Assembly (NCBI RefSeq): GCF_037975245.1
Contig: NC_092562.1
Span: 19,314,054 to 19,378,053, forward strand
Origin: Apostichopus japonicus
Lineage: Eukaryota > Echinodermata > Holothuroidea > Aspidochirotida > Stichopodidae
Direction of reading: 5' to 3'
DNA: 64,000 nt
Within the stretch, counting starts at the first letter, position 1. Each line of letters begins with the position of its first letter. The notes beneath the pieces are model-generated. The model saw nothing but the letters and a program-made list of their open reading frames with translations. It was not told where the DNA came from and did no database searches. Positions 1 to 64,000 of this stretch are shown here, piece by piece. The position numbers and the translations under genes are program-made.

Positions 1-999
1 TGTTTCCTTACAATTGTCCTTAAATTCTTCCAACTCCTGGTCATATTTGACATCGGTACTTTTCATATTTTCTTCATATTTCATGATCAATCGGTTCATT
101 TCCTCTTCATGTTTAACAGTTACTTCACGTTTTTCACATCCTCTTCTTTTTTCTATGTCAGCAGCTCCTTTGTCACATTCATCATTACATTCAGCAAGTT
201 TATCCTTTATTTTCTTTGCCTGTTCCTTGTGTTGACTCGTCAACAACAATGTTTTTTTTATAGCATTCTCATTCAATTTTACTAGCGCCATTTGAACCTT
301 CTCGGATAACGTATATAGTTTATTTTTATGCTTGCTTAGTTCCGCGAGGTTCTGATTCAGTAATGTCCTTTCCTTCTTGGCTAGATGAGTCACATCTATG
401 AGATCATGACCTTTGTGTTGACTGTAAGTGCAGATAAAGCAAACCGGTTCATTTTGGCATATACCACAGCACAATTTGGCTGGTTCTTTGATATGAAAAT
501 GGCACCTGGGATCTTCCGTCATTGCAGCTATTTCCTCCATGGTCAGATTCTTAGCTGCCATATTTTCCAATTTCAGAGTGCTTGGTTGGTGATCAGTAAA
601 CATTTTATTACTGATATGAACCTTGTAACATTCGTCGCATAAAAAATCTCTACATTTAAAACAGTAGGCGGAACATACCACATCCTTTGAACAGCTCACA
701 CACTGCTTCAAACCTTTCTTTTCGAATGATTTACGCAATTCTATGAACTCGAGCATACTCTTCATATGAAAATCAGTCTTAAAGCCGTCCAATCCATCCT
801 CTGGTATACAACATCGCTGTTTACAAAGTGGACATTCAATTGTCCCATCATGGCTGGCCTGAATAACTTTTCTCAGGCAATCGTTACAGTATCGATGAAG
901 ACATGGTAACAGTTTCGGCTCATTAAATTGATCCAAACAAACAGAGCACTTGAAGAAGTTTTCTGCCAGGTCTTCTATTAAAGAGTTCCAGGTAGCCAT
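1..999 (-). CDS. TRIM-like RING E3 ligase, copy A (N-terminal 333 codons; runs off window)
   Basis: The minus-strand frame is open from the ATG at 999 down to base 1 with no stop, giving the first 333 residues of the same protein as copies B and D. It contains the RING (C18, C21, C33, H35, C38, C41, C56, C59), B-box1 (C100 to H137), B-box2 (C166 to H198) and most of the coiled coil. There is no net indel against copy B over this span. Private changes by eye include N5-S6-L7, A12, K44, G96 and I180, none at a zinc ligand. Family knowledge says such proteins are ubiquitin E3 ligases that dimerise through the coiled coil and recognise targets with the C-terminal domain, which lies outside the window here. 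Whether the gene is intact cannot be judged. Confidence 0.85.
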   Translation of the reverse strand, partial: MATWNSLIEDLAENFFKCSVCLDQFNEPKLLPCLHRYCNDCLRKVIQASHDGTIECPLCKQRCCIPEDGLDGFKTDFHMKSMLEFIELRKSFEKKGLKQCVSCSKDVVCSAYCFKCRDFLCDECYKVHISNKMFTDHQPSTLKLENMAAKNLTMEEIAAMTEDPRCHFHIKEPAKLCCGICQNEPVCFICTYSQHKGHDLIDVTHLAKKERTLLNQNLAELSKHKNKLYTLSEKVQMALVKLNENAIKKTLLLTSQHKEQAKKIKDKLAECNDECDKGAADIEKRRGCEKREVTVKHEEEMNRLIMKYEENMKSTDVKYDQELEEFKDNCKET

Positions 1000-1180
1000 G
1001 TTGCTGATGATGATCGTTAACTCTCACTTGATAAAACTGTACTCAGTTACGTCACAATCTGTGAAAGAGTTCAGGAAAAGAAAGAGAAAGGGTTTAACAA
1101 ATTATTATTTATCCCCGTATTTTATAAAATATGAATAGAAATACGAACATATATGCATAACCCATTCAAAATGGTCTAGC
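1000..1180 (-). promoter_or_regulatory. 5' flank of TRIM copy A with CRE/ATF-like site
   Basis: The octamer TTACGTCA (TGACGTAA on the gene strand) sits at 1047-1054, 47 bases upstream of the ATG, in a block conserved before every visible TRIM start. At 1121-1130 a TTTATAAAAT sequence could act as a TATA box in this copy only; B, C and D have TTTCATAAA there. Promoter function is inferred. Confidence 0.35.
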
Positions 1181-1700
1181 CACAGAAGTGCTGAAGTATT
1201 TCTGGCCAGTGTTCAACCAGTCCTTCATCTCAAAACTTTTGGAGAAGGTTGTGTATGCAAGACTTGGGCGACACTAGCATACCAAAGCCCTTCACGAACA
1301 GTTTGGACTTCAGGACATTGCATCGAAGTAGTTCAGTCAATATCTGTCCAACCGATTTCAAACAGTTTGCATTAAAACCCAAGCTTTAATTTTGATCGTG
1401 TATACAAGGTTTTCAAAATGTGACCTCTGGTCAACTCAAATAAGGTTTTGTGCTTGTACTTGCTTAGTTATATCCACAGGCAAAGAATACAAATCACAAA
1501 TGACCTTTGTCTTCCACAGAAAACAATAGGACTCTTCTACTTAAAAGGTGCATCCACGTATCTAATTGGAGTTCACCCACTGTACAGTTCTTGAGTTATC
1601 ATGTTTGCAAACCAAGGTGCCATACACAACCATCATCATCGCAAAGATTCCTTTCGCCTTCGGCAAGGAATGAAAAAATGAATGACAACAAATCAATCAA
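1180..1700 (+). mobile_element. CR1-like LINE remnant, unit U1 (internally deleted)
   Basis: The sequence starts with a decayed reverse transcriptase stretch (ISKLLEKV-like), runs to about 1373, then jumps directly to the 3' repeat region. About 1.03 kb present in U2 (16377-17413) is missing. It ends with a hairpin at 1647-1671 (ATTCCTT stem, CGCCTTCGGC top, AAGGAAT stem) followed by an ATGA- and ATCA-rich tail, as in the other units. Confidence 0.7.
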
Positions 1701-4560
1701 TATATCATTGAATAAAAGAAATGCATACGTTTTATTTTTGCGTGTAGAGCTATACTGAGTTTTCAGAGTATATCTAAGTGAGAATAGTAATGACCATTAA
1801 CTATAGTCAATAAAACTTAACTATCTTTAGCTGGTAGTGTTGAATTATATATACATACATAGACATAGCATCAGATATAAACCAACCATTGTGCTAGCCA
1901 CGTTGCGAAACTGTATAGTCCTCTGCATGTTCGACGTTAAATAGGGAATCCAATTAATGCAACTAATGTGAGCAATAAGATCAAAACTAATCCATCATTC
2001 TTCGCATAAGTAATGTCATTTAAAACAACATTACAACATTTTGATAGAACTGTACAAAATGTCCAATCTAAATGGCCCTATATGATTTCCATATTTTAAA
2101 ACCTCTCCCCTATCATAACTACATGACATCAAATGCCTAACTTGATTTTCAGCTAAATGACTGTGATACTTGGGCAGCCTATACCTCAGCGGCAGCTGTA
2201 TATAGATATAGAACGGCTGATTCAAGAACTAATCGTACCAATGATGATGTTCTTTTCCTCGTGATCTCTAACAAAAGCACCAACCTTCTTTATAATCTTC
2301 TGATCAGCATATGCCGTTTTTCCTCAACGTATGACTGCCTATATAATATATTGCATGAGTGAATAGAGATATAGAGTGACAGAAAGTGGCAAATTGCCAA
2401 TGTAATTTTCCAGATGCTCCGAGAAATGAAACACATGTGACTCCCATAACCTGGGTTGTCACGCAATGCACGTCTGTGGATAGTTTGTCATGATAGACTA
2501 AGTTTGGGTGTACTAATATATGTGAAATAGATATACCGTATCCTCAATACACTTGGAAGTTCAAAAGTAGCATATATAAATACAAATGTTTTTATTGACT
2601 TACACACTAAATGTGGTCTCTAGTTATACAGAGAAGTACTCACTGCCTAAACGCTTCTCATCACCGGATAGCTGACTAGTTGGTTAGCCATTCGTGGCAC
2701 AATCAATTTGCCGTATCATGCTGTAACTGTTGCTGTTTACGTATATGTTATTTACATAGATATAAACAGAGTCGGATCTTTTCGGAGGTCGGTCGCCATG
2801 TTTATTGCTGGCCTGAAAGAGGTCGCTCTCTACTTTTACGTGAATTACATTATGATAGCAATCTCAATACATTACACATGACACTGCAGATTTTTTGCTA
2901 TGAGAGCCGGAAGTTTTGTAAATTTTGAACTGACCTCTTTACTCAGTACAAAATAATTTTCGTATGCTGTTCCCGTGAGGCCTAAAGGGGTCTTAAATTG
3001 CCTCAATTGACCCAGGTATTGCACCAGTTATTCTAGAATCGGGGAGTTTAAGTTTGTCTCCCGAAGCCTACACGGACGTAGAATAGAGGGCTCCGTAATT
3101 TACATTTATAATCAGCAATTATGCTCATGTATTTTAAACATCCAAAGTTATAGTTGTACTCATCGTTGAGTTTATATACCAAAAGTTAAGAAAAAGGAAC
3201 TTATAAGCAAATATCCGCATTTGAAGACTATTTATGAAGACTTTCACGTGTATGCTCGGTTTAGAGTTACTAGTGTAAGGCCCGGCTTAACTTATACCTG
3301 GAACTATCAAAAAATAAGCCTTGCAATAACATATCCAAAATGTGTTCTCCTGCTGCACTTTGACACTTTACCTGAGATAGGAGAACGTTCGGGCGGATTG
3401 ATGTATGCCACCCAAAGATCACCTTTGCTCTGTAAAGTAAAATATTTATTCAAAATATGGGTAACCAGCAAGCGCATGTTTGCGTGCTATGTACGATAGT
3501 GGATATTGTTGTCTTACCCATATATCTTGACATTCCATTGTTTATGTCGTCGACACCGATCGCGTATAGGCGTCCTCTGCGGAAAACACTATTCTTCCTT
3601 CCTCTGTGTACACTACATCATTCCCGGTAATGCATGCAGAAAATGTATCGGGCAGGCACAATATTCTAATAGTAACGCTCACACCATTACATGATTCTCT
3701 TATATCTAATCATCCCTAAATATGGGTTCATTGAAAAGAACTTATTAAAAGAACTCATTCCTACATCTGATGAAATCGGTTTAACAGCTTCTTAGGTCGC
3801 CTTCTCACGTAGTCCGGGGAATATCTTTCCATATGAACTTGAGCTTCTGAAAACTAACTTTCTAAGAAAAAGCTTTTTAGAGTATGAAACTTCTTTTGGA
3901 AAGTTTATCCACAGGACATTTGTTGGTCAAATTAATCTGCTAGTAACTTTCGAACATTTATTTTAAAGTTGGTCATTTGTATTATCTGGTTAGGGAAGTA
4001 TAGTTTGAACATTGTGATGACAAGTTCGGAATAACGTGGTCAGTTTGAAACAAAGCAGAGCCAAATAAATAAATATTAACGCATGAAATTGGAAAAAGAT
4101 ATTCGCAGCTCTTGACATTTTCGCATGCAGTGACCGCTCAGTGATCCGTCACATGAACTATTGACATTTTGCTCACTCAACCGCGCTCTGTGATCTCTGG
4201 GGCAAATCAAAATGATTATATATCTAAAATATAAATGTCATGAGTTTCTTAAAGTGAACAAAGACTGTGCAAATGAAAGGCAATGACTAAACCTTGAGCA
4301 TTCAACTTCATTCAAGGAAAGGGTTTACCTTAAATTTCTTCCTTGCAGTTTTTAGATCCTGTTCGCTAAGTTATGTCGTTTCTTAGATTTGTTTTTCGTT
4401 ACTCTTCCTGTTTTCTGTTTGTTTTAAGTTCCAACTCGGTTTCTCTCCGTTCGCTATGTTTCATTCTACAGTTCATTTGACTGACTTCAGATTACTAAAT
4501 CCTCGTTCTGTGAAGTTTGTTTGTTTGTTGTTCCATTACATTTCTTTTTATGACCCTTGT
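1701..4560. other. Intergenic, U1: no gene recognised
   Basis: AT-rich sequence shared with the other units (U2 about 17770-20760, U3 33716-37490, U4 49876-52860). Short open frames exist, for example a 27-codon run at about 2798-2881, but their differences between units are mostly amino-acid changing, with loss of the ATG in U2, so I do not call them genes. Confidence 0.6.
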
Positions 4561-4865
4561 GGCCGCTTAATAATTAAGCGTTTTACTTTACTTACGTTTA
4601 CTTATTGATTTTTTTCCAATTACCGCTCACCACCCCAATAGACCCCCTCCCCCAATACACAGATATAAAAACCTCGAAGCAACTCGTACTTTTTCTCTCT
4701 TTCCATGCATTGGTTATGTTGTATTAACGTTTATGTATATGTAGGCTGTACAAATATATTGTTCACCTTTATACAGTTTTATCCTTGCATTATTTTGTAC
4801 CTGTACTTACTGTTTATGATGGAAATGAAATGTTTCATTGTCATTGTCACTTGAATATACTTCAC
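4560..4865 (+). mobile_element. Retroposon-like 3' tail, U1
   Basis: A block ending in TTTGTACCTGTACTTAC, then GATGGAAATGAAATG and short TTTCATTGTCA-type repeats, which looks like the 3' end of a 5'-truncated LINE or SINE. Equivalent tails occur at 20760-21075 and 37490-37785. No coding part is visible. Confidence 0.4.
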
Positions 4866-7725
4866 CTTACAGTTAATTTTCCAAACTTTTATTTGCTAAG
4901 CTTGACATCTTTCGGTCGTTTGAATAATCGCATATTGTAGGTCTGTATTAATTGAATAGCGTTTGCCATTGCATCTCTCAACATTGCATTCTCATTGTTA
5001 GTAAGATAATGATATGATATTATTTGTAGTACGATAAAGCAATGAAATAACGTAGCAAAGTTTTCCCCAACTCGACAATAAATACAACATACATTGAATT
5101 TACATTGTATTCAATCAGGGAGTTTCCATAATAACTCCCTGGCTCAATGTAGAAGCCAAGTTAGAACACTCAATAAGTATTTGTATACTTAACGCAGAAT
5201 TTTAGTCTCGGTATGTTAATAGTAACAAACAATTACAAAAACTTTAGGACAATATATTGTTTATTTAGTCAATCAGGTTTCCAAGGTAATCACTTTTAAA
5301 GTATTTTTAATATCTGGAAAGCGCCTTTAAGGCTTAAATGATGATTACGTCAGCTCGTCGTTGCAGGCTATAATGATTATATTAATCCATTGTTTTATCA
5401 ATTCTAATGACTCAACCAAAACCGTTTCCTTTTCAACTTCAGAAGATCCTTGCATGACATTCAACACTACTAGTCAGTGATAAATTTGTAACATAGGCCT
5501 ATTATTAAACACGTCTGACGTCGCAGTCTGACGAACTCGGTCACGCTAACTGACAAACTTTGTTTATAAGGTCATTCCTCCCTCCCCCACCCCATTAAGG
5601 GTTTATACAAGCACAACCTGGACTGAGAGTAGTTGTTTTTAATGGTCTAAAACTTATTCAAATTAATGTCATGCCTAAAGTCATTATTTAAGCTCCATTT
5701 TGGGTTTTGTGTTAACGTTTCATCAAGCTGGACAAAGCCATGTAATATATATCCTACACACTTGGATGTCCTTCCAGTCCTTGCATCAAAGAGATGTAGA
5801 AATTACCTATCGCTTCTTTTTTTCGTGTTATTAAGCGTTTGAGTGCATATTAATTTGTGTCTCTCAAAATTAATGACAGGCTTCAGTAGTAATGCTTATC
5901 TCGCCATTCTTTTCTTCATTTCATTTTCTCCTGGTGTGAGTTTGTTAAACTTTTTTTACCTTTTTCCCCATTACCTGGGACTGCAGGGCGTCCCTGAACT
6001 ATTATGTTCCCGGTCGTCCTTCAGTTTGATACCGCAAGAAATACCACTTTTTCAGCGTAACACGGCCTCTCGATATTTTCGTGAATTTCTGTACAGTTCC
6101 TTCTTTTTTATTTCTGGTTGTTTTGGTGTGTGTAACAAGTTGACAAGTTGACAAATATCATGTTTTCAAGTTATTTTATGTTTGTATATTTTTCACATCT
6201 TGACTGTTAGGCCTATCCTTTACTTCTGATGTGCTTATAAACAAGTCGATCATTTAAATTACGAGTGAATGATCGAAACACCGTCGTGGCCTATTCCACA
6301 GCTGCTCAGGTGTTTAGTTTGCTGGGCTATCATTGAAAAGAGTTAAACTCGAATCACAGGTACAAACTACTTTGGTACCAAATCTGCAAATGGATTCATA
6401 GTATAGATTGCTTTTAAATTTATGGTAATTCACACTTCCATTTTAAACTATTTAGAACAATTAAAAAAGTAACTCCCCCCAATAAAAATTGATTTGCGTG
6501 CTTGGTATCTGGTAAAATTAGTCAAAAATTTGTAAAAAGAATTGCCAATACAATTGTGTACAAAGATAGCACGATGGAACGGTAGCCTGAAGACTGCAAA
6601 TCTCACAAGGCCTTTCATTGGAGACTGACATTAACGAGCCTGAAGGTTGTCCAATCAACTTGAATTTTATATCAAGAGAGAGAGAATGTTGTCTTGTGAG
6701 GTAACCGAAAGGAAGTATTGATTTTTGTATGAAAGGGCCTTGGAAAAGAAAGACCCCAAATTGATGAACGGATTATTATACACTCTGAAATTATAAAGGC
6801 GGAAAGAGACTAAAAAAGTCAATATGGTCTTTCTCTTTAAATGAAAAAAACCCTAAATAGTGTTAATCACGACTTAAATTTGATGTTAACAAGATAGATT
6901 TATCTATCAATGAAAGAAAGGAGGAAGTTAATCGGAATACTGGTTGAAAAATGGCGTAAGAACGATTAGCTTTCACAGTGTAGCATGTATGATACATTTT
7001 GAATGACGTGTTATTGAGGGCGCTTTGCAGGTCGAAGACTGTTGAGGAATTGTAATGATCGACCCCTCCGGCTGCTCATAACTGCAACAAATCGACGTAC
7101 CCCACCCCTGTTACTTGAGGAAAATGTATCGATGACTATTAACAAACAATGGATGGGACTGACAGCAAGAAAAGGCAATTTTATGTTATTGTCACTCATC
7201 CGCGTAAAACCTGATATGACATTTTATTAAAGATTTGCATAGTTACTGAGCATTCCCGATAAACAAATAGGTTAGTTGCATATGCACATGATTCCAAAGA
7301 CAAAGGATGAGGGAGGGGAGGGGGGGGTTGGCAAATTTCGAGTTTCAGAGGTTCAAGTATTGGCCGGGCCATTGAATGCGACTTCAGTATAATGAGAATC
7401 GGTCACCAGCCTAGGTCCTCCCCCTGAAACAAAATCAAAGTTTAGACGTGAAATGGTGTATTCCGAGGCATATATAGATATGATAAATTAAGTCTGAATA
7501 ATTACCTTCAGCATTAATCAAGTTGACCTTTTCGAATAGTGAAATGGGGGTACTGGGGGTCTGGTTCCCCACTCCAAGTTTTGAAAGGTAAGTTTGTGGG
7601 GCCGGGAATTCAGGTTCACCCACCCCCTCTTCTGAACCTATAGTGTGCTACAAGTACGTACCAAAACTCTGGTTAGAGGCTTGTTGTGAACCAATAGTAA
7701 ATTATCGATTGCTATTAATTTTTTG
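4866..7725. other. Intergenic, U1: no gene recognised
   Basis: Collinear with U2 21076-26285 and U3 37786-41035. In U4 most of it (equivalent to about 5030-7410) is deleted. A minus-strand 62-codon frame at 7011-7199 recurs in U2 (24831-25043) with a different end; I saw no recognisable domain. Confidence 0.55.
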
Positions 7726-7860
7726 CAGATTTTATTAGGGGAAAGTGGGGTGAAGGATTCAGTGCAGATTTTATTTGAGGAGGGGTGAAGGATTCAGTGG
7801 AGATTTCATTTTGGCGGGAGGGGGTGAAGGATTCTGTGCAGATTGGGGGGGGGGGGCTCA
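7726..7860 (+). repeat. GAAGGATTC minisatellite, U1
   Basis: Three to four imperfect copies of a unit of about 35 bases beginning GATTT and containing GGGGTGAAGGATTC(A/T)GTG, followed by a G homopolymer. The same array occurs at 26286-26420, 41036-41180 and 53472-53612. Confidence 0.7.
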
Positions 7861-8245
7861 CTCCCATTGAGGTTTAGTTTCCGTCTGTGCCATTCTGTGG
7901 ACAATAAGCAGATGAAGATCCTAGAAAAAGATACCGAAGAAGGAAAAATAGAACAAATATGACAACCAACGTAGGACGGGGGGATCATTGAAAAAGTTTT
8001 GCACATTTGATTTCTCTACATTGAAAATATTTTGCTCGTTTGCACAGTCTACTCAATATCAGATATTTGTTTTAATAGCCAGTATTCATTTATCTCTACG
8101 AACCAATATTGCAGTGGATAAAAAAATTGGTTTGTTTTACAAAGTATAAGTATTCCAAAACTTGTGCCAGAGATTGTTATCTTACTCTTCTGGCTAAATT
8201 ACATTATACTCCTATAATATTATGGATAGGGAGATAGAAGAAGGC

Positions 8246-8357
8246 GTGGTATGGTAGGGGTGGGTAGGGTGGATAGGGTGGGTATGGTAGGGGTATGGTA
8301 GGGTAGGGGTAGGGTAGGGGTATGGTAGGGTAGGGGCAGGGTAGGCGCAGGTTAGGG
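8246..8357 (+). repeat. G-rich GGGTAGG/GGTATGG minisatellite, U1
   Basis: About 110 bases of imperfect GGGTAGGGG, GGGTATGG and GGTAGG units. It is longest here; the same site holds about 50 bases at 26776-26828 and 41588-41637 and about 35 at 57962-57998. The G-runs could form quadruplexes. Confidence 0.75.
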
Positions 8358-11300
8358 GTGTTTTATTTGATGGTAGAATCAGCCATCGCTCATGATTTAC
8401 CCAGTCTATTCCTAAAGACATCAATGTTTTGTTCTTGGAGGAGGAGGGTAGGGAGGGCAGTAGGGTTGAGGGGGTTGAAACTTGAAAGTCCTAGTGTTTT
8501 AGATACATTTCAAATCAATAGTTCAATAGTTGTTTTGGGTACATAAGTTCATTATCAGGGCTTGCGGGGAAAAGTCCCACTCCTCATTTTGTGAAGACTA
8601 AATATCAGTTGAATTATATCATTTTAATTCGTAGAGAATCCGTTGCAATGCTACTTGGTATGCATCAGTTTGCGCCTGTACAGTCAGTAAATAAATATAT
8701 GAATTAATGTTTCTATTTCTCTTCCAAGTTTTGTGATGAGTATTACCATAAAGCCATTTCTCACATCTGTGTCAAGTTATTCTTTGTAAAAGGAAACAAA
8801 AATAATATGTCGTCGGTATGAATTTTTTCCTGAGCTATTTCTTGTATCAGAGGAAATTCGATAGGTTTATGTAAAGGCCTTGCGAATATTACTACAGACG
8901 TTGATAAGTTGTCATCGGCTGTCCTCAATCACTGATACAGGTCTCAGCTATTTAGAGACATCTCTTTCATTTCACCACATTATTTCTCAAAATCTTCAGA
9001 TAATCAATTTATATGATATTTTGTTGAAAATTTGAATCGGTTTGTATTTTAGAGAAACCTTTGTACCGATGAAATTAAACCTGTACAGTATGCTAAGTTT
9101 TCTTGTAAAGCTGAAGTAGGCACTGGGTCGGTATCTTTGGGCTAATTTTGTAATATTCACAGATATATGGATAACCCTCTCTTTACCAAGAGAACTGTAT
9201 ATTATCAAGCCATTCCGTGTTGGTTTGTTACATTCAGTTGACATATAAGAAAATGAGCCAGTTTTAAACCTTTGTGTTTTTCGGAAAGTTTTTATTTTGA
9301 CTCTTGATGAGTAATCTGTACTGTGCAAATAACAGAGAAGCTTGTGCGGCAGGCATATTCTATAGTTACTGTGGGATGCTTACAGAAGAACTTGTAGTAC
9401 TTGAGTCTGTATTCGTATTCGAGGTACATTTTGCCATACTTGTACTCATGACGTTGCACTAGTACTCAGGACTTTGTACTCGTACTCATACTGTAGACTT
9501 TGTACTCTCACTATCGGCCTGCTTACAGAAAATCAGTATTTGATCGAACTTCCTTAGACATTTGCCCCGGTAATTTATAGACTAATCCAAAGAAGAAAAT
9601 CAATCGCTGCATGAAAATCCCCAGTGTCTCAGTCTTCATGGGGATATTTGTTTTGAACAATTTCAATCAATTTAAGATGCGCTTTGCGTATGGCTTGCAA
9701 AAGTGTGGGACAAATAGAATTGTCCATTTAATATATTTTCATAATAGGGGGTATTGAATAATCAGCATTCAAATATAAGCAATACTGTTGATAAATTCAC
9801 TTATACTTTAATGCTCTGACTTGATTTAAGGCTAAATTATCAAAACAGTGTATCTAAGTTACACAAATATTTTTCATGGGCTCTATCCATTGTTTATTTT
9901 TTTTTATAATAAATTCATATCCTATATCTCACTTGCATATAACATATGTCGTTCTGTTTGCTCCACAAAGCAACCATTGCCTATAGCAACTTTACCTAAA
10001 GTGTCTCATTCTGAATCGAAAAACAGAAAAATATTCAAAGTTTTCTCAGCTTGTTTCTATCTCTTCTTCTTTCCTGTATTTTGCTGTTGATATTTGTCAG
10101 TTATTTGGATTAATTCCAAAGGAATTATTGTAATTGCCAATATATTTAGAATATCACATTTTTTCGACCATTTATGAAAGTGTGTATGAGATGGATCCAC
10201 AATTTTATCTTCTCGTCTTCTCTCATTTTCTTTATCTTCTTCGAGTGCGAGCAGTAAAATTGTTGGTAGAATTCATATGGTTGTACATTTTGTACCTAAG
10301 ATTCCTTTTTTTTTATTATTACTATTAGCTAACATATAAACAGAGAATATCATACTTTTGGTTACAAGTTGTTGAGAAACATGTATAAACAGTTAAAACT
10401 GAAAATTGGCTCTTGTGATTTTATTGGTTTCTTTTCTTCCCCTTCCCCTCCCTCTCTCCTTCTTTGGGGCCGGGGGGTGGTAACATATAGGTTATCCTGT
10501 ACTAACCAGAATATATTAATTCCCTAAACTCCTGTCGGGCCCATCCTCCATTTACACATTAAATCAAATCAATCTTTGCAGATAGTCAGCTACCAGAGCC
10601 CCAAAAGTTTGGATACTGGAGCTGAACAATTTCACTCTGGTATAACCATCATCTGAACGATGTATACTGAACAAACTCACGGTGGCCTATAATTACTTGC
10701 TTTTACAACATATTATAATTATTGTATTAAATTCACTTTACTTATTTAACTATTTGACACAGTAAATATCTCTCTTGTTTGTTTGTTAACCCACACCCCC
10801 CCCCCAACTGTTGGGAATAATTTTTGTTGCTTTGTTGAAGCGAGTACATTTAATGTAACATCTGTAATAAAGAAGTGTACTGGACAGCGATTGAACTTTA
10901 TTGTTAAACTGGACAGCGACTGAACTTTATTGTAAAACAGGCACTTCTTTCAATAAAGATATGGATATTCGACATATTACAGTGAAATCAGTAAACGTAA
11001 CATTGCAATACAAATGATAGCTAATCGACTGACCACCGACGGCTATTAGCCGTCTATAAAGTTTATCACCATGGTAATCACCTAACCTAAAATTGTACCC
11101 ATAAACTTTCGGAACTCCATAAAATAAATGTTTATGCAGCAGGGTATGAAAACCCGCCCGCTCTCTGCCGGTCGCATTTTGCGATCACCAGAAACTGAAT
11201 ATTTCATATTTAAACGTTTAATGTATCCACATGAAAACAGTACAAGAAGGAAGAACAAATCGCAGTCGAAAATTGGCAAATTGGAGAAAACAACCACGTT

Positions 11301-12186
11301 TGCTTTAAATGTGTCATTTCTAGGGGATATTTTGAAAAACTCATCATTTTGGTAGTTTTATATGGTTTATAAAATGTTCTCATCCGCTGTCCCAACTGCC
11401 TTCACCTATGTATCCTTACCAACCCACACAACTAAGCGTATGTTTGTTAGTTACTTTGTTATAAAAAGTCATCCATTTTTCAGCAGTCTTGTAACTTTTC
11501 AAGTAAGGCTGTTTTAACTGCTTCAAGTAAAATGTTTGCACTCCTGCAACACAGCGGAGGGCATAACTGAAAAGTGGGAAGGGACAAAACATGTACCTAC
11601 TCCTCTTTCTAAAGTGGGGTGGCGTCGAACTTCACTCCACCCCTTCTCTGATTATGACACTGCATATACACTAGAGTTTCCATTTTAACATTATGTCACA
11701 TAGAGAGTGGTTACATAAAAAACATGTTATCTATCTGACCCTTTCTTTAATATGTTCATATTCTTTAATTTAGTGCAAACTAATGTAAGGTTCACTTCAA
11801 TATCATTGCCATATGTCCCGGACGATTATAGCCTTCAAGGAAGGCCGTTAACGAACCAGATCCTTCACACGGCTATTCAACTTAGAAGTTTGTAAACTGG
11901 TCACTTGGTATTTGAGAAAGACGGACTTGAAATTGGATCCTAAAGACTCAGTCTCGGCTATAGAATTGTTACAAATTATATTTGACCACCATGTTCACAA
12001 AATAGTACTAACCTGTGCGCAATATACGGTATTAAGAAACGAAGTAGCCATAAGCATTTCGTTCTCGCGGTATTGTGTTTACAGCTATACGTAAAAAAAG
12101 ACCTCCCTTTGGAAATGCATGTACATTGTATGTCCATCTTCGTTGGGTGCAGATATTCTTAAGAAGATACAAGAAAATAGAGCACT
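8358..12186. other. Intergenic, U1: no firm gene; short TACTC and GGACAGCGA repeats
   Basis: Contains a run of GTACTC-type repeats at about 9395-9515, a twofold repeat of a unit of about 31 bases containing GGACAGCGA(C/T)TGAACTTTATTG at about 10877-10938, and a C homopolymer near 10795. Most of the left part (about 8480-10800) is absent from U2. A small frame at 11912-12094 is described in the findings. Confidence 0.5.
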
Positions 12187-12220
12187 AATATATATATATA
12201 TATAGGCTATATATATATAT
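12187..12220. repeat. TA microsatellite, U1
   Basis: Interrupted (TA)n of about 34 bases; equivalents at 28444-28457, 45377-45455 and 62229-62277 have very different lengths. Confidence 0.9.
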
Positions 12221-12295
12221 CATTTGTCATAAAAGGTTATTTTAGATGGAGGAACATTATAAAGAAAGAGTTGAAATCCAGAAATTATATGTAAT

Positions 12296-13418
12296 CAGGG
12301 GCGGCGATTTGTTTCAAATATTGGGGGGGGGGGGGAACATTTGCTTGGGTGCAGGCGCGTAGCAACTTTCATCCCCAAAATTGTTCACTCGCTTCGTGAT
12401 ATTTTGTATATTACTATCCAAGCGGAGCGCCACCATTGGCGTGCAGCGTACAAGAAAAATTCTGCTTTTGATAGCCCCCCAGATCACCAGAAATGGCACT
12501 TCTCGGGCTTGAAAATGACCAACCAGATGTACACATTTGCCTGAGAACCAAGTTTTTCCCAATAGTTTTTTTCTTCCATCCATGACCTTTTTCAAGATTG
12601 ACACCAGTCACACATCATGTTCGACCTCATCGCATCTCCTTTGGATCATTCCTTTTTTGTAGGTAATACTACGTAACGGCCCACAATACCCGTCAGCCCC
12701 ACTTTTTAAGGTTTTAAGCCCATTATTTGTTCAGAATTTGAATAAAAAATTCACTTCAAAACATGCCCATAATGTTGCACAAAATATCATCTATGGACAA
12801 CCAATATAGAAAAAAAAACCTTCAACCCCTAACAGCCCGGTCAAAATTGCACGAGTAGAGGGAAGTATGATGAAGAATGTTGGTCAGGGAATATTCGAAA
12901 ATTCAGACACAGTTAATTTATTGGTGTACAAATATTAAAACCTCTTATCACGGCTACTATAAAACTTTGATATCATAAAAAAAAATGCAAAAAATATGCT
13001 CAAGAGGGGGCGGTATCCACCTTCGCTCCCCTGGCTACACGCCTGCGGTTAGAAATCTTGTAGGAAACAGACCAAATGGAATCCCATTGAACCCATATCG
13101 ATGTGGATCGTTATGATTGTACGTACTTTCACTCATACACAAGAGATGTACAGACATTATGATAATAATCAAGAGTGACAACGTGCTATACGGTCACAGA
13201 AAAGTCCACGAAGAGTCATTTACCTCATGCAGCATGTGTTGGATGAAGTTTTAGCCACCACCAAATATGGTTTGGATAAATAATCTCACGCATTATTTTC
13301 TATTTATAGCCACACAAAAGACTATGCCACCAAATATTGGGGGATATTAGATACTATATCCCCCACCTAAAATATTGGGGGATATGTCCCCCCACGTCCC
13401 CCATGATCGCCGCCCATG
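12296..13418 (+). mobile_element. hAT-like non-autonomous DNA transposon, U1 only
   Basis: A 1123-bp insertion relative to U2-U4. It starts CAGGGGCGGCGAT and ends ATCGCCGCCCATG, a 13-base terminal inverted repeat with one mismatch (C/T-type change near the end). It is flanked by 8-bp duplications TATGTAAT (12288-12295) and TCTGTAAT (13419-13426); the empty site in U2 reads TCTGTAAT. The 8-bp duplication and CAGGGG end are hallmarks of hAT elements. No transposase frame is seen. A second inverted pair, GCAGGCGCGTAG (12351-12362) and CTACACGCCTGC (13035-13046), lies inside and suggests a nested element. Confidence 0.8.
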
Positions 13419-13426
13419 TCTGTAAT

Positions 13427-13809
13427 GATATATACCACATTGTATCACAAAGCCGATATTGCTTATACCCAAGGAATACTACGCCAACATTGTCTAGAAA
13501 ATGTGTTAGGCTGTAGTAAAAGTATTTTTTCATAACGCATGAACATACTGATATTAACGTAAATTAATCCATATATATAGGAAGACAGTCTTTGTAATGG
13601 ATATATTTAAGATATGGAGATAAACTCATTAGAAACTAATTATTGCTAATTATAAATGCACTAACGATATAACTCTTAGAAAATAGGATTGTTATATTTT
13701 CCTATGTGTGTAAAACTCCAGTCAAGCAAATACAGCAACGATAACAACCGGATCTGTGTCTCGTAACTCGCGATATCATTGTGTTTCAATATGTAATTTC
13801 TGCAAAGCG
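13427..13809 (-). other. 3' flank of TRIM copy B
   Basis: AT-rich 3' flank, nearly identical to that of copy D (45510-45913). No AATAAA is seen on the minus strand at the position where copies C and E have one. Confidence 0.5.
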
Positions 13810-16005
13810 CTATGCAGGTACTAGTCCGTATATATACATTTTACCCGAACTATCGGTAACTATCATGAGCTTCTCCTCCCCATCTACTACGGATGTGGTA
13901 ATGCACATTGCCTCTTCATCAACTGGCATTGATGTTAATAATTGCCGACCATCTCGACTGTATTGTGTTAGCACAGTGTTCAGCTCCATATCATCATTCC
14001 ATAACATGTAGATGAAACCTCCCGTACCTATGCACACACTGTAAGGTTTCACGTCAGCTCCACTTAGATTTGGTTTGGTGAATTCATACACCACCTTACT
14101 CCCTGAAGTCACCATGGTAACTGCATATGAGGTCCTACCAACATACTCACAGATCAGAAGATTACCGTCATGGACAGTAATATCACTTGCTACACTGATT
14201 ACATCAGGTAGTACTATGATGTGACTGTAATTCAGCTGATAATCAAATGCATACACTTCTCTGCTGTTAGTACCAACAATGATTTCATTCTTGGCGGGAT
14301 TCGTGGTAACAGATAAAACATACCTACCCTCTGGCCAGGGCTCATCCATATTACTGATGTTCTTCTTTTGGTAAGAAGAGTAAGAAATATTATAAATACC
14401 GATTTCATCCGGTATGCAAACTGTAATGACATTGAACCCCGACAAATTACAACAGTAACGCTCTGGCCGAACACTAAATCTCTTATTTCTATTTAAAACA
14501 TTCTGATTTAATATTTCTCCTTTCATGTTAATGGCAGTGATGTGTGATTCCTCTTGTGATACCATACCAGTCATAACGATATTACCATTGCTACTACTTG
14601 TCATACCGTTGATCCAGTAACCTTTAGCTTTGATTCCCGCAACATCAACAACAGACTCTGCGCTTTCTGTAATTACAACTTTGTCAGATATAACTTTTGT
14701 TATATCACTGATGACAAAATCAGATAAAGATTCTAACTCTGGATATTCTTGTTTCATTTCTTCGATCATAGGTTCACTTGCTGCTCTTATGTAAGGAACA
14801 CACTGTGCGTCTGTCCAATCGTCATTGCATGCAAGAATGGTAGAAGACGTTGCTGATAAGTTTTCGAACCGTTTAATAAGTTGCTTACATTTATTTAGTA
14901 TTTCTTCACATTTGTTTTTGTTTTGACTTGTAAGAATATCTTTAGCTGTTGTCAAGGTCTTGAAATTACTTTCTAACTTCCCGAGTTTTTTAAAGAATTC
15001 ACCCTCCGTTTCCTTACAATTGTCCTTAAATTCTTCCAATTCCTGGTCATATTTTACATCGGTAATTGTCATATTTTCTTGATGTTTCATGATCAATCGG
15101 TTCATTTCCTCTTCATGTTTAACAGTTATTTCACGTTTTTCACATCCTCTTCTTTTTTCTATGTCAGCAGCTCGTTTGTCACGTTTATCACTACATTCAG
15201 CAAGTTTATCCTTTGTTTTCTTTGCCTGTTCCTCGTGTTGACTTATCAACAACAATGTCTTTTTTATAGCATTCTCATTCAATTTTACTAGCGCCATTTG
15301 AACCTTCTCAGGTAACGCATATAGTTTATTTTTATGCTTGCTTAGTTCCGCGAGGTTCCGATTCAGTAATGTCCTTTCCTTCTTGGCTAGATGAGTCACA
15401 TCTATGAGATCATGACCTTTGTGCTGACTGTAAGTGCAGACTAAGCAAACCGGTTCATTTTGGCATGTACCACAGCACAATTTGGCTGGTTCTTTGATAT
15501 GAAAATGGCACCTGGGATCTTCCGTCATTGCAGCTATTTCCTCCATGGTCAGGTTCTTAGCTGCCATATTTTCCAATTTCAGAGTGCTTGGTTGGTGATC
15601 AGTAAACATTTTATTACTGATATGAACCTTGTAACATTCGTCACATAAAAAATCTCTACATTTAAAACAGTAGGCCGAACATACCACATCCTTTGAACAG
15701 CTCACACACTGCTTCAAATCTTTCTTTTCGAATGATTTACGCAATTCTATGAACTCGAGCACACTCTTCATATGAAAATCAGTCTTAAAGCCGTCCAATC
15801 CATCCTCTGGTATACAACATCGCTGTTTACAAAGTGGACATTCTATTGTCCCATCATGGCTGGCTTGAATAACTGTTCTCAAGCAATCGTTACAGTATCG
15901 ATGAAGACATGGTAACAGTTTCGGCTCATTAAATTGATCCAAACAAACAGAGCACTTGAAGAAGTTTTCTGTCAGGTCTTCTATGAAAGGGTTCCAGGTA
16001 GCCAT
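13810..16005 (-). CDS. TRIM-like RING / B-box / coiled-coil / beta-propeller protein, copy B (731 aa, intact)
   Basis: This is a single uninterrupted 731-residue frame with no intron. A C3HC4 RING has ligands C18, C21, C33, H35, C38, C41, C56 and C59. B-box1 uses C100, C103, C113, C116, C121, C124, H128 and H137. B-box2 uses C166, H169, C178, C181, C187, C190, H195 and H198. Residues about 200-395 are charged and Lys/Glu-rich and form the coiled coil. Residues about 430-731 contain repeated blade-like stretches (for example GNIVMTG, NEIIVGTNSREVYAFD, GFIYMLW, EKLMIVTDSSGKMYIYG) typical of an NHL/WD-like propeller, as in TRIM56- or TRIM71-like proteins. No filamin domain is seen. The first ATG of the frame is used because all copies begin with the same MA(T/S) context. 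Expected role: ubiquitin E3 ligase. Ligand and cellular role are unknown; innate immunity is an inference from the family. Confidence 0.93.
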   Translation of the reverse strand: MATWNPFIEDLTENFFKCSVCLDQFNEPKLLPCLHRYCNDCLRTVIQASHDGTIECPLCKQRCCIPEDGLDGFKTDFHMKSVLEFIELRKSFEKKDLKQCVSCSKDVVCSAYCFKCRDFLCDECYKVHISNKMFTDHQPSTLKLENMAAKNLTMEEIAAMTEDPRCHFHIKEPAKLCCGTCQNEPVCLVCTYSQHKGHDLIDVTHLAKKERTLLNRNLAELSKHKNKLYALPEKVQMALVKLNENAIKKTLLLISQHEEQAKKTKDKLAECSDKRDKRAADIEKRRGCEKREITVKHEEEMNRLIMKHQENMTITDVKYDQELEEFKDNCKETEGEFFKKLGKLESNFKTLTTAKDILTSQNKNKCEEILNKCKQLIKRFENLSATSSTILACNDDWTDAQCVPYIRAASEPMIEEMKQEYPELESLSDFVISDITKVISDKVVITESAESVVDVAGIKAKGYWINGMTSSSNGNIVMTGMVSQEESHITAINMKGEILNQNVLNRNKRFSVRPERYCCNLSGFNVITVCIPDEIGIYNISYSSYQKKNISNMDEPWPEGRYVLSVTTNPAKNEIIVGTNSREVYAFDYQLNYSHIIVLPDVISVASDITVHDGNLLICEYVGRTSYAVTMVTSGSKVVYEFTKPNLSGADVKPYSVCIGTGGFIYMLWNDDMELNTVLTQYSRDGRQLLTSMPVDEEAMCITTSVVDGEEKLMIVTDSSGKMYIYGLVPA

Positions 16006-16170
16006 GTCGATGAAGGTTGTTAACTCTCACTTGATAAACTGTACTCAGTTACGTCACAATCTATGAAAGAGTTCAGGAAAAGAAAGGGTTTAACAAATTA
16101 TTATTTATCCCTGTATTTCATAAAATATGAATGGAAATACGAACATACATGCATAACCCATTCAAAATGG
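16006..16170 (-). promoter_or_regulatory. 5' flank of TRIM copy B with CRE/ATF-like site
   Basis: TTACGTCA at 16049-16056, 43 bases upstream of the ATG, in the same conserved block as in the other copies. The TATA-like position is degraded (TTTCATAAAAT). Confidence 0.35.
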
Positions 16171-17770
16171 ACTAGCCACAGAAGTGCTAAAGTATTTCTG
16201 GCCAGGGTTCAAGTTCAACACGTCCTTCATCTCCAAACTTTTGGAGAAGGTTTTGTATGCACGAATTGAGCGACACTAGCATACCAATGCCCTCCACGAA
16301 CAGTTTGGACTTCAGGACATTGCATCGAAGTAGTTTGAGTCGATATCTGTCCAACAGATTTCAAACAGTTTGCATTAATATTGAGCTTTCGGAACCATTA
16401 CCTCTAGAGTTTGGCGTTCCACAGGAATCGGTGCTTTGGCTTCAAGCTTTTCACTATGTACACAATCGTACATAGTCACAGCTTGAATTACCATGTCTAT
16501 ACGAATGACACACACATTTACCTTCATTCAAGCCTTTTACTTAATATCTCTGCTAGTAGATGTGTTTTGGAGAATATTGAATATTAAAACTTAAAATGAA
16601 TGGTGACAAGATTGAAGTAATCATAACCATAATCTGAAAAACCTTCCCGATGTATTGTTGAGGGTGGAAGGAGTATCGATTAAATCCGTATTAGACAGTC
16701 AAAACTTTTGAGTTTATCTTGATACAGCTCTTAATATGGATGCACATGTAAACCATATTTTTAATCTCTCTGAACACAGTTCTGGACAGAGCACTTAAAT
16801 CACCCTTTAATATGTGCAATCGTTGTGGTTCTACATGAAGGGAATATCTGTAGTAACTGCAGTCGGTTAATAGTCTGTTTTAATGTATTAAAGTTCTAAC
16901 TCAATTTAATCAGGCTTAAAGATTAAACTTGATTTAAGTTGACTACTTATTCAACCAGCATACAACTGACTTACATAGCCCAGCTGTTAGTATTAAGAGC
17001 TCTTGTACTCTATGAGATACATGGATCCACATACCACATGTGAAATTTATCAAACGTTTGATTTATTTTATGCTTTAATACTTTGACCTCTGCTGAGCTC
17101 AAGTAACCTTTGACCTCCACTGTAAACAACGTACCAGTGTTACTCAAGATGGAGCCACATACCAAGTTCATCGAATTTTTTATTCGTTTAGTTTGAAAGG
17201 TATTCAGACTTTGACCTCTGCAGAAAACCCTTCAGTTCTTAAAATAAATGAAGGGGTTCCACATGCATATGGAGTATTAAATCCATCAAAGTTCTACTTT
17301 TGGAGTTCAACCGCTTTAACAAGGTTTTCTTTAAATTCTGTTGACCTCAAGTGACCATTAACAATAGCGTTGTTCACTCAATAAGGTGGATTCAAACACC
17401 AGGAACGCAGTAAACCCAAGCTTTAATTTTGATCGTGTACATACAAGGTTTTCAAAATGTGACCTCTGGTGAACTCAAATAAGATTTTGTGCTTGTACTT
17501 GCTTAGTTACCAGTATATCCACAGGCAAAGAATACAGATCACAAATGACCTTTGTCTTCCTCATCTAAAAATAGGATTCTTCTTCTTAAAAGTTGCATCC
17601 ATGTATCTCATTGGAGTTCACCCACTGTACAGTTCTTGAGTTATCGTGTTTGCAAACCAAGGTGCTACACACATACACACTACCATCATCGCAAAGATTC
17701 CTTTCGCCTTCGGCAAGGAATGAAAAAATGAATGACAACAAATCAATCAATAATCAATCAATCATTGAAA
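16170..17770 (+). mobile_element. CR1-like LINE 3' half, unit U2
   Basis: Across shifting frames the plus strand keeps recognisable non-LTR reverse transcriptase pieces: an ISKLLEKV-like block near 16230, LEFGVPQ(E)SVL near 16410 and a decayed Y-(T)-DD region near 16500, all with stops and frameshifts. A non-coding region at about 17030-17560 follows, made of degenerate repeats containing TGACCTCTG or CTTTGACCTC. The end is a hairpin at 17697-17721 and a tail of ATGA/ATCA units. The layout (RT, 3' UTR, hairpin, short tandem tail) fits the CR1/L2 group. It lies at the same place in every block, so it was inserted before the array duplicated. Confidence 0.75.
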
Positions 17771-18375
17771 TGCATACGTTTTATCTTTGTGTGTAGAGCT
17801 ATGCTGAGTTTTCAGAGTGTTTCTAAATGAGAATAGTAATGACAATTAACTATATTCAATAAAACTTAACTATCTGTTAGTAGTGTTGAATTAAATATAA
17901 TGCAACTAATGTGAGCAATGAGATCAAAACTAATCCATCATTTTTCGCATAAGTAATGTCATTTAAAACATTACAACATTTTTATGGAACTATACAAAAT
18001 GTCCAATCTAAATGGCCCTATGTGATTTCCATATTTTAAAAGCTCTCCCTTTTCATAACTACGAGACACCAGAGGCCTAACATGATTTTGAGCAATATGA
18101 CTTTGATACTTGGGCAGTCGATCTACCTCAGTAGCTATATATAGATAATATATGTAACGGCTGGTTCAACAACTAATCTTACCAATTATGATGTTCTTTT
18201 CCTCGTGATCTCTAAATGCACAACCTTCTTTATAATCTTCTGATCAGAATATGCCGTTTTTCCTCACCGTATGACTGCATATATAATATATTGCATGAGT
18301 GAACAGAGATATAGAGTGACAGAAAGTAACAAATTACCAATGTAATTTTCCCAGCTGCTTTGAAAAATGAAACAC

Positions 18376-18425
18376 GTTGCGCTTATGCCCTATGGGTTTC
18401 GGCAACGTAAGAAGAAGAACAAGAG
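18376..18425 (+). mobile_element. 50-bp retroposon end with 11-bp target duplication, U2 only
   Basis: About 50 bases ending in GTAAGAAGAAGAACAAG-type A-rich sequence are inserted between two copies of AAATGAAACAC (18365-18375 and 18426-18436). U1, U3 and U4 have one copy. The variable-length duplication and A-rich tail fit a very short 5'-truncated retroposon. Confidence 0.7.
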
Positions 18426-18885
18426 AAATGAAACACATGTAGCTCCCCTGTAAAGTGGTTTGTCACGCAGTGCAGTCTGTGGATAGTTTATCATGAAAGA
18501 CTTTGGATGTGCTAATATTTGGGCAGTAGATATACCCTATTCTCAATACACTTGATAGTTCAAAGGTAGCATATATAAATGCAAATGTTTTTATTGACTT
18601 AATTACACACTAAATATGCTCTCTAGTTCTACAGAGAAGTTCTCACTGGCTAAACGCTACCCATCACTGGATAGCTGGTTAGCTATTCATGGCACCATCA
18701 ATTTGCCGTATCATATTGTTATTTTTGCTGCATACGTATATGTCTTATTTTACGAAGATATAAACAGAGTCGGATTTTTTCGGAGGTCGGTCGCCATTTT
18801 TATTGCTGGCCTGAAAGAGGTCGCTCTTTACTTTTACGTGAATTACATTATGATCGCAATCTCAATACATTACACATGACAGTGC

Positions 18886-19080
18886 CTTAAGTTTCATTTC
18901 ATTTTATTTTCATTATATATTTGATCCAATCAAAAAGCAGTATACAAACAACAAAGTAGGATCAGGATCTACAAAAGGAAACCAAATTCCTGTAGCCCGG
19001 AGGCTTGTACACCCTTACAATAAGAGACCTAGAACTAAAATAAATATAAAAATATATATATAAAAATAAATAAATATATA
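18886..19080 (-). mobile_element. Retroposon 3' end, U2 only
   Basis: 195 bases replace the short sequence found in the other units at this point. On the minus strand it ends in AATGAAAATAAAATG with an AAATG-rich tail, and the other end is rich in TTTAT. It looks like a 5'-truncated LINE or SINE. Confidence 0.5.
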
Positions 19081-20759
19081 TTGTAACTTGTGAACAGACC
19101 GCTTTACTGAGTAGAAAACAATTTCCGTATGCTGTTTATGTGAGGCCTAAAGGGTCCAAAATTGCCTCAATTAACCCAATTATTACACCATTTATTGTAG
19201 AATCGGGGAGTTTAAGTTTGTCTCCCTAAGCCTATACAGACGTACAATAGAGGGCTCCGTAATTTATAATCAGCAATTATGCTCGTGTATTTTAACCATC
19301 CAACGTTTTAGTGTATTCATCGTTGATAAGCCAGAGTTATTAAAAAGGAACTTATAAGCAAATATCCGCTTTTGAAGACTATTTATGAAGACTTTCAGGT
19401 GTACGCTCGGTTTAAAGTTACTAGTGTAAGGCCCGGCTTAACTTATACCTGGAACTATCAAAAATAAGCTTGCAATAACATATCAAATATATGTTCTCCT
19501 GCTGCTTTTTGGCACTTTACCTGTGATAGGAGAACAGTCGGGCGGATTAATGTACACTGTTATAGGAGTATGCCACCCAAAGATCACCTTTGCTCTGTAC
19601 AGTTAATTATTTATTCAAAATATGGGTAACCAGCAAGCGCATGTTTGCGTGCTATGTACGATAGTGGATAGTGTTGTCTTACCAATATATCATGACATTC
19701 CATTGTTTATGTCGTCCACACCGATCGCGTATAGGCGTCCTCTGCGGAATACACTATTCTTCCTTCCTTATGTGTAGGCTACACTACATCATTTCCGGTA
19801 ATGCATGAATGCAGAAAATGTATCGGGCAGGCACAATATTCTAATAGTAACGCTCACACCATTACATGATTATCTTATATCTAACCATCCCTATAAATAT
19901 GGGTTCATTGAAAAAAACTTATTAAAAGAACTCATTCCTACATCTGATGAAATCGGTTTAACAGCTTCTTAGGTCGCCTTCTCACGTAGTCCGGGGAATA
20001 TCTTTCCATATGAACTTGAGCTTCTGAAAACTAACCATCTAAGAAAAAGCTCTTAAGTGTATGAAAATTTCGTTGGAAAGTTTATCCACAGGACATTTGT
20101 CGTTTCAAATTAATCTGCTAGTAACTTTCGAACATTTATTTTAAAGTTGGTCATTTGTATTATCTGGTTAGGGAAGTATTGTGATGACACGTTCGGAATA
20201 ACGTGGTCAGTTTGAAACAAAGCAGAGCCAAATAAATAAATATTAACGCATGAAATTGGGAAAAAAATATTCACAGCTCTTGACATTTTCGCATGCAGTG
20301 ACCGCTCAGTGATCCGTCACATGAACTATTGACATTTTGCTCACTCAACCGCGCCCTGTGATCTCTGGGGCAAACCAAAATGATTATAAATCTAAAATAA
20401 AAATACAACATTATAAATGTCACGGGTTTCTTAAATTGAACAAAGACTGTGCAAATACAAGGCAATGACTAAAACTTTAGCTTAGTCACAACTGCATTTA
20501 ACTAAAGGTTTTACCTTAAATTTCTTCCTTGCAGTTTTTAGATCCTGTTGGCTAAGTTATGTCGTTCCTTAAAATTTGTTTGTCGTTACTCTTCCTGTTT
20601 TCTGTTTGTTTTAAGTTCCAACTCGGTTTCTTTCCGTTTGCTATGTTTCATTCTACAGTTCATTTGACCTCACTAATAGATCCATAATTTGACTGACTTC
20701 AGATTACTACATCCTCGTTCTGTGAAGTTTGTTTGTTTGTTTGTTCAATTACATTTCTT

Positions 20760-21075
20760 TTTATGACCCTTTTTGGCCGCTTAATAATTAAGCGTTTACT
20801 TTACTTACGTGTACTTATGAATTTGTTCCAATAATCGCTCCCCATCCCAATAGCCCCCCCCCCCAATACACAGATATAAAAACCTCGAAGCACCCCGTAC
20901 CTTTGTTCCCTTTCCATGCATTGGTTATGTTGTGTTAACGTTTATGTATATGTACTGTACAAATATTTTGTTCACCTTTATACAGTTATATCCTTGCATT
21001 ATTTTGTACCTGTACTTACAGTTTATGATGGAAATAAAATGTTTCATTGTCATTTCATTGTCATTGTCACTTGAA
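20760..21075 (+). mobile_element. Retroposon-like 3' tail, U2
   Basis: Same block as 4560-4865, here with extra TTTCATTGTCA repeats at 21040-21070. Confidence 0.4.
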
Positions 21076-22191
21076 TATACTTCACCTTATAGTTAATTTT
21101 CATGCTCTTATTTTCTAAGCTTGGTATCTTTCGGTCCTTTCAATGATCGCATATTGTAGGTCTGGCTTAATTGAATAGCGTTTGCCATTGCATCTCTCAA
21201 CATTGCATTCTAATTGTTAGCAAGATTATTATTTGTAGTACGAAAAAGCAATGAAACAACGTAGCAAAGTTCTCCCCCAACTCGACAATAAATACAACAA
21301 ACATTGAATTGACATTGTGTTGAATCAGGGAGTTTCCATAACAACTCTCTGGCTCAATGTAGAAGCAAAGTTAGAATACTGAATAAGTATTTGTACTTTA
21401 CGCAGAATTTTAGTCTCGACATGTTAATAGTAACAAACAAATACAAACACTTTAGGACAATTTATTGTTTCTTTAGTCAATCAGGATTTCAAGTTAACCA
21501 CTTTTAAAGTATTTTAAAACTCTGGAAAGCGCCGTCGGCTCCTCGGCGCAGGCTATAATGGTTATATTAATCCATTGTTTTATCAATTCTAATGACTCAA
21601 CCAAAACCGTTTCCTGTTCAACTTCAGAACATCCTTGTATGACATTCATCACTACTAGTCAGTGATCAATTTGTAACATAGGCCTATTATAAACACGTAA
21701 TATGAAGCCATAAAATTCTTATGTTCTTCCACTGTATATTGTGTCGCAGTCTGACGAACTCGGTCACGTTAACTGACACACTTTGTTTAAAAGTTCATTC
21801 CCCCCCCCCCCTCCCCAAATTAAGGGTTTTATACAAGAACAACCTGGACGCAAAGCAGCTGTTTTTAATGGTCTATAACATATCCAAATTAATGTTGTGC
21901 CTAAAGTCATTCTTTTAAGCTACATTTTGAGTCCTGTGTTAACGTTTCATCAAGCTGGACAAAGCCATGTAATATATAGGCCACTCACTTGGATGTTCTT
22001 CCAGTCCTTGTATCGAAGAGATGTAGAAATGACCCATTTCGTTCTTGGTTTCGTATTATTAAGCGTTTGAGTGCATATTAATTTGTGTACCTCAAATTTC
22101 ATGTAAGGCTTTAGTAGTAATGCTTATCTCGCCATTCTTGTCTTCATTTCATTTTCTTCTGGTGTGATTTTGTTGAATTATATTTTGTTAC
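21076..22191. other. Intergenic, U2: no gene recognised
   Basis: Collinear with U1 4866-5950. The LTR element begins at 22192 and replaces sequence equivalent to about 5960-6220 of U1. Confidence 0.5.
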
Positions 22192-23278
22192 TGTTACGTT
22201 GGAATGCGAGAGGTCTCGATAATTAATTTAAACGAGACACAAGCCTGGGTTCGTTTCCGTAAGGAACACAGACAGATTGACGAGTCTAGAGATTTTAAAT
22301 GAGAACGTAAACTATATTGAACAATGGATTTCGAACCAACAACAACAAGTGGTAATAACAAATATATAGAAAATTACTCACAAACTTAACAAGATAGGAT
22401 ACACTTTAAAACACGCTGGTCTCTTCCAACGGCGATATCCCACAGCGGCCACGACCTTGATGACGACGATTCTCGGTCCGTTGTACCGCGAAATTCACTG
22501 GTCCTCGACGAAGTTTCTCGCGATCCCAGAAACAGCAGTCACCTTCTTTCCGGCGATGCTCCAAAATAGAAGACGGACTTCCAGCCACAATAGAGTGAAG
22601 CACAAGTCGAACTTCTCGCCGACTAAATATTACCAGAGTCGATCCAAAAATCAGCTTTATAGCCACCAACTCCTGGCGTAACGAACTTCCTCAACGGAGA
22701 CAGAAATTCTTCACCTTCTCCGAAATAAAGACTGAAAAACTGTACTTTCACAGCAAAGTCCTCTTCAAACTTCTGAATGGGAGTGTAGAATCAATCTTGT
22801 TATCGATATCTCAATCCTTCAAAAAATACTGGTAGTTGGGCACTGACGATATATAGTAGAATGATATAATGTGTCGTCGCTTGTATTCGTACAGAAAACT
22901 GAGAAACTCTCCGATCTGGGCGGGCTTTTATACGATTCGCCATGTCAAGAATCATCCAGATCTTTCTCGATACACCTGACCCAGTTTTTCTATTCTTGGA
23001 AGTCCTTTGCATATCTTGCGAACCTTCCAGAGAATCCACGAAGATGCCGTGCACAGCTTACACGCGATTCCACGTAAACCGACGTTAACCCGAGACCAGC
23101 GAGTCATCATAAGGAATACACTAGAACAATCGTGTATTATAACATTCTGACACGGTAACCCGACCTAATTTCTCAAATACTGATTTATCACGTAGGCAAT
23201 TTCAATACTTTCTATATTATAACATTAGGTTCCTTACTAGCAGTGACTAGCGTTAGGCTACAATGGTCCCTCGTAACA
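22192..23278 (-). mobile_element. LTR of a Ty3/gypsy-type retrotransposon (3' LTR)
   Basis: A 1087-bp segment on the minus strand starting TGTTACG and ending CGTAACA, perfect 7-base ends of the TG...CA type. A TATAAAAG box lies at 22925-22932 (minus strand). Immediately upstream on the minus strand, at 23279-23289, is a polypurine tract AAGGGGGAGGG, exactly where the plus-strand primer of a 3' LTR belongs. No second LTR is in the window. Confidence 0.8.
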
Positions 23279-23289
23279 CCCTCCCCCTT

Positions 23290-23752
23290 AAAGGAAAGTT
23301 TGAATGTAATGAAAACTTTCTAATTTCTTACATTCTAGTACATCTTATCAACAAACAAATATTCTATCATAAAATATGTACTTTGTTACACTTGAACAAA
23401 TTTTCGTTAAACATTTATCAAACAACTTTTAAGTTATGCATAATAAATAATTCTGAGTGTTCTTTATACACATGCATAGTGACATTATCTTTGTCTTGTC
23501 ATATATACAATAAATTTATGTGAATCTGGACAAAGCATCTGCCATCACATTGTCTTTTCCTTTTATGTGCCTCACATCAAGATTGTACTCTTGTAAAGTT
23601 AAGCTCCATCTCATTAATCTTTGATTCTTATTCTTCATTCTATGTATGAAAGTGAGAGGATTATGATCAGTGAACACAAGCACAGGGTAGACAGTAGTAT
23701 GCAAATATACATGGAAATGTTGCAGTGATAACAAGAGTGCAAGACATTTCTG
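23290..23752 (-). pseudogene. Ty3/gypsy pol fragment (RNase H), truncated
   Basis: The minus-strand frame 23734-23516, readable back to about 23752, gives the C-terminal RNase H region of gypsy pol: CLALLLSLQHF, then VFTDHNPLTF, then the run ending KGKDNVMADALSRF. The usual integrase does not follow; only about 225 bases separate this from the polypurine tract, so integrase is deleted. The 5' side is cut where host sequence resumes (TTTCTGATGTGC). The copy is dead. Confidence 0.85.
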
Positions 23753-25199
23753 ATGTGCTTATAAACAAGTCGATAATTTCAATAATTTTCGTCAAAATAT
23801 AGGACATGTTAGTGAGACTCTGACTCGACAATTACTATTTAATATGATAAGGAATTTAATCTAAATCATCAAAGTTATCGTCGGGCAACATTTTAACAGT
23901 AGAAAGAACACACGCACACATACTGAGCATAATGTAGACAATAATCTGTTTGTTGTGTAAACAATGGGATGTGAAATATCTTGATGGGGAGATGGACCCC
24001 CCCTCCCCTCCTGTTATATTCCCTCACCCTCAAAACTCTCCTGTTTCGAGGCATATTCATGCTCCGATAAGTAATATGTGAAATTACGAGTGAATTAGCG
24101 AAACACTTTCGTGGCGTATTCCACAGTTGCTCAGGTGTTTAGTTTGCTGGGCTATAATTGAAAAGAGTAAAACTCGAATCATGGGTACAATCTACTTTGG
24201 TTCAAATCTGCAAATGGAGTCATAGTATAGAATGCTTTTAAGTTTATGGTAATACACAATTCCATTTTAAACTATTTAGAACAATTAGGAAAGTAACTCC
24301 TCCAAAAAACATTGATTTGCGTGCTTGGTATCTGGTAAAATTAGTCAAAAATTTGTAAAATGTTTTGGGTACGTAATTGCCAATACAATTGTGTACAAAG
24401 ATAGCATGATAGAACGATAGCCTGAAGACTGCAAATCTCACAAGGCCTTTCATTGGAGACTGACATTAACGAGCCTGAAGGTTGTCCAATCAACTTGAAT
24501 TTTATATCAAGAGAGAGAGAGAATGTTGTCTTGTGAGGTAATCCGAAATGAAGTATTGATTTTTATAATAAAGAGGCTTGGAAAAGAAAGACCCCAAATT
24601 GAAGAACGGATTATTATACATTCTGAAATTAAAATGGCGGAAAGAGACTAAAATAGTCAGTATAGTCTTCCTCTTTAAATAAAACGAACCTAAATAGTGT
24701 TAATCACAACTTAAATTTGATGTTAACAAGATGGATTTATCTATCAATGAAAGAAAGAAAGGAGGAAGTTAATCGGATGAACACTGGCTGAAATATGGCG
24801 TAAGAACGTTTAGCTTTTACAGTGTAGTATTTATGATACATTTTGAATGACGTGTGATTGAGGGCGCTTTGCAGGTCGAAGACTGTTGAGAAATTGTAAT
24901 GATCGACCCCTCCGGCTGCTCATAACTGCAACAAATCGACGTACCCCGCCACCCTTATTTGAGGAAAACTTATCGATGACTATTAACAAACAATGGATGG
25001 GACTGACAGCAAGAAAAGGCAATTTTATGTTATTGTCACTCATCCGCGTAAAACATGATATGACATTTTATTAAAGATTTGCATAGTTACTGAGCATTCC
25101 CGATAAACAAATAGGTCAGTTACATATGCACATGATTCAAAAGACGAGGATGAGGGGGAGGGGGTGGCAAATTTAGAGTTTACGATGGATCAAGTATAT
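23753..25199. other. Intergenic, U2: no gene recognised
   Basis: Collinear with U1 6220-7370 and U3 39190-40670, with a C-rich run near 24000 shared with U3 39437. No convincing frame. Confidence 0.5.
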
Positions 25200-25206
25200 G
25201 CCGGGT

Positions 25207-25906
25207 CGCGAATTTGTTTTTCCCAAACAGGTTTGCAATGACCGAGTTTTCAGCCAATCAGATTGCTCGTGACGTCAGCATCAATAATTACCATCGCTTT
25301 GAAGTTCGAAGACATATACTGAGTTACACACTGACACTTGATTGAGTCTAGTTAAGGGGGTTCCCTTCAAACGCCCTAACTTTACTTTTTATGCTTGGAT
25401 TACATGTTGACCTCACTTATGATACATACGCTGCATTCTATTTGGTACGTGTTTACGTGATCCACGATTCGTGAGCCGTTCTATTGAAATCAGAATTCGT
25501 TTCGTGGAATGGGTAGGCCTACAGTAAAAGCAACTTCTAGACGTGAGTTCACTGTGTACAGAGTTATAATACATATAGGGCCTATATAGGCCTACAGCGC
25601 ATGTGTGATGCACCCCGTACGAAACTTTCACTGTGCGATGTTATCGATTGAAGCCTTCACAGAAAACTTCGATCAAAGTAGATCTTACAATACTAGTGTG
25701 CTAAATATGTCTAAACCAATTCCAAAAATATCTAAATATATGTACGAAAAGCTACGGGTAATTTTGAACGGGTATATCTTCGTTGCAACAAATGGATGCA
25801 GAACCTCGAAGTGAATGTTTCTATGGTGATGACGTAACTTTTCCGACCAATCATGAACGACTATTTACGCACACTTGCAAACCTGTTTGGGGAAAAAAAT
25901 TTCGCG
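25207..25906. mobile_element. 700-bp MITE with 32-bp terminal inverted repeats, U2 only
   Basis: The ends CGCGAA... and ...TTCGCG form inverted repeats of 32 bases (25207-25238 and 25875-25906), 29 of which match by eye, with an inner core AAACAGGTTTGCAA. Flanks are GCCGGGT (25200-25206) and GCAGGGT (25907-25913), a 7-bp duplication with one mismatch; the empty U3 site reads GCCGGGT once. Inside each end lie CCAAT and TGACGT motifs (TGACGTCA near 25270, GATGACGTAA near 25828). No transposase frame. Confidence 0.85.
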
Positions 25907-25913
25907 GCAGGGT

Positions 25914-28164
25914 CATTGAATGCGACTCCAGTATAATGATAACCGGTCACCAGCCTGGGTCCTCCCCCTGAAACAAAACCAAAGTTTAGACGTTAAATGG
26001 TGCATTCCGAGGCATATATAGATATGATAAATTAAGTCTGAAAAATTACCTTCAGCATTAACCAAGTTGACCTTTGCGAATAGTGAAATGGGGGTACTGA
26101 GGGTCTGGTTCCCTACCCAATTTTGAAAGGTAAGTTTGTGGGGCCGGGAATTCAGGTTCACCCAACCAAGGCTATACTTCTGAACCTATATGGGTGCTAA
26201 AAGTACGTAACAAAACTCATACATTAATCTGGTTAGAGGCTTATTGTGAACCAATAGTAAATTATCAATTGCTATTATTTTTTTGCAGATTTTATTAGTG
26301 GGGGGGGGGGCAGTGGGGTGAAGGATTCAGTTCAGATTTTATTTGAGGAGGGGTGAAGGATTCAGTGGAGATTTCATTTGGGGGAGGGAGGGGGTAAAGG
26401 ATTCAGTGCAGATTTGGGGTTGCTCACTCTCATTGAGGTTTAGTTTCCGTCTGTGCCATTCTGTGGACAATAAGCAGCTGAATATTTTAGAAAAAGATAC
26501 TGAAGAAGAAAAAATAGAATAAACGTAGTTTTGCACATTTGATTTCTCTACATATGAAATTATTTTGCTCGTTTGCACAGTCTACTCAATATCAGACATT
26601 TGTTTTAATAGCCAGTATACATTTATCTCTACCAACCAATATTGCAGTGGATGAAAAGATTGGTTTGTTTTACAAAGTATACGTATTCCAAAACTTGTGC
26701 CAGAGATTGTTTTCTTACTCTTCTGGTTAAATTAAATTATACTCCTATAATATTATGGACAGGGAGATAGAAGAAGGCGTGGCAGGGTAGGGGTTGGGTA
26801 GGGGTGGGTAGGGGTGGAATAGGGGTGTTTTATTTGATGGTAGATTCAGCCATCGCTCATGATTTACCCTGTCTATTCCTAAATACATCAATGTTTTGTT
26901 CTTGAAAGAGAGGAGGGTAGGGAGGGCAGTAGGGTTGAGGGGGTTGAAACTTGAAAGGAAATAAATCGTTTTAGGCTGCCTGTTATTGGTAAACTTACAA
27001 TCGAGACCCTAACTGTTGGGGAATAATTTTTGTTGCTTTCTTGAGGCGAGTAAATTTAATATTACATCTGTAATAAAGTAGTGTACTGGACAGCGACTGA
27101 ACTTTATTGTAAAACAGGCACATCTTTCAATAAAAATTCGACATATACAGTGAAATCAGTAAACGTACATTGTAATACGAATGATACCTTATCGACTGAC
27201 CACCGACGGCTATTAGCCGTCTATAAAGTCTATCACCGTGGTAATCACCTAACCTAAAATTGTACCCATAAACTATCGGAACTCCATGAAATGAATGTTT
27301 AAGCAGCAGGGTATGAAAACCCGCCCGCTATTTGCCGGTCGCACTTTGTGATCACCAGCATCTGAATATTTCATGTTCAAACGTTTAATGTATCCATAAG
27401 AATACAATACAAAAAGGAGAACAGATCGTAGGCGAAAATTGCCAAATTGGAGAAAACAACCACGTTTGCTCAAAATGTGTCATTTCTAGGGGATAGTTTG
27501 CAAAAAATATCTCTTTGGTAGTTTTATATGTTTTTTTAAAATATTCTTATCTCCTGTCCCAACTGCCTTCTCCTATGTTTCCTTACCAACCCCCCACCAC
27601 TAAGCGTATGTTTGTTAGTTACTTTGTTATAAAAAAATCATCCATTTTTCAGCAGTCTTGTAACTTTTCAAGTAAGGCTATATTAACTGCTTCAAGTAAA
27701 ATGTTTGCACTCCTGCAACACAGGGAATAACTGAAAAGTGGGAAGGGGCAAAACATGTACCTACTCTTCTTTCTAAAGTGGGGTGGGGAGCTTCACTCCA
27801 CCCTCCCCTGATTATGACACTGCTTATACACTAGAGTTTCAATTTTAACAGTATGTAACATAGACAGTGGTTACATAAGAAGCATGTAAGCTATTTGACC
27901 CTTTTTTAATATGTTCATATTCTTTAATTTAGTGCAAACTAATGTAAGGTTCACTTCAATATCATTGGCATATGTCCCGGACGATTATAGCCTTCAAGGA
28001 AGGCCGCCAACGAACCGGATCCTTCACACGGCTATTCTGAACGTCAAAAGGACGAATATCTATAGGTCCTAATACTCTTTGCTGTGATCCAACAGTTATA
28101 AACATAGGTTACATTTTCTGTCTTAGCTTTACACTTAGAAGTTTGTTAACTGGTAACTTGGTAT
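25914..28164. other. Intergenic, U2: minisatellites and a large deletion junction
   Basis: Holds the GAAGGATTC array (26286-26420) and the G-rich array (26776-26828). At about 26957 the sequence jumps from the equivalent of U1 8480 to the equivalent of U1 10800 through about 50 bases of unrelated filler, so about 2.3 kb is missing. The rest is collinear with U1 10800-11900. Confidence 0.6.
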
Positions 28165-28482
28165 ATGAGAAAGACGGACTTGGAATTGGATCCCAAAGAC
28201 TCAGTCTTGGCGATAGAACTGTTAGAAATTATCTTTGACCACCATGTTCGCAAAATAGTACTAAACTGTGCACAATATACGGTATTAAGAAACGAAGTAG
28301 CCTATAAGCATTTCTTTCTCGCGGTATTGTGTTTACAGCTATACGTAAAAAAAAGACCTCCTTTCGGAAATGCATGTACATTGTACGTCCATCTTCGTTG
28401 GGTGCAGATATTTTTTAAGAAGATACAAGAAAATAGGGCACTAATATATATATATATCATATGTCATAATAGGTTATTTTAG
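28165..28482 (+). other. Small ORF (105 codons) shared by all units, function unknown
   Basis: Opens MRKTDLELDPKDSV, then LLEIIFDHHV and YTVLRNEVAYKHF. The same frame is seen in U3 (45116-45352, different end), U4 (61972-62208, different end) and U1 (11912-12094, shifted by one lost base). It lies about 1.7 kb beyond the 3' end of each TRIM gene on the opposite strand. The sequence looks protein-like but ends in the TA microsatellite, and each unit ends it differently. I recognise no domain; it may be an old gene or transposon exon that is decaying. Confidence 0.25.
28444..28457. repeat. Short TA microsatellite, U2
   Basis: Only about seven TA units, against about 39 at the same site in U3. 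Confidence 0.8.
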
Positions 28483-28768
28483 ATGAAAGAACATAATAAA
28501 GAAAGAGTTGAAATCCAGAAATTATCTGTAATGATATATACCACATTGTATCACAAAGTCAATATTGCTTATACCCAAGGAATAATACGCCAACCTTGTC
28601 TAGAAAATGTGTTAGGCTGCAAGTATTTATTCATAACGAATGAACATACTGATATTAACGTAAATTAATCCCTATATAGGAAGACAGTCTTTGTGATGGA
28701 TATATTAAGATATGGAGATAAACTTAGTAGAAACTAATTATTGTTTCAATATGTAATTTCTATAAGCG

Positions 28769-30968
28769 CTATGCAGGTACTAGTCCGTAAGTATACATTT
28801 TCCCCGAACTATCGGTAACTATCATGAGCTTCTCCTCCCCATCTACTACGGATGTGGTAATGCACGATGCGTAGTCATCAACGGACATTGATGTAAGTAA
28901 TTGCCGACCATCTCGACTGTATTGTGTTAGCACAGTGTTCCGCTCCATATCATCATCCCACAACACGTAGATGAACCCTCCCGTACCTATGCACACACTG
29001 TAAGGTTTTACGTTAGCTCCACTTAGATTTGGTTTGGTGAATTCATACACCACCTTACTCCCTGAAGCCACCATGGTAACTGCATATGGGGTCCTACCAA
29101 CATAGTCACAGATCAGAAGATTACTGTCGTGGACAGTGATATCACATGATCCACTGATTATATCAGGTAGTACTATGGTGTGACTGTAATTCAGCTGGTA
29201 ATCAAAGACATACACTTCTCTGCTGTAAGTACCAACAATTATTTGATTCTTGGCGGGATTCGTGGTAACAGACCGCACAAACGTACCCCAGGCTGGCCAC
29301 GTCTGAACCATATCACTGATGTTCTTCTTTTGGTAAGAAGAGTCAGAAATATTATAAATACCGATTTCATCCGGTATGCAAACTGTAATGACATTGAACC
29401 CTGACAAATTACAACAGTAACGCTCTGGCCGAACCCTAAATCTCTTATTTCTATGTAAGACATTCTGATTTAATATTTCTCCTTTCATGTTAGTGACAGT
29501 GATGTGTGATTTATCTTTTGATACCACACCAGTCATAACGATATTACCATCGCTACTACTTGTCATACCGGTGATCCCGTAACCTTTAGCTTTGATTCCC
29601 GCAACAACAACAACTGACTCTGCGCTTTCTGTGATGACAACTTTATCAGGTGCAACTTTTGTTATATCACTGATGACAAAATCAGATAAAGATTCTAACT
29701 CTGGATATTCTTGTTTCATTTCTTCGATCATAGGTTCACTGGCTGCTCTGATGTCTGGGACACACTGTGCGTCTGTCCAATCGTCATTGCATGCAAGAAT
29801 GGTAGAAGACGTTGCTGATAAGTTTTCAAACCGTTTAATAAGTTGCTTACATTTACTTAGTATTTCTTCACATTCGTTTTTGTTTTGACTTGTAAGAACA
29901 TCTTTAGCTGTTGTCAAGGTCTTGAAATTACTATCTAAGTCCCGGAGTTTTATTCAAGAATTCACCCTCGTTTACCTTACAATTGTCCTTAAATTCTTCC
30001 AATTCCTGGTCATATTTTACATCGGTAGTTGTCATATTTTCTTCATGTTTCATGATCAATCGGTTAATTTCCTCTTCATGTTTAACTGTCATTTCACGTT
30101 TTTCACATCCTCTTCTATTTTCTATGTCAGCAGCTCCTTTTTCACGTTGATCGCTACATTCGGCAAGTTTATCTTTTATTTTCTTTGCCTGTTCCTCGTG
30201 TTGACTTATCAACAATGATGTCTTTTTTATAGCATTCTCACTCAATTTTACTAGCGCCATTTGAACCTTCTCGGGTAACGCATATAGTTTATTTTTGTGC
30301 TTGCTTAGTTCCGCGAGGTTCCGATTCAGTAATGTCCTTTCTTTCTTGGCAAGATGAGTCATATCTATGAGATCATGACCTTTGTGCTGACTGTGAGTGC
30401 AGACTAAGCAAACCGGTTCATTTTGGCATGTACCACAGCACAATTTGGCTGGTTCTTTGATATGAAAATGGCACCTGGGATCTTCCGTCATTGCAGCTAT
30501 TTTCTCCATGGTCAGATTCTTAGCTGCCATATTTTCCAATTTCAGAGTGCTTGGTTGGTGATCAGTAAACATTCTATTACTGATATGAACCTTGTAACAT
30601 TCATCGCATAAAAAATCTCTACATTTAAAACAGTAAGCGGAACATACCACATCCTTTGAACAGCTCACACACTGCTTCAAATCTTTCTTTTCCAATGATT
30701 TACGCAGTTCTATGAACTCGAGCATACTCTTCATATGAAAATCAGTCTTAAAGCCGTCCAATCCATCCTCTGGTATACAACATCGCTGTTTACAAAGTGG
30801 ACATTCAATTGTCCCATCATGGCTGGCTTGAATAACTGTTCGCAAGCAATCGTTACAGTATCGATGAAGACATGGTAACAGTTTCGGCTCATTAAATTGA
30901 TCCAAACAAACAGAGCACATGAAAAAGTTTTCTGTCAGGTCTTCTATGAAAGGGTTCCTAGTAGCCAT
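28769..30968 (-). pseudogene. TRIM-like gene copy C, frameshifted between coiled coil and propeller
   Basis: Two consecutive frames match the 731-aa protein: 30968 to 29931 (345 residues, RING, both B-boxes and most of the coiled coil) and 29917 to 28769 (end of coiled coil plus propeller). Against copy D, the stretch around 29938-29956 carries one extra base. After about residue 337 translation leaves the frame and stops after a few foreign residues. All zinc ligands are intact. Total length is four bases longer than B: the frameshift base plus one extra codon in a propeller loop near 29285. The downstream half has no other stop, so the break looks recent. Either a pseudogene, a propeller-less RING/B-box protein, or an assembly error. 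An AATAAA on the minus strand at 28626-28631 is a possible poly(A) signal. About 160 bp of 3' flank present in B and D is missing here. Confidence 0.88.
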
Positions 30969-31139
30969 GTTGACGAAGGTCGTAAACTCTCACTTGAAAA
31001 ACACTGTACTCAGTTACGTCACAATCTGTGAAAGAGTTCATGAAAAGAAAAGGAAAGGGTTAAGCAATTTATTATTTATCCCTGTATTTCATAAAATATG
31101 AATGGAAATACGAACATACATGCATAGCCCATTCAAAAT
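30969..31139 (-). promoter_or_regulatory. 5' flank of TRIM copy C with CRE/ATF-like site
   Basis: TTACGTCA at 31014-31021, 45 bases upstream of the ATG. The flank is as well preserved as those of the intact copies although the gene is frameshifted. Confidence 0.33.
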
Positions 31140-33715
31140 GGTCTAGCCACAGAAGTGCTAAAGTATTTCTGGCCAGTGTTCAACCCGTCCTTTATCTCCA
31201 AACTTTTGGAGAAGGTTTTGTATGCACGACTTGGGCGACACTAGCATACCAATGCCCTTCACAAACAGTTTGGACTTCAGGACGTTGCATCGAAGTAGTT
31301 TGAGTCAATATCTGTCCAACCGATTTCAAACAGTTTGCATTAATATCGAGCTTTCGGAACCATTACCTCTAGAGTTTGGCGTTGCACAGGGATCCGTGCT
31401 TTTGCTTCAAGCTATTCACTATGTACACAATCGTACATAGTCACAGCTTGAATTACCATGTCTATACGGATGACACACACATTTACCTTCATTCAAGCCT
31501 TTTAATTAATATCTCTGCTGGTAGATGTGTTTTGGAGAATATTGAATATTGCCTTTTTGATATCAAATAGTGGTTGACAAGCAATAAACTCAAACTGAAT
31601 GGTGACAAGATTGAAGTAATCATAACCATAATCTGAAAAACCTTCCCGATGTATTGTTGAGGGTGGAAGGAGTATCGATTAAATCCGTATTAGAAAGTCA
31701 AAACTTGGAGTTTATCTTGATACAGCTCTTAATATGGATGCACATGAAAACCATATTTTTAATCTCTCTGAACACAGTTCTGGACAGAGCACTTAAATCA
31801 CCCTTTAATATGTGCTATCGTTGTGGTTCTACATGTAGGGGAATATCAGTAGTAACTGCAGTCGGTTAATAGTCTGTTTTAATGTATTAAAGTTCTTACT
31901 CAATTTAATCAGGCTTAAAGATTAAACTTGATTAAGTTGACTAATCATTGTACCAGCACACAACTGACTTACATAGCCCACCTGTTAGTATTAAGAGCTC
32001 TTGTGCTCTATGAGATACATGGATCCACATACCACATGTGAAATTTATCAAAGGTTTGATTTTTTTATGCTTTAATACTTTGACCTCTGCTGAGCTCAAG
32101 TAACCTTTGACCTCCACTGTAAACACCGTACCATTTTTACTCAAGGTGGGGCCACATACCAAGTTCATCGAAGTTTTGATTCGTTTAGTTTGTAAGGTAT
32201 TCAGACTTTGACCTCTGCAGAAAACCCTTCGGTTATTAAAGTCAATGAAGGGTTCCACATATCGATTATTAAATACATCCAAGTTCTACTTTTGGGGTTC
32301 AACCGTTTTAACAAGGTTTTCAGACTTTAACCTCTGTTGACCTCAAGTGACTATTAACCTTCACAAAAAAACAATAGGGTTGATTCACTCAATAAGGTGG
32401 ATTCAAACACCAGGAACGCAGTAAACCCAAGCTTTAATTTTGATCGTGTATACAAGGTTTTCAAAATGTGACCTCTGGTCAACTCAAATAAGATTTTGTG
32501 CTTGTACTTGCTTTGTTATCAGCAAAGAATACAGATCACAAATGACCTTTGACTTCCTCAGCTAACAATATGATTCTTCTACTTAAAAGGCGCATCCACG
32601 TATCTCATTGGAGTTCACCCACTGTACAGTTCTTGAGTTATCGTGTTTGCAAACCAAGGTGCCATACACATACACAACCATCATCATCGCAAAGATTCCT
32701 TTCGCCTTCGGAGGACAAACTAAAACGAATGACAGCGAATGACCAAATGACAATTGACTTTGTACAGGGTTAATCATCATTCGCGAATGACAGCGAATAA
32801 CAGCGAATGACAACGAAGGACAGTGGTGAGAAGAGATAGAATGATTAACGGAGTGGAGTAAATGCGGTTATTGGTTTTTCTGCGCAAAAATGAATTAAGG
32901 GAAATCGCATGTAACGTGGTTGCAGGGTTTTGGTGTAATTTACGGATAGAAACCACAGGGAAAGTTTTTGTGTGAGAATGCACCCCCCACCCTAATTTTT
33001 TTACAGCAACAATTTTTTTCAAGTCCCCTAAGTTCACGGGGTAAAATCCCACAGGGCAAGCCAAACATCTTGCTCAAGAATTTCCGAAAACACCGGTCAC
33101 AGTCGCAAAATGTCAACTCGGATTTTTGCCCGATTTTGGGGGGAAAATTTCCGCTAGGGGGCGCCCCCTTCCATACGCCACTGTTACGGAGTAGCTCCAT
33201 AACTGGCGCAAATTTTCTCCCTTTCCAGTCCCTTTTGCACCCCCCCCCCCACCTAAAAAAAAAATCATTTTTTTTTTTTCATAGAAATGTCCAATATAAG
33301 GACTCTTCCTGAAATTTTTAGCTGTTTCAAGATTATAGTATTGTTAGTTTCTAACAATTAACATCGGAAAAATGACGTTAAATTTACTTTTTTAAATCAG
33401 ACTTACAATTTCGCTTACTATAAGGTGCGTTTATATCATGTCCGTACTTTACTATATCTGTAAGCCACGCACTTAGCGTCCACTCGGTTTGCGTGGCTTA
33501 TACCAACGAAGTCTGAACTGTGATATCCGGTTGAAGCAAATGTCTATGCTGTTATTCACTGTCATTCGTTTTAGTCAATGCAATTTTTTAGTGTGTACAA
33601 CATATTGTCATTCGTTATGTGTAACGCAATTGTCATTCGTTTTAGTAACACCCGCCTTTGGCAAGGAATGAAAAAATGAATGACAACAAATCAATCAATA
33701 AATCATTGATTAAAA
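31140..33715 (+). mobile_element. CR1-like LINE 3' half, unit U3, interrupted by a DNA element at 32712-33652
   Basis: This is the clearest RT remnant. It holds LEFGVAQGSVL near 31370-31395, a catalytic-type motif HVYTDDTHIYLH around 31460-31490, and further RT-like sequence (SNKLKLNGDKIEVI) near 31580-31625, in different frames with stops. Repeats with TTTGACCTC follow at about 32025-32560. The terminal hairpin is split: its left arm ends at 32711 and its right side resumes at 33653, with a different transposon between. Confidence 0.78.
32712..33652. mobile_element. 0.94-kb TIR element inside LINE tail, U3 only
   Basis: It interrupts the LINE hairpin. The 16-base inverted repeat ACTAAAACGAATGACA lies at 32719-32734 and, reversed, at 33631-33646. 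Further GAATGACA copies recur inside both ends (about 32735-32820 and 33555-33615). The flanks CGCCTTCGG (32703-32711) and CGCCTTTGG (33653-33661) look like an 8- to 9-bp target duplication. The interior has GC-rich, C- and T-homopolymer sequence and no transposase. Confidence 0.78.
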
Positions 33716-34304
33716 GAAATGCATACGTTTTATTTTGCGTGTAGAGCTATACTGAGTTTTCAGAGTATTTCTAAATGAGAATAGTAATGACAATTAACTA
33801 TGGTCAATAAAACTTAACTATCTTTAGCTAGTAGTGTTGAATTATACATACATAGCATCAGATATAAACCTACCATTGTGCTAGCCTCGTTGCGAAACAG
33901 TATAGTCCTCTGCATGTTCGACGTTAAATAGGGAATCCAATTAATGCAACTAATGTGAGCAATAAGATCAAAACTAATCCATCATTCTTCGCATAAGTAA
34001 TGTCATTTGAAACATAACAACATTTTGATAGAACTGTACAAAATGTCCAATCCAAATGGCCCTATATGATTTCCATATTTTAAAACCTCTCCCTTATCAT
34101 AACTACATGCATGACATCAAAAGCGTAGCATGATTTTCAGCTAAATGACTGTGATACTTGGGCAGCCTATACCTCCGCGGCAGCTGTATATAGATATAGA
34201 ACGGTTGATTCAACAACTAATCGTACCAATTATGATGTTCTTTTCCTCGTGATCTCTAAAAGCACCAACCTTTTTTATAATCTTCTGATCAGCATATGCC
34301 GTTT
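33716..34304. other. Intergenic, U3: no gene recognised
   Basis: Collinear with U1 1701-2320. Confidence 0.5.
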
Positions 34305-34560
34305 TGTATGTATGTATGTATGTATGTATGTATATTAGATCCTCCTGCAAGCAGGAACTCGCGAAGAAGCCGCATTGGCTTATCAAAGCCGCAAGCTGAC
34401 CGAAGTCAGTCTCTTACATTCATATTTAACGTCCATGATTATGAATTGTTAATTGTTAACAACTCTGTAACTGGACGACATACATTAATCTGGGAGTGAC
34501 TCGAACCGGGGACCTTATGATTGAAAGGCACCGGCGCTAACCACTGAGCTAACACTCCAC
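34305..34560 (-). mobile_element. tRNA-derived SINE, U3 only
   Basis: On the minus strand it starts GTGGAGTGTTAGCTCAG. It has an A-box-like TTAGCTCAGTGGTTA (34538-34552) and a B box GGTTCGAGTCA (34497-34507), then a tRNA-unrelated body and an (ATAC)n tail at 34305-34334. The other units lack it: their CCGTTTTTCCTC is uninterrupted. A short T-run is the only visible target duplication. Confidence 0.85.
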
Positions 34561-34865
34561 TTTTTCCTCAACGTATGACTGCATATATAATCTATTGCAT
34601 GAGTGAATAGAGATATAGAGTGACAGAAAGTGGCAAATTACCAATATAATTTCCCAGCTGCTTCGAGAAATGAAACACATGTAACTCCACTGTAAACTGG
34701 GTTGTCACGCAATGCAGTCTGTGGATAGTTTCAACTCCCTGGTCAGAGATTTAACCTGTGTAAGCGCTATAACCTCTTCTGTCAATTTGCCGTATCATGC
34801 TGTAACCTTTGCTGTTTACGTATATTACTTACGTAGATATAAACAGAGTCGAATCTTTCCGGAGG

Positions 34866-35653
34866 AAAATTTGCACAGGGTAGCGATAGCTCCCACTAGC
34901 CGCCATGATGGAAAATGGGAAATATGGAGACTAACGACGTAATACATGGCCGAATAATACCGAACATTCACGAAGTGAATTAAACGTGAGATCTAATAAT
35001 AGATTGAATCTGCCACGTGCTTTTGTCGACATTTCGGACTTTCGGCAGTTGTTCATTTATTTTCAGGGGTGTGTTATGTTGATAGATTCTTAACTTTCAA
35101 TTTCAAATCAATTAAGTATCTTTTGAATGACTTTGTAGATGGTTTTGTTCAATAATGTTTAACTTCTGTCCCGGGACTTCTATATCTGCAACAAGTACCG
35201 TGTGATAAAGGATGTTTTATTCACTCAGAGATTTGATACTATTATTAGGGGGGTGCACTATTGGAATGATGAAAACTTGATTCGACGGGGGGATCATATA
35301 AGAGAGTTACTTCAAGCTAGGGACTATGGGTGTGACTTTTCTTATTGCCTCAGGTAAAATAAAGGCAGTTTTTGGCACATTCTTTGTTAATCCAAGCTTA
35401 TTGCCTCAGGTTGATTTGCTCAGCATGCAGTTTCCCATTATCGTAGGCCCTAAACTAAATAACTGAATTGCGTTTACTCTATATTTTATATTTGCTGAAG
35501 AAAAGATTGCTCACTGTCAATAAACACATAATAAACCTTATACAATTAAATACATACATGACGCACGTGTCCGAGTACAACACCAAATATTAACATCCAT
35601 CGGTTCACCTTCGGTTAACTTCGGTAAATTCCGTAAATATCTAGAAATTGTTA
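34866..35653. mobile_element. 0.8-kb insertion between 50-bp direct repeats, U3 only
   Basis: About 790 bases absent from U1, U2 and U4. They are flanked by two near-identical copies of a host segment of about 50 bases ending in AAACAGAGTCG...GGAGG (34816-34865 and 35653-35702). The repeat is too long for a normal target duplication. The inside holds a 64-codon open stretch without ATG (35163-35354) that ends at a GT consensus; see findings. Element class unknown. Confidence 0.5.
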
Positions 35654-35702
35654 TTACGTATATTATTTACGTAGATATAAACAGAGTCGGATCTTTTCGG
35701 AG

Positions 35703-37490
35703 GTTGCCATGGTTATTGCTGGCCCGAAAGAGGTCGCTCTTTACTTTTACGTGAATTACATCATGATCGCAATCTCAATACATTACACATGACAGTGCAG
35801 ATTTTTTGCTATGAGAGCCTGAAGTTTTGTAACTTGTGAACAGACCTCTTTACTGAGTAGAAAACAATTTTCGTATGCTGTTCCTGTGAGGCCTAAAGGG
35901 GTCTAAATTGCCTCAATTGACCCAATTATTGCAGCATTTATTGTAGAATCGGGGAGTTTAAGTTTGTCTCCCGAAGCCTATACAGACGTACAATAGAGGG
36001 CTCCGTAATTTATATTTATAATCAGCAATTATGCTCGTGTATTATAACCATCCACAGTTATAGTGTATTCATCGTTGAGTTTATAAACCAGAGTTATTAA
36101 AAAGGAACTTATAAGCAAATATCCGCTTTTGAAGACTACTTATGAAGATTTTCAAGTTACGCTCGGTTTAAAGTTACTAGTGTAAGGCCCGGCTTAACTT
36201 ATACCTGGAACTATCAGAAATAGGCCTTGCAATAACATATCAAATATATGTTCTCCTGCTGCATTTTGGAACTTTACCTGAGATAGGAGAACAGTCGGGC
36301 GGATTGATGTACACTGTAATAGGAGTATGCCACCCAAAGATCACCTTTGCTCTGTACAGTTAATTATTTATTCAAAATATGGGTAACCAGCAAACGCATG
36401 TTTGCGTGCTATATACGATAGTGGATATTGTTGTCTTACCCATATATATCTTGACATTCCATTGTTTATGTCGTCCACACCGATCGCGTATAGGCGTCCT
36501 CTGCGGAAAACACTATTCTTCCTTCCTCTGTGTACACTACATCATTCCCGGTAATACGTGCTGAAAATGCATCGGGCAGACACAATATTCTAATAGTAAC
36601 GATCACATCATTACATGATTATCTTATATATAACCATCCCTAAATATGGGTTAATTGAAAAGAACTTATTATCTCATTCCTACATCTAATGAAATCGGTT
36701 TAACAGCTTCTTAGGTCGCCTTCTCACGAAGTCCGGGGAATATCTTTCCATATGAACTTAAGCTTCTGAAAACTACTATCTCAGAAAAAGCTCTTAAGTG
36801 TATGAAAATTTCGTTGGAAAGTTTATCCACAGGACATTTGTCGGTCAAATTAATCTGCTAGTAACTTTCGAACATTTATTTTAAAGTTGGTCATTTGTAT
36901 TATCTGGTTAGGGAAGTATAGTTTGATCATTGTGATGACAAGTTCGGAATAACGTGGTCAGTTTGAAACAAAGCAGAGCCAAATAAATAAATATTAACGC
37001 ATGAAATTGGGAAAAAAAGATATTCACAGCTCTTGACATTTTCGCATACAGTGACCGCTCAGTGATCCGTCACATGAACTATTGATATTTTGCTCACTCA
37101 AGCGCGCTTTGTGATCTCTTGGGCAAATCAAAATGATTATAAAACTAAAATGTAAATACAACATTATAAATGTCACGGTTTCTTAAATTGAAAAAAGACT
37201 GTGCAAATGAAAGGCAATGACTAAAACTTTAGCTTAGTCACAACCTCATTTAACCAAAGGTTTGACCTTAAAATTTCTTCTTACACCTTTTAGATCCTGT
37301 TGGCTAAGTTATGTCGTTCCTTAGATTTGTTTTTCGTTACTCTTCCTGTTTTCTGTTTGTTTTAAGTTCCAACTGTTTCTCTCCGTTTGCTATGTTTTAT
37401 TCTACGGTTCATTTTACTGACTTCATGTAACTGAATCCTCGTTCTGTGAATTTTGTTTGTTTGTTCAATTACATTCCTCTTTATGACCCT
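35703..37490. other. Intergenic, U3: no gene recognised
   Basis: Collinear with U1 2790-4560. Confidence 0.5.
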
Positions 37491-37785
37491 TTTTGGCCGC
37501 TTAATAATTAAGCGTATTACTTTACTTACGTTTACTTTTTAATTTGTTCCAATAACCGCTCCCCTCACCCCAATAGACCCCCACCCCAATACACAGATAT
37601 AAAAACCTCGAAGCAACCCGTACTTTTTCTCCCTTTCCATGCATTGGTTATGCTTTATTAACGTTTATGTATATGTAGGCTGTACAAATATATTGTTCAC
37701 CTTTACACAGTTATATCCTTGCATTATTTTGTACCTTTACTTACAGTTTATGATGGAAATAAAATGTTTCATTGTCACTTGAATA
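37490..37785 (+). mobile_element. Retroposon-like 3' tail, U3
   Basis: Same block as 4560-4865, ending GATGGAAATAAAATG. Confidence 0.4.
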
Positions 37786-40700
37786 TACCTCACATTATAG
37801 TTAATATTCCAAACTTGTATTTTCTAAGCTTGCCATCTTTCGGTCGTTTGAATGATCGCATATTGTAGGTCTGGATTAATTGCTTAGCGTTTGCCATTGC
37901 ATCTCTCAACATTGCATTCTTATTGTTAGTAAGATAATGATATGATATTATTATTTGTTGCCAGATAAAGCAATGAAATAACGTAGCAAAGTTCTCCCCC
38001 CAACTCGACAATAAATACAACATACATTGAATTGACATTGTGTTCAATCAGGGATATTTCCATAACAACTCCCTGGCTCAATGTAGAAGCCAAGTTAGAA
38101 CACTCAATAAGTATTTGTATACTTTACGCAGAATTTTAGTCTCGACATGTTAATAGTAACAAACTATTACAAAAACTTTAGGACAATATATTGTTTATTT
38201 AGTCAATCAGGTTTCCAAGGTAATCACTTTTAAAGTATTTTAAAGCTCTGGAAAGCGCCTTTAAGGCTTAAATGATGATGACGTCGGCTCTTCGGCGCAG
38301 GCTATAATGGTTATATCAATCCATTGTTTTATCAATTCTAATGACTCAACCAAAACCGTTTCCTTTTCAACTTCAGAACATCATTGCATGACATTCAACA
38401 CTACTACTAGTCAGTGATAAATTTGTAACATATAGGCCTATTATAAACACGTCATATAAAGCCATAAAATCGTATGTTCTTCCACTGAATATTGTGTCGC
38501 AATCTGACGAACTCGGTCACGTTAACTGACACACTTTGTTTAAAGGGTCATTCCCCAAAAATTAAGGGTTTATACAAGCACAACCTGGACTGAGAGAAGT
38601 TTTTTTAATGGTCTATAACATATCCAAATTTATGTTATGTCTAAAGTCATTCTTTTAAGCTACATTTTGAGTTTTGTGTTAACGTTTCATCAAGCTGGAC
38701 AAAGCCATGTAATATATAGACTACACACTTGGATGTCCTTCCAGTCCTTGCATCGAAGAGATGTAGAAATTACCTATTTCGCTTCTTTGTTTCGTGTTAT
38801 TAAGCGTTTGAGTGCATGTTAATTTGTATCCCTCAAATTTTATGTAAGGCTTTAGTAGTAATGCTTATCCCACCATACTTTTCTTCATTCCTTTAAATTC
38901 TTGTGGTGTGATTTTGTTGAACCATGGGTTGTTACCTAACCTTTACCTTGAGACTGCAGGGGCGTACCTCAACAATTATGTTCCCGGTCATCCTTCAGTT
39001 TGATTCCGCAAGAAATACCACTTTTTCAGCGTAACACGGCCTCTCGATATTTTCGTAAATTTTTGTACAATTCCTTCTTTTTTATTTATTGGTGTGTGTA
39101 ACCTGACAAGTTGACAAATATCATGTTTTCAACTTATTTTATGTTTGTATATTTTTCACATCTTAACTGTTAGGCCTATCCTTTACTTCTGATGTGCATA
39201 TGAACAAGTCGATAATTTAAATAATTTTCGTCAAAATATAGGACATGTTGGTGAGACTCTGACTCGACAATTACTAATTAATATGATAAGGAATTTAATT
39301 TAAAACATCAAAGTTATCGTCGGGCAACATTTAAACAGTAGAAAGAACACACGCACACATACCGAGCATAATGTAGACAATAATCTGCTTGTTGTGTAAA
39401 CAATGGGATGTGAAATTTCTTGATTGGGAGATGGGCCCCCCCCCCCCCACCCGTCCTGTTATATTCCCTCACCCTCAAAACTCTCCTGTTTTGAGGCATA
39501 TTCATGCTCCGATAAGTAATATGTGAAATTACGAGTGAATTAGCGAAACACTGTCGTGGCCTATTCCACAGTTGCCCAGGTGTTTAGTTTGCTGGGCTAT
39601 CATTGAAAAGAGTTAAACTAGAATCACAGGTACAAACTACTTTGGTACCAAATCTGCAAATGGAGTCATAATATAGAATGCTTTTAAATTTATGGTAATG
39701 GACACACCTACATTTTAAACTATTTAGAACAATTAGGAAAGTAACTCCCCCAATAAACATTGATTTGCGTGCTTGGTATCTGTTAAAATTAGTCAAAAAT
39801 TTGTAAAATGTTTTGGGTACGTAATTGCCAATACAATTGTGTACAAAGAGAGCACGATAGAACGATAGCCTGAAGACTGCAAATCTCACAAGGCCTTTCA
39901 TTGGAGACTGACATTAACGAGCCTGTTGTCCAATCAACTTGACTTTTTTATATCAAGAGAGAGGGAATGTTGTCTTGTGAGGTAACCCGAAAGGAAGTAT
40001 TTATTTTTTATAATAAAGGGTCTTGAAAAGAAAGACCCCAAATTGATGAACGGATTATTATACACTCTGAAATGATAAAGCCGGAAAGAGACTAAAATAG
40101 TCAATATGGTCTTCCTCTTTAAATGAAACAAACCTAAATAGTGTTAATCACAACTTAAATTTGATGTTAACAAGATGGATTTATCTATCAATGAAAGAAA
40201 TGAGGAAGTTAATCAGATGAACACTGGCTGAAATATGGCGTAAGAACGATTAGTTTTCACAGTGTAGTATTTATGATATATTTTGAATGACGTGTGATTG
40301 AGGGCGCTTTGCAGGTCGAAGACTGTTGAGGAATTGTAATGATCGACCCATCCGGGTGCTCATAACTGCAACAAATCGACGTACCCCACACCCTCACTTG
40401 AGGAAAACTTATCGATGACTATTAACAAAAAATGGATGGGACTGACAGCAAGAAAATGCAATTTTATGTTATTGTCTGTTTTCTAAATGCTGTTATAAAT
40501 CATTTATCCTCGTAAAACCTGATATGAAATGTTATTAAAGTTTTCAATATTTACTGAGCATTCTCGAAAAACAAATAGGTCAGTTACATAAGCACATGAT
40601 TCCAAAGACGAGGAAGGGGGGGGGGGGGGTTGGCAAATTTCGAGTGTAAGAGGATCAAGTAGGCCGGGTCATTGAATGCGACTCCAGTATAATGATAACC

Positions 40701-41035
40701 GCTCACCAGCCTGGGTCCTCCCCCTGAAACAAAACCAAAGTTTAGACGTTAAATGGTGTATTCAGAGGCATATATAGATATGATAAATCTGAATAATTAC
40801 CTTCAGCATTAATCAAGTTGACCTTTGCGAATAGTGAAATGGGGGTACTGGGGGTCTGGTTCCCCACTCCAAGTTTTGAAAGGTAAGTTTGTGGGGCCGG
40901 GAATTCAGGTTCACCCAACCAAGGCTATACTTCTGAACCTATATTGTGCTTAAAGTACGTAACAAAACTCATACGTTAATCTGGTTAGATATTTATTGTG
41001 AACCAATAGTAAATTATCGATTGCTATTAATTTTT
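37786..41035. other. Intergenic, U3: no gene recognised
   Basis: Collinear with U1 4866-7725, without the U2 LTR element and MITE. This unit therefore shows the empty sites for both. Confidence 0.5.
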
Positions 41036-41180
41036 TGCAGATTTTACTAGGGGGAAGGGCAGTGGGTGAAGGATTCAGTTCAGATTTTATTTGAGGAGGG
41101 GTGAAGGATTCAGTGGAGATTTCATTTGGGGGCGGGAGGAGGTGAAGGATTCTGTGCAGATTTGGCGAAGGGGGGGGGGG
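41036..41180 (+). repeat. GAAGGATTC minisatellite, U3
   Basis: Same array as at 7726-7860, with a G homopolymer after it. Confidence 0.65.
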
Positions 41181-41587
41181 GGTGCTCACTCCCATTGAGG
41201 TTTAGTTTCCGTCTTTGCCATTCTGTGGACAATAAGCAGCTGAAGATTTTAGAAAAAGATACTGAAGAAGGAAAAATTAACAAAATAGAATAAATATGAC
41301 AACCAACGTAGGACGGGGGGGGGGGATCATTGAAAAAGTTTTGCACATTTGATTTCTCTACATTGAAATTATTTTGCTCGTTTACACAGTCTACTCAATA
41401 TCAGACATTTGTTTTAATAGCCAGTATTCATTTATCTCTACCAACCAATATTGCAGTGGATGAAAAGATTGGTTTGTTTTACAAAGTATAAGTATTCCAA
41501 AACTTGTGCCAGAGATTGTTATCTTACTCTTCTGGTTAAATTAAATTATACTCCTATAATATTATGGACAGGGAGATAGAAGAAGGC

Positions 41588-41637
41588 GTGCCAGGGTAGG
41601 GGTTGGGTAGGGGTGGGTAGGGGTGGAATAGGGGTGT
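41588..41637 (+). repeat. G-rich GGGTAGG minisatellite, U3
   Basis: Short version of the array at 8246-8357. Confidence 0.65.
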
Positions 41638-44600
41638 TTTATTTGATGGTAGACTCAGCCATCGCTCATGATTTACCATGTCTATTCCTAAAGACGTCAA
41701 TGTTTTGTTCTTGAAAGAGAGCAGGGTAGGGAGGGCAACAGGGTTGAGGGGGTTGAAACTTGAAAGTCCTAGTGTTTTAGATACATTACAAATCAATAGT
41801 TCAATAGTTGTTTTGGGTACATAAGTTTATTATCAGGCCTTGCGGGGAAAAGTCCCATTCCTCATTTTGTGAAAATCAAAAATCAGTTGAATTATATCAT
41901 TTTAATTCGTAGAGAACCTGTTGCAATGCTACTCGGTATGCAAAGGCCGTGCGAGTATTACAAACGCTAATTAGTTGTCATTGGATGTTCTCAATCACTG
42001 ATACATGTTTAAGCTATGTAGACACATCTCTTTCTTTTTCACCACAATATTTATCAAAATCTTCAATTAATCAATTATATATGATATTCTTTTGAAAATT
42101 TGAATCGGTTTGTATTTTAAGAGAAATCTTTGTACTGATGAAATTAATCCTGTACAGTATGCTAAGTTTTCTTGTAAAGCTGAAGAGTAGGCATTGTGTC
42201 GGTATCTTTGTGCCATTCATGCCAATTCTGTAATATTCACAGATATATGGATACCTCTCTCTCTTTACCAAGAGATCTGTATATTATCAAGCCAATCTGT
42301 TTTGGTTTGTTACATTCAGAAATTGAGCAAGTTCCAAACCTTTGTGTTTGTTGGAAAGTTTTTATTTTTTGACCCTTGATGAGTAATCTGTACTGTGTAT
42401 CTTGTGAGGCGGCATATTCTATATTACTGTAGGATGCTTGAAAACGTCAGATACGTACAGACGGACTTGAAGTACTCGAGTCTGTATTCGTATTCGCGTC
42501 CATACTCAGGTACATTTTGCCATACTTGTACTCATGACGTTGCACTAGTACTCAGGAGTTTGTACTCGTACTCATACTGTAGACTTTGTACTCTCACTAT
42601 CGGCCTGCTTACAGAAAATCAGTATTTGATCGAACTTCCTTAGACATTTCTCCCGGTATTTTATAGACCAATCCAAAGAAGAAATAAATTGCTGCATGAA
42701 AATCCCCAGTGTCTCAGTCTTCGTGGGGATATTTGTTTTCAACAATTTCAATCAATTTAAGATTCGCTTTGTGTATGGCTTGCAAAAGCGCGGGACAAAT
42801 AGAATTGTCCATTTAATATATTTTCAAAATAGGAGGTATTGAATAATCAGTATTCAAGTATAAGCAATACTGTTGATAAATTAACTTACTTTAATACTCT
42901 GGCTTGATTTAAGGCTAAATTATCAAAGCATTGTATCTGAGTTTCATAAATATTTTCATGGGCTTTTCCGTTTGTTTGTTGTTTTGGGTTTTTTGTTAAT
43001 GAATTCATATCTTATATCTCACTTGCATATAACATATGTGTCCGTTCTGTTTGCTCCACAAAGCAACCATTGCCTAGCAACGTTACCTAAAGTGTCTCAT
43101 TCTGAATCAAAAAACAGAGAAAATTTCAAGTTTCCTTAGCTTGTTTCTATCTCTTCTTCTTTCCTCTATTTTGCTGTTGATATTGTCAGTTATTTAGGAT
43201 TAATTCCAAAGGAATTATTGTAATTGCCAATATGTTTAGAAATGTCACATTTTTTCGACCATTTATGAAAGTGTGTATGATGAGATGGATCCACAATTTC
43301 ATCTTCTTGTCTTCTGTCATATTCTTTATCTTCTTCGAGTGTGAGCATTGAAATTGTTGGTAGAATTCATATGATTGTACATTTTGTACCTAAGATTACT
43401 TCTTTTTTATTATTACATTATTACCATAACTAGCTAACATGTAAACAGATATATCACACATTTTGTAACATGTTGTTGTATAAACAGTTAAAACTGAAAA
43501 TTGGCTCTTGTGATTTTCTTGCTTTCTTCCCCTCCCCTTCCCCCCCCCCCCACCTCCGCTCCCCTTTCTTTGGGCCTTGGGCAGGTAACATATAGGTTGT
43601 CCTGTACTAACCAGAATATATTAATTCCTTAACTCCTGTCGGACCCATCCTCCTTTTACACATGAAATTTAATCAATCATTTCAGATAGTCAGCTACCAG
43701 AGCCCCAAAGTTTGGATACCGGAGCTGAACAATTTCACTCTGGTATAATCACCATCTGAACGATGAATGCTGAACAAACTCACGGTGGCCTATAATTCAC
43801 AACATATCTTAATTCCAGTATTAAATTCACTCTACTTATATCACTATTTGACACAGTACCTGAAAAAGAATCTCTCTTGTTCGTTTGGTACACCCACCAA
43901 TCCCCCCCCCCCCCTAAACTGTTGTGGAATAATTGTTGAAGCGAGTAAATCAAATATAACATCTGTAATAAAGATGTGTACTGGACAGCAAGTGAACTTT
44001 ATTGTAAAACTGGACAGCGACTGAACTTTATTGTAAAACAGGCACTTCTTTCAATAAAGATATGAAAATTCGACATATTACAGTGAAATCAGTAAACGTA
44101 CATTGTAATACGAATGATACATAACACCGACGGCTATTAGCTCTATAAAGTCTATCACCGTGGTAATCACCTAACCTATAATTGTACCCATAAACTATCG
44201 GAACTCCATAAATAAATGTTTATGCAGCAGGGTATGAAAACCCGCCCGCTATCTGCCGGTCGCACTTTGCGATCACCAGAACCTGAACATTTCATATTCA
44301 AACGTTTAATGTATCCATATGAAAACAGTCCAAGAAGGAAGAACAGATCGCAGGCGAAAATTGCCAAATTGGAGAAAACAACCACGTTTGCTTTAAATGT
44401 GTCATTTCTAGGGGATAATTTGCAAAACTCATCTTTTTGGTAGTTTTATATGGTTTATAAAATGTTCTTATCCGCTGTCCCAACTGCCTTCTCCTATGTA
44501 TCCTTACCAACCCCCACCACTAAGCGTATGTTTGTTAGTTACTTTGTTATAAAAAAATCATCCATTTTTCAGCAGTCTTGTAACTTTTCAAGTAAGGCTA

Positions 44601-45372
44601 TTTTAACTGCTTCAAGTAAAATGTTTTCACTCCTGCAACGCAGTGGAGTGCATAACTGTTTAGAAAAGTGGGAAGGGACAAAACATGATTCTATTCCTCT
44701 TTCTAAAGTGGGGTGGCGTCTAACTTCACTCCACCCTCCTCTGATTATGAAACTGCATATACACTAAAGTTTCCATTTTAACATAATGTCACATAGACAG
44801 TGGTTACATAAGAAGCATGTTAGATATCTGACCCTTTTTTAATATGTTCATATTCTTTAATTTAGTGCAAACTAATGTAAGGCTCACTTCAATATCATTG
44901 CCATATGTCCCCGCCGACTATAGCCTTCAAGGAAGGCCGTCAACGAACCGGATCCTTCACACGGCTATCCTGAACGTCAAAAGGACGGATATCTATAGGT
45001 CCCAATAATCTTTGGTGTTATCAAACGGCTATATACATAGGTTACATTTTCTGTCTTAGCTTTAAACTTAGAAGTTTGTAAACTGGTAACTTGGTATGAG
45101 GAAGACGGACTGGAATTGGATCCCAAAGACTCAGTCTCGGCTATAGAACTGTTACAAATTATCTTTGACCACCATGTTCACAAAATAGTACTAAACTGTG
45201 CGCAATATACGGTATTAAGAAACGAAGTAGCCTATAAGCATTTCGTTCTCGCGGTATTGTGTTTACAGCTATATGTAAAAGAAAGACCTCCCTTCGGAAA
45301 TGCATGTACAGTACATTGTACGTCCATCTTCGTTGGGTGCAGATATTCTTAAGAAGATACAAGAAAATAGAG

Positions 45373-45376
<4 letters not shown>
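41638..45376. other. Intergenic, U3: no firm gene
   Basis: Collinear with U1 8358-12186, including GTACTC repeats near 42470-42595 and the doubled GGACAGCGA unit near 43980-44040. A 75-codon frame at 44216-44443 matches one at 11128-11355 but is broken in U2 and U4. Confidence 0.5.

Positions 45377-45455
<79 letters not shown>
45377..45455. repeat. Long TA microsatellite, U3
   Basis: About 79 bases of (TA)n with one CA interruption near 45426, between the small ORF region and the 3' flank of copy D. Confidence 0.95.
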
Positions 45456-45913
45456 CATATGTCATAAAAGGTTATTTTAGATGGAAGAACATTATAAAGA
45501 AAGAGTTGAAATCCAGAAATTATTTGTAATGATATATACCACATTGTATCACGAAGCCAATATTGCTTATACCCAAGGAATAATACGCCAGCCTTGTCTA
45601 GAAAATGTGTCAGGCTGTAATAAAAGTATTTGTTCATAACGAATGAACATACTGATATTAACGTAAATTAATCCATATATATAGGAAGACAACCTTTGTA
45701 ATGGATATATTTAAGATATGGAGATAAACTCATTAGAAACTAATTATTGCCAATTATAAATGCACTAACGATATAACTATTAGAAAATAGGATTGTTATA
45801 TTTTCCTATGTGTGTAAAACTCCAGTCAAGCAAATACAGCAACGATAACAACCGGATCTGTGTCTCGTAACTCGCGATATCATTTTGTTTTAATATGTAA
45901 TTTCTATAAAGCG

Positions 45914-48109
45914 CTATGCAGGTACTAGTCCGTATATATACATTTTACCCGAACTATCGGTAACTATCATGAGCTTCTCCTCCCCATCTACTACGGATGT
46001 GGTAATGCACATTGCCTCTTCATCAACTGGCATTGATGTTAGTAATTGCCGATCATCTCGACTGTATTGTGTTAGCACAGTGTTCAGCTCCATATCATCA
46101 TCCCATAACATGTAGATGAAACCTCCCGTACCTATGCACACACTGTAAGGTTTTAAGTCAGCTCCAAGTAGATTTGGTTTGGTGAATTCATACACCACCT
46201 TACTCCCTGAAGTCACCATGGTAACTGCATATGAGGTCCTACCAGCATAGTCACAGATCAGAAGATTACTGTCGTGGACAGTGATATCCCATGATCCACT
46301 GATTATATCAGGTAGTACTATGGTGTGACTGTAATTCAGCTGGTAATCAAAGACATACACTTCTCTGCTGTTAGTACCAACAATGATTTCATTCTTGGCG
46401 GGATTCGTGGTAACAGACCGCACATACCTACCCTCTGGCCACGGCTTAACCATATCACTGATGTTCTTCTTTTGGTAAGAAGAGTCAGAAATATTATAAA
46501 TTCCCATTTCATCCGGTATGCAAACTGTAATGACATTGAACCCCGACAAATTACAACAGTAACGATATGCATGAATCCCATATCTCTTATTTCTAATTAA
46601 AACGTTCTGATTTAATATTTCTCCTTTCAGGTTAATGACAGTGATGTGTGATTCCTCTTTTAATGCCCTACCAGTCATAACGATATTACCATCGCTACTA
46701 CTTGTCATACCGTTGATCCTGTATTCTTTAGCTTCGATTCCCGCAACATCAACAACAGACTCTGCGCTTTCTGTAATTACAACTTCATCATATATAACTT
46801 TTTTTATATCACTGATGACAAAATCAGATAAAGATTCTAACTCTGGATATTCTTGTTTCATTTCTTCGAGCATAGGTTCACTGGCTGCTCTTATGTCGGG
46901 GACACACTGTGCGTCTGTCCAATCGTCATTACATGCAAGAATGCTAGAAGACGTTGCTGATAAGTTTTCGAACCGTTTAATAAGTTGCTTACATTTATTT
47001 AGTATTTCTTCACATTCGTTTTTGTTTTGACTTGTTAGAAGATCTTTAGCTGTTGCCAAGGTCTTGAAATTACTATCTAACTCCCCGAGTTTTTTAAAGA
47101 ATTCACCCTCCGTTTCCTTACAATTGTCCTTAAATTCTTCCAATTCCTGGTCATATTTTACATCGGTACTTTTCATATTTTCGTGATGTTTCATGATCAA
47201 TCGGTTCATTTCCTCTTCATGTTTAACAGTTATTTCACGTTTTTCACATCTTCTTCTATGTTCTATGTCTGCAGCTCCTTTTTCACGCTCATCGTTACAT
47301 TCGACAAGTTTATCCTTTATTTTCTTTGCCTGTTCCTCGTGTTGACTTGTCAACAACAATGTCTTTTTTGTAGCATTCTCATTCAATTTTACTAGCGCCA
47401 TTTGAACCTTCTCTGGTAACGCATATAGTTTATTTTTGTGCTTGCTTAGTTCCGCGAGGTTCCGACTCAGTAATGTCCTTTCCTTCTTGGCTAGATGAGT
47501 CACATCTATGAGATCATGACCTTTGTGCTGACTGTGAGTGCAGACTAAGCAAACCGGCTCATTTTGGCATGAACCACAGCACAATTTGGCTGGTTCTTTG
47601 ATATGAAAATGGCACCTGGGATCTTCCGTCCTTGCAGCTATTTCCTCCATGGTCAGGTTCTTAGCTGCCATATTTTCCAATTTCAGAGTGCTTGGTTGGT
47701 GATCAGTAAACATTCTATTACTGATATGAACCTTGTAACATTCGTCGCATAAAAAAGCTCTACATTTAAAACAGTAAGCGGAACATACCACATCCTTTGA
47801 ACAGCTCACACACTGCTTCAAATCTTTCTTTTCGAATGATTTACGCAATTCTATGAACTCGAGCATACTCTTCATATGAAAATCAGTCTTAAAGCCGTTC
47901 AATCCATCCTCTGGTATACAACATCGCTGTTTACAAAGTGGACATTCAATTGTCCCATCATGGCTGGCTTGAATAACTGTTCTCAAGCAATCGTTACAGT
48001 ATCGATGAAGACATGGTAACAGTTTCGGCTCATTAAATTGATCCAAACAAACAGAGCACTTGAAGAAGTTTTCTGTCAGGTCTTCTATGAAAGGGTTCCA
48101 GGATGCCAT
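45914..48109 (-). CDS. TRIM-like RING / B-box / coiled-coil / beta-propeller protein, copy D (731 aa, intact)
   Basis: A single-exon 731-residue frame, same length and domain order as copy B with every RING and B-box ligand kept (RING C18 to C59, B-box1 C100 to H137, B-box2 C166 to H198). By eye it differs from B at about 8 of the first 200 residues but about 41 of the last 323. The propeller differences are clustered: residues 481-484 read MVSQ in B and RALK in D, and 510-515 read FSVRPE in B and YGIHAY in D. It ends with the same LVPA and TAG stop. Probable role is a ubiquitin E3 ligase with its own target specificity; that specificity is inferred from the clustered changes and not shown. 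Confidence 0.93.
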   Translation of the reverse strand: MASWNPFIEDLTENFFKCSVCLDQFNEPKLLPCLHRYCNDCLRTVIQASHDGTIECPLCKQRCCIPEDGLNGFKTDFHMKSMLEFIELRKSFEKKDLKQCVSCSKDVVCSAYCFKCRAFLCDECYKVHISNRMFTDHQPSTLKLENMAAKNLTMEEIAARTEDPRCHFHIKEPAKLCCGSCQNEPVCLVCTHSQHKGHDLIDVTHLAKKERTLLSRNLAELSKHKNKLYALPEKVQMALVKLNENATKKTLLLTSQHEEQAKKIKDKLVECNDEREKGAADIEHRRRCEKREITVKHEEEMNRLIMKHHENMKSTDVKYDQELEEFKDNCKETEGEFFKKLGELDSNFKTLATAKDLLTSQNKNECEEILNKCKQLIKRFENLSATSSSILACNDDWTDAQCVPDIRAASEPMLEEMKQEYPELESLSDFVISDIKKVIYDEVVITESAESVVDVAGIEAKEYRINGMTSSSDGNIVMTGRALKEESHITVINLKGEILNQNVLIRNKRYGIHAYRYCCNLSGFNVITVCIPDEMGIYNISDSSYQKKNISDMVKPWPEGRYVRSVTTNPAKNEIIVGTNSREVYVFDYQLNYSHTIVLPDIISGSWDITVHDSNLLICDYAGRTSYAVTMVTSGSKVVYEFTKPNLLGADLKPYSVCIGTGGFIYMLWDDDMELNTVLTQYSRDDRQLLTSMPVDEEAMCITTSVVDGEEKLMIVTDSSGKMYIYGLVPA

Positions 48110-48280
48110 GTTGATGATGATCGTTAACTCTCACTTGAAAAAACTGTACTCAGTTACGTCACAATCTGTGAAAGAGTTCAGGAAAAGAAAGGGAAAGGGT
48201 TTAACAAATAATTATTTAACCCTGTATTTCATAAATATGAATGGAAATACGAACATACTCATTCAAAATGGTCTAGCCAC
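48110..48280 (-). promoter_or_regulatory. 5' flank of TRIM copy D with CRE/ATF-like site
   Basis: TTACGTCA at 48154-48161, 44 bases upstream of the ATG. The rest of the block matches the other copies up to the LINE remnant. Confidence 0.35.
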
Positions 48281-49875
48281 AGAAGTGCTAGTTAAGTATT
48301 TCTGGCCAGTGTTCAACCCGTCCTTCATCTCCAAACTGTTGGAGAAGGTTGTGTATGCACGACTTAAGCGACACTAGCATACTAATGCCCTTCACAAACA
48401 GTTTGGACTTCAAGACATTGCATCGAAGTTGTTTGAGTCAATATCTGTCCAACCGATTTCAAACAGTTTGCATTAATATCAACCTTTCGGAACCATTACC
48501 TCTAGAGTTTGGCGTTGCTCAAGGTTCCGTGCTTTGGCTTCAAGCTATTCACTATGTACACAATCATGCATAGTCACAGCTTGAATTACCATGTCTATAC
48601 GGATGACACACAAATTCACCTTCATTCAAGCCTTTTAATTAATATCTCTGCTAGTAGATGTGTTTTGGAGAATATTGAAGATTGCCTTGTTGATATCAAA
48701 TAGTGGCTGACAAGCAATAAACTTAAACTGAATGGTGACAAGATTGAAGTAATCATAACCATAATCTGAAAAACCTTCTCTATATATTGTTGAGGGCGGA
48801 AGGAGTTTCAATTAAATCCGTATCAGACAGTCAAAACTTGGATTTTATCTTGATACAGCTCTTAATATGGATGCCCATGTAAATATTTCTAATCTCTCTG
48901 ATTTCAGTTCTGGACAGAGCACTTAAATCACCCTTTAATATGTGCAATTGTTGTGGTTCTACATGAAGGGAATATCAGTAGTAACTGCAGTCGGTTAATA
49001 GTCTGTTTAAATGTATTAAAGTTCATACTCAATTTAATCAGGCTTAAAGATTAAACTTGATTAAGTTGACTAATCATTGTACCAGCACACAACTGACTTA
49101 CATAGCTCAGCTGTTAGTATGTAGAGCTCTTGCACTCTATGAGATACATGGATCCATGTACCACATGTGAAATTTATCAAAAGTTTTAGTTTTTTTTGGC
49201 TTTAATACTTTGACCTCTGCTGAGCTCATGTAACCTTTGACCTCCACTGAAAACAACGTACCATTTATACTCAAGGTGGAGCCACATGCCAAGTTCATCG
49301 AATTTTTGATTCGTTTAGTTTGTAAGGTATTCAGACCTTGACCTCTGCAGAAAACCCTTCGGTTCTTAAAGTCAATGACGGGGTTCCACATATCGATAAT
49401 TAAATACAACCAAGTTCTACTTTTGGAGTTCAACCGTTTAACAAGGTTTTCAGACTTTAACCTCTGTTGACCTCAAGTGACTATTAACCTCCACAAAAAA
49501 CAATAGGGTTGGTTCACTCAATATGCTGGATTCAAATACCAGGTATGCAGTAAACCCAAGCTTTAATTTTAATCGTGTATACAGGGTTTTCAAAATGTGA
49601 CCTCTGGTCAACTCAATTAAGATTTTTTGCTTGTACTTGCTTAGTTATATCCACAGGCAAAGAATGCATATCACAAATGACCTTTGACTTCCACAGAAAA
49701 TAATAGGATTCTTCTAATTAAAAGGTGCATCCACGTATCTAATTGGAGTTCACCCACTGTACAGTTCTTGAGTTATCGTGTTTGCAAACCAAGGTGCTAC
49801 ACACATACACAACCATCATCATCGCAAAGATTAATTTCGCCTTCGGCAAAGAATAAAACAATGAATGAAAACAAA
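48280..49875 (+). mobile_element. CR1-like LINE 3' half, unit U4
   Basis: RT remnants are SFISKLLEKVVYARLKRH at about 48320-48377, LEFGVAQGSVL near 48500-48530 and YHVYTDDTQIHLH near 48590-48625, plus NKLKLNGDKIEVI near 48715-48755, all broken by stops. The 3' repeat region is at about 49140-49690. The hairpin at 49830-49854 has lost stem pairing (ATTAATT against AAAGAAT). The element is inactive. Confidence 0.75.
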
Positions 49876-52860
49876 TCAAATCAATAAATCATTGAACACA
49901 AGAAATGCATACGTTTTATTTTTGCGTGTAGAGCTATACACTGAGTTTTCAGAGTATTTCTAAGTGAGAATAGTAATGACAATTAACTATAGTCAATAAA
50001 ACTTAATCTTTAGCTAGTAGTGTTGAATTATATATACATGCATATACATAGCATCAGATATAAAACAACCATTGTGCTGTCCTCGTTGCGTAACTATATA
50101 GTCCTTTGAATGTTCAACGTTACATGAGTAATCCAAGTTATGCAACTAATGTGAGCAGTAAGATCATTTTCATTTTCATTTGAAACATTACAACATTTTG
50201 ATAGAACTGTACAAAATGTCCAATCTAAATGGCCCTAAATGATTTCCATATTTTAAAACCTCTCCCCTATCATTACTACATGACATCAAATGCCTAACAT
50301 GCTTTTCAGCTAAATGACTGTGATACCTGGGCAGCCTATACCTCAGCGGCAGCTGCATATAGATATATATTGAACGGCTGATTCAACAAATATAATCGTA
50401 CCAATGATGATGTTCTTTTCCTCGTGATCTCTTACAGCACCAACGTTGTTTGTTATCTTCTGAACAGCATATGCCGTTTTTCCTCAACGTATAACTGAAT
50501 ATATTGCATGAGTGAATAGAGATATAGAGTGACAGAAAGTGGCAAATTACCAATATAATTTTCCCAGCTGCTTCGAGAAATGAAACACATGTAACTCCTC
50601 TGTAAACTGGGTTATCACGTTATGCACGTATGTGGATAGTTTGTCATGATAGACTTGAACTTTGAATGTGCTAATATTTGGGCAATAGATATACCGTATC
50701 CTAAATACACCTGAAAGTTCAAAGGTAGCATATATAAATACAAATGTTTTTTATTGACTTAATTCGAACTAAATGACTGTGGTCTCAGTTCGACAGAGAA
50801 GTTCTCACTACCTAAACGCTACCCATCACTGGATAGCTGACTAGCTGGTTAGCCATTCATGGCACAATCAATGTGCCGTATCATGCTGTAACTTTTGCTG
50901 TTTACGTATTTTTTAAATTTTTTATTTCAACTTTATTTTAAGAGGGTAGCTCGTTTAGCAATAACTAATCTTTTAAGAGGCCCTCTAATAAGACGTATAT
51001 GTCTTATTTATGTAGATATAAACAGAGTCGGATCTTTTCGGAGGTCGGTCGCCATGTTTATTGCTGGCCTGAAAGAGGTCGCTTTTTACTTTTACGTGAA
51101 ATACATTATTATAGCAATCTCAATACATAACACATGACAGTGCAAATTTTTTGCTATGAGAGCCTGAAGCCTTTTGTAACTTGTGAACAGACCTCTTTAC
51201 TGAGTAGAAAACAATTTTCGTAAACTGTTCCTGTGAGGCCTAAAGGGTCTAAAATTGCCTCTATTGACCCAATTATTGCACCATTTATTGTAGAATCGGG
51301 GAGTTTAAGTTTGTCTCCCGAAGCCTAAAAAGACGTACAATAGAGGGCTCCGTAATTTATATTTATATTCAGCAATTATGCTCATGTATTTTAGCCATCC
51401 AAAGTTATAGTGTATTCATCGTTGAGTTTATAAACCAGAGTTATTAAAAAGGAACTTATAAGCTAATATCCGCTTTTGAAGAATACATATGAAGATTTTC
51501 ACGTGTACGCTCGGTTTAAAGTTACTAGTGTAAGGCCCGGCTTAACTTATAGGCCTACCTGGAACTATCAAGAATAAGCCTTGCAATAACATATCAAATA
51601 TGTGTTCTCCTACTGCATTTTGGCATTTTACCTGTGATAGGAGAACAGTCGGGCGTATTGATGTTGACTGTAATAGGAGTATGCCGCCCAAAGATCACCT
51701 TTGCTCTGTACAGTTAATTATTTATTCAAAATATGGGTAACCAGCAAGCGCATGTTTGCGTGCTATGTACGATAGTGGATATTGTTGTCTTACCCATATA
51801 TCTTGAAATTCCATTCTATATGTCGTCCACACCGATCGCGTCCTCTGTGGAAAACACTATTCTTCCTTCCTCTGTGCACACTACATCATTCCCGGTAATA
51901 CATGCAGAAAATGTATCGGGCAGACACAATATTCTATTAGTAACGCTCACATCATTACATGATTATCTTATATCTAACCATACCTAAATATGGGTTAATT
52001 TAAAAGAACTTTTTTATTAAATCATTCCTACATCTAATGAAATCGGTTTAACAGTTTCTTAGGTAGCCTTCTCACGTAGTCCGGGAATATCTTTCCATAT
52101 GAATTTAAGCTTCTGAAAACTAACTATCTAAGAAAAAGCTATTTAGTGTATGAAACTTTCTTTGGAAATTTTATCCACAGGAAATTTGTCGGTCAAATTA
52201 ATCTGCTAGTAACTTTCGAACATTTATTTTAAAGTTGGTCATTTGCATTATCTGGTTAGGGAAGTATAGTTTGATTGTGATAACACGTTCGGAATAACGT
52301 GGTCAGTTTGAAACAAAACAGAGCCAAATAAACAAATATTAACGCATGATATTGGAAAAAAGGATATTCACAGCTCTTGACATTTTCGCATGCAGTGACC
52401 GCTCAGTGATCCGTCACATGAACTATTGACATTTTGCTCACTCAAGCGCGCTTTGTGATCTCTGGGGCAAATCAAAATGAGTATAAAACATATATATGAA
52501 AAAATAAATACAAGATTATAAAAGTCACGGGTTTCTTAAAGTGAACAAAGACTGTGCAAATGAAAGGCAATGACTAAAACTTTAGCTTAGTCACAACTTC
52601 ATTTAACTTACGGTTTTATCTTAAAATCTCTTCCTTGCAGATTTTAGATCCTGTTGGTTAAGTTATGTCGTTGCTTAGATTTGCTTTCGTTACTCTTCCT
52701 GTGTTCTGTTTGTTTTAAGTTCCAACTCGGGTTCTTTCCGTTCGCTATGTTTCATTCTACAGTTCATTTTACTGACTTTAGAGTATTTAATCCTGGTTCT
52801 GTGAATTTTGTTTTTTTGTTCCATTACGTTTCTTTTTTTAACCTTTTTGGCCGCTTAAGA
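49876..52860. other. Intergenic, U4: no gene recognised
   Basis: Collinear with U1 1701-4560, with a small insertion at 50910-50992. An 84-codon frame at 51733-51987 begins MGNQQAHVCVLC; its start is shared by the other units but they end it differently. Confidence 0.5.
50910..50992 (-). mobile_element. 83-bp retroposon 3' end, U4 only
   Basis: Inserted between two copies of ACGTAT (50904-50909, 50993-50998). On the minus strand it ends TTAAAATAAAGTTGAAAT followed by an A/T-rich tail, the look of a 5'-truncated retroposon with a poly(A)-type signal. Confidence 0.6.
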
Positions 52861-53159
52861 ATGAATCGTTAATTTTACTTACGTTTACTTATTAATTTGT
52901 TTCAATAACCGCTCCCAACCCCAAAAGACCCCCCCCCCCCCCAAGAAAAAGACACATTTACAAAAAACCTCGAAGCACTCCATACTTGAATAAACGGTAC
53001 CTTACAGTTAATTTTCATGCTCTTATTTTCTAAGCTTGACATATTTTGTTCGTTTGAATGATCGCATATTGTAGATCTGGCTTAATTGAATAGCGTTTGC
53101 CATTGCATCTCTCAACATTGCATTCTAATTGTTAGTAAGAAAATGATATGATATTATTA

Positions 53160-53711
53160 TTTCTTGGAGCCTGGGTCCTCTCCTTTAAATAAAATCAAAG
53201 TTTAGACGTTAAATGGTGTATTCCGAGGCATATATAGATATGATAAATTAGTCTGAATTCAGCATTAATCAAGTTGACCTTTGCGAATAGTGATATAAGG
53301 GTACTGGGGGTCTGGTTCCGCACACCCAGTTTTGAAAGGTAAGTTTGTGGGGCGGGGAATTCAGGTTCACTCACCCAAGGCTATACTTTTGAACCTATAT
53401 GGTGCTAAAAGTACGTAACAAAACTCATTCATTAATCTGGCAAGAGGCTTATTGTGTATTACTTTTTTTCCAGATTTGATTAGGGGGCAGGCAGTGGGGT
53501 GAAGGATTCAGTGCAGATTTTATTTGAGGAGGGGTGAAGGATTCAGTGGAGATTTCATTTGGGAACGGGAGGGGATGAAGGATTCTGTGCAGATTGGGGG
53601 GGGGGTGCTCACTCCCATTGTGGTTTAGTTTCCGTCTGTTCCATTCTGTGGACAATAAGCAGCTGAAGGTCTTAGAAAAAGATACTGAAGAAGAAAAAAT
53701 AGAATAAATAT
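53160..53711. other. Deletion junction and GAAGGATTC minisatellite, U4
   Basis: At about 53163 the sequence jumps from the equivalent of U1 5030 to the equivalent of U1 7410, a loss of about 2.4 kb. The minisatellite follows at 53472-53612. Confidence 0.7.
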
Positions 53712-56700
53712 CGTCCCCGTTTTTCGCGTAGTGGCGAATGTTCACTTTTGGCGAAATTGAGATAATTATTGTTCTTACCTATTTCGAGGGTGAAGAATCG
53801 GTTAAGGCGGGCTAGAAGTTCTAAAAATGTCTAGTTGTTTAGTTATTTCTGACTGATTTTTGACGAATGTCCACCTAAAGCCCACTCTCGTTTTCACAAA
53901 CTGACGAATACTTTAGTCATTATTACCACTCAGTAACACAGCATCACAATTTTACATGCGTTTTTGCATAACGACGAATATTACCCTTTAGAACAAGCCG
54001 AACACAACAACCATGTCAACTAACTGCCATTTGAAAACAACCAGGATTATGGGAAGGTAACATCTTTATTATTTCCACCTCGTCTTTCAATTGATTTATG
54101 AAGCATTTCATACACGATAGTATAACTCATGAAAACAGAATGGCCAGTGGGTCAACAATAATATACCTGAATAGTAGCCTATAGTGTTATGATTGCAGTA
54201 TATTCGATGCCTGTATCTGTTACGCGAGTAGCTATATAAAGTAGACTGGAGTAACGCTATTTATCTCTACTGAATCGGTGTAACAGTGTCGGTACATTAA
54301 ATTAGAGTTGTGTGTAAATGAGGAAACATGCAGTGTAATTCACTGACGGACATTGATGACAATGTTTGTAACTCGTATAAAAATGATGAATATATCACTC
54401 AAATTTTAATTGTGACCGCGATACCTAGACCAAGGTTAATTAATTTAAACCATTATTAGTGTTAGCCTAACCATACCTACGTATTAAAGGATAGGATCCC
54501 TACCATCATAATGAACTTTTATCACCAAGATCCTCCTGATGAACTTATCCCTAAAATATCTAAGTCCATTACCTTGCACGGTACGGGAGTAAATTGGTTA
54601 TTAAAAGTCGTGGCATGGAGCTACTTTGTTGCCAATGTGTAGTGCCACTTGGGATGGTGGGATGGGGGGGGGGGCTGTAATTTAATTATTTAAGTTTCCT
54701 GTCTCCTTTCAATGTGAATGTAAACAGTTCAATAAACAAAATCTAGTATTATGACAAATTGAAACATGCAAACACCAGCTTCAATTTAATATGTAAAGAA
54801 ACGTTAAACATGTAACATCTCCCTAAAGAAGTACGGTTTCTCTTAGCTGTTGGTGGCTTTGCGAGTCATCACGGGCATTGCTCTAACCTAACTGTTAGCT
54901 ACCTTTATCTAGCTTAGTAATACCTAGTTACATAGTTGAAGGTCAAATACTTTTACATGAAATTTTGGAAGGTACTAAAATAGTTTATACTTAAGTAGTA
55001 ACTTTGCTACAAAGGACGAGGGAGGGGAGGGGGGGGGCGTTTAGACCGAATTACTAGAAAATCTGTATAGCAACCTTCAGATCTGACAGAACATTGGACG
55101 TATTCTTTCACAGGCTAAGAATTTCAGGATCACAGGGGAATTTATACCAGAACTTTTGGAAAAATAAACGAAGTATGAACCAGAATATGGACATACAAAC
55201 CAAATGAACATCACCAGACTGATACACCCTCAGCCCTGGTTTCCATACATTTGGATTGTTAACACATACGGTTGCTCGACATAAGAAAGGAGAAGGCATT
55301 TGCTGTTCCAGAACGGAAGTTGCAAGCCACTCGAAGAATCTATGTATTGCAGATATCAAACGTTTAAGTAATCCATGATATTGTGTCTCATTAAGATTGA
55401 AAGGAAAGAATTATAACAAAGGGTCTTTTTCTTGACTTTGCCAAATCAATTAATGAAGGATTTTTTACGATTTATCAAAGACACATGGCTTATTCATTGG
55501 CTGACACAATTTCTTCAAGGATGGTCCAGACAAGTTAGGTTGGATAAAGGGATATCGAAATATCGGAAATAAAGGCTAGTGTGCTTTAGGGGAGAGGGGT
55601 CCATTATCTGCTATATATGCTTATATTATGTACTATATAACTTATATAAATATAAAAATATCAAATTCACACATTTCTGTCACAAAAATATGCCGATGAT
55701 ACTGCTATATCATGCACACTTCCTAAGAGCTCTGTTGAATCTGACCAATGAAATTATCAATTTCTGTAATGATGACATAGTTCCAACATGTGACTACAAG
55801 ACTTTATTTTGTCACCCCAAAATAAAGGAATTTGTTTTGAAAGTAAAACCATATAAAATGAAGGTATCATTTTATCAAGATCGCAACGTATTATAATTGA
55901 GGGATCTGAGGTGGCTAGAACCTCGAAAACTGAGTACTGGGAGTATAGAGCGACGACAGTTTGATCTTGTCTGCAAAACATCAAGGTATTAAAAAAAAGT
56001 ATATTATATAGTATCTAGTGTGGCTTATACGTTGTGTCTTTCTGTAACCAAAAGGCTAAGGAAAATGTTTTCAATAGTATTATTCTACCATGGCACATGT
56101 GATCTATACAGTGCGTGCCTGGCATCATTTTATATTGCCAAAAAAAGCAAAGAATGAAGTTTCTTAAATACAAATCAGCTATATTTAATTTAAATTACAA
56201 TATACTTTTAAAAAAAGCAAATGCTGCTGCAAGACCTGAGTATTAACTTTTGTACGTGTAGATGTATTTTATATGATATCCTATCATCTTAACATTTTTC
56301 TCTCTATTATATCAGTTATTCTTGGACTGTTGGTTGTAGTCTGTTTGTTGTATCGTTTTATGTCTTTAACTTTTGTATGTGTAAATGTGTTTGATATGAT
56401 ATCCTATCATCTTAAAAAATAACCTTTTTTATTAGTTCTTTTTCTTGTTGAGGTATTATATGACTCCTCTCTATAAATTTTATATGTATACTGGAAGGAA
56501 ATAAAAAGAAGGAACATCATACTATAGTAAAACTTGGAAACACTTGATAAATGGCACAGTTGTTTCCTTCTTTAAATCTAAGGATTCACACGAGGTTGCG
56601 TTGGATATTATTAATGGGCATGTGAGCGTAAGATTTTTTTTATATGTATACTGGAAGGAAATAAAAAAAGGAGCAACATACTATCGTACAACTTGGAAAC

Positions 56701-57687
56701 ACTTAAACAATGGTACAGTTGTTTCCTTCTTTAAATCTGACGATTCACACGAGGTTGGGTTGGATATTATGAATGTGCCTGTAATCTTAAGAAAAATGTC
56801 ACATTCCGTTTAAGCGGAGCGTATAGTGAAAACACTTCCAAAACTTTTGAAGGCTACTTAGAAACTATTGTCAGAGACATTTCACGTAATACACTCACTT
56901 GAAAATGAAGAATTGCACACAATTTTCCGTATACTGTGTGCTTCATAAGAATTCCGACTTAACAGATACGCCACTGGAACTATTATTTTTGCAACTGCAT
57001 GCGTTCACATTTCATAACATCCCTTGTCTATATCATACATTGTAGAAAAGGGTGGAGGTTCTTTTAAAATAAATAGGACCCCCTTTCAGCAGCCGGCTCT
57101 CCTTGACCTGCCTACCTCAACATCCCTGTATACCCGACACCATCCATGTCACCCACGAAAAACATACTAAAACACTTACATCCGCCCACAACCCATACAA
57201 ATTCCTTGTCTATTGTATAAATTGCAACAAAACGTGAGCGTTCTTTTAAAAATTAATAAGACCAATGTACCACCCCTTCGATTATTTTCTTCTTACGTAA
57301 TGTGATTCTACCTACCACCTCCCCTCTTCCCCCATGTGACAGTGAACATTCACGGTGTACCCTATGGCTACTACACAAACGTGACGGATACTAGTCTGTG
57401 ACAGGACGAAACTTCAAAATTTAGTTCTAGCATAGTGACGAATGTGTGACGAATGTCTAAAATTAACTGCAAATGACATGATATAACGACGAATATGTTT
57501 ACACTAAAATTACTACTTTGTAAGAATTTATTCGATCAGCAACAAATATGACAACTCAAAGTCTTTTTGTTATATTTAAAATATTGACAACTTTCGGTAC
57601 AAAAGATCCTTTTTCAATTACGCTATACTAAAGTCAAAATGTGAAAATCTTTAGAGCGCGTTTTCTCAAAACTCTCAAAACATTTTA
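53712..57687. mobile_element. 4-kb unclassified insertion, U4 only
   Basis: About 3.98 kb with no counterpart in U1-U3. Host sequence resumes at the GACGGGGGGATCATTG block near 57688, and about 15 host bases are lost at the junction. Both ends carry GACGAAT motifs (53862, 53903, 53973; 57437, 57448, 57488), including a 14-base match ATAACGACGAATAT at 53968-53981 and 57483-57496 in direct orientation. Inside are several direct repeats. No transposase, RT or integrase frame is recognised; open frames at 55579-55896 (plus) and 55108-55359 (minus) match nothing I know. Confidence 0.6.
56478..56800 (+). repeat. Two tandem copies of a 159-bp unit with an open frame through both
   Basis: The units start near TATATGTATACTGGAAGG (about 56480 and 56640) with a period of 159 bases, exactly 53 codons. 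A frame at 56544-56813 crosses both, giving NGTVVSFFKS(K/D)DSHEV twice. Other direct repeats nearby are at about 56243/56365 and 57015/57190. Confidence 0.75.
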
Positions 57688-60470
57688 GACGGGGGGATCA
57701 TTGAAAAAGTTTTGCACATTTGATTTCTCTACATATGAAATTATTTTGCTCGTTTGCACATTCTACTCAATATCAGACATTTGTTGTAATAGCCAGTATT
57801 CATTTATCTCTACCAACCAATATTGCAGTGGATAAAAAGATTGGTTTCTTTTACAAAGTATAAGTATTCCAAAACTTGTGCCAGAAATTGTTATCTTACT
57901 CTTCTGGTTAAATTACATTATACTCCTATAATATTATGGATAGGGAGATAGAAGAAGGCGTGGTAGGGTAGGGGTAGGGTAGGGGCCGGGTAGGGGTGTT
58001 TTTTATGGTAGCCATCGCTCATGATTTACCCAGTCTATTCCTAAAGACATCAATGTTTTGTTCTTAAAAGAGAGGAGGGTAGGGAGGGCAACAGGGTTGA
58101 GGGGGTTGAAACTTGAAAGTCCTAGTGTTTTAGATACATTACAAATCAATAGTTCAATAGTTGTTTTGGGTACATAAGTTCATTATCAGGGCTTGCGGGG
58201 AAAAGTCCCATTCCTAATTTTGTGAAGATTATAAATCAGTTGAATTATATCATTTTAATTCGGAGAGAAGCTGTTGCAATGCTACTTGGTATGCATCAGT
58301 TTGCGCCTGTACAGTCAGTGAATAAATATATGAATTAATGTTTCTATTTCTCTTCCAAGTTTTGTGATGGGTATTACCATAAAGCCATTTCTCACATCTG
58401 TTTCAGGTTATTCTTTGTAAAAGGAAACAAAAATAATTTGTCGTCAGTATGAGGTTTGTCCTGAGCCTTTTCTCGTATCAGAGAGTTTATGCAAAGGCCG
58501 TGCGAGTATTACAAACGTGATTAGTTGTCATTGGATGTCCTCAATCACTGATACAGGTTTCAGCTATTTAGAGACATCTTTTTCTTTTAACACATTATTT
58601 CTCAAAATCTTCAGATAATCAATTTATATGATATTCTGTTGAAAATTTCAATCGGTTTGTATTTTGAGAGAATCTTTGAACCAATGTGATTAAACCTGTA
58701 TAGTATGCTAAGTTTTCTTGTAAAGCTGAAGCAGGCATTGGGTGGGTATCTTAGTGCCATTCATGCTAATTCTGTAATATTCACAGATATATGGATACCC
58801 CTCTCTCTTTACAAAGAGATCTGTATATTATCAAGCCATTCTGTGTTGGTTCGTTACATTTAGAAATTGAGCAAGTTCCAAACCTTTTAGTTTGTTGGAA
58901 AAATTTTATTTTGACCCTTGATTAGTAATCTGTACTGTGCATCTTGTGAGGCGGCATATTCTATAACTACTGTGGGATGCTAGAAAACGTCAGATACTTA
59001 CAGACGGACTTGTAGTACTCCAGTCTGTATTCGTATTAGAGTCCATACTCAGGTACATTTTGCCATACTTGTACTCATGACGTTGCACTAGTACTCAGGA
59101 CTTTGTACTTGTACTCATACTGTAGACTTTGTACTCTCACTATCGGCCTGCTTACAGAAAATCAGTATTATGATCGAACTTCCTTAGACATTTCTCTCGG
59201 TATTTTATAGACCAATCCAAAGAAGAAATAAATTGCTGCATGAAAATCCCCAGTGTTTCAGTCTTCATGGGGATATTTGTTTTGAACAATTTTAATCAGT
59301 TTAAGATGCGCTTTGCATATGGCTTGCAAGAGCGTGGGACAAACAGAATGGTCCATTTAATATATTTTCAAAATAGGGGGTATTGAATAATCAGTATTCA
59401 AATATAAGCAGTACTGTGATTAATTAACTTACTTTAATACTCTGGCTTGATTTAAGGCTTATTATCAAAACAGTGTATCTGAGTTTCACAGGCTCTTTCG
59501 TTTGTTTGTTGTTTTTTTTATAAATAAATTCATATCCTATATCTCAATTGCATATAACATATGTGTTGTTCTGTTTGTTCCACAAAGCAACCATTGCCTA
59601 GCAACGTTACCTAAAGTGTCTCATTCTGAATTGAAAAACAGAAAATTTCAAGTTTCCTCAGCTTGTTTCTATCTCTTCTTCTTTCCTGTATTTTGCTGTT
59701 GATATTTGTCAGTTATTTAGGATAAGTTCCAAATGAATTATTGTAATTGCCAATAAGTTTAGAATATCACATTTTTTCGACCATTTATGAAAGTGTGTAT
59801 GAGTGGATCCACAATTCCATCTTCTTGTCTTCTGTCATTTTCTTTATCTTCTTCGAGTGTGAGCAGTGAAATTGTTGGTAGAATTCATATGATTGTACAT
59901 TTTGTACCTAAGATTACTTTTTTTTATTATTACATTATTACCATTAGTTAACATATAAACAGATATATCATACTTTTGGTTACAAGTTTTGAGAAACATG
60001 TAAAAACAGTTAAAACGGAAAATTGGCTCTTGTGATTTTCATGCTTTCTTTCCCCCCCCCTTTCCCCTCCCATTTCTTTGGGCCGGGGCGGGTAACATAT
60101 AGGTTATCCCGTACTAACCAGAATATATTAATTCCTTAACTCCTGTCGGACCCATCCTCCATTTACACATTAAATCAAATCAATCATTTCAGATAGTCAG
60201 CTACCAGAGCCCCAAAGTTTGGATACCGGAGATGAACAATTTCACTCTGATATAAACATCATCTAAACGATGTATACTGAACAAACTCACGGTGGCCTAT
60301 AATTTCGTGCTTTTACAACATATTTTAATTATTGTACTAAATTCACTCTACTTATTTGACTATTTGACACAGTACCTAAGAAGTATCTCTCTTGTTCGTT
60401 TGGTACCCCACAACACCCCCCCCCCCCAACTGTTGGGTAATATTTTTTGTTGCTTTGTTGAAGCGAGTAA
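57688..60470. other. Intergenic, U4 after the insertion: no gene recognised
   Basis: Collinear with U1 7980-10830, with a short G-rich array at 57962-57998 and GTACTC repeats near 59020-59145. Confidence 0.5.
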
Positions 60471-60473
60471 ATC

Positions 60474-60820
60474 TTGCTATAAAAAATCCTCCATTTTTTC
60501 AGCAGTCTTTCAAGTAAGGCTATTTTTACTGCTTCAAGTGATCCGTTCGAATGCTCCTGCAACACAGTGGCGTGCATAACTGAAAAGTGGGAAGGGAGAA
60601 AACATGTATCTACTCCTCTTTCTAAAGTGGGGTGGCGTCGAACTTCACTCCACCCCTCCTCTGATTATGACACTGCATATACACTAGAGTTTCCATTTTA
60701 AATCTAAGAAGTATCTCTCTTGTTCGTTTGGTACCCCCACCAACACCCCCCCCCCACCCTAACTGTTGGGGAATATTTTTTGTTGCTTTGTTGAGGCGAG
60801 TAAATTCAATATAACATCTG
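60474..60820 (+). repeat. Local duplication in U4
   Basis: 60474-60700 repeats 61411-61640 (segment ending ACACTAGAGTTTCCATTT), and 60702-60750 repeats 60374-60420 (AAGAAGTATCTCTCTTG). The pattern is a direct duplication of a block of about 1 kb whose first copy has lost its middle. Confidence 0.75.
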
Positions 60821-62227
60821 TAATAAAGAAGTGTACTGGACAGCGACTGAACTTTATTGTAAAACTGGACAGCGACTGAACTTTATAGTCAAACAGGCAC
60901 TTCTTTCAATAAAGATATGGAAATTCGACATATACAGTGAAATCAGTAAACGTAACATTGCAATACAAATGATACCTTATCGACTGACCACCGACGGCTA
61001 TTAGCCGTCTATAAAGTCTATCACCGTGGTAATCACCTAACCTAAAATTGTACCCATAAACTATCAGAACTCCATAAAATAAATGTTTATGCAGCAGGGT
61101 ATGAAAACCCGCCCGCTATCTGCCGGTCGCACTTTGCGATCACCAGAACCTGAATATTTCATGTTCAAACGTTTAATGTATCCATATGAATACAATACAA
61201 TCAGGAGAACAGACCGCAGGCGAAAATTGCCAAATTGGAGAAAACTGCCACGTTTGCTTAAATTGTGTCATTTCTAGGGGATAATTTGCAAAACCCATCT
61301 TTTTGGTAGTTTTATATGGTTTTATAAAATGTTCTTATCTGCTGTCCCAACTGCCCTCTCCTATGTATCCTTACCAACCCCCACAACAAAGCGTATGTTT
61401 GTTAGTTACTTTGTTATAAAAATCATCCATTTTGTCAGCAGTCTTGTAACTTTTCAAGTAAGGCTATTTTAACTGCTTGAAGTAAAATGTTTGCACTCCT
61501 GCAACACAGTGGAGTGCATAACTAAAAAGTGGGAAGGAACAAATCATATATCTACTCCTCTTTCTAAAGTGGGGTGGCGTCGAACTTCACGCCACCCCAC
61601 CTCTGATTATGACACTGAATATACACTAGAGTTTCCATTTAACATTATGCTGCATAGACAGTGGTTACATAATAAGCATGTTAGCTATCTGACCCTTTCT
61701 TTAATATATTCATATTCTTTATTTCAATGTAAACTAATGTAAGGTTCACTTCAATCTCATTGTCTTATGTCCCCGCCGACTATAGCCTTCAAGGAAGGCC
61801 GCCAACGAACCGGATCCTTCACACGGCTATTCTGAACGTCAAAAGGACGGATATCTATACGTCCCAATACTCTTTACTGTGATCCAACAGTTATAAATAT
61901 AGGTTACATTTTCTGTCTTAACTTTACACTTAGAAGTTTGTAAACTGGTAACTTGGTAGAGAAAGACGGACTTGAAATTGAATCCCAAAAACTCAGTCTC
62001 GGCTATAGAACTGTTACAAATTATCTTTGAACACCATGTGCACAAAATTACACTAACCTGTGCGCAATATACGGTATTAAGAAACGAAGTAGCCTATAAG
62101 CATTTCGTTCTCGCGGTACTGTGGTTACAGCTATACGTAAAAAAAGACCTCCCTTCGGAAAAACATGTACATTGTACGTCCATCTTCGTTGGGTGCAGAT
62201 ATTTTTAAGAAGATACAAGAAAACAGA

Positions 62228-62228
<1 letters not shown>
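60821..62228. other. Intergenic, U4: no firm gene; small ORF region
   Basis: Collinear with U1 10860-12186. Holds the doubled GGACAGCGA unit near 60836-60895 and the 78-codon version of the small ORF at 61972-62208. Confidence 0.5.

Positions 62229-62277
<49 letters not shown>
62229..62277. repeat. TA microsatellite, U4
   Basis: About 24 TA units at the same site as in the other units. Confidence 0.9.
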
Positions 62278-62283
<6 letters not shown>

Positions 62284-62722
62284 TTCATATATCATATATC
62301 ATAAGAGGCTATTTTAGATGGAGTAACATTATATAGCAAGAGTTGAAATCCAGAAATTATCTGTAATGCTATATACCACATTGTATCACGAAGCCGATAT
62401 TGCCTATACCAAAGGAATACTACGCCAACCTTGTCTAGAAAATGTGTCAGTCAGGCTGTTGAAGAAGTATTTATTCATAACAAATGAACATACCGATATT
62501 AACGTAAATTAACCCCTATATAGAAGGAAGGTCTTTATGATGGATATATTAAGATGTGTAGATAAACTAAGTAGAAACTAATTATTACCAATTATATATG
62601 CACTAACAACTCTAGGAAATTAGGATTGTTATATGTTCCTATGTGTGTAAAACTCCAGTCGAACAGTTACAGCAACGATAACAACCGAACATGTGTCTCG
62701 TAACTCGCGATACCATTATGTT

Positions 62723-64000
62723 TTAATATGTAATTGCTTTTAAGGGCAATGCAGGTACAAGTCCATATATAAACATTTTACCCGAACTTTTGGTAACTAT
62801 CATGAGTTTCTCTTCCCCGTCTACTACGGATGTGGTAATGTACCATACCTTGTCTTCAACTGGAATTGATGTTAGTAATTGCCGACCATCTCGACTGTAT
62901 TGTGTTAGAATAGTGTTCCGCCACCCCATAGCATCCCATAACATATAGATGAGCCCTGTCTTGTCTATGCACACACTGTAAGGTTTTACGTCAGCTCCAC
63001 TTAGATTTGGTTTGGTTAATTTATACACCACCTTACTCCCTAAAGTCACCATGGTAACTGCATATGAGGTCCTACCCACAAAGTCACAGATCAGAAGATA
63101 ACTGTCATGGACAGTGATGTCACATGAATACCTGATTACATCAGGTAGTACAATGGTGTGACTGTAATTCAGCTGATAATCAAATACATACACTTCTCTG
63201 CTGTTAGTACCAACAATGATTTCATTCTTGGCGGGACTCGTGGTAACAGACCGCACAAACCTACCAAAGGCTGACCACGTCTGAACCATATCACTGATGT
63301 TCTTCTTTTGGTAAGAAGAGTCAGAAATATTATAAATACCGATTTCATCCGGTATGCAAACTGTAATGACATTGCACCCTGACAAATTACAACAGTAACG
63401 CTCTGGCCACACCCTGAATCTCTTATTTCTATTTAAAACATTCTGATTTAATATTTCTCCTTTCATGTTAGTGACAGTGATGTGTGATTTATCTTTTGAT
63501 ACCACACCAGTCATAACGATATTACCATTGCTACTACTTGTCAAACCAGTGATCCCGTAACCTTTAGCTTTGATTCCCACAATATCAACGACAGACTCTG
63601 CGCTTTCTGTAATGACAACTTTATCAGATGCAACTTTTATTATATCAGTCATGAAAACATTACATAAAGATTCTAACTCTGGATATTCTTGTTTCATGTC
63701 TTCGATCAAAGGTTCACTGGCTGCTCTTAGGTCGGGGACAAACTGTGCGTCTGTCCAATCGTCATTTCATGCAAGAATGGTAGAAGACGTTGCTGATAAG
63801 TTTTCGAACCGTTTAATAAGTTGCTTACATTTATTTAGTATTTCTTCACATTCGTTTTTGTTTTGACTAGTAAAAAGATCTTTTGCTGTTGTCAAGGTCT
63901 TGAATTGACTATCTAACTCCCCGAATTTTTTAAAGAATTCACCCTTCGTTACCTTACAATTGTCCTTAAATTCTTCCAATTCCTGGTCATATTTTATATC
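62723..64000 (-). pseudogene. TRIM-like gene copy E, nonsense codon before the propeller, stop lost (5' end outside window)
   Basis: The frame enters at 64000 in the coiled coil (DIKYDQELEEF) and stops at the complement of 63767-63769, where the Cys codon TGC found in the other copies (C393 in B) is TGA through one base change. The same frame then continues without another stop through the whole propeller to 62723. The usual TAG after LVPA is changed to TTG, adding eight residues (LPLKAITY) before TAA. It shares the one-residue-longer loop and several substitutions with copy C, so C and E form a subgroup. As read, it would yield a RING/B-box/coiled-coil protein without a propeller, if transcribed. 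A possible AATAAA lies at 62470-62475 on the minus strand. Confidence 0.85.

Follow-up and report, generated by a model that had tools for sequence, protein, structure and literature searches.

The window, a stretch of 64,000 nucleotides of the Apostichopus japonicus genome, carries a tandem array of TRIM-type genes (Table 1), in which three of the five copies are broken; the family as a whole counts at least 86 loci in this genome. An Rfam search of the window returned 0 matches, and an NCBIfam search gave nothing informative. For a close set of relatives, 38 places and one two-piece copy were found, and the codon analyses used the 30 copies that are full-length and have an open frame. Excluded were L005, L010, L011 and L023 (one in-frame stop each), the partial copies L033-L036, the two-piece copy at C20:10665570-10667765, and window copy C, which is absent from the listing of close places. 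A few of the 30 have altered C-terminal residues: L024 has no stop in the fetched stretch, and L013, L028 and L032 end differently; from the tree-conflict test onward the propeller was trimmed at residue 725. A second subfamily, C17, was represented by 24 of its 44 loci, and the alignment A2 joined 26 of the 30 close copies with four C17 copies. Columns gapped in copy B were excluded from the alignments.

Table 1. Genes, domains and variable segments of the array (residue numbers are those of the 731-aa protein)
Feature	Position	Strand	Basis or remark
Tandem array, one TRIM copy per ~15-17 kb unit	1..64000	.	gene spacings 15.0, 15.0, 17.1, 16.8 kb
Copy A, front part in window	1..999	-	whole copy = L005, one in-frame stop, codon 496
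Copy B, intact single-exon TRIM-type ORF, 731 aa	13810..16005	-	ORF; RING Pfam match
Copy B RING, residues 18-59	15829..15954	-	PF00097; C3HC4 pattern
Copy B first B-box-like zinc finger, residues 100-137	15595..15708	-	weak ANCHR-like B-box match
Copy B second B-box, residues 166-198	15412..15510	-	PF00643
Copy B presumed coiled coil and linker, residues 205-408	14782..15393	-	position after B-boxes; dN/dS 0.42, 30 copies
Copy B predicted six-bladed propeller region, residues 409-731	13813..14781	-	AlphaFold, Foldseek; dN/dS 0.90, 30 copies
Hypervariable triplet, blade 1, residues 464-466	14608..14616	-	465 invariant in 30 close copies
Hypervariable B-C turn, blade 1, residues 481-484	14554..14565	-	entropy, site model
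Hypervariable pre-strand-A segment, blade 2, residues 511-515	14461..14475	-	entropy, site model
Hypervariable B-C turn, blade 2, residue 531	14413..14415	-	entropy, site model, C17
Hypervariable triplet, blade 3, residues 562-564	14314..14322	-	563 invariant in 30 close copies
Hypervariable B-C turn, blade 3, residue 580	14266..14268	-	entropy, site model, C17
Hypervariable triplet, blade 4, residues 605-607	14185..14193	-	entropy, site model
Hypervariable B-C turn, blade 4, residue 622	14140..14142	-	entropy, site model
Hypervariable triplet, blade 5, residues 653-655	14041..14049	-	654 Pro invariant in 30 close copies; C17
Hypervariable B-C turn, blade 5, residues 670-675	13981..13998	-	entropy, C17
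Hypervariable triplet, blade 6, residues 698-700	13906..13914	-	entropy
Hypervariable B-C turn, blade 6, residues 718-720	13846..13854	-	entropy, site model, C17
Copy C, broken frame (between ~29917 and ~29931)	28769..30968	-	ORFs of 382 + 345 aa
Copy D, intact 731-aa paralogue, single-exon ORF	45914..48109	-	ORF
Copy D propeller region, residues 409-731	45917..46885	-	sequence comparison
Copy E, back part in window	62723..64000	-	whole copy = L023, one in-frame stop, codon 393

Judged by its domain matches, the family is of the TRIM (RBCC) type, with a RING and B-boxes followed by a coiled coil presumed from its position. The RING of copy B scores 37.7 bits against PF00097 (cut-off 21), the same family is above cut-off in copy D and matched in all 30 A2 members, and the eight putative zinc ligands, assigned by the C3HC4 pattern, do not vary in any of the 30 close copies; the best match of the RING is TRIM56 (5jw7, E 5e-22), with TRIM2/3 next. 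The first B-box-like finger of copy B matches an ANCHR-like B-box at 15.8 bits, below the cut-off of 27, and its putative ligands are invariant in the 30 close copies except at residue 128 (H/N). For the second B-box, PF00643 stays below its curated cut-off of 24.1 (22.0 bits in B, 18.5 in D) and is matched at E<=1 in 30 of 30 A2 members, the putative ligands again being invariant in the close copies.

The C-terminal region is probably a six-bladed NHL/WD-like propeller, and the detail of the fold is read from models of low confidence. Two AlphaFold models, made from an alignment of the four window propellers only, reached pLDDT 39.6 and 39.4 and pTM 0.41 and 0.35; the second, likewise of low confidence, has 22 strands (DSSP) in blade order. 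With both models the Foldseek matches were mostly propeller proteins, among them, for the second model, the NHL domain of NHL-2 (8suc). A weak WD40_CDC20-Fz match was found in 23 of the 30 A2 members. The Pfam listings contain no NHL repeat family, either in the matches given for B and D or in the 25 of 50 families given for A2, and at E<=1 neither a SPRY/PRY (B30.2) nor a NACHT family was matched by B or D.

Copies B and D differ at 69 residues, and their differences are distributed much as an earlier note, made by eye, had it: 8 of the first 200 residues (4%; about 8 in that estimate) and 40 of the 323 residues 409-731 (12.4%; about 41). The same note regarded the catalytic half as frozen, which holds for the RING/B-box region at 4%; the coiled-coil part is not frozen, since B and D differ there at 21 residues of 201-408 (10%), almost as in the propeller. 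The B-D dN/dS is 0.50 in the coiled-coil part and 0.78 in the propeller. Over the 30 close copies dN/dS rises along the protein, from 0.33 in residues 1-200 through 0.42 in the coiled-coil part to 0.90 in the propeller, while dS is even (pS 0.103, 0.122 and 0.111, respectively). It could be argued that gene conversion homogenised the front half, so that its low divergence would owe nothing to selection: the front and propeller trees do conflict (AU p 3.6e-6 and 6e-5), and a few pairs have a lower pS in front, e.g. L003-L007 with 0.026 vs 0.083. However, front and propeller have nearly the same mean pS, and the B-D pS of 7.2% agrees with the divergence of 7.6% over 1.5 kb upstream. Since pS is even while dN/dS climbs, gene conversion is not the cause of the front conservation, and we reject this explanation as extremely improbable. 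The downstream flanks of B and D diverge by 17% over 500 bp, which is above pS; longer flank alignments were poor (identity near 0.5, probably owing to insertions) and were excluded.

A second explanation would be relaxed constraint on a dispensable propeller, with many young pseudogenes and without positive selection. It fits the propeller-wide ratio of 0.90, a global propeller omega of 1.11 that is indistinguishable from 1 (2dL 2.5), and the several broken copies, but the ratio is not uniform within the propeller. The difference clusters that the earlier note had listed at residues 481-484, 510-515, 553-566, near 600 and in the last blade, and had likened to recognition domains under diversifying selection, were found at those positions, and in the close set without B and D (28 copies) their dN/dS was 2.07 (1.42-2.99, codon bootstrap), above rather than at or below 1, vs 0.76 in the rest. 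Likewise, at sites chosen in C17 the close set gave dN/dS of 1.5-2.2 against 0.71-0.75 in the remaining propeller, with 2.19 (1.47-3.15) for 20 such sites; the intervals for chosen sites span 1 with 30 sites in the close set (0.99-2.33) and with 30 and 40 sites in C17 (0.87-1.73 and 0.93-1.75). Fifteen non-overlapping sister pairs gave 1.36 at the C17-chosen sites, 0.90 in the remaining propeller and 0.39 in the front. Because sites that were chosen independently have dN/dS above 1, and because the variation has the six-fold order described below, relaxed constraint is rejected, being quite improbable.

The site model, run on a single tree, placed 21 of 317 propeller codons and 6 of 408 front codons at PP>0.95, and with a tree per segment 11 of 317 propeller codons. 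Some signal lies in the front also (2dL 32.2). A wrong tree by itself lifts the positive sites of the front from 6 to 17 of 408 and the front and propeller trees conflict, therefore the lists of sites from the single tree are inflated. Clustered change could also come from local hypermutation of the variable codons, and pS is indeed 0.252 at the 30 most variable codons, 0.136 at codons up to 2 away and 0.089 beyond, an excess that may partly reflect multiple-hit counting in saturated codons. On the other hand, pS in the clusters of the earlier note is 0.114 vs 0.109 elsewhere (the same 28 copies), and in most triplets of the close set the middle codon is nearly fixed between its variable neighbours. 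Thus hypermutation is not favoured and seems highly improbable, although pS is somewhat raised near variable codons.

The variation is ordered by blade. In the 30 close copies, 42 of the 50 positions of highest entropy fall within residues 409-731, and the most variable sites form six repeats, each consisting of a pair just before strand A and then a spot 17-20 residues further on, between strands B and C. In the six high-low-high triplets of the close set the outer positions have a mean entropy of 2.32 and the middle ones 0.33, the propeller mean being 0.61; the six-triplet score, which was devised after the pattern had been noticed, exceeded all of 3000 shuffles (p 0.0003). Variation was autocorrelated at lags 2 and 45-49, and at lags 17-18 did not reach p<0.01. 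Subfamily C17 is variable at the same positions as the close set (MWU p 1.7e-10) and shares with it 10 of the 20 most variable sites, where 1.5 are expected. The triplet middles of C17 are not clearly conserved, three of the six lying above the propeller mean of 1.02, and residues 513-515 are present in 7 of its 24 copies. That the same sites change in two diverged subfamilies suggests continuing pressure, and not a one-off specialisation.

Placed on the low-confidence predicted structure, 29 of the 30 top entropy sites lie on one face, and the variable sites are not dispersed through the strands. The classing by face relies on strands assigned locally; for strand A2 and residues 455-463 this was done by hand. 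The same predicted face holds the PP>0.95 sites found with per-segment trees (11 of 11) and those of the second subfamily (8 of 8); of the single-tree sites 17 of 20 were classed on it and 3 on the other, the 21st (residue 440) lying outside the classed part. Over the whole predicted top face dN/dS is 1.15 (0.90-1.45) among the close copies, compared with 0.84 in C17, and for the predicted strand middles (25 codons, close set) it is 0.90 (0.40-2.03). Among the 30 copies there are 28 distinct residue combinations at 25 variable sites. The variable D-A and B-C spots thus likely project from one face of the predicted propeller; as the confidence of the structural model is low, a single face is likely rather than proven.

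We consider it probable that these genes are a germline-encoded repertoire of TRIM E3 ligases whose propeller binding faces have diversified, and that it arose by tandem birth-and-death expansion. In such a scheme, tandem duplication with birth and death would have generated many single-exon copies of a TRIM-type E3 ubiquitin ligase, in which a constant front (RING, two B-box-type zinc fingers and the presumed coiled coil) would serve catalysis and assembly and the C-terminal six-bladed NHL/WD-like propeller would bind the target. Within each blade the D-A connection and the B-C turn would be diversified by selection and the framework between them kept, such that duplication, some exchange among paralogues and selection together could yield ~25 variable positions on one binding face. 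The most likely role of such recognition proteins is immune or defensive: the face would bind targets, the targets would be ubiquitinated, and the driver would presumably be pathogens or other non-self.

The same sequence evidence would fit a diversified E3 repertoire for endogenous targets (gamete, developmental or self-recognition), selected through internal conflict or functional specialisation after duplication, and nothing in the present results ties the family to infection; the 28 combinations, too, are compatible with specialisation. This is an unlikely alternative that nonetheless deserves some weight. The repeated variation of the same sites in both subfamilies speaks against it, as may the induction of many TRIM genes among the immune genes of sea urchin coelomocytes, according to the available text of PMC13043383, although that induction was by UVB and not by infection and the induced genes may be others than those studied here. 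It can also be envisioned, with rather less likelihood, that the variable face reads RNA, each copy another sequence (e.g. viral RNA). In the TRIM-NHL proteins Brat, LIN-41 and Mei-P26 a positively charged top face binds RNA, as described in the accessible parts of PMC9070667 and PMC9634614, and it is the corresponding predicted face that varies here. However, the net charge of the 25 hand-picked variable sites ranges from -7 to +6 with a mean of 0.13 over the 30 copies, which does not resemble a standing positive patch.

Returning to the immune reading, a bolder and tentative proposal, to which we give slightly less than an even chance, is that echinoderms carry in their germline an 'antibody-like' library of E3 ligases, with a fixed catalytic frame and a hypervariable six-fold face, that tags foreign proteins for destruction. 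If so, the library would consist of ~25 face residues, 28 distinct faces in 30 copies, and many dozens of loci. Repertoires of TRIM paralogues whose recognition domain diversifies are already known among the B30.2 proteins of fish; here the recognition domain is a predicted propeller, the animal is an invertebrate and lacks adaptive immunity of the vertebrate type, and the variable sites closely follow the geometry of a fungal non-self recognition family. If right, this would provide a simple rule by which any genome could be searched for propeller immune receptors (per blade, a pair around a conserved residue and a spot 17-20 residues on), and would supply, on an E3 scaffold, a large collection of binding faces ready-made by nature.

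Vertebrate TRIM56 and TRIM-NHL genes are few and conserved. The present family resembles TRIM56 and the TRIM-NHL proteins (TRIM2, 3, 32, 71) in its RING match, in the predicted architecture of a six-bladed C-terminal propeller and in the presumed binding by the top face, so far as the available text of PMC9634614 covers them, and differs in that an NHL repeat profile match is absent among the Pfam matches listed for it. The finTRIM genes of teleosts, which were found as virus-induced transcripts, likewise form a large clustered TRIM family with near-identical RING/B-box, a selected C-terminal recognition domain and recombination, but that domain is a B30.2 (PRY-SPRY) and not a propeller, and they belong to fish and not to an echinoderm (PMC2657112, in the portions available). 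TRIM5alpha shares diversifying selection in the ligand loops of its SPRY domain, in a TRIM E3, but has another fold and is one gene across primates and not a paralogue repertoire (same portions of PMC2657112). Nearer in lineage, Strongylocentrotus purpuratus has 140 genes annotated as tripartite motif-containing, as cited in PMC13043383; the likeness is that of an echinoderm with many TRIM genes, and the accessible text of that paper holds neither a selection analysis of paralogues nor propeller-face variation. In the open PMC literature, covered by titles and the beginnings of abstracts and with subscription papers largely missing, no report of a hypervariable propeller face in a TRIM family of an echinoderm or other invertebrate was found.

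The likeness to the SPRY loops of TRIM5 drawn in the earlier note is right in kind, and the WD40 top face of the Podospora anserina HET-D/HET-E proteins comes nearer in geometry (PMC1805685, in its available text, here and below). These belong to the NWD genes, NACHT-WD40 NLRs, whose selected codons lie in the d-a loop (7 and 9, around a conserved 8) and the b-c turn (25 and 27, around 26), all on the modelled top face, with exchange among family members. Common to both would be a propeller in a gene family, with selected sites in its d-a loop and b-c turn, and paralogue exchange. Measured against the HET-E rule, the D-A pairs around a conserved residue are clear in the close set, whereas the B-C spots are not always paired, being a single site or a run in places, and the C17 middles are not clearly conserved. 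Further, the fungal NLRs lack RING and B-box and exchange near-identical WD40 repeats among themselves, whereas the sea cucumber blades, six by prediction, are mutually diverged and belong to an animal protein with an E3 ligase as effector. By this comparison, the likeness would be one of convergence in use and not of shared architecture, and the sea cucumber family is not a member of the fungal one. If a similar solution of two spots per blade arose independently in fungal NLR propellers, then beta-propellers would have in their D-A/B-C face a paratope of general and predictable kind for innate immunity.

Five copies of one single-exon TRIM-type gene (A to E), spaced 15-17 kb apart, occupy the minus strand of the window, which spans G000:C2:19314054-19378053 of an assembly with 672 Mb in 35 contigs. 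Besides these, the sole start-codon ORF of at least 120 codons in the window has 131 codons and lies on the opposite strand of D. G-rich short tandem repeats (35-nt unit, GGGTA-like runs) stand at seemingly corresponding places of the tandem units. A genome search with B gave 62 matches and one with a member of the diverged C17 subfamily gave 61 (best 61 candidates scored in each). By hand count, C2, C20, C11 and C16 carry at least 39 close loci, of which 38 are single places and one is a copy split in two, with copy C, absent from the list of the B search, as an extra; two further loci lie at C20:28.7 Mb, and the family comprises at least 86 loci. The C17 loci, with 50-54% identity to B where the B search lists them, have the same overall architecture as the close set and much the same variable positions.

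Gene copies, G-rich repeats, variable propeller positions and the diverged subfamily (window or copy B residue numbering)
Feature	Location	Strand	Remark
Copy A (L005)		-	cut by window edge; one stop, codon 496
Copy B		-	intact
Copy C	window 29917-29931 (frame break)	-	frame broken
Copy D		-	intact
Copy E (L023)		-	cut by window edge; stop at codon 393
G-rich short tandem repeats	window 7747-7844, 26303-26415, 53496-53595
G-rich short tandem repeats	window 8248-8358, 26785-26827, 41594-41636, 57962-57997
Repeat 1	residues 464/466 + 481
Repeat 2	residues 513/515 + 531
Repeat 3	residues 562/564 + 580
Repeat 4	residues 605/607 + 622
Repeat 5	residues 653/655 + 670-675
Repeat 6	residues 698/700 + 718-720
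C17 subfamily	G000:C17:10.49-11.94 Mb and 3.34-3.67 Mb		at least 44 loci

No in-frame stop is present in 30 of the 34 full-length close places. A single stop or frame break interrupts otherwise well-kept frames in copies A, C and E and in the close loci L010 and L011 (codon 184), the kind of damage seen in young pseudogenes or in null alleles that still segregate. Three very similar pairs, 16-27 kb apart, lie at C2:13.73-13.78 Mb and 14.56-14.58 Mb: L003/L004 (pS 0.002), L006/L012 (pS 0.005) and L010/L011, which have equal search scores and share their stop. L003-L010 and L004-L011 look like a single block repeated after about 27 kb, which may stem from duplication or conversion in the very recent past or from duplication during assembly. 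On C35, presumed to be the mitochondrial contig, COX1 translates sensibly under code 9, with AAA as Asn at conserved Asn sites, a sign of echinoderm origin. A different contig carries COX1 in five pieces that contain TGA codons (G000:C29:14745-31219), which may be a nuclear mitochondrial copy or an assembly fragment.

Of the 731 residues, 69 distinguish copy B from copy D: 8 in residues 1-200, 21 in 201-408 and 40 in 409-731; the counts of the earlier note (about 8 in front, about 41 in the propeller) hold, and the coiled-coil part of this pair is almost as divergent as the propeller. Among the 30 close open-frame copies, residues 1-204, 205-408 and 409-731 gave pS of 0.103, 0.122 and 0.111, pN of 0.036, 0.054 and 0.101, and dN/dS of 0.33, 0.42 and 0.90, respectively. 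Recent homogenisation can be rejected as the cause of the conserved front, because pS is even along the gene and B-D pS (7.2%) is similar to the divergence of the 1.5 kb upstream (7.6%); therefore, it is purifying selection that keeps the front half conserved. Downstream, B and D differ by 17% over 500 bp. Exchange between copies does occur: in AU tests, the front and the propeller each reject the tree of the other (p 3.6e-6 and 6e-5), and pairwise pS of the two halves is weakly correlated (Spearman 0.25, 435 pairs).

The earlier note had likened five variable propeller stretches to recognition domains under diversifying selection. This is borne out when B and D are set aside: in the remaining 28 close copies, dN/dS in these stretches (38 codons) is 2.07 (codon bootstrap 1.42-2.99) vs 0.76 (0.61-0.96) in the remaining 279 propeller codons. 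Like this test, the cross-subfamily and sister-pair tests were tree-free. Sites picked by entropy in C17 gave dN/dS in the close set of 2.19 (1.47-3.15), 1.54 (0.99-2.33) and 1.46 (1.01-2.05) for 20, 30 and 40 sites, and the reverse gave 1.42 (1.08-1.90), 1.24 (0.87-1.73) and 1.29 (0.93-1.75). Across 15 non-overlapping sister pairs, the front had a dN/dS of 0.39, the 30 sites chosen in C17 1.36 and the remaining propeller codons 0.90. Site-specific alpha and beta were fitted with a home-made grid model. At posterior >0.95, it called 21 of 317 close-set propeller codons on the propeller tree, 11 of 317 when each of seven segments had its own tree, and 6 of 408 front codons; in C17 it called 8 of 312 propeller and 0 of 403 front codons. 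Allowing omega above 1 gained 2dL of 891 in the propeller (530 with segment trees) and 32 in the front, and the global propeller omega of 1.11 does not differ from 1. A wrong tree raised the front to 17 of 408 positive codons; therefore, exchange between copies creates false positives and the single-tree lists are upper bounds. The six positive front sites are residues 46, 193, 204, 216, 324 and 389 (posterior 0.957-0.996), with 193, 204 and 216 located around the end of B-box 2.

The propeller holds 42 of the 50 top-entropy positions of the whole protein, and most of those in the propeller sort into six repeats, each with a variable pair around a more conserved residue and a second spot 17-20 residues on. 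In the close set, mean entropy is 2.32 bits at the outer triplet residues, 0.33 at the middle ones and 0.61 over the propeller, and the profile recurs at lags of 45-49. The six-triplet score, devised once the pattern had been seen, beats 3000 of 3000 shuffles (p 0.0003). In C17, mean entropy is 2.22 at 20 close-set sites vs 0.93 elsewhere (p 1.7e-10), and 10 of the top 20 sites are common to both groups vs 1.5 expected. Since the middle residue exceeds the C17 propeller mean (1.02) in three of the six triplets, the C17 pattern is more one of variable regions than of strict pairs.

Two AlphaFold runs on the four window propellers gave low-confidence models (pLDDT 39.6 and 39.4, pTM 0.41 and 0.35) with 20 and 22 strands at broadly agreeing positions. 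The 50 Foldseek matches listed per model (query-length TM-scores 0.23-0.53) are dominated by proteins titled or known as propellers; those of the second model include the NHL-2 NHL domain (8suc) and PknD (1rwi). In propellers generally, the D-A and B-C loops project from one face, and the consulted passages of PMC1805685 place both on the same face in WD40 proteins. With strand and loop classes taken from the second, low-pLDDT model, and A2 and the first connection (455-463) placed by hand, D-A and B-C loops average 0.98 bits vs 0.46 for A-B and C-D in the close set (p 0.0014) and 1.49 vs 0.80 in C17 (p 3.4e-6); the excess persists without residues 506-525. Strand ends included, the predicted D-A/B-C face (150 of 271 classed residues) would carry 29 of the 30 top sites in this low-confidence model, in keeping with the expectation of one surface and not scattered sites, and selected sites number 17 of 20 (single tree), 11 of 11 (segment trees) and 8 of 8 (C17) there. 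Whole-face dN/dS of 1.15 (0.90-1.45), vs 0.55 (0.37-0.83) on the other face and 0.90 (0.40-2.03) in strand middles, indicates that selection drives just part of this predicted face.

The putative zinc ligands of the RING are invariant in all 30 close copies; among solved structures, this RING is closest to those of TRIM56 and TRIM2/3. The simplest model would be a ligase with a constant catalytic front and a variable binding face, in which the front end would ubiquitinate whatever partner the propeller face holds; we infer the binding, the ubiquitination and an immune role of the family. At 25 hand-picked variable sites, the 30 close copies have 28 distinct combinations and net charges of -7 to +6, a spread that would be easier to reconcile with diverse protein ligands than with a permanent RNA-binding patch like that of Brat, LIN-41 and Mei-P26, as described in passages of PMC9070667 and PMC9634614.

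Passages of PMC13043383 cite 140 TRIM-annotated genes in Strongylocentrotus purpuratus and report UVB induction of TRIM genes in coelomocytes, with no mention in them of this variation pattern. The nearest TRIM parallel is the finTRIMs, which, in the consulted part of PMC2657112, have B30.2 where this family has the predicted propeller. In the case of Podospora HET-D/HET-E, the same passages of PMC1805685 describe two pairs of selected codons on a modelled top face: 7 and 9 on either side of conserved codon 8 (d-a loop), and 25 and 27 on either side of 26 (b-c turn). The spacing from 9 to 25 is 16; in the present family, the B-C spot lies 15-18 residues after the second member of the pair, a close match in how the propeller face may work. 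Since the architecture differs, with a RING here and no NACHT among the Pfam matches of B and D, we read the likeness to HET-D/HET-E as convergence.
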